A stretch of 21,554 nt of DNA from a virus, in the IMG/VR virus record IMGVR_UViG_3300046542_000363, positions 1-21,554 of that record. One strand, written 5' to 3'. Positions within the stretch are counted from its first letter, which is position 1; the number at the start of each line of letters is the position of its first letter. Below the pieces are notes generated by a model that worked only from the letters and a program-made list of their open reading frames with translations, ran no database searches and had not been told where the DNA came from. The position numbers and the translations under genes were made by a program. Positions 1-21,554 of the stretch are shown here, one piece after another.

Positions 1-569
1 TCTCCAACCCGGGTGCGGACGCCAAGGTGACCCAGTACGTCATCGAGTCGGACACCGGCGGCCACGTCTACGCGCCCGCCAACGTGACCAGCTGGCGGTT
101 CGACAACGTGAAGGGCGGCCAGTCGTACAAGTTCCGCGTGGCGGCCGTGAACAGGAACGGCGACGGCGCGTTCAGCCCGTTCTCGGCGGCGGCCGTCGCT
201 CCGAACAACGAGGACGAGGTCCGTCCGGTGGCGCTGTCGTCCAAGAACGTCGCGAACCCGATCTACAACCAGGACGGGTCGATCAAGCAGGGCTCGTACG
301 GGGCGCCGACCGCGCCTGGTAAGCCCACCGTGGCGGCCGGTGCGACGACCACCGCCAACGTGACCTGGACGGCGCCGTCGACCGGACAGCCGTCCGGCGG
401 CTACGACGTCACCGCGTCCACTGGCCAGAAGGTCCACGTCGGCCCGGCCGTCCTGACGGCCAACGTGCCCGGCCTGACGGTGTCGAACGTCATCACGTTC
501 ACCGTCACCGCGATCGGCCAGCTGCAGAGCGCCACGTCGACTCCGTCGAACAACTACACCGTGGTCTGA
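1..569 (+). CDS. Fibronectin-III-domain virion protein, 3' part only
   Basis: The open frame enters from the left edge (first whole codon at base 3), so the start is missing; 188 residues plus a TGA stop are visible. Two beta-sandwich units of the fibronectin type III kind can be read. The first ends in the typical YKFRVAAVNRNGDGAFSPFS strand near residues 39-58. The second begins at APGKPTVAAGATTTANVTWT and ends with FTVTAIGQL and the C-terminal TPSNNYTVV. FN3 and Ig-like domains are common at the C-terminus of phage capsid decoration, tail-tube and fibre proteins, where they project outward and may bind carbohydrate. The fold family is clear; which virion part it belongs to is not, because the N-terminus lies outside the window. 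A strong terminator follows at once. Confidence 0.75.
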   Translation, partial: SNPGADAKVTQYVIESDTGGHVYAPANVTSWRFDNVKGGQSYKFRVAAVNRNGDGAFSPFSAAAVAPNNEDEVRPVALSSKNVANPIYNQDGSIKQGSYGAPTAPGKPTVAAGATTTANVTWTAPSTGQPSGGYDVTASTGQKVHVGPAVLTANVPGLTVSNVITFTVTAIGQLQSATSTPSNNYTVV

Positions 570-582
570 TCCCAGCTGGCTG

Positions 583-618
583 AGCGGCCCCGTCCCACGA
601 CTCCGGGACGGGGCCGCT
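583..618 (+). terminator. Strong terminator hairpin after the FN3 gene
   Basis: A 14-bp perfect stem, AGCGGCCCCGTCCC (583-596) with GGGACGGGGCCGCT (605-618), closes an 8-base loop 13 bases after the stop codon. A short T-containing run (TTGCTGTT) follows. It has the form of an intrinsic terminator of a high-GC genome, where long U tracts are often absent. Confidence 0.75.
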
Positions 619-628
619 TGCTGTTCAC

Positions 629-679
629 GCCCGCCTCCCGGCCGCCAAGGGGCGAAGGCGACACGAGGAGAGGGCGGCG
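629..679 (+). promoter_or_regulatory. Start-associated hairpin, copy 1
   Basis: This is one of five related hairpins placed directly before start codons. The inner stem CGCC-AAGG-GGCG (643-654) carries the shared CCAAGGGGCG core. The outer arms CGCCCGCCTCC (629-638 region) and GGAGAGGGCGGCG (667-679) pair with small bulges and end at the base before ATG 680. The right outer arm contains the Shine-Dalgarno sequence GAGGAGAGGG, so the folded RNA should hide the ribosome binding site. The function is inferred; the pairing is visible. Confidence 0.5.
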
Positions 680-1339
680 ATGTCCGGTACGACACCACGG
701 CTGGGGCTGAAGACGTGGGATCAGTCCGATCCCTTCCTCCGCCAAGATTTCAATGACAACAACGGCAAGATCGACGCCTACCCGGGCACCTATGTCTGCA
801 CGTCCGGCTCCCGGCCCGCCTGGGGCGGTGCTCAGACCGGTCTGCGCATCTACGAGACCGACACCCGGCGCGAGTTGGTGTGGACGGGCACCGCGTGGCG
901 GGCGCTCCTCGACGCAGCGCCGGTGTGGACCGGGTACGTGCAGCCCAACGCCGCGATGGGCAAGGACACGCATGTCTACTACAAGATGGCCACCTTCACG
1001 GTGAACCGGCCTGGTGCGCTCCTGGTGCACCTGGAGGTCGAGTTCCAGTGCCAGTCCATTTACACGGCGAACGTCGCAGCACGTCCGCAGGTCGACGGCA
1101 GTGACTCCCAGATCGGCAGCACCTCGTCGTACATGCGCGTGCAGCAGACGAACACCTCCGGTGCGGGCTGGTCGCGGCACTACATGATGGGGGCTGACGG
1201 CCTGCGCACGGTCGGGGTGGGCAGTCACAACTTCGGCATCCACTTCTACACGACCCCGACGTCGACCACGTCGACGGTGTCGGTGAGCCTGGCGTCGGTG
1301 CGTGGCTGGGCGATGCTCGTCAACTCGCAGGACACGTGA
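680..1339 (+). CDS. Fibre-like structural protein, 219 aa
   Basis: The N-terminus (TPRLGLKTWDQSDPFLRQDF, then a stretch running through YVCTSGSRPAWG to YETDTRRELVW-TGTAWRALL) is a module I associate with fibre or appendage proteins of Streptomyces phages, where it seems to be an attachment domain. The rest (about residues 90-219) is rich in Ser, Thr, Gly and aromatic residues and predicts as a beta sandwich, as expected for a trimeric fibre head. There is no signal peptide or transmembrane segment. The ATG lies right behind hairpin copy 1 with SD GGAGAGGG. Its TGA overlaps the next ATG by one base, so translation is probably coupled to the connector-like gene downstream. Fibre genes normally follow the baseplate genes, so this place beside neck genes is odd and a head-borne fibre is possible. 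The assignment is family-level. Confidence 0.55.
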   Translation: MSGTTPRLGLKTWDQSDPFLRQDFNDNNGKIDAYPGTYVCTSGSRPAWGGAQTGLRIYETDTRRELVWTGTAWRALLDAAPVWTGYVQPNAAMGKDTHVYYKMATFTVNRPGALLVHLEVEFQCQSIYTANVAARPQVDGSDSQIGSTSSYMRVQQTNTSGAGWSRHYMMGADGLRTVGVGSHNFGIHFYTTPTSTTSTVSVSLASVRGWAMLVNSQDT

Positions 1340-2214
1340 TGGCGGCCGACGAGTACACCGACCGGGCCTATATCTCCCGCTACGCGGCGGGGGACTTCGG
1401 CCTGCAGGTCATGCGTGACGGCGCGCCCGGCGACGCCGACGCTGCCGTCACGGTGGCGCTCCTGCATGACGACGATGCCCAGACGTCGGTGTTCTCCCGC
1501 GCGGCCGACCACCCGGGCGTCGGCCAGTACACGGTGCGCCTGTCGTCCAAGGAGACGGCCGCTCCAGGCCCGTATGTCCTGGTGTGGACGTACACCGTGG
1601 CCGGGGTTGAGGAGGAGTGGCGGTTCTGGCTGGAGGTCGGCAAGGCGGCCCCGGAGTACGACCGGCTGGCCGACTCGATGAAGGGGGTGATCGAGCAGAC
1701 ATGGAACCGGTTCAGCGACCTGTTCGACTACGCCACCGAAGGCCCGCACCTGCAGACGTACGTCCAGTCCAACTTCGGCCGGAACCGCCTCGCGCAGCTG
1801 CTGCGGATCGCCGTTGGCCGCCTCAATACGGCCGCCCAGCCGTACCAGACGTACACGATCGACGGTGACGGCGGCGCCAGCTTCCCGGTGGACAAGTGGG
1901 GCTCTCTGCTGGAGTCCTCGCTGTATGTGGAGTGCCTGCGGCACCTGATGCGCTCGTACGTCGAGCAGCCCGAGGTGCAGTCCGGCTCCGGTGTCTCGCG
2001 GCTGGACCGGCGGGACTACATGGACCGCTGGGGCGTGATCCTGCAGGGCGAGCAGGAGGTCCTGAAGTCCCAGCTTGACACCTTCAAGATCGCCCACATG
2101 GGGCTCGGCACCGCCCGGGTCCTCGTGAGTGGCGGGGCCTATGGACGTTGGGGGCCCACCCGGCTGCCGCTGTCCGAGGCCGCGCGTCCGAGGTGGCTCA
2201 CCCGTTTCTACTGA
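1339..2214 (+). CDS. Putative neck / head-tail connector protein, 291 aa
   Basis: ATG 1339 overlaps the preceding TGA (TGATG); a GTG one codon earlier is possible but less likely. Residues about 1-105 form an Ig-like beta domain (ending YTVAGVEEEWRFWLEV). Residues about 110-291 are mostly helical with SNFGRNRLAQLLRIAVGRLN, a run rich in aromatic residues and LRHLMRSY, and a C-terminal loop RVLVSGGAYGRWGP. Such two-part proteins sit between capsid and tail genes in many actinobacterial phages and are annotated as structural or adaptor proteins. I infer a neck role from position and architecture; no catalytic motif is seen. The small gene downstream has its own strong ribosome binding site 19 bases after this stop. 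Confidence 0.45.
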   Translation: MAADEYTDRAYISRYAAGDFGLQVMRDGAPGDADAAVTVALLHDDDAQTSVFSRAADHPGVGQYTVRLSSKETAAPGPYVLVWTYTVAGVEEEWRFWLEVGKAAPEYDRLADSMKGVIEQTWNRFSDLFDYATEGPHLQTYVQSNFGRNRLAQLLRIAVGRLNTAAQPYQTYTIDGDGGASFPVDKWGSLLESSLYVECLRHLMRSYVEQPEVQSGSGVSRLDRRDYMDRWGVILQGEQEVLKSQLDTFKIAHMGLGTARVLVSGGAYGRWGPTRLPLSEAARPRWLTRFY

Positions 2215-2233
2215 TCGGTAACAAGGAGGGGCC

Positions 2234-2410
2234 ATGTCCGGTGGCGCCCAAGAAGGTCCTGCACCGTCTGTCGAGTTTGACCTGGACAACGTCGAGGTCA
2301 ACCAGGTCGTGTGCACGCACCGAGTCTGCGGCCACGGTCATGTCGTGGTCTCTCTCTACGAAGCCGAGAAGTTCCGGATCCTGCACATCTGCCCTGGCCG
2401 TTCCACCTGA
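2234..2410 (+). CDS. Small cysteine-containing protein, 58 aa
   Basis: The gene is short but well supported: a strong SD AAGGAGGGG (2222-2230) lies just before ATG 2234, and the frame ends at TGA 2408-2410 with good third-position G/C. The protein begins MSGGAQEGPAPSVEFDLDNV and has VCTHRVCGHGHVVV in the middle and HICPGRST at the end. Three Cys and three His could form a small zinc site or disulfides. It sits in a run of co-directional genes between the connector-like protein and the zinc-ribbon protein. I do not recognise a family. Confidence 0.6.
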   Translation: MSGGAQEGPAPSVEFDLDNVEVNQVVCTHRVCGHGHVVVSLYEAEKFRILHICPGRST

Positions 2411-2422
2411 TCGGAGAACCCC

Positions 2423-2596
2423 GTGTACAGCGTCACCCTCAAGGCCGGTCTGGTCGACGTCGTGCTGCCCAACGGCAACCGTTACCAGGGCGGCGACGTC
2501 GTCATCCTCTCGGCCGCCCAGTACGGGCAGATCCCGGCGGCCACGCGGACGGCCGTGTTCTCGGCCCAGAGCGTCGTCCCCGTCCCGGCGAGCTGA
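2423..2596 (+). CDS. Small hypothetical protein, 57 aa
   Basis: GTG 2423 is preceded by SD CGGAG (2412-2416) 12 bases after the previous stop. The TGA (2594-2596) overlaps the ATG of the next gene by one base, a pattern shared by most genes here and a good sign that this is real. The protein (MYSVTLKAGLVDVVLPNGNR, then YQGGDVVILSAAQYGQIP) reads as a small beta barrel. Proteins of this size and look occur among the capsid and connector genes of actinobacterial phages, but no function can be given. Confidence 0.6.
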   Translation: MYSVTLKAGLVDVVLPNGNRYQGGDVVILSAAQYGQIPAATRTAVFSAQSVVPVPAS

Positions 2597-3261
2597 TGAA
2601 GACGACTCGGGGGACGTACGTCCGCACCCAGCAGAACTGGGCCGTCGAGCAGGAGCGCCAGCGGCACGACCAGGCGCTGTGGATGATGGGTGAGAACACC
2701 CTGTTCTGCCTGCTGTGGACGGCGCGCGACCACGATGCCGGGCTCGTCGGCCTGTGCACGGTGTGCGCGTCCGACCGCATCTCCAAGGCGTACGGGCAGG
2801 CGACGCGGAACAAGTGCCCCTCCTGCTTCGGTACGCGCTTTGAGGGCGGCTACCGCGCGCTCATCGTGCGCCCGGCCATCTTCACGGACGCCGACGACGG
2901 CCAGAGCTTCACCGCCCGGGGCGTCGTCTCGCCGCAGGAGGTCCACATGGAGACCACCAGCGACTTCCGCGTCCACGGCGGCGACTACGCCATGCGCGCC
3001 ACCGGCGAGCGCCTGCAGCTGCGGACCCCGCAGCGCACCACGCTGCGCACCGGCTTCGGGACCCCGCACCAGAGGGACGACGGGACGGCGTACAACCTGA
3101 CCCGGGCGGCCGTCGAGGACGAGGACTCCGTGGCCTACACGATCCCGCCGAACCCCAGCGACCTCATCGCCATCCTGTCCCGGTTTGGGTCAACTCCTCC
3201 CAGTTTCGCCGACATAGAAGTAATTCGGGCTCCGCTGATTCCGCTGTACGAGCGAGACTGA
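2596..3261 (+). CDS. Zinc-ribbon virion-region protein, 221 aa
   Basis: ATG 2596 overlaps the upstream TGA. Two CXXC pairs, CTVC (residues 54-57) and CPSC (74-77), separated by 16 residues make a classic four-cysteine zinc ribbon. The segment before it is rich in Gln, Arg and aromatic residues (RTQQNWAVEQERQRHDQALW). The C-terminal half is a beta-rich region ending in IEVIRAPLIPLYERD. Position in the neck gene run suggests a head-completion or tail-joining protein stabilised by zinc; a DNA-contacting role cannot be excluded. No enzyme motif is present. A longer in-frame upstream reading would cross the two small genes and is not needed. Confidence 0.55.
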   Translation: MKTTRGTYVRTQQNWAVEQERQRHDQALWMMGENTLFCLLWTARDHDAGLVGLCTVCASDRISKAYGQATRNKCPSCFGTRFEGGYRALIVRPAIFTDADDGQSFTARGVVSPQEVHMETTSDFRVHGGDYAMRATGERLQLRTPQRTTLRTGFGTPHQRDDGTAYNLTRAAVEDEDSVAYTIPPNPSDLIAILSRFGSTPPSFADIEVIRAPLIPLYERD

Positions 3262-3471
3262 GCCACGTACTGGGAGAGGTGTAACAAGCGCCTCGGGTGC
3301 GTCGTCCAGTAGTGCATGGAACCAACGCCTGAGCAAGAAGAAGACGGCCGTGGGGACTTCCGTCCCCTCACCGACGAAGAACTGGAAAAGCGGCTGGTCT
3401 ACGTGCTGAACCTCATGCCGGACCAGCTGCCGGAAGACGAAGCCACAACCACCACACCAAGGGGTACCGCC
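3262..3471 (+). other. Leader or possible N-terminal extension before thyX
   Basis: The stretch holds no independent stop-bounded gene on the plus strand. From ATG 3316 an open frame runs straight into thyX without a stop and would add 52 acidic residues (PLTDEELEKRLVYVLNLMPD reads as a helix; TTTTPRGTA as a linker). No convincing SD precedes ATG 3316 (sequence GTCCAGTAGTGC). It may be a true extension made from 3316, or the leftover of a small gene that lost its stop. Confidence 0.4.
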
Positions 3472-4203
3472 ATGCCCACAGAGGACTACGACCTCACCTT
3501 CCGCGATGACGTCACCGTCGGATTGGTCAAGGCCGCTGCCGACGACGCCGACGTCATCTTCGCCGCTCGTGTCTCCACCGCCGGGGAGATGTCCCTGCGG
3601 GAGATCCGCAAGGACCCCGAGAAGTCCAAGGGCCTGATCAACTATCTGATGCGGGACCGGCACGGCTCGCCGTTCGAGCACAACTCGATGACGTTCTTCG
3701 TGCAGGCCCCGATCTTCGTCTTCCGCGAGTTCATGCGCCACAGGGTCGGGTTCAGCTACAACGAGGAGAGCGGAAGGTACCGCGAGCTGGAGCCGGTGTT
3801 CTACGTGCCGGGACCGGACCGCAAGCTCGTCCAGAAAGGGAAGCCCGGGAAATACGAGTTCGTCAAGGGCACCGTCGAGCAGGCCGACGAGACCTACGCG
3901 CAGATGACCCTCGCCTACCAGGAGGCGTACGACAGCTACCAGGGCATGCTGAAGGCGGGCGTCGCCCGTGAGGTCGCTCGCTCTGTCCTGCCGGTGGGCC
4001 TGTTCTCGTCGATGTACGTGACTACGAATGCCCGAGCCCTCATGCACTTCCTGTCTCTGCGTACCACCCATCCTGACGCCAAGGTCAAGAGCTACCCACA
4101 GCGCGAGATCGAGATGGTTGCCGAGCAGATGGAAGCAGAGTGGGCCCGGCTCATGCCGATCACCTACGAGGCGTTCAACAAGAACGGTCGGGTGGCACCG
4201 TGA
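3472..4203 (+). CDS. thyX: Flavin-dependent thymidylate synthase ThyX
   Basis: ThyX makes dTMP from dUMP with FAD, NADPH and methylene-tetrahydrofolate; phages carry it to raise the thymidylate supply for replication. The 243-residue length fits the family. The signature is clear: RHRVGFSYNEESGRY at residues 89-103, preceded by the FVQAPIFVFREFM strand, with the late motif ALMHFLSLRT and a C-terminal amphipathic helix. The spacing RHR-X8-S has one residue more than the textbook RHR-X7-S. ATG 3472 is chosen because SD AAGGGG lies seven bases upstream and MPTEDYDLTF is a normal N-terminus; ATG 3316 is the alternative. It sits, unusually, between neck and tail-completion genes, next to an HNH endonuclease. 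Confidence 0.93.
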   Translation: MPTEDYDLTFRDDVTVGLVKAAADDADVIFAARVSTAGEMSLREIRKDPEKSKGLINYLMRDRHGSPFEHNSMTFFVQAPIFVFREFMRHRVGFSYNEESGRYRELEPVFYVPGPDRKLVQKGKPGKYEFVKGTVEQADETYAQMTLAYQEAYDSYQGMLKAGVAREVARSVLPVGLFSSMYVTTNARALMHFLSLRTTHPDAKVKSYPQREIEMVAEQMEAEWARLMPITYEAFNKNGRVAP

Positions 4204-4685
4204 GTTCTGGTGCCAATAGACGCCTTACGGTCATCGGCAGGGTGAGCGACTGGGAGGTCCGCTTCTGGTCGAAGGTGGATCGGGACGGCCCTCGAATACT
4301 GGACGGACCTTGCTGGGTCTGGGGTGCGGCTACTGACTCAAACGGATACGGAGTCTTCCGCCTCAACGGGCATTCTCGCCGCACGCACCCGGTGTCCTGG
4401 GAGCTGCACAACGGGGAACCTGTGCCTCTCGGCCTGGTCGTTCGACACAGATGCGACCACCCGCCGTGCGTGAACCCGCACCATCTCTTGGCTGGCACTC
4501 ACGCCGACAACGTGGCCGACAAGGTGCTGAGAGGGAGGGCCGCCAACCAGAACACCAGGAAGACGCACTGCAAGGCCGGACATAAGTTGGCGGGCGAGAA
4601 CGTGTACGTCCGGCCCGACGGGAGGGGGCGACAGTGCGTAGTTTGCCAGCAGTCCCGGGGCGAACAATGGGCTGCGTCTGCCTGA
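4200..4685 (+). CDS. HNH endonuclease, homing-type, 161 aa
   Basis: This is a small zinc-binding HNH nuclease of the kind that spreads as free-standing homing endonucleases in phages. The core HRCDHPPCVNPHHLLAGTHA carries His83, Asn92 and His95 (counted from GTG 4200), followed by the usual NVADKVLRGR helix. The N-terminal FWSKVDRDGP...CWVWGAATDSNGYG segment and a C-terminal Cys cluster (HCKAGH...CVVCQ) are also typical. The GTG start overlaps the thyX stop (GTGA); GTG 4242 (VSDWEVRFWSKV) is an equally reasonable start, and neither has a strong SD. Third-position G/C is a little lower than in neighbours, which fits a mobile gene. It may have brought in or been attracted by thyX. Confidence 0.85.
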   Translation: MSSGANRRLTVIGRVSDWEVRFWSKVDRDGPRILDGPCWVWGAATDSNGYGVFRLNGHSRRTHPVSWELHNGEPVPLGLVVRHRCDHPPCVNPHHLLAGTHADNVADKVLRGRAANQNTRKTHCKAGHKLAGENVYVRPDGRGRQCVVCQQSRGEQWAASA

Positions 4686-4710
4686 CTCGCGTCGCACCGT
4701 AGCGCTGTCC

Positions 4711-4752
4711 GCGCCTCCTCCGTCGCCCTCAAGAGGTGAGCAGAGGAGGCGC
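4711..4752 (+). promoter_or_regulatory. Start-associated hairpin, copy 2
   Basis: A perfect 10-bp outer stem, GCGCCTCCTC (4711-4720) with GAGGAGGCGC (4743-4752), encloses the shared core TCGCCCTCAAGAGGTGA, which can form the small inner hairpin CCT-CAAG-AGG. The right arm contains the SD AGGAGG of the next gene and ends one base before GTG 4754, so folding would block the ribosome binding site. Confidence 0.55.
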
Positions 4753-4753
4753 T

Positions 4754-5143
4754 GTGACGTTGGTGTGGAGTGAGATCGTCGATCAGGCCAGACGGTCCGT
4801 CGAGGCTGCCCTGGGCAGCTCCCATGCAGGAGAGGATGGGGCCGTGACCGAGCACCCCACCCAGGAGTCCCTGGACAACATCAAGCACAACTTCTCCTTC
4901 GCCGACGCAGGCTCCTGGGACGAGGCGAAGGAGAACTTCGACATGGAGCATCCGGCCATGAAGGAGTTCGTCGAGGACGTACGTCAGAGAGGCGTCCAGA
5001 AGCCCGTCCGGATCGACTACGAGCAGTCCCCGCCCGAGGTGGTCGACGGTCACCAGCGCCTCGTCGCTGCTGACGCCGCCGGTCTCTCACACGTTCCGGT
5101 CAAGCACGGCACCTTCGCCGACGTGCACTACTACGGGGAATGA
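4754..5143 (+). CDS. ParB/Srx-like domain protein, 129 aa
   Basis: The C-terminal half (VQKPVRIDYEQSPPEVVDGH followed by QRLVAADAAGLSHVPV) matches the ParB N-terminal / sulfiredoxin-like fold. The GHQRLVAA motif stands where classical ParB has GERRxRA, the nucleotide-binding box. There is no helix-turn-helix and no C-terminal dimer domain, so this is a stand-alone ParB-like domain. Such proteins occur in phages with nucleotide-binding, nuclease or unknown roles. GTG 4754 follows AGAGGAGG with a tight spacing of four bases; TTG 4760, GTG 4763 or upstream GTG 4736 are alternatives. Its stop is one base before the next GTG. A link to the distant parA cassette is speculative. Confidence 0.7.
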   Translation: MTLVWSEIVDQARRSVEAALGSSHAGEDGAVTEHPTQESLDNIKHNFSFADAGSWDEAKENFDMEHPAMKEFVEDVRQRGVQKPVRIDYEQSPPEVVDGHQRLVAADAAGLSHVPVKHGTFADVHYYGE

Positions 5144-5144
5144 C

Positions 5145-5870
5145 GTGCTGGTCGAGGTCCCAGAGGTCCACCTCGTCACCCACCCCGACCGCATGATCAT
5201 GGTCGAGAAGGGGCTCCCCCCGAAGCGCGCCCAGGCTGCGGCCCGGGAGGCCGTACGGCAGGCCCGGCGCCGGATGCCGAAGCTCACCGGCGCAGCCGCG
5301 CGCGGCCTGCAGCCGCTGTACGGCAAGGGCTACTTCGGGATCTCCTGGTCCACCGACGTCGTCTGGTACCAAGACCACGGCACGAAGCCGTTCACCATGC
5401 GCTCGCTGGCCGGGAAGGTCATCCCGATGTGGATCGACGACCCGACCGGCCAGGAGCGCCGCGACAACCCGAAGGCGAAGACGCGCACCACGGAGACCGG
5501 CAAGATCCAAGTGTTGATCTTCCGACGTGCGGCAAAGATCGGGGAGCGGAAGAAGGTCTACAAGAAGGACCCCAAGACCGGCCTGAAGGTGCTCGTCTCC
5601 GATTCTCCGGCCCACTACCCGGGCGCCCCCGGCCGCATCGGCTGGCGCGAGGCCAAGCAGCCTTGGACCCGGCCCGGGAAGAGGCCGGGTGCGATCCACC
5701 CGGGGAACATCGGTGTTTGGTGGCGCCACCCGGGGTTGAAGCCCCGGAGTTTTTTGAACACGTCCATGACCTTGGCGGCGCAGAAGAACGGCCTGCTGGC
5801 TGAGCGGGTCTACGTCGCTGACCGGGGCTGGAGAAACAACGTCCGCCTGCACGGCGAGGAGTTCCGCTGA
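5145..5870 (+). CDS. HK97 gp10-like head-tail/tail completion protein, 241 aa
   Basis: The pattern fits gp10-type completion proteins: an N-terminal helix rich in Ala and Arg (KRAQAAAREAVRQARRRMPK), a beta region with VVWYQDHGTKPFTMRSLAGK where the family usually has a '..Y..G T...F' strand, and a C-terminal HPGLKPRSFLNTSM helix where the family has 'P..FL..A'. A basic insertion (about residues 105-150, KAKTRTTETGK, GERKKVYKKDPKTGLK) makes it longer than usual. The GTG start is one base after the preceding stop with GGGGA upstream. It overlaps the next ATG by one base. Its place just before the terminator-like gene and the sheath supports a neck role. Confidence 0.6.
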   Translation: MLVEVPEVHLVTHPDRMIMVEKGLPPKRAQAAAREAVRQARRRMPKLTGAAARGLQPLYGKGYFGISWSTDVVWYQDHGTKPFTMRSLAGKVIPMWIDDPTGQERRDNPKAKTRTTETGKIQVLIFRRAAKIGERKKVYKKDPKTGLKVLVSDSPAHYPGAPGRIGWREAKQPWTRPGKRPGAIHPGNIGVWWRHPGLKPRSFLNTSMTLAAQKNGLLAERVYVADRGWRNNVRLHGEEFR

Positions 5871-6502
5871 TGTACGTCACCAGGGTGAAGACCCTCGCGA
5901 TCGAGGCCCTGCACGCGGCCTTCGACGACCAGTACCCCGTGGCGGAGTTCCGGGGGCTGCACTGCTCGCTGGAGTACCCGGTCGACAAGTCCAGCTTCCC
6001 CGAGGTCTGGGTGCGTTATAGCGACACGGGCCCTCTGCGGCAGGCGGGCGTCTCGCACGTCGAGGACACCGACCCGGTCGACGGCGGCCGTGTCGCGCCG
6101 TACACGCGCTTCCGGTTCGAAGGCTCCTGGGAGTTCGTCGTCGTCGCTCTGTCGAGCGTGGAGCGGGACCGGGTCTACGACGAGCTGGTGGCGACGATCG
6201 CCTGGTCCGGGTTCGACTCGCTGCGCGGCCGGTTCCGCTCTTACCTGGCGGACAACGACCTGATCGATCTGACGGTCCGGACGGACGAGATCGAGTCGAC
6301 CGGGGAGTCGGCCGAGCCGGGCACGCCGTGGGGTACTGACGAGGTGGTCTACGAGCGGACCCTGGCCATCGACCTGATCGGTGACTTCACGCCGGACCCG
6401 GAGACCGGCGTCATCGTCCCGCTCTCGAAGATCGTGGTCACGCCGACCGCAGACCTCACCCTCGACGACCTGAGCGACAGCGGCTTCGACTCCTGGCACT
6501 GA
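5870..6502 (+). CDS. Probable tail terminator / completion protein, 210 aa
   Basis: ATG 5870 overlaps the previous TGA. The first half reads as an alpha-beta domain (YVTRVKTLAIEALHAAFDDQ, later FEGSWEFVVVALSSVERDRV) followed by WSGFDSLRGRFRSYLADNDL. The end is a longer acidic tail (LTLDDLSDSGFDSWH). Size, fold impression and location directly before the sheath gene are those of tail terminator proteins (gpU-like), which cap the tail tube and join it to the neck. No sequence signature is decisive, so the role rests mainly on gene order. It ends the neck run; a folded intergenic region with a possible terminator follows. Confidence 0.5.
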   Translation: MYVTRVKTLAIEALHAAFDDQYPVAEFRGLHCSLEYPVDKSSFPEVWVRYSDTGPLRQAGVSHVEDTDPVDGGRVAPYTRFRFEGSWEFVVVALSSVERDRVYDELVATIAWSGFDSLRGRFRSYLADNDLIDLTVRTDEIESTGESAEPGTPWGTDEVVYERTLAIDLIGDFTPDPETGVIVPLSKIVVTPTADLTLDDLSDSGFDSWH

Positions 6503-6509
6503 AGCGGGA

Positions 6510-6566
6510 GGTGGGCGATCGGCATCGCACCGTTGGGATGTGGAACGTCCCATGGGGTCGCCCGCC
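6510..6566 (+). terminator. Nested inverted repeat, possible weak terminator
   Basis: GGTGGGCGA (6510-6518) can pair with TCGCCCGCC (6558-6566) with one G-U pair, and inside it GGGATG (6535-6540) pairs with CGTCCC (6546-6551) around a five-base loop. There is no T tract. It separates the neck genes from the sheath gene and could attenuate read-through. Confidence 0.35.
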
Positions 6567-6604
6567 CCGCGCTGAAGCTACCACGCCTGTTGCTGTCCAC
6601 GGCC

Positions 6605-6636
6605 CGGTTGTCGCCCCAAGGGGTGACAGCTGACCG
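6605..6636 (+). promoter_or_regulatory. Start-associated hairpin, copy 3
   Basis: TGTCGCCC (6609-6616), loop CAAG, GGGTGACA (6621-6628) forms eight pairs with one G-U. CGGT (6605-6608) and ACCG (6633-6636) extend it across a four-base bulge. It carries the shared core TCGCCCCAAGGGGTGA and lies 18 bases before the sheath ATG. Here the hairpin does not reach the start codon. Confidence 0.5.
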
Positions 6637-6654
6637 ACGCGACTGGTGGGTGGC

Positions 6655-8181
6655 ATGCCCGACATCTCCTCTGCGACGTACACGCCGCCCGGCGTCTACG
6701 TCAGCGACGAATCGACTCCCACGGTCACCCCGCGCGGCGTGTCAACCACGACCGTCACGGTGATCGGCCCGGCCCTGGGTTACCAGACGACCAGTGAGGT
6801 CGTCACCGTCTTCTCCGGCTCGGCGACCGCACTGTTGCAGCGTGGCGCGTACATCGCGGCGGTTGTGGGGCCGCCTGCCATCGCGGCGCCCGTGGTCACG
6901 ACCCTGTCGGGCACGGTCATGGTCTACAACACCGACTACACCTTCGTGGTGACCGCCGGTTCCGGTGGTGCCGCCACGGCGATCACTTCGATCAAGCGTC
7001 TGTCGTCGAGCCAGAGCGACCTGACTCAGCCGTCGCCGAACGGGCTGAAGGACGGCGACCAGGTCCGGGTGACGTACGCGTTCACCAACGCGACGTATTA
7101 CGAGCCGACCGAGTTCGAGGACTACGACCAGGTCGTGGCCACGTACGGGCAGGCCATGCTGTCGACCGCGCCGACGAGCCCGACCGCGTCTCAGGTCGCC
7201 TCGGCGCTGACTCTGGCGGCGAAGATCGCTCTGGAGAACGGCGCGGCCAGCGTGCTGTGCGTAGCGACCAACCCGGCGGCGACGGACTACCGGGCGGCGC
7301 TGCAGGCGGCGTACAGCAAGCTGGAGGCGGACTACCGGGCGCAGATCCTGGTGCCGCTGTTCGTGGACGGCACGTACAACGCGCACACGCCGACGAACGT
7401 GGCGAACCTGCTGGCCGACGTCAAGAACCACTGCGAGACGGCGGCCAACGACGGCTACGGCCGGATGGCGTTCACCGGCCTGGCCACGACGTACGACAAC
7501 ACGACCGGCCACGACCAGCTGGCGCTGGCGCAGGACAGCAAGCGGCTGGTGCTGTGCTACCCGAACCGGCTGCTGGCCTTCAACTCGGCCGTGAACGCCT
7601 CCACGGAGATCGACGGCTTCTACCTGGCCGCTGCGATGGCCGGACGGCTGGCGCGGAACGCGGTCGCGCGGGGGCTGACGAACCAGTCGCTGACGTCGTT
7701 CACGGGCCTGCCCGCGACGATCGCGCAGGCCATGACGCGGACCTTCAAGAACAACCTCTCGAAGTCCGGTGTGAACGTCGCGGAGATCAACCAGAACAAC
7801 CAGCTGGTCGCCCGGCACGGCGTGTCCACGAACATGTCGTCGATCCTGACGCAGGAGATCTCGCTGACCCGCATCGGCGACGTCCTGCTGCAGATGATCC
7901 AGGTCGGCATGTCCAACGCTGGGCTCATCGGTGAGCCGATCACGGCCGAGACCACGATCAACGTGAAGTCGGCGCTGATCGGTCTGCTGGAGCAGGCGGT
8001 TTCCGACGCGATCATCGTCTCCTACGCCAACGCGCAGGTGCGGCAGCAGTCGGCGGACCCGTCGGTCATCGAGGGGACCTTCAGCTACAAGCCGCCGATC
8101 CCGATGAACTATGTCGTCGTGAAGTTCGCCGTCGACCTCACGACCGGCGACACGTCCACGCAGACAGACCAGGCCGCCTGA
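6655..8181 (+). CDS. Contractile tail sheath protein, 508 aa
   Basis: The sheath surrounds the tail tube and contracts to drive it into the cell. The N-terminus TPPGVYVSDESTPTVTPRGV is the typical 'PGVYV.E' entry of sheath proteins, whose arm links neighbouring subunits. The middle holds a variable beta domain (about residues 70-150) and a Rossmann-like part (AAKIALENGAASVLCVATNP, then ILVPLFVDGTYN). The C-terminal conserved domain runs from about residue 380, with LTQEISLTRIGDVLLQMIQV and AETTINVKSALIGLLEQAVS, ending in NYVVVKFAVDL. ATG 6655 gives the standard N-terminus; GTG 6646 would add three residues. The SD is weak (GGTGGG), surprising for an abundant protein, and hairpin copy 3 precedes it. 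Tandem terminators follow. Confidence 0.92.
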   Translation: MPDISSATYTPPGVYVSDESTPTVTPRGVSTTTVTVIGPALGYQTTSEVVTVFSGSATALLQRGAYIAAVVGPPAIAAPVVTTLSGTVMVYNTDYTFVVTAGSGGAATAITSIKRLSSSQSDLTQPSPNGLKDGDQVRVTYAFTNATYYEPTEFEDYDQVVATYGQAMLSTAPTSPTASQVASALTLAAKIALENGAASVLCVATNPAATDYRAALQAAYSKLEADYRAQILVPLFVDGTYNAHTPTNVANLLADVKNHCETAANDGYGRMAFTGLATTYDNTTGHDQLALAQDSKRLVLCYPNRLLAFNSAVNASTEIDGFYLAAAMAGRLARNAVARGLTNQSLTSFTGLPATIAQAMTRTFKNNLSKSGVNVAEINQNNQLVARHGVSTNMSSILTQEISLTRIGDVLLQMIQVGMSNAGLIGEPITAETTINVKSALIGLLEQAVSDAIIVSYANAQVRQQSADPSVIEGTFSYKPPIPMNYVVVKFAVDLTTGDTSTQTDQAA

Positions 8182-8185
8182 GCCC

Positions 8186-8220
8186 GCGCGGCAGGCGCTT
8201 GTGACGGGCCCCTGCCGCGC
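8186..8220 (+). terminator. Terminator hairpin 1 after the sheath gene
   Basis: A perfect 10-bp stem, GCGCGGCAGG (8186-8195) with CCTGCCGCGC (8211-8220), closes a 15-base loop and is followed by TTTAT. It lies four bases after the sheath stop. Confidence 0.65.
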
Positions 8221-8226
8221 TTTATG

Positions 8227-8260
8227 GAGGACCCCCGGTGTGAGGGCGCCGGGGGTCCTC
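8227..8260 (+). terminator. Terminator hairpin 2 after the sheath gene
   Basis: A 12-bp perfect stem, GAGGACCCCCGG (8227-8238) with CCGGGGGTCCTC (8249-8260), closes a 10-base loop; TGCTGT follows. With the hairpin just upstream it forms a tandem pair between sheath and tube genes. It may also stabilise the 3' end of the sheath message. Confidence 0.7.
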
Positions 8261-8321
8261 TGCTGTCCGTGGCCGCCCATCCCGCACCAGTGGGTGAGAC
8301 CTACGGATGGGGTGGTGAGCA

Positions 8322-8825
8322 ATGCCTGCAGGCAAGGTCCGCGTCACCGGCTCCGGCTACAGCACGTTCGTGTACGCCGGTAAGCCGATCGCGTTCTTGA
8401 ACAGCGTCGAGGACTCGGGCCAGCGTGCGTGGAGCGACAAGGGGCAGGCGTACGCGTTTATTCAGCCCCTTGGTTCGCGTACGCCGGTGGAGATCGCGAC
8501 GTCCCGCGTCCTGGGCGGCGGCACGCTGCAGATGACGATCCAGGAGCTGTGGAACCAGGCGATCTGGGAGCAGCTGGCCGGGCTGTCTGGCACGAACAAC
8601 ATCGTCGAGATTTTCGACCGGCTGGCCGGAAGTCCGAACTACGTGACGGCGCAGACGATCATCAAGCCGCCCGGCACCGAGGCGACCCCCTCGAAGTGGC
8701 GCGGCAAGATCTATCACAACGTGACGATCGTCGACATCGCCGACGGCGACACCCTGACGGTCGGCGGCCTGGACGTCGCCAAGCCTGTGGTCGCCGCTTA
8801 CACGCACTCCACCCGACTGCGCTGA
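8322..8825 (+). CDS. Tail tube protein, 167 aa
   Basis: The gene directly after the sheath encodes a protein of the size of contractile tail tube subunits. The sequence is beta-rich with YSTFVYAGKPIAFLNSVEDS at the N-terminus, the tube-like loop and strand SRTPVEIATSRVLGGGTLQM, a single helix TIQELWNQAIWEQL, and the C-terminal strand DGDTLTVGGLDVAKPVV. In this family rings of six subunits stack into the rigid inner tube. ATG 8322 follows GGGGTGGTGAG; a distinct promoter was not recognised in the 140 bases after the sheath gene, although the tandem terminators there imply some independent control. Function is supported mainly by gene order and fold-like pattern. Confidence 0.82.
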   Translation: MPAGKVRVTGSGYSTFVYAGKPIAFLNSVEDSGQRAWSDKGQAYAFIQPLGSRTPVEIATSRVLGGGTLQMTIQELWNQAIWEQLAGLSGTNNIVEIFDRLAGSPNYVTAQTIIKPPGTEATPSKWRGKIYHNVTIVDIADGDTLTVGGLDVAKPVVAAYTHSTRLR

Positions 8826-8838
8826 CCAGGAGCGAGCG

Positions 8839-9354
8839 ATGACGGACACCTACGGCACCTTCGACCCTGCCTCCCGGCCGGGCCGTAAGGCCGCCACGCC
8901 GGAGGCCAAGCCGACCCTGAAGGCTGAGGACGGTACGGAGCTTCCCAGCTTCGACGAGCGCTACTCCGAGGCCTTTCAGGGGCTCGCTTACCTGGGTTCG
9001 CTGACGGAGAGCTTCTCCTGGCTCGGGCACGAGTTCGTTATCCGCACCCTCGGTGTGGATGAGCAGCTCGCTGTCGCTCAGGTCACCGCCAAGTACAAGG
9101 ACGGCGGTGAGCAGCTCGCCTACGTCACGGCGGTGGTGGCGATGGCGATCGTGACGGTCGACGGCGAGGAGCTGCCCACGCCGATCGGTGAGGACCAGCT
9201 GCTGGCCGAATGGGGGCACCGGCGGTTCGCCTACGTCAAGGCCAACTGGTTCCAGCCGACGATCAACGAGGTCTTCCAGCGGTACCTGCAGCTGGAGGAC
9301 AAGGTCGCGCAGGTCATCGAGGCCATGGGAAAAGCCTTCGCCCCGGCCGCATAG
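8839..9354 (+). CDS. Tail assembly chaperone, short product (gpG-like), 171 aa
   Basis: The gene lies between tube and tape-measure genes, where almost all long-tailed phages encode the chaperone pair that coats the tape measure during tail assembly. ATG 8839 has SD AGGAGCGAG. The N-terminal 30 residues are low-complexity (SRPGRKAATPEAKPT); then a helical domain follows, with SFSWLGHEFVIRTLGVDEQL and DGGEQLAYVTAVVAMAIVTV, ending LQLEDKVAQVIEAMGKAFAPAA. Near its 3' end lies the slippery heptamer G GGA AAA, which leads into the -1 frame open downstream. The frameshift makes the family assignment firm. Confidence 0.85.
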   Translation: MTDTYGTFDPASRPGRKAATPEAKPTLKAEDGTELPSFDERYSEAFQGLAYLGSLTESFSWLGHEFVIRTLGVDEQLAVAQVTAKYKDGGEQLAYVTAVVAMAIVTVDGEELPTPIGEDQLLAEWGHRRFAYVKANWFQPTINEVFQRYLQLEDKVAQVIEAMGKAFAPAA

Positions 9355-9785
9355 ACCCGTGGCTGGAGCGCCATCTGCGGATCGCTGAGCGGCGGGGGCT
9401 GCTGTCGGGGCGGCACCTGTCCCGGGTGCAGCAGTTCGGCCTGGAGCTGCTCATCCTCGCCAACGGCTGGAAGGAAGTCGAGCGGGACGAGGAGCAGCTC
9501 AAACGGGACGAGAAGGCGTTCGAGGACCAGCTGAAGTTCGCGCTGGTGGCTGCGGGCGTGGACGCGACCGAGCTGTGGCCGAGGGATGCCGCCGATGTAC
9601 CGGACGACGAGGGCGTCGACTACGACTACTCCGCCGTCAACTGGCAGCAGGGCTCGACCGACGACTGGGATCGCATGCAGGAGGCGCTCTCTCAGTCACG
9701 TGTGCAGGTGTCTGGGGACCCGGAGCCGGAGGACGAACCGCCGGTGCCAGACATGGACGACGGATTCGATCGGGAGTGGCAGTAG
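8839..9785 (+). CDS. Tail assembly chaperone, -1 frameshift product (gpGT-like)
   Basis: Slippage by one base backward at 9327-9333 joins codons 8839-9333 to 9333-9785 and gives a protein of about 315 residues. The added part (SLRPGRIDPWLERHLRIAER and onward) has helices with alternating charge (KEVERDEEQLKRDEKAFEDQ) and a strongly acidic C-terminus (EPEDEPPVPDMDDGFDREWQ), like the T domain of lambda gpGT that contacts tail subunits. No suitable independent start with an SD is seen for the second frame after the short product's stop, which favours frameshifting. Its TAG is directly followed by the tape-measure ATG. Confidence 0.82.
9327..9333 (+). other. Programmed -1 ribosomal frameshift site
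   Basis: The heptamer G GGA AAA, in the zero frame ATG GGA AAA GCC, fits the X XXY YYZ rule (X=G, Y=A, Z=A). After slippage the tRNAs re-pair on GGG AAA. It resembles the lambda G/T site (G GGA AAG). The zero-frame stop lies 18 bases downstream, at 9352. A downstream stimulatory structure is possible in the GC-rich stretch but was not resolved. Confidence 0.8.
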
Positions 9786-11972
9786 ATGGCGACCCCTACG
9801 CCGCCCCCGGGCGGCAACACCCCTCCTGGCGGCATCACCGGTGCGTTGCAGTCGCTGGCCATGCAGCTGCAGGCGTTCCTGCACCAGAACCAGACGCTGC
9901 AGAACCTGCCGTCGAGCACGGCCAACGCCCTGCGGCAGGCGCGGCAGAACGTCCTGAATCCGCAGGCGCTGTTGGGCGGACAGGTCCCGGCGCCTGTGGC
10001 TCCGAACGCGCAGTGGCTGCAGCAGACGGCTGCGCAGTTCCTGAGCCAGGTGGTGCTCAACCAGTCCCAGCGCCGGTCCAGCCCGCCTCCTCCTGGGCCT
10101 ACGCCGCCGACTCCTGCGCCTGTGCCGCCGGTCCCGATGCCGCCGTACCCGTACCCGTACATGAGCCCGTACGGGCATCCGCACATGCCGTACACCGGGC
10201 CCATGCCGGGCTATGGCGGCCCTCTGGTCGCACCGGTTCACCCGGGCAGTAGCGGCGGTCATGCCTCGGGTATCGGCTCGTGGACGAAGTCGATGCTGCC
10301 CCGTGTCGGTGCGGCTGTCGGTGGCCCCTGGGGCGCTGTGGCGGGTGCCGCCATCGGTGCCGCCACGGACATCCCGGCCGAGGTCCGCAGCCAGCGCGAC
10401 AAGAACGCCTACTACCAGTCGATCGAGGGTGGCTCGAACTTCGACGGCTTCGGCGAGCGTGCCTCCGAGGAGCTGTATCGCTGGTCGACGTTCGGTGTGC
10501 TCTCCTCCGACGAGTCACGCAAGGCGTTCAAGGGCGTCACCAGGCTGGGCTACAACAGCAAGGTGGAGGGCGGCGTCGGCCGCCAGGATGCGCTCAACTT
10601 CATCTACCACGGCAAGACACGTCGCGGTGAGACCGTGGACGAGTCGCTGCAGCAGCTGCAGGTCAACTCCAAGAACGCCCTTGGGTCGCTTAACGACCTG
10701 AACGACGCCCTCAACGCGGTCTCCGACAGCGCGGGCAAGGCCGGGGTCAACTCGCAGCAGGCGCGCGCCGAGTTCACGCAGCTGATGGACCAGGCGATCA
10801 AGCAGGGATACGGCTCGTCCTCGGCGGATGTGGCGTCTCTGGAGCAGCAGACGAAGAACTCCTACGGCCGGTCCTACCAGGACGTGGACGTATCCGGGCG
10901 CCTGACGCTGAACCACGCCTACATGGCAGCCTCGATGTCCGGGATGAGCGTCTCGCAGTACCTGACGTCTGGTGTCACGTCCAAGGGCGCCGCCGACGCG
11001 AAGCTGGACCAGGCAACGGCAAGCGCCGTGCTCAAGCCCGGCGTCGAGGACTGGATCAAGGACCAGATCTCCAAGGCCGGTGGCGCGGGCAACCTCCACG
11101 AGGACGTTGTCCAGCAGATCGCCGAGCAGATGATCCGGCAGTTCTACGCCAACGACTCCCCGGCGATGGCGCAGGTCATCGCCGCCATCTCCGGGCAGAG
11201 CACGCTGGCCAACGATCCGGTCAAGGCCGCCTTCTGGCTCGTGCAGCAGTACAACGACAAGGGCACCGCCGAGACGACGCACAAGATGACGGCCAAGGAG
11301 AAGGCCGCCCAGAAGACTGCCAGCAAGGAGAACGCGGTCTCCACCGGCGTCGGCAACAACATGCGCCAGACCCAGGACGACCGGGGCCCGAACGCGGGCA
11401 AGTCCATCCTCGGCGACCTCGACAAGGAGAAGTCCGGCGACTTCCTGGGCTTCGGCGGCCACAACTCGGACGCCTACAACGCCTACCAGAAGTGGCACGA
11501 GCAGAAGGGCGGCCAGGAAGACCCCGTCGTCTACCACCTCCTCCAGAAGATCAAGGGCGACGACAAGACCAAGGTCGCCGTCACCACCAAGGACGGCAAG
11601 AAGGTCGTCTCGCTGGCCGACGCGATCAAGAACCACCGCAACGAGCTGGCGTCCGGCAAGGCCGTCGTCGTCGAGGGCGACCAGACGGGCAAGACGGTCT
11701 CCGAGATCCTCGGCAAGGACAAGGTCGACCCGCTGCGCGACTTCTCCAAGGAAGCCAAGGCCACCGACAAGTCCGGCGAGACGTACGCCAAGTGGGAGAA
11801 GGAGCACACCACCAAGGACAAGAAGGGCCGGGAGAAGCTGGAGATCACCCTGACGGCCGAGGCCCGGCGCCTGCTGACCGTCCTGGACTCCACCGGCGTC
11901 TCCGGGTCCTCCGCGACCGCCACGCCGCCGCTGAGCCCGTACGCGTCCAACCCCAGCTACGGCGGGGAGTAG
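9786..11972 (+). CDS. Tail tape measure protein, 728 aa
   Basis: The tape measure sets tail length and is released at infection. Evidence: it follows the chaperone pair directly (TAGATG), is long, Gln/Ala/Lys-rich and mostly helical, and carries a glycine-alanine hydrophobic patch (VGAAVGGPWGAVAGAAIGAA, about residues 173-192). Residues 96-165 are strikingly rich in Pro and Tyr (PPPPGPTPPTPAPVPPVPMP then PPYPYPYMSPYGHPH), unlike the helical remainder. The C-terminal 200 residues are lysine-rich and charged. At the usual 0.15 nm per residue, 728 residues imply a tail near 110 nm. No lysozyme or peptidase motif is present. It ends four bases before the next ATG. Confidence 0.85.
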   Translation: MATPTPPPGGNTPPGGITGALQSLAMQLQAFLHQNQTLQNLPSSTANALRQARQNVLNPQALLGGQVPAPVAPNAQWLQQTAAQFLSQVVLNQSQRRSSPPPPGPTPPTPAPVPPVPMPPYPYPYMSPYGHPHMPYTGPMPGYGGPLVAPVHPGSSGGHASGIGSWTKSMLPRVGAAVGGPWGAVAGAAIGAATDIPAEVRSQRDKNAYYQSIEGGSNFDGFGERASEELYRWSTFGVLSSDESRKAFKGVTRLGYNSKVEGGVGRQDALNFIYHGKTRRGETVDESLQQLQVNSKNALGSLNDLNDALNAVSDSAGKAGVNSQQARAEFTQLMDQAIKQGYGSSSADVASLEQQTKNSYGRSYQDVDVSGRLTLNHAYMAASMSGMSVSQYLTSGVTSKGAADAKLDQATASAVLKPGVEDWIKDQISKAGGAGNLHEDVVQQIAEQMIRQFYANDSPAMAQVIAAISGQSTLANDPVKAAFWLVQQYNDKGTAETTHKMTAKEKAAQKTASKENAVSTGVGNNMRQTQDDRGPNAGKSILGDLDKEKSGDFLGFGGHNSDAYNAYQKWHEQKGGQEDPVVYHLLQKIKGDDKTKVAVTTKDGKKVVSLADAIKNHRNELASGKAVVVEGDQTGKTVSEILGKDKVDPLRDFSKEAKATDKSGETYAKWEKEHTTKDKKGREKLEITLTAEARRLLTVLDSTGVSGSSATATPPLSPYASNPSYGGE

Positions 11973-11975
11973 GCC

Positions 11976-12635
11976 ATGGCTCTCGCATCCCTCGGGTTCA
12001 CGGGCGGCCCTCAGATCACGTTCCGCATCAATCCCGACTCGATCGACTGGGGCTTCGACATCCACACCTCGGTCACCCCGACCGTCGGCGGCAGGGTCGT
12101 GCAGATCACCGGCGCGACCCTGCGGGACGTCACGATCAATGGCTACCTCGGCGAGAACCGCAGGGCCGGGCCCTCGCCGGACGGCAACAAGGACCATGCT
12201 GGAGCCAGCTGGCGCTTGCACGAGGTGTTCATCGCGAACTGCCGGGCCATCATGGAGCACCAGTCCCGGGACTCCAGCACGCCCGGCAAGATGCACGAAC
12301 CGGCGACCTTCAACTATCCGCCGCACGGCTGGCGCTGGAGCGTGTACCTCACCGAGGTCTCTGACATCGACGGCCAGGCGTCGATCGAGCACCGCACCGG
12401 GAAGTACAGCCACGGCTACAAGCTGACGCTGTTCATCGTGCAGGTGGGCTCCGACTCGCTGGTCAAGGCGGGCACCTCGAAGAACGCGGTCGACTCCGCC
12501 CAGGAGAAGGCCATCGCCTCCTACATCGCCCGCATCAGCGAGGGCATCGGCTGGCGCCAGACCGAGTACAACGGCCCGCTCAGCGACGGCACTGAGGACA
12601 AGAAGAGCGACAAGGGACAGAAGGAGGACAAGTAG
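11976..12635 (+). CDS. Probable baseplate/hub-associated protein, 219 aa
   Basis: This is the first gene after the tape measure. In contractile phages that place usually belongs to a protein linking tube end and baseplate, often with a LysM or gp53-like part. The N-terminus is beta-rich (GPQITFRINPDSIDWGFDIH, then VVQITGATLRDVTINGYLGE). The middle has FNYPPHGWRWSVYLTEVSDI and YKLTLFIVQV strands. The C-terminus is a short helix and a charged tail (DKKSDKGQKEDK). The same general pattern (FRINP... near the start, a repeated 'F.Y.P.GW.W' type segment) suggests a tube-initiator-like beta fold. I do not see a decisive motif. ATG 11976 is four bases after the tape-measure stop; the TAG overlaps the following GTG. 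Confidence 0.55.
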   Translation: MALASLGFTGGPQITFRINPDSIDWGFDIHTSVTPTVGGRVVQITGATLRDVTINGYLGENRRAGPSPDGNKDHAGASWRLHEVFIANCRAIMEHQSRDSSTPGKMHEPATFNYPPHGWRWSVYLTEVSDIDGQASIEHRTGKYSHGYKLTLFIVQVGSDSLVKAGTSKNAVDSAQEKAIASYIARISEGIGWRQTEYNGPLSDGTEDKKSDKGQKEDK

Positions 12636-12829
12636 TGGCTGCAGGCGAACGCGAGTGCATCATCAAGGTGCTGCGCCACATCGCGCCGGGCGAGCCCACC
12701 GGCCGTATCTGGGGGCGCAAGCAGTCGGCCGACGGCGGGCAGGGACGAGAGGGCAACCTGTGGGCCGCCGACCCGGAGGACCTTGCCGACCTCATCGTCG
12801 CCGAGCTGACCCGAGAGCGAGGGTGGTAA
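12635..12829 (+). CDS. Small tail-operon protein, 64 aa
   Basis: GTG 12635 overlaps the upstream TAG (TAGTG) behind SD AGAAGGAGGA, and the TAA overlaps the next ATG (TAATG), so the gene is translationally coupled on both sides. The sequence starts MAAGERECIIKVLRHIAPGE and ends in an acidic amphipathic helix (PEDLADLIVAELTRERGW). No family is recognised. The tight coupling makes it likely real, and possibly a small baseplate or assembly factor. Confidence 0.65.
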   Translation: MAAGERECIIKVLRHIAPGEPTGRIWGRKQSADGGQGREGNLWAADPEDLADLIVAELTRERGW

Positions 12830-13047
12830 TGGCCAACCAGTGGGGCGCCGACGTGCCCGTCTCCATGCCGCAGCCGCTGCGGGCCGACCAGGAGGCCATC
12901 GTTCCCATGAACGGCTTTGCGATGACCCTCGACGGCCTCTACCCGGACATGTCGGCCGCCGACCACGAGCGGCTCGCCACGCCCGTCTACGCCCCGCACA
13001 ACCCGCTGCGGAGCACCGAGGAGACGATTCCGGACCCCGAGGAGTGA
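12829..13047 (+). CDS. Small tail-operon protein, 72 aa
   Basis: ATG 12829 overlaps the preceding TAA. The protein (MANQWGADVPVSMPQPLRAD, ... MNGFAMTLDGLYPDMSAADH, ending RSTEETIPDPEE) is acidic, proline-rich and without transmembrane segments or catalytic motifs. It may be a small structural linker. An in-frame reading from 12655 exists but lies over the previous gene and is not needed. The next gene downstream is on the opposite strand, with only four bases between the two stops. Confidence 0.6.
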   Translation: MANQWGADVPVSMPQPLRADQEAIVPMNGFAMTLDGLYPDMSAADHERLATPVYAPHNPLRSTEETIPDPEE

Positions 13048-13051
13048 GACG

Positions 13052-13261
13052 TCACTTCATTCGGTGCTTGAGGATCTTCAGCGCGAACCAGGGCCAGAGG
13101 AGAAGGAACCCCGCCACGATGAATGGGAGCTGGTCTTCAAGATCCCAGGCCATCCATGAATCGTCGTCCTTCACCGCGCGAATCGCAAGGACCGACGAGG
13201 CAGCCCAGCCGACCAGCCACACCGCGCCAAGGATCACCCATGGCGTCATCTCTGCATCCAT
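13052..13261 (-). CDS. Two-helix small membrane protein on the opposite strand, 69 aa
   Basis: This is the only minus-strand gene inside the tail gene run. It has two clear hydrophobic segments, about residues 6-27 (TPWVILGAVWLVGWAASSVL) and 44-63 (QLPFIVAGFLLLWPWFALKI), joined by an acidic loop (KDDDSWMAWDLED), and a basic end (KHRMK). The ATG at 13261 is preceded on its strand by AGGATGAGGGT; an internal ATG four codons on is possible. G/C at third positions is lower than in neighbours, so it may be a late acquisition (a 'moron'). Candidate roles are superinfection exclusion, a holin-like function or host alteration in the prophage state; none is proven by sequence. Confidence 0.65.
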   Translation of the reverse strand: MDAEMTPWVILGAVWLVGWAASSVLAIRAVKDDDSWMAWDLEDQLPFIVAGFLLLWPWFALKILKHRMK

Positions 13262-13289
13262 ACCCTCATCCTAGGCTTCAGGAGGAGCT

Positions 13290-13952
13290 GTGGCCGACAC
13301 CCGCAAGGGCCTGAACTGCCTGCTGTTCTACCCCAAGGACAGCAAGACCAACGCCAGCTTCCGGGTCCGTGCCGACGTCCTCGGGCACGGCATGACGATG
13401 GTCGCCGACTCCTCCAGTTCCCGTAACGCCCGCGCGTACTACCCGCACCGGCCGACCCCGTCACGCTTCTACCTGCGGGTGCTGCTCAAGGGGTACGGCG
13501 AGCGCAAGGCGTTCGCCGACTGGATGCAGGGCTACGCCAACTTCGTGATGAACCCGGGCCTGGCCGCCGGTGACTCCTTCCCCGACATGGGGGTCATGCT
13601 CCCGAACCGGAACTTCTACCGCGAGGGCGTGCCCCTGTCCGGCTTCGAGTGGGGCGACACCATCGGCACTGTCGTCTGGACGCCGGTCATCACCTTCGAG
13701 TGCACCCGCGAGCCCCAGGACGTCACAGCCCTCTCCACGAGCAGCTTCAAGAACGCCCAGGACCCCGAGATGAAGTACTTCTGGCCCATGGGCACGCAGC
13801 TCGGCGGCAACGCGGTCCCGTCCGGCAACTACCAGACTGTCGACCCCGGCAAGGACGGCGGCTCCGACCCGGGCCAGCTGGAAGACCTCCCGGTCAACCC
13901 GATGCCCAATGAGGGCACCCCGCCGAACGAGCGGTACGACTACGGGAACTGA
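13290..13952 (+). CDS. Probable baseplate/tail protein, 220 aa
   Basis: GTG 13290 follows an excellent SD AGGAGGAG (13279-13286). The protein begins MADTRKGLNCLLFYPKDSKT. It has strands and one helix (RVLLKGYGERKAFADWMQGY) followed by FVMNPGLAAGD and an acidic, proline-rich tail (about residues 185-220, ending PPNERYDYGN). The helix-loop resembles ones I associate with tube-like beta proteins at the tail tip, but I cannot name a family. Its position between the tape-measure-adjacent genes and the hub-lysin fits a baseplate hub component. A strong terminator follows, so it ends a transcription unit. Confidence 0.5.
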   Translation: MADTRKGLNCLLFYPKDSKTNASFRVRADVLGHGMTMVADSSSSRNARAYYPHRPTPSRFYLRVLLKGYGERKAFADWMQGYANFVMNPGLAAGDSFPDMGVMLPNRNFYREGVPLSGFEWGDTIGTVVWTPVITFECTREPQDVTALSTSSFKNAQDPEMKYFWPMGTQLGGNAVPSGNYQTVDPGKDGGSDPGQLEDLPVNPMPNEGTPPNERYDYGN

Positions 13953-13959
13953 AATGCGC

Positions 13960-13998
13960 GACGCCAGGCCCCCGGTCTGCCCCGGGACTCCTGGCGTC
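13960..13998 (+). terminator. Terminator hairpin after the 220-aa baseplate gene
   Basis: GACGCCAGG (13960-13968) pairs perfectly with CCTGGCGTC (13990-13998). Inside, CCCGG (13971-13975) pairs with CCGGG (13982-13986). CACTTGC follows without a long T tract. It starts eight bases after the stop. Confidence 0.7.
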
Positions 13999-14038
13999 AC
14001 TTGCAGCCGCCCACGGCGACCGCCACTGCTACAAGGAT

Positions 14039-14077
14039 AGCGGCCCGCCCCAGGAACTTCGGCACGGGCGGGCCGCT
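14039..14077. terminator. Second inverted repeat, possible bidirectional terminator
   Basis: AGCGGCCCGCCC (14039-14050) and GGGCGGGCCGCT (14066-14077) form a perfect 12-bp stem with a 15-base loop. It lies in the 224-base gap before the hub-lysin gene. The rest of that gap shows no gene I can support. Confidence 0.5.
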
Positions 14078-14149
14078 CAGCCGGATGGAAAGGCCGACAC
14101 CAAAAGGCGCACGGCCAGCGTAGCGGGGGTCGTGTCGCCGTGTCCGTGG

Positions 14150-14167
14150 TTCGCCCCAAGGGGCGGA
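14150..14167 (+). promoter_or_regulatory. Start-associated hairpin, copy 4
   Basis: TTCGCCC (14150-14156), loop CAAG, GGGCGGA (14161-14167) gives seven pairs including one G-U. It contains the shared CGCCCCAAGGGGCG core. The right arm overlaps the beginning of the SD GGAGG used by GTG 14177. Outer arms are weak here. Confidence 0.5.
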
Positions 14168-14176
14168 GGTGGTCTC

Positions 14177-16663
14177 GTGCCGAACTTCGTCCTGGCACCC
14201 GGCGTCAAGGTCTACGTCTCGACCGAGAGGCACGGGATCATCGACGTCTCGGACGACCTGGTCGAGGGCTCGATGACGCGCCGCTCGGACGGTGTCAGTT
14301 CCTTTAACTTCAGCCTGCAGAACGCCCGCCGGAAGTACGACGGCGTGCTGACCCCGAACGACCGCGTCTCGGTGCAGATGAAGCGGCTGAAGTGGGTGCA
14401 GGTATTCACCGGCTACCTGAACAAGGTGCCGCTCGTCACGGCGTGGCCGCGCGTCGTCCACCTGACCGCGTCCTGCTCGCTCAAGCGGCTGCAGTACTGG
14501 TACTGGGACTCCCACACCGAAGCGTCGCAGTCCATGGTGCGCGACGCCCTGACGGACGCGAACAAGGACACCGGTGTCTCCGACGGCGGCATGACGAACG
14601 TCGCGCTCACCGTGCTGAAGAAGGTGGTGGGCTGGCCGGAGTCCAAGGCCCACATCGCCCGCATCCCGAACAACTGGTTCTCGGTCATCGAGGTCCTGGC
14701 CAAGCAGATCGACGCCCAGCTCACCGGCGCCGACGAGATCGCACGAGCCCTGCTGGATCAGCTCGGCACCGCGTCCGTCGGCGGCACGGGCGGCGCGGAC
14801 GCCAGCTCGCTGAACGGGACGTACGGCGGCTTCAACAACCCGGACCAGAAGGCCAACGCCGCGATCATCTACAACGTCGGCAAGGAGAAGGGCGGCTCCA
14901 GCCGTGACTGCATCATCGCCATCATGACGGCGATGCAGGAGTCCGGCCTGCGCAACCTCAAGGGCGGCGACCGGGACAGCGCGGGCCTCTTCCAGCAGCG
15001 CCCCTCCCAGGGCTGGGGCACCCACGAGCAGGTGACCGACCCCCGGTACGCGGCGGGGAAGTTCTACGACGCCCTCTTCAAGGTCACGAACCGCGACCAC
15101 ATGGAGCTGTGGAAGGTCTGCGACACGGTCCAGCGCTCCGGCGCGCCGCACGAGTACGCCAAGCACGAGAAGCCCGCCACGGCCATGGTCAAGGACCTGG
15201 AGAAGGGCGGGGGCAAGCTGGACTCCAAGACGAAGCCGCAGGGCACCATCTCCGGCGTCGACCTGGCCCAGCTCTCCGTGAACTTCTGCCAGAAGTACCC
15301 GAACATTCCGTACACCCAGCAGTACGGCGGCACCCAGATGGGCGTGCTGTCGCAGAACCCTCCGCCCGGCCTGGACTGCTCCAGCTTCGTGCAGGCCATG
15401 TACTTGAGGGCGCTCGGGTCTCTGTATGACCTGCCCCGTGTGGCGGCGGCGCAGTACGGCGCGTGCAAGAAGGTGACGGTGGCGAAGGCCCTGGCGACGC
15501 CTGGTGCGCTGGTCTTCAAGGGCTCCTCGCCGGGCGGCATCTACCACGTGGAGATGAGCCTGGGTGACGGCAAGAGCACGATCGGCGCGCACCGCGCGGG
15601 TGCCAAGCCGCATGACGTCGGCGTCAACCCGCCGTCGGCGGCGTCGTACTGGGACTTCGGCGGCTTCCTGCCGCGCGTCGCGTACACCACGGGCGCGGGC
15701 ACGGTCATCTTCGATGGGTCGGACGGCACCAGCGGGGGCGTCAACGACATGAGCGGCGACCCCGGGGTCGAGCTGGTCACCGGCGCCGACGCGCCCGGGT
15801 ACAACCCCAAGGACCCGTTCGACAAGATGTTTGCCGACAACGCGTGGCTGCCGATCTCGACGGCGCAGAACGACCCGAACTACGCGCTGGCGCAGGCCCT
15901 GGCCGGGCCGCGAGCGCTGCTGAACGATCAGCCGTTGCTGCCGTACCTGAAGAACCTGTTCAACTCGTCGATGCGGTCGTTTTGCTCCGCGCCGAACGGC
16001 GACCTGATCGCCTGGTACCCGGACTACTACGGGATGTGGGGCACGGCCGCCAAGATGGTCATCCAGCCCATCGAGGTGCAGGACTTCGAGGTGTCCTGGT
16101 CGGATGACTACATGGTCACCCACCAGTTCGTGGTGACGTCACCGGTCAGCGGGAACCTCTTCGACCCGGCCACGGGGACCGTGCAGCAGTCCATCTCCGA
16201 CAGCTACCTGTCCCAGTCGGCTCTCTTCACCACCGGCATCGTGACCATCGACTTCCCGGGTGTGTGGAAGGCGCTGTTCGGGATGGACAAGACAGACAAG
16301 CAGGCGAAGGAGTACGCGGACTGGATCAAGCAGCGGTTCGGTGCCCGGCCGGACTACCAGCAGCTGCCAGCCCTCATCGGTCCGAAGGCCGCACTGTTCT
16401 CGGCGATCTTCCTCTTCATGCGGCAGTTCGCCTTCCAGTACCAGGCCAACATCCCGCTGACGTTCATGCCGGAACTGTGGCCGGGGATGCTGCTGCAGTT
16501 CCCCGCCTTCAACTTCCAGGGCTACGTCACCACGGTCCAGCACGACTTCAAGTTCGGCGAGGGCGGCTACTTCAAGACGTCAGTGCAGCTCGCGGCCCCG
16601 GCCCGGCTCACTGGCGACAAGGACAAGCGGCTGCTCGGTCTGCCGATGGCGGGAGGCAACTGA
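14177..16663 (+). CDS. Tail hub protein with built-in lysozyme-like and NlpC/P60 domains, 828 aa
   Basis: GTG 14177 is chosen because SD GGAGG lies seven bases before it and PNFVLAPGVKVYVS is a natural start. Residues 1-190 look like a phage hub domain (VEGSMTRRSDGVSSFNFSLQ, PNDRVSVQMKRL). Residues about 219-345 match the actinobacterial lysozyme/transglycosylase-like fold: AIMTAMQESGLRNLKGGDRD with likely catalytic Glu255, then SAGLFQQRPSQGWG and VTDPRYAAGKFYDAL. Residues about 358-500 match NlpC/P60 peptidase: GLDCSSFVQAM with Cys401, GGIYHVEMSLGDGK with His457, and another His at 472. Residues about 545-828 return to a hub/tail pattern (LIAWYPDYYGMWG, IQPIEVQDFEVSW, FPAFNFQGYVTTVQHDFKFG). 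It would cut glycan and peptide bonds of peptidoglycan as the tube enters. The next ATG overlaps its stop. Confidence 0.85.
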   Translation: MPNFVLAPGVKVYVSTERHGIIDVSDDLVEGSMTRRSDGVSSFNFSLQNARRKYDGVLTPNDRVSVQMKRLKWVQVFTGYLNKVPLVTAWPRVVHLTASCSLKRLQYWYWDSHTEASQSMVRDALTDANKDTGVSDGGMTNVALTVLKKVVGWPESKAHIARIPNNWFSVIEVLAKQIDAQLTGADEIARALLDQLGTASVGGTGGADASSLNGTYGGFNNPDQKANAAIIYNVGKEKGGSSRDCIIAIMTAMQESGLRNLKGGDRDSAGLFQQRPSQGWGTHEQVTDPRYAAGKFYDALFKVTNRDHMELWKVCDTVQRSGAPHEYAKHEKPATAMVKDLEKGGGKLDSKTKPQGTISGVDLAQLSVNFCQKYPNIPYTQQYGGTQMGVLSQNPPPGLDCSSFVQAMYLRALGSLYDLPRVAAAQYGACKKVTVAKALATPGALVFKGSSPGGIYHVEMSLGDGKSTIGAHRAGAKPHDVGVNPPSAASYWDFGGFLPRVAYTTGAGTVIFDGSDGTSGGVNDMSGDPGVELVTGADAPGYNPKDPFDKMFADNAWLPISTAQNDPNYALAQALAGPRALLNDQPLLPYLKNLFNSSMRSFCSAPNGDLIAWYPDYYGMWGTAAKMVIQPIEVQDFEVSWSDDYMVTHQFVVTSPVSGNLFDPATGTVQQSISDSYLSQSALFTTGIVTIDFPGVWKALFGMDKTDKQAKEYADWIKQRFGARPDYQQLPALIGPKAALFSAIFLFMRQFAFQYQANIPLTFMPELWPGMLLQFPAFNFQGYVTTVQHDFKFGEGGYFKTSVQLAAPARLTGDKDKRLLGLPMAGGN

Positions 16664-16899
16664 TGATGGGTCCAGGGAACGCCGCCACCCACGGGATCGG
16701 CTGGACGGTCAAGCAGGTCAAGGTCAGCTCGATCCTCACGGACAAGAAGTTCGCCCTGTGTGTCGACACCGAGGGCCAGCAACTGGAGGTCACCACGGCC
16801 ATCCACCGCACCGGCATCACGCCGATGGTCGGCCAGACCTGGCTCGTCGACCGCACGTACGGCGTGTGGAGCTTCGCCGCCTGGGTCGACCTGACATGA
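16663..16899 (+). CDS. Small OB-fold-like baseplate protein, 78 aa
   Basis: ATG 16663 overlaps the hub stop (TGATG), with a second in-frame ATG at 16666. The sequence shows alternating strands (WTVKQVKVSSILTDKKFALC, QLEVTTAIHRT) and a closing GQTWLVDRTYGVWSFAAWVD, the rhythm of a small OB barrel such as the N-terminal domain of spike or hub-joining proteins. Being coupled to the hub-lysin gene suggests the products interact. No longer spike (gpV-like repeats) or PAAR tip is visible in the window. The fold reading is by eye and tentative. Confidence 0.55.
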   Translation: MMGPGNAATHGIGWTVKQVKVSSILTDKKFALCVDTEGQQLEVTTAIHRTGITPMVGQTWLVDRTYGVWSFAAWVDLT

Positions 16900-16929
16900 A
16901 AAAAGTGAGACCCAGTGGGTCTCACTTTT
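16900..16929. terminator. Bidirectional terminator, copy 1 of a tandem pair
   Basis: Perfect palindrome AAAAGTGAGACCC - AGT - GGGTCTCACTTTT: a run of A on one side and T on the other gives an intrinsic terminator in both directions. It begins one base after the stop of the 78-aa gene and faces the convergent minus-strand partition-like genes. Confidence 0.92.
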
Positions 16930-16940
16930 CCCGGTACCAG

Positions 16941-16965
16941 AGTGAGACCCAGTGGGTCTCACTTT
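16941..16965. terminator. Bidirectional terminator, copy 2 of a tandem pair
   Basis: AGTGAGACCC - AGT - GGGTCTCACT repeats the upstream palindrome exactly over about 25 bases (AGTGAGACCCAGTGGGTCTC plus ACTTT). It ends three bases before the stop codon of the minus-strand gene. The pair insulates the two opposing operons. Confidence 0.9.
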
Positions 16966-16968
16966 CGA

Positions 16969-17949
16969 CTATCCGACGATCTCAGCAGCAGCCTCGTACT
17001 TGCGCCGCATGTCTTCGACGTACCTCTTGGCCTCGTCGGGGTCTTCCTTGTTCGCCTCGCGGAGGGTCTCCAGGTCGAGGATGCGCCCGGTCCGTCGCGC
17101 CTTCGCCAGCTGGTCCACGGCCTTGGACGGGGCCGACGTGCTGGGCTCGGGCTCGATGACGTCAGTGGCCTCGCCGAGAAGGAGGAGCCTGCGGGCCGCT
17201 ACGGCGCCGCCGGAGTTGACCCGGCCCATCCTCTTCATCTCGGTGAACTGCTCACGGAGGTTCTTCTGGCGCTCCGGAGAGACGTCCGGCTCTCCATCGG
17301 GAGTGACAGGGATCTCGCCCTTCTCGTCCACGATGGTGGAGAACAGCTCACGGATGGTGCGCTCGTTGAGCGGCTCGTCTACCAGATCTCCGATGATCCG
17401 GTAGACCGGGACGGCTCGGCGGAGCCGGTAGACGTCCTGCTTGCCGAGGTCGAGCGGGGCGGCGAACTTCTCGATGGACTTGATGCCCGCGTCCTTCAGG
17501 CGGTCGCCCTGGGTGGCCCACCACAGGTACTCGCCCGCCGACGAGACGTAGTCCTTCTGCATCCTCCCGAGGCCGTTGGCGAGGCCCCGGTTGGCCCGTG
17601 CGATCCCGCGCCGGACGATGCCCACCTTCTCCAGGGGGTCTGCATCCTCGGGCGGCACGATGAACTGGAAGGGGTTGCCTTCCTCGGCTGCCGTGACGAC
17701 CTGATCGGCGGTCGGGGTAACGACGGTGCTGGAAGGCATGGCCGGGGTTTCGGCCTGGTGGGGCACGGCGGCAGTCGCAGCCTCCTCCAGCGCCTGCAGC
17801 TCGACCTCGGGTTCGTCCTGCTCGCCGCGACGGGCAGGGGCCACCTCGCTGGTCGTCGCGCCTGCGGTGGCCTGCTGGATGCGCCTCTCTCGCGCGGTCA
17901 GCTTCTTGGCGACCGTCTTCTTGGCGGCGGGGGCTTCAACGCGGGGCAT
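16969..17949 (-). CDS. ParA partner, probable DNA-binding ParB-like protein, 326 aa
   Basis: Its ATG overlaps the stop of parA by one base (TGATG on the minus strand), the layout of a parAB operon. Residues 1-95 are disordered and Lys/Ala/Glu-rich (AAKKTVAKKLTARERRIQQA). Residues 95-205 are helical and include FAAPLDLGKQDVYRLRRAVP followed by VYRIIGDLVDEPLNERTIRE, which reads like the helix-turn-helix and following helices of ParB proteins. The C-terminal third is charged and helical (ADEAKRY..., EDMRRKYEAAAEIVG). The ParB nucleotide-binding GERRxR box is not seen, so it is not a canonical ParB. I infer a centromere-binding role from operon position; a different regulator is possible. Confidence 0.6.
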   Translation of the reverse strand: MPRVEAPAAKKTVAKKLTARERRIQQATAGATTSEVAPARRGEQDEPEVELQALEEAATAAVPHQAETPAMPSSTVVTPTADQVVTAAEEGNPFQFIVPPEDADPLEKVGIVRRGIARANRGLANGLGRMQKDYVSSAGEYLWWATQGDRLKDAGIKSIEKFAAPLDLGKQDVYRLRRAVPVYRIIGDLVDEPLNERTIRELFSTIVDEKGEIPVTPDGEPDVSPERQKNLREQFTEMKRMGRVNSGGAVAARRLLLLGEATDVIEPEPSTSAPSKAVDQLAKARRTGRILDLETLREANKEDPDEAKRYVEDMRRKYEAAAEIVG

Positions 17950-18743
17950 CAGCTGATGACCTCCTTCATGGCGTGGCGGAACAAGAGGCCCATCTCTTCG
18001 AGATGGTTGCGCTTCGGGGTCTCGTCCCAGGAGCGCGGGTACTCGGGGGCATCGCTGATCTCGAACTCCACGTCCACGAAGGCGATGTCGATCTTCTCGC
18101 GGATGTCGTCGTCAATTTTCGTCGCCATGATGGCCTCGACGACCGGCCGGGCGTCGGCCGCTAGCGTGTTCCGGCCGGTGCACTTCACCATGCACACGAA
18201 GACCTTCAGGCGGGCGTCGTTGGCCTTGCCTCCCCGCGCGGCAGTCTTGGCCGTCGGCGCGATGCGGTTCCACTCGAAGCCGGACGGAGCGAACGGGAGG
18301 AGCACCATGCGCGCCGACTGGCACAGCTCCCAGTACTCCTCCTTACCAGCGCCGCCGGAGTCGACGAGGATGACGTCGTATGCCTCGCGGAAGCTGTCGA
18401 TGACGTCGTCGAGGTCGGGGGCGTCCTCGGCCTTGTTCTTGCAGTCGTAGGTGACCAGGTCGAACGGGACCTTCTCCGGCCCCCCAGGGCGGGCCTCCCG
18501 GACCTTGTACCAGTTGTCGATGCTCTGGCTGTTGTTGTCCGTGTCGATGACCAGAACCTTGAGGCCGAGGATCAAGGACAGGTAGAGGGCTACGAAGATG
18601 GTCATCGTGGTCTTGCCGGTGCCGCCCTTGAGCATGCCGACACCGATGACGAGACAGCCGTTGTCACTGATCCACGCTCGGATCTCTTCCTGCGAGGCGA
18701 GCAGCCGCTTCAGCTGCTGCCTGGGGAGCGTAGAAGTCTTCAC
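17949..18743 (-). CDS. parA: ParA-family partition ATPase, 264 aa
   Basis: ParA ATPases drive segregation of plasmids, chromosomes and phage-plasmids. The deviant Walker A KGGTGKTT spans residues 39-46 with the family's signature Lys39. VLVIDTDNNSQS (Asp67/Asp69) is the A' motif and VILVDSGGAGK (Asp128) the Walker B. About 28 residues precede the ATPase core (QQLKRLLASQEEIRAWISDN), too short for the HTH of type Ia ParA, so it is closer to type Ib or chromosomal forms, though MinD-like relatives share the motifs. GTG at 18743-18741 has SD GAAGGGA on its strand. It is transcribed divergently from the gp25-like gene and ends in an overlap with the partner gene. Confidence 0.88.
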   Translation of the reverse strand: MKTSTLPRQQLKRLLASQEEIRAWISDNGCLVIGVGMLKGGTGKTTMTIFVALYLSLILGLKVLVIDTDNNSQSIDNWYKVREARPGGPEKVPFDLVTYDCKNKAEDAPDLDDVIDSFREAYDVILVDSGGAGKEEYWELCQSARMVLLPFAPSGFEWNRIAPTAKTAARGGKANDARLKVFVCMVKCTGRNTLAADARPVVEAIMATKIDDDIREKIDIAFVDVEFEISDAPEYPRSWDETPKRNHLEEMGLLFRHAMKEVIS

Positions 18744-18859
18744 TCCGGTCCCTTCTTAGGCGGGTTGTCGCCCACATCTTGCCGTACCGGCGATGCCCGG
18801 GTGCGCAGGAGCCGTGTTTCGGCCCTGTCTTGGAGCGGAAAGGGTGAGGAGGTGGGCTC
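18744..18859. promoter_or_regulatory. Divergent intergenic region between parA and the gp25-like gene
   Basis: The 116 bases must hold the start signals for the minus-strand parA operon, and perhaps a promoter for the baseplate genes. I could not find a convincing -35/-10 pair on either strand and no clean repeated site that would mark a centromere. The SD of parA (minus) and AGGAGGTGG (plus) flank it. Confidence 0.4.
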
Positions 18860-19288
18860 ATGAAGACGCTGGCGCTCGTCGGCGGGGACCTGGCACTGGG
18901 TGACGGCGGCTACCGGACGCTCACCGGCGCCGCCCGCATCCGACAGGACCTGGCACTCGCACTCGCCGAGCCGTACGGCCACGACAGCTATCACCCGCAG
19001 TTCGGGTCGGTGCTGGCCGCGCACATCGGTGAGCCGCTGACGCCGGAGCTGGAGCTGCTCGTGCGCGCCGAGGTGGTGCGGGTGGTGCAGCAGTACGTGG
19101 ACGGCCAGCAGGCCCAGATCGCGGCCGACGCCCTGTCCGGCTCCCGGAGCCGGTTCAGCTTCCAGGACGTGGTGCAGTCGGTGCAGTCCATCAGCACGGA
19201 CATCCAGTACGACACGATCAAGGTGACGATCGCGCTGAAGACGCAGTCCGGCGGAACGGTCCGGGTGCTGCGGACGGTGAGCACCTGA
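18860..19288 (+). CDS. Baseplate wedge protein, gp25/gpW-like, 142 aa
   Basis: The gp25-like wedge protein joins baseplate wedges to the hub and starts sheath polymerisation. Size and pattern fit: GGDLALGDGGYRTLTGAARI at the start, RQDLALALAEPYGHDSYHPQFGS where the family has 'i...l.T..GeR...P.fG', then GEPLTPELELLVRAEVVRVV and a final strand pair (IQYDTIKVTIALKT, GGTVRVLRTVST). The SD AGGAGGTGG is seven bases before ATG 18860. The gene precedes the baseplate J-like gene, the standard order in P2- and T4-like tails. It is separated from the other baseplate genes by the reversed parA operon. Confidence 0.82.
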   Translation: MKTLALVGGDLALGDGGYRTLTGAARIRQDLALALAEPYGHDSYHPQFGSVLAAHIGEPLTPELELLVRAEVVRVVQQYVDGQQAQIAADALSGSRSRFSFQDVVQSVQSISTDIQYDTIKVTIALKTQSGGTVRVLRTVST

Positions 19289-19298
19289 CTTTTGCTGT

Positions 19299-19347
19299 GC
19301 GGCGCCTTCCTCTCGCCCTCAAGGGGTGACGAGAAGGAGGGCGCCGC
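19299..19347 (+). promoter_or_regulatory. Start-associated hairpin, copy 5
   Basis: GCGGCGCC (19299-19306) pairs with GGCGCCGC (19340-19347), continued by TTCCT/AGGAG with a one-base bulge and by CTCG/CGAG, with the shared core TCGCCCTCAAGGGGTGA at the tip. The right arm contains SD GAAGGAGG and ends at the base before ATG 19348. This is the longest and most complete member of the family, with about 17 pairs. Confidence 0.6.
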
Positions 19348-21198
19348 ATGGGTGTTTCCAGGGACGACATCGTCTCGCAGATGCGGGATGCACTGCTGGT
19401 CTCCGACCCGGAGCTGGACACGTCCATCGGCACCCCGGCGCGGAAGATCCTTGACGCGGTCTCCGCGTCGCTGGCGGACGCGTACGTGGAGAACCACCTG
19501 CTGTCGTACGCCTACGACATCGACAGCAAGACCGACGCCGACCTCGACAGCTTCTGCCAACTGTTCGGCATCGCGCGGATTGCGGCCCGGCGCTCGGTCG
19601 GAACGGTGACCTTCTCCCGGACTGGCGACCTGACCCCGACCGTCTTCATCCCGGTCGGCACGGAGATCGCGTCCTCGTCGAACTCCTCGATCGTGGTCAC
19701 CACGGTGGTCGGCGGCACGCTGATGCCGGGAGCCTCCTCGGTCACGGTGCCGGTCCAGGCCGTGACGGCCGGACCCGAGGGCAACCTGGGCGCCGGGATG
19801 GCTACCCAGATCACCTCCCCGATCCAGGGGGTCAACACCGTCACCAACACGGCCGCCCTGACCGCTGGCATGTCGCGGGAGACTGACTCGGAGCTGCGGA
19901 CCCGCTGGAAGTCGACGGTGTTCCGCTCGCTGGCCGGGACGGAGCAGATGTACCGGGGCGTGGCTCTGGACGACGGCGACTGCTACGCGGTGTCCGTCGT
20001 GGGCTCCTCGCGGACGCGGTCGGAGATCCTGCAGGTGCCCGTCAGCGGCAACACGGTCTGTCAGATCACGGACGCCCGCTACATCTACTCCTCGCCGGTG
20101 CAGGTGGCGAAGTCCGACGGCACGCCGCTGATCAAGGACTACGACTACACCTGGGTTCCGGCGAACCCGCCCCAGATCGCAGGGCTGTCGGCGAGCTTCC
20201 CGGCGGCCGGTGAGCTGCTCACGGTGTCGTACCAGTATCTGCCGGTGGTGAGCCGGAACGACCCGGCGAACAACATCACGAACCGGGTGGACCTCTTCGT
20301 CGGCGGTACCCGAGCGCAGTCGGCGCAGACGGCGTTGGTGTTCAAGCAGACCAAGGTGTTCCAGACCGTCTCGACGCTGGATCTGTACACCGGGGCGTGG
20401 CTGCGGTCGGATCAGACGCGGCCGGTGGCCAGCAACGTGTTTGTGCCGCTGCCGTTCGGGCCGATCGTGACTGTGCCGTCCACGCTGTCGGTCGCGGGGA
20501 CGACATACGGCCTGGCGTCCACGGCGCACCCGCTGGGCACGGTGGCCAACGGCGTGACGTACGCCTACACGGTCGTCCATGAGGACACGGTGGACGGCTG
20601 GACGCCGACCTCGCGGTTCGGCCTGGAGTGGCACCACACCTACCTGCCTGCCGACGGCTCGCCGGTCTCCGTGGGTGGCAACGGCGACTACACCTACAAC
20701 GAGGTGCCCTCCAGCGTGCAGGACGCGGTGAACCGGTGGAGGTTGACCGGGATCGACGCCAAGGTCCACCAGGCCAAGCAGCGCTGGCTGCGGTTCGCGC
20801 TGGGCGTGATGTACACGGTGTCGTCGACCGGGTCGGTTGACTCGGTCCAGGACGCCATCCGGTCCGCCTTGAGTGACTACCTGAACCGGATGGACTTCAA
20901 CTCCAACGTCCAGATCAGCGACGTCCTCGCGGTCATCCACCAGGTGCCCGGCGTGGACAACTGCCGCCTGCTCAACGGCGCGGACGTGACCGGCTACAGC
21001 TCGGCCAATCCGAACGCGTCGATCGTGGGTGTCCAGCAGATTGCCCCGAATTCGGCGCCGAACTCGGCCGCTTTGTCCTCTTGGGTCGATGCGCCGACCG
21101 GTCGGGCCAAGGACATCTACTTCCGCGACGACGAACTGCCCGTGCTCGGCGGCGTGGTCTTCAAGACCCTCGCCCGGAACTCCTTCGGGGTGCTGTGA
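19348..21198 (+). CDS. Baseplate J-like protein, 616 aa
   Basis: Baseplate J-like proteins (gpJ of P2, gp47 of Mu, part of gp6 in T4) form the outer ring of wedges. The N-terminal part is typical: GTPARKILDAVSASLADAYV, AYDIDSKTDADLDSFCQLFG, then ARRSVGTVTFSRTG, FIPVGTEIASSS, VPVQAVTAGPEGNLGAG and ETDSELRTRWKSTVF. After about residue 200 it carries an extra beta-rich region of some 250 residues (LLTVSYQYLPVVSRN, GVTYAYTVVHEDTVDGWTP), possibly an attachment or carbohydrate-facing insert. The C-terminal helix-turn segment resumes (DAIRSALSDYLNRMDFNSNV QISDVL...). ATG 19348 sits at the foot of hairpin copy 5 with SD AAGGAGG. Its TGA overlaps the next ATG. Confidence 0.9.
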   Translation: MGVSRDDIVSQMRDALLVSDPELDTSIGTPARKILDAVSASLADAYVENHLLSYAYDIDSKTDADLDSFCQLFGIARIAARRSVGTVTFSRTGDLTPTVFIPVGTEIASSSNSSIVVTTVVGGTLMPGASSVTVPVQAVTAGPEGNLGAGMATQITSPIQGVNTVTNTAALTAGMSRETDSELRTRWKSTVFRSLAGTEQMYRGVALDDGDCYAVSVVGSSRTRSEILQVPVSGNTVCQITDARYIYSSPVQVAKSDGTPLIKDYDYTWVPANPPQIAGLSASFPAAGELLTVSYQYLPVVSRNDPANNITNRVDLFVGGTRAQSAQTALVFKQTKVFQTVSTLDLYTGAWLRSDQTRPVASNVFVPLPFGPIVTVPSTLSVAGTTYGLASTAHPLGTVANGVTYAYTVVHEDTVDGWTPTSRFGLEWHHTYLPADGSPVSVGGNGDYTYNEVPSSVQDAVNRWRLTGIDAKVHQAKQRWLRFALGVMYTVSSTGSVDSVQDAIRSALSDYLNRMDFNSNVQISDVLAVIHQVPGVDNCRLLNGADVTGYSSANPNASIVGVQQIAPNSAPNSAALSSWVDAPTGRAKDIYFRDDELPVLGGVVFKTLARNSFGVL

Positions 21199-21554
21199 TG
21201 GCAGACGACTTCCTCCACCAGGGCAGCGGCACTTTCGGGACCGCCGTCATCCCGGGCGGCCTGATTCCGCTGCAGGCCGACGTCACCGTGCCGCAGTCCA
21301 CCGCGCTGGCCAGCGGCACCGGCATGCTCGTGGCCGACACGGCCGTCGCCGAGCAGCTGCGTCACTTCCCTGAGGAGGTCTACGACCTCCGGCCCACCTC
21401 GCACTTGGTCCGCCTGATGCAGGCGCTCCTCGGGGACTCTGGTGTCGGCCAGCTCCGCAAGCGGCTGCTGGTGGCCCAGTTGCAGAGCCTGTCCGTCTCG
21501 GGGGCAAGGTTTTTCGATCTCGACCGGTTCTATGGGGCGATCTTCAACGCCACC
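21198..21554 (+). CDS. Tail protein after baseplate J, 5' part only
   Basis: ATG 21198 overlaps the baseplate J stop (TGATG). 119 residues are visible before the window ends in frame. They start MADDFLHQGSGTFGTAVIPG with a beta segment, then HFPEEVYDLRPTSHLVRLMQ, ALLGDSGVGQLRKRLLVAQL and FFDLDRFYGAIF. In contractile phages the gene after J is usually a gpI-like protein that bridges wedges and tail fibres; the 'LRPTSHLVRLMQALLGDSGVG' type helix is one I associate with Streptomyces phage tail genes at this place. The assignment is by gene order. Confidence 0.65.
   Translation, partial: MADDFLHQGSGTFGTAVIPGGLIPLQADVTVPQSTALASGTGMLVADTAVAEQLRHFPEEVYDLRPTSHLVRLMQALLGDSGVGQLRKRLLVAQLQSLSVSGARFFDLDRFYGAIFNAT

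Follow-up and report, generated by a model that had tools for sequence, protein, structure and literature searches.

The window, by which we mean the whole stretch of 21,554 nt of viral DNA that was analysed, contains seven copies of a repeated element, all on the + strand, and each copy is probably a phage-specific late promoter that doubles as a translational lock on the gene behind it (we put the probability of this reading at roughly 0.7). The conserved unit consists of (T)nCTGTCC, a stretch of about 19 nt and CAAGGGG(T/C)GA, in near-fixed spacing. CTGT(C/T)(C) would act as the -35-type element and CAAGGGG(T/C)GA, 24-26 nt away from first base to first base, as the -10-type element; transcription would most likely start at or just past the last bases of this core. 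The spacer between the elements would serve as the left arm of a hairpin; in most cases the right arm is formed by the region of the Shine-Dalgarno site (SD) of the gene. RNA reading through from upstream would contain both arms, so that the SD would be hidden, and RNA started at the promoter would lack the left arm, leaving the SD free. We infer promoter identity, transcription start point and effect on translation from sequence, and the late timing from gene content; recognition would be by a phage-encoded factor.

An earlier note on this DNA had described five start-associated hairpins with a common core, and all five are at their places on the + strand, before the starts at 680, 4754, 6655, 14177 and 19348. 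Two copies had escaped it (cores at 8288, ahead of gene 8322, and 18838, ahead of gene 18860); the core is indeed a repeated, start-associated element, but the unit also includes the CTGTCC block about 25 nt upstream, which had been missed. The conserved core hairpin was abandoned as the unit once this block emerged.

The first copy (619-679; 31.1 bits) has CTGTTC at 621-626, a spacer or putative left arm at 627-645 and the core CAAGGGGCGA at 646-655, followed by a leader with the SD up to 679 and the gene at 680 (219 amino acids); its hairpin is weak by itself, and the gene-680 homologue has a site in seven of the nine records or parts scanned, the window counted. In the second (4703-4753; 28.1 bits), CTGTCC is at 4705-4710, the core CAAGAGGTGA is at 4730-4739 and the arms GCGCCTCCTC (4711-4720) and GAGGAGGCGC (4743-4752) cover the SD; the gene behind it, at 4754 (129 amino acids), is ParB_N-like with a Pfam score under the cut-off, and an HNH gene (4200-4685) precedes the copy. 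The third (6591-6654; 32.2 bits; CTGTCC at 6593-6598, core CAAGGGGTGA at 6617-6626) stands ahead of the putative tail sheath gene 6655, named by similarity to annotated sheaths; the hairpin adjoining its core leaves the SD uncovered, as does this gene family. The fourth (8261-8321; 17.9 bits; CTGTCC at 8263-8268, core CAGTGGGTGA at 8288-8297) precedes gene 8322 (167 amino acids; putative tail tube, from gene order alone) and has its equivalent at position 408 of the relative pRLB1-9.1. The fifth (14130-14176; 23.2 bits) has GTGTCG at 14132-14137 and the core CAAGGGGCGG at 14157-14166, which continues into the SD GGAGG of gene 14177, a gene whose homologue in pRLB1-9.1 is annotated NlpC/P60. 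The sixth is weak (18812-18859; 11.0 bits; GTGTTT at 18814, core GAAAGGGTGA at 18838-18847); it precedes gene 18860 (142 amino acids; putative baseplate gpW, again from gene order alone), and relatives have stronger copies, with CAAGGGGTGA or CAAGAGGTGA, ahead of the same gene. In the seventh (19293-19347; 31.3 bits; CTGTGC at 19295-19300, core CAAGGGGTGA at 19320-19329), hairpin arms within 19299-19347 cover the SD GGAGG as far as the start codon of the baseplate J gene 19348, named from the annotation of its homologue. The top matrix score on the minus strand of the window is 8.5 bits. CAAGGGGTGA occurs four times in the window at up to one mismatch (1.4 expected), a count that seven of 100 shuffles reach; in the window alone it is thus weakly above chance, and the weight of evidence comes from relatives.

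An annotated relative is pRLB1-9.1, a circular Streptomyces phage-plasmid of 154,158 bp with capsid and baseplate genes and ParA; by homology to it, the window is assigned as a fragment to this kind of phage-plasmid. Scored upstream of 181 core seeds with at most one mismatch, TGTCC lies at a distance of 24 nt in 67 cases, 25 nt in 19 and 23 nt in 18, with 0-13 cases at every other offset. A logo of 115 non-redundant copies, selected for the 23-25 nt spacing, reads C90 T96 G97 T90 for the first block and C94 A100 A100 G98 G93 G95 G92 [T64/C36] G100 A83 for the second; the spacer that separates them is C-rich and not conserved. A CTGTCC block at fixed spacing, placed at the base of the hairpin or beyond it, together with an unconserved spacer is promoter-like behaviour; as primary identities, those that the earlier note had considered (translational operator with a conserved core hairpin, RNase site or recombination site) are not supported. 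That a protein binds the conserved core hairpin in the RNA, as translational operator or RNase site, is highly improbable: the core does precede starts and joins a small hairpin in many copies, but there is the second block about 25 nt upstream, at its fixed distance across unconserved sequence, and no Rfam family scores above threshold in the window. Recombination at module boundaries or homing is extremely improbable. The copies are intergenic and one follows the HNH gene, but from record to record the site recurs at the same genes, with as many as 10 distinct copies in a family, and the distance to the start is kept.

This distance is most evident in pRLB1-9.1, where 23 sites were found on the forward and two on the reverse strand: 22 of the 23 are 20-65 nt upstream of an annotated start, and the remaining one is ahead of the sheath gene, which spans the origin of the record. 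The core is therefore no commoner inside genes or on the wrong strand, in agreement with the earlier note. The same matrix found no site in the reversed pRLB1-9.1 sequence and two, none and none in three Markov sequences. Copies from pRLB1-9.1 were excluded from its training and their homologues included; training seeds were picked for CTGTCC near the core, and the spacing histogram is independent of the matrix. Across the nine records or parts, 134 forward matches of at least 15 bits compare with two reverse ones. A start with an open frame follows within 75 nt at 133 of the 134 sites, an observation that carries no weight because both reverse matches pass too. Strict matches in two Streptomyces genomes (8.1 and 8.2 Mb) number 15, all of them on the phage contig, and the strict motif is absent from both host chromosomes. 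A distant relative, G017, has 19 sites and keeps the promoter blocks; AAGGGG is its top-enriched word 18-23 nt past CTGT (17 cases), a count that presupposes CTGT alone. One 24-bit site is on the wrong strand in the G016 contig, and G004 (152,435 bp) has a single site. Among the matches listed in a motif-pattern search of IMG/VR, many contigs have one match, and for this reason only loci with at least two sites were used. To our knowledge, the G-rich -10-type element fits no host sigma consensus; a search of positions 1-20000 of the window for a TTGACA/TATAAT-like host sigma-70 promoter returned none.

The left arm of the hairpin, that is the spacer between the blocks, varies in sequence from gene to gene, and the CTGTCC block is at or beyond the hairpin foot. 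Compared with shuffles, the isolated hairpins of genes 4754, 6655 and 19348 have z-scores of -4.8, -5.2 and -5.7 (-3.2, -1.3 and -5.7 when flanks are included); those of gene 680 (-0.5 alone, +0.7 with flanks) and gene 14177 (-0.2 with flanks, the sole form tested) are no stabler than shuffles. Native pairing between spacer and leader exceeds that of composition-preserving permutations in seven of seven related records (of 5000 permutations per record, 0, 0, 0, 0, 0, 4 and 63 match it); since the records are related, these tests are not independent and family-level tests are the better guide. Complementarity to the leader is restricted to the spacer (106 copies, after dropping those below 20 bits and those with identical arms). 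In pRLB1-9.1, the 165 annotated starts without motif have no complementarity, in contrast to the 20 with motif (z -6.0 for a 20-nt leader), an excess that vanishes with a 32-nt leader window (z -0.2).

At the level of gene families (128 copies in 33 families, after dropping copies without a start or near the end of a locus and single-site loci), native arms pair better than the arms of other genes in 24 of 33 (p 1.1e-4), and no better in the other nine. The claim of the earlier note that outer arms differ while their pairing is kept thus stands clearly across genes, and much less so within homologous genes, where the covariation that it had proposed to look for in related phages has weak support (15 of 22 families, p 0.049). 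When both positions of a pair change within homologous genes, Watson-Crick pairing survives in 49 of 78 cells; this was given no weight because ordered pairs repeat sequences and slid controls are not comparable.

The hairpins also cover the SD, as the earlier note had described for several copies, and do so more often than expected by chance. These tests used 122 of the 128 copies (leaders below 10 nt dropped) and the 24 of 33 families that remain when SDs with less than 4 of 6 matches and arms below score 7 are dropped. The right arm lies over the SD in 21 of the 24 families, compared with 11.5 of 16.5 (70%) for swapped arms, and 15 families have arms scoring at least 10, compared with 1.9; none of 200 swaps reaches either 15 high-scoring or 21 SD-covered families. 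The position of the right arm tracks the SD (Spearman 0.88 over 24 families, 0.53 with swapped arms; four of 200 swaps reach 0.88), and in most families with an SD that distant the arm is centred 18-29 nt beyond the core. Folding models, run on the copies filtered by the 20-bit limit and for identical arms, predict the SD to be paired in read-through RNA: its predicted openness (n=98) is 0.19 there, 0.25 with the arm of another gene and 0.48 in RNA that starts after the core.

The elements could be promoters only, with palindromes arising as a by-product of a pyrimidine-rich spacer opposite a purine-rich SD. The C-richness of the spacers and the frequent SD coverage by swapped arms are consistent with this, as is G017, which keeps the blocks with arms that pair at close to chance level (z between -0.6 and -2.0 for spacer windows and -2.2 for one control window taken upstream). 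An RNA-specific signature was not found either: G-T and A-C mismatches are 10:10, the sense fold is below the antisense fold in 16 of 33 families, and single-sided changes lead to G-U in 155 and to A-C in 184 cases. Still, we consider this explanation unlikely, as native pairing is far above composition-keeping permutations in the clade of the window, high-scoring arms are in large excess, and the families MADLY and MTDS have members in which both arms are replaced and pairing is kept. A palindrome acting at the DNA level, either by cruciform extrusion that helps to melt the G-rich -10 region or by binding of a dimeric regulator, is improbable. Promoters of the N4 virion RNA polymerase are a precedent for cruciform extrusion, G-U pairs are not preferred over A-C and many hairpins close round the core. 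A cruciform should, however, stay centred on the core at -10, and the right arm follows the SD instead; arms that vary from gene to gene are unlike a protein-binding site.

For the promoter with translational lock, the best candidate for a recognition factor is WP_143626633.1, a protein of 130 amino acids with a sigma region-4-like domain, which co-occurrence alone links to the motif. It resembles region 4 of sigma-70, the domain that binds the -35 element, passing PF08281 narrowly (26.6 bits, cut-off 25.7), and its structural model finds its best matches among sigma factors, with region 4 frequent among them (E of 0.03 or more); it differs from sigma-70 in its small size and in having no region 2. 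Region 2 (PF04542) was absent from all eight records searched. The region-4 protein is present in G001, G002, G003 (= G015), G005, G006, G016 and G017 and has a weak distant homologue in Mycobacterium phage Alice (E 5e-4); it was not found in G004, Myrna, E3 and Stormageddon, nor in the fragments G007 and G008. A full phage sigma factor was sought with PHROGs among 30 of the 185 annotated pRLB1-9.1 proteins, and none was found; in this set, a 79-amino acid HTH protein hits a PHROG that bears the name 'sigma factor' (E 2.4e-10), and another protein, of 190 amino acids, is WhiB-like.

Alice (Bixzunavirus) has a related pattern, CTGT-N20-C(G/T)AATAG(G/A)TGA, before gp98 (51763), gp232 (133570) and the endolysin gene (140036). 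At up to one mismatch, all three matches are on the coding strand before late genes; looser copies precede 38827 and 93768, and three mismatches add one + site inside a gene and two on the minus strand. The distance from CTGT to GGTGA equals the commonest Streptomyces spacing, whereas sites are fewer than in the Streptomyces records and the -10 block is A/T-richer. The five Alice leaders have folding energies of -21.9 to -30.5 kcal/mol (raw values, without shuffle control). A looser pattern, which has four + matches (one without a start) and one minus match in Alice, was also run on 50 kb each of three further phages: Myrna has one site, while Rhodococcus phage E3 and Gordonia phage Stormageddon have none on the coding strand, with one minus-strand match in Stormageddon. 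That all parts hold together, namely a genome-wide 'transcript-origin lock', a promoter class common to cluster C mycobacteriophages and recognition by a region-4-only sigma fragment, is possible but rather doubtful.

Little is known of late promoters in actinobacteriophages; according to a 2022 review (PMC9262239), few of those of mycobacteriophages are characterised, and gene expression is a potential use for them. No published description of the promoter presented here was found in the literature searched, a scope that leaves most subscription journals outside. The motif offers a defined, testable putative promoter for contractile-tail Streptomyces phages of about 155 kb, and a cluster C mycobacteriophage has a relative of it. 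If the lock is true, most late genes of these Streptomyces phage-plasmids would have a spacer antisense to their own ribosome site, and translation would be licensed solely for RNA from the phage late polymerase. In the lysogenic plasmid, virion and lysis genes would then be kept silent even when transcription reads through; a regulon-wide lock would explain untranslated virion genes in a phage that lives as a plasmid.

The earlier note had also pointed to the start-associated sequences (SAS) of cluster K mycobacteriophages. The likeness is positional: SAS and ESAS are repeated, oriented and directly ahead of start codons, and ESAS adds an inverted repeat. The SAS consensus GGGATAGGAGCCC has no match in the window at up to two mismatches. 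ESAS repeats share a consensus sequence (PMC3203893), whereas the arms differ between genes here; and SAS are mostly outside the structural module (PMC12699233), whereas the copies described here are ahead of virion genes.

Closest in design is phage T4. According to two publications (PMC3014915, PMC2988022), the late promoters of gene e (lysozyme), I-TevI, soc and 49 overlap the 5' arm of a hairpin with the SD; long transcripts from upstream fold and hide the SD, and late transcripts are without the left arm. As in gene e, the late promoter would here lie over the left arm, with the loss of the arm being shown in T4 and predicted here. The T4 late promoter, TATAAATA, used with gp55/gp33, has no match in the window at up to one mismatch, and the putative promoter here is another, bipartite one. 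In these accounts T4 uses the arrangement for a handful of genes, whereas here it would serve about 20 genes per record of an actinobacterial phage-plasmid. The T4-type promoter within a hairpin is known; our data suggest a different bipartite promoter and use across the late genes, and that the trick of T4 lysozyme can be general in a whole late regulon.

The window, a virus record of 21,554 bases, carries contractile-tail genes, including a tail sheath gene at 6655 (recognised by similarity to annotated sheaths) and a baseplate J gene at 19348 (named from the annotation of its homologue); a ThyX gene lies at 3316. Among the window's close relatives, some IMG/VR records measure 154-157 kb; the sequence of one is identical to that of plasmid pRLB1-9.1 from Streptomyces sp. 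RLB1-9, and a contig of Streptomyces sp. MH60 matches another. pRLB1-9.1 is a circle of 154,158 bp whose annotation lists genes for capsid, baseplate and ParA. By homology to these relatives, we regard the window as part of a phage-plasmid from Streptomyces. Directly after thyX follow an HNH endonuclease gene (4200-4685), one copy of the element described below and a ParB_N-like gene of 129 amino acids; in pRLB1-9.1, HNH and ParB_N-like genes are not listed between thyX and the next gene. Inside the tail module lies a minus-strand gene pair (16969-18743) that would fit phage-plasmid partition: the gene at 17949-18743 has the position of an annotated ParA family gene in pRLB1-9.1, and its neighbour encodes 326 amino acids. 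Between a plus-strand gene and this pair, the palindrome GTGAGACCCAGTGGGTCTCAC occurs twice in tandem (16905-16965) with TTT after each copy; exact copies, mostly paired, occur in 10 loci out of the 248 fetched (with several of the 10 sharing records), and the pair is a candidate bidirectional terminator or parS-like site. The frames 8839-9354 and 9210-9785 overlap, with GGGAAAA at 9327, and resemble a typical pair of tail assembly chaperone genes expressed by frameshifting.

The earlier note had described five hairpins with a common core in front of start codons. All five copies are present (629-679, 4711-4752, 6605-6636, 14150-14167 and 19299-19347), and two of the five hairpins are no more stable than shuffled sequence. 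Within the window the core is hardly above chance (four matches versus 1.4 expected; 7 of 100 shuffles had as many), and the case for the element rests on the relatives, not on the window alone.

Listing CAAGGGGTGA-like sites in these relatives revealed a second, upstream block. Among 181 core seeds from nine records or parts of records, the window included, TGTCC (at most one mismatch) lies upstream of the core at 24 nt in 67, at 25 nt in 19 and at 23 nt in 18, with 0-13 at each other offset. In 115 non-redundant copies the blocks read TnCTGTCC and CAAGGGG[T/C]GA, separated by a C-rich spacer without conservation. A matrix trained without pRLB1-9.1 (threshold at least 14 bits) found 23 forward versus 2 reverse sites in that plasmid; reversing its sequence left none, and three Markov sequences gave 2, 0 and 0. 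In this plasmid the core is thus not equally common within genes or on the wrong strand, the test that the earlier note had set: 22 of the 23 forward sites are 20-65 nt upstream of a listed start, and the remaining one precedes the sheath gene, which spans the origin of the record. Forward sites occupy 0-20, 39-59 and 118-154 kb; 59-118 kb holds just the two reverse matches. With a threshold of 15 bits, 134 forward and 2 reverse sites are seen across the nine records or parts, and all 15 strict matches in two host assemblies are on the phage contig. Such spacing, orientation, proximity to starts and confinement to the phage contig is how a phage-specific promoter behaves. One lone strong promoter-like site (31.6 bits) is found at 60842 of the 152,435-bp record G004 (1927-1943 of its locus L024), which is otherwise without the array.

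At 10 of 21 pRLB1-9.1 sites CTGT begins 3-16 nt past the preceding stop codon, therefore any read-through transcript would include the element. Terminators may precede some promoters, since 6 of 21 have a fold below -26 kcal/mol within 45 nt upstream (random -14 +/- 4.3). In the window, a strong G+C hairpin is visible by eye at 560-620, directly upstream of the promoter of gene 680; it was absent from the terminator scan.

A candidate transcription factor is WP_143626633.1 (130 amino acids), with a Pfam sigma region 4 match just over the cut-off. Its structure model (pLDDT 69, pTM 0.60) retrieved sigma factors for the most part, often as region-4 domains, and with weak E-values (at least 0.03); a search of eight records for sigma region 2 found none. 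The region-4 protein was found in the related records G001, G002, G003, G005, G006, G016 and G017 and, as a weak match (E 5e-4), in Mycobacterium phage Alice; searches of G004 and of the phages Myrna, E3 and Stormageddon did not find it, and it was also not found in G007 and G008, two fragments that do have the promoter. As the record groups are related, this co-occurrence is only suggestive. Two other proteins are also candidates: one, an HTH protein of 79 amino acids, hits a PHROG that bears the name 'sigma factor', and the second is WhiB-like.

The left arm of the hairpin lies within the spacer. Each gene's own spacer-leader pairing exceeded permuted pairings in 7/7 related records (0, 0, 0, 0, 0, 4 and 63 of 5000 permutations were equally good). 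When the left window was slid along 106 sites, the effect was confined to the stretch that separates the blocks (best z -10.6); for windows lying entirely upstream of CTGT, |z| did not exceed 2.2. Annotated starts that lack the motif (n=165) had no such pairing (z +1.1 to +2.2). At the 20 motif-bearing starts, z was -6.0 with a leader window of 20 nt, -3.2 with 26 nt and -0.2 with 32 nt. By gene family, native arms surpassed other genes' arms in 24 of 33 (p 1.1e-4). The right arm tracks the Shine-Dalgarno (SD) site: 24 of the 33 families passed the filters (16.5 with swapped arms), and for these Spearman was 0.88 versus 0.53, the SD was covered in 21/24 versus 11.5/16.5, and 15 versus 1.9 families had arms scoring at least 10. 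Out of 200 swaps, none reached the native values for number of families, mean score, number with the SD covered or number with strong arms, and the Spearman value was reached by 4; the arms of the sheath and two other families miss the SD. Predicted SD openness (n=98) was 0.19 in read-through RNA and rose to 0.25 when the arm came from a different gene (p 1.9e-4); RNA starting after the core reached 0.48, a contrast that is partly trivial as this RNA is shorter.

Several results speak against an RNA lock. The arms show no preference for G-U over A-C, and sense RNA folded no better than antisense across families (16/33, p 0.96). The earlier claim of kept pairing despite differing arms holds across genes but is weak within homologous genes, where swaps cost little (native better in 15/22 families, p 0.049); in members of two families both arms are replaced with pairing retained. 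The more distant phage G017 retains 19 promoter sites on a single strand with arm pairing near chance, and the contig of G016, which has 17 sites in forward and 1 in reverse orientation, falls in between (best z -2.9, 16/5000). Because of these results, the promoter is firmer than the lock.

In Alice (143 of 153 kb covered), CTGT-N20-C(G/T)AATAG(G/A)TGA precedes three late genes (3/3 matches at up to one mismatch), with CTGT-to-GGTGA at the commonest spacing of the Streptomyces phages; two further genes have looser forms, and three mismatches add one intragenic and two minus-strand matches. The five leaders have predicted folds of -21.9 to -30.5 kcal/mol, without shuffle control. Myrna has one such site in 50 kb, E3 and Stormageddon none on the coding strand (50 kb of each). 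By eye, several small Alice genes (for example 90165, 122964 and 145997; loci L213/L214) are preceded by a repeated block resembling GTTATAGT, a CACCAC/CACACA run and AGGAG; these blocks are perhaps early promoters.

The element is best read as a phage-specific, bipartite late promoter whose spacer also supplies one arm of an SD hairpin particular to each gene. From sigma-type geometry we infer that transcription would start at or after the core, and not much further downstream, as some SDs begin immediately past it. The promoter's own RNA would then lack the left arm and probably be open, while read-through RNA, with both arms, would probably be folded shut. Since neither the T4 late promoter sequence (up to one mismatch) nor the SAS consensus (up to two mismatches) is present in the window, the element is classed with neither. 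PMC3014915 and PMC2988022 describe the same mechanism for T4 gene e and I-TevI; the predicted promoter within an SD hairpin in Streptomyces phage-plasmids resembles that of gene e and would be a new variation on its theme.
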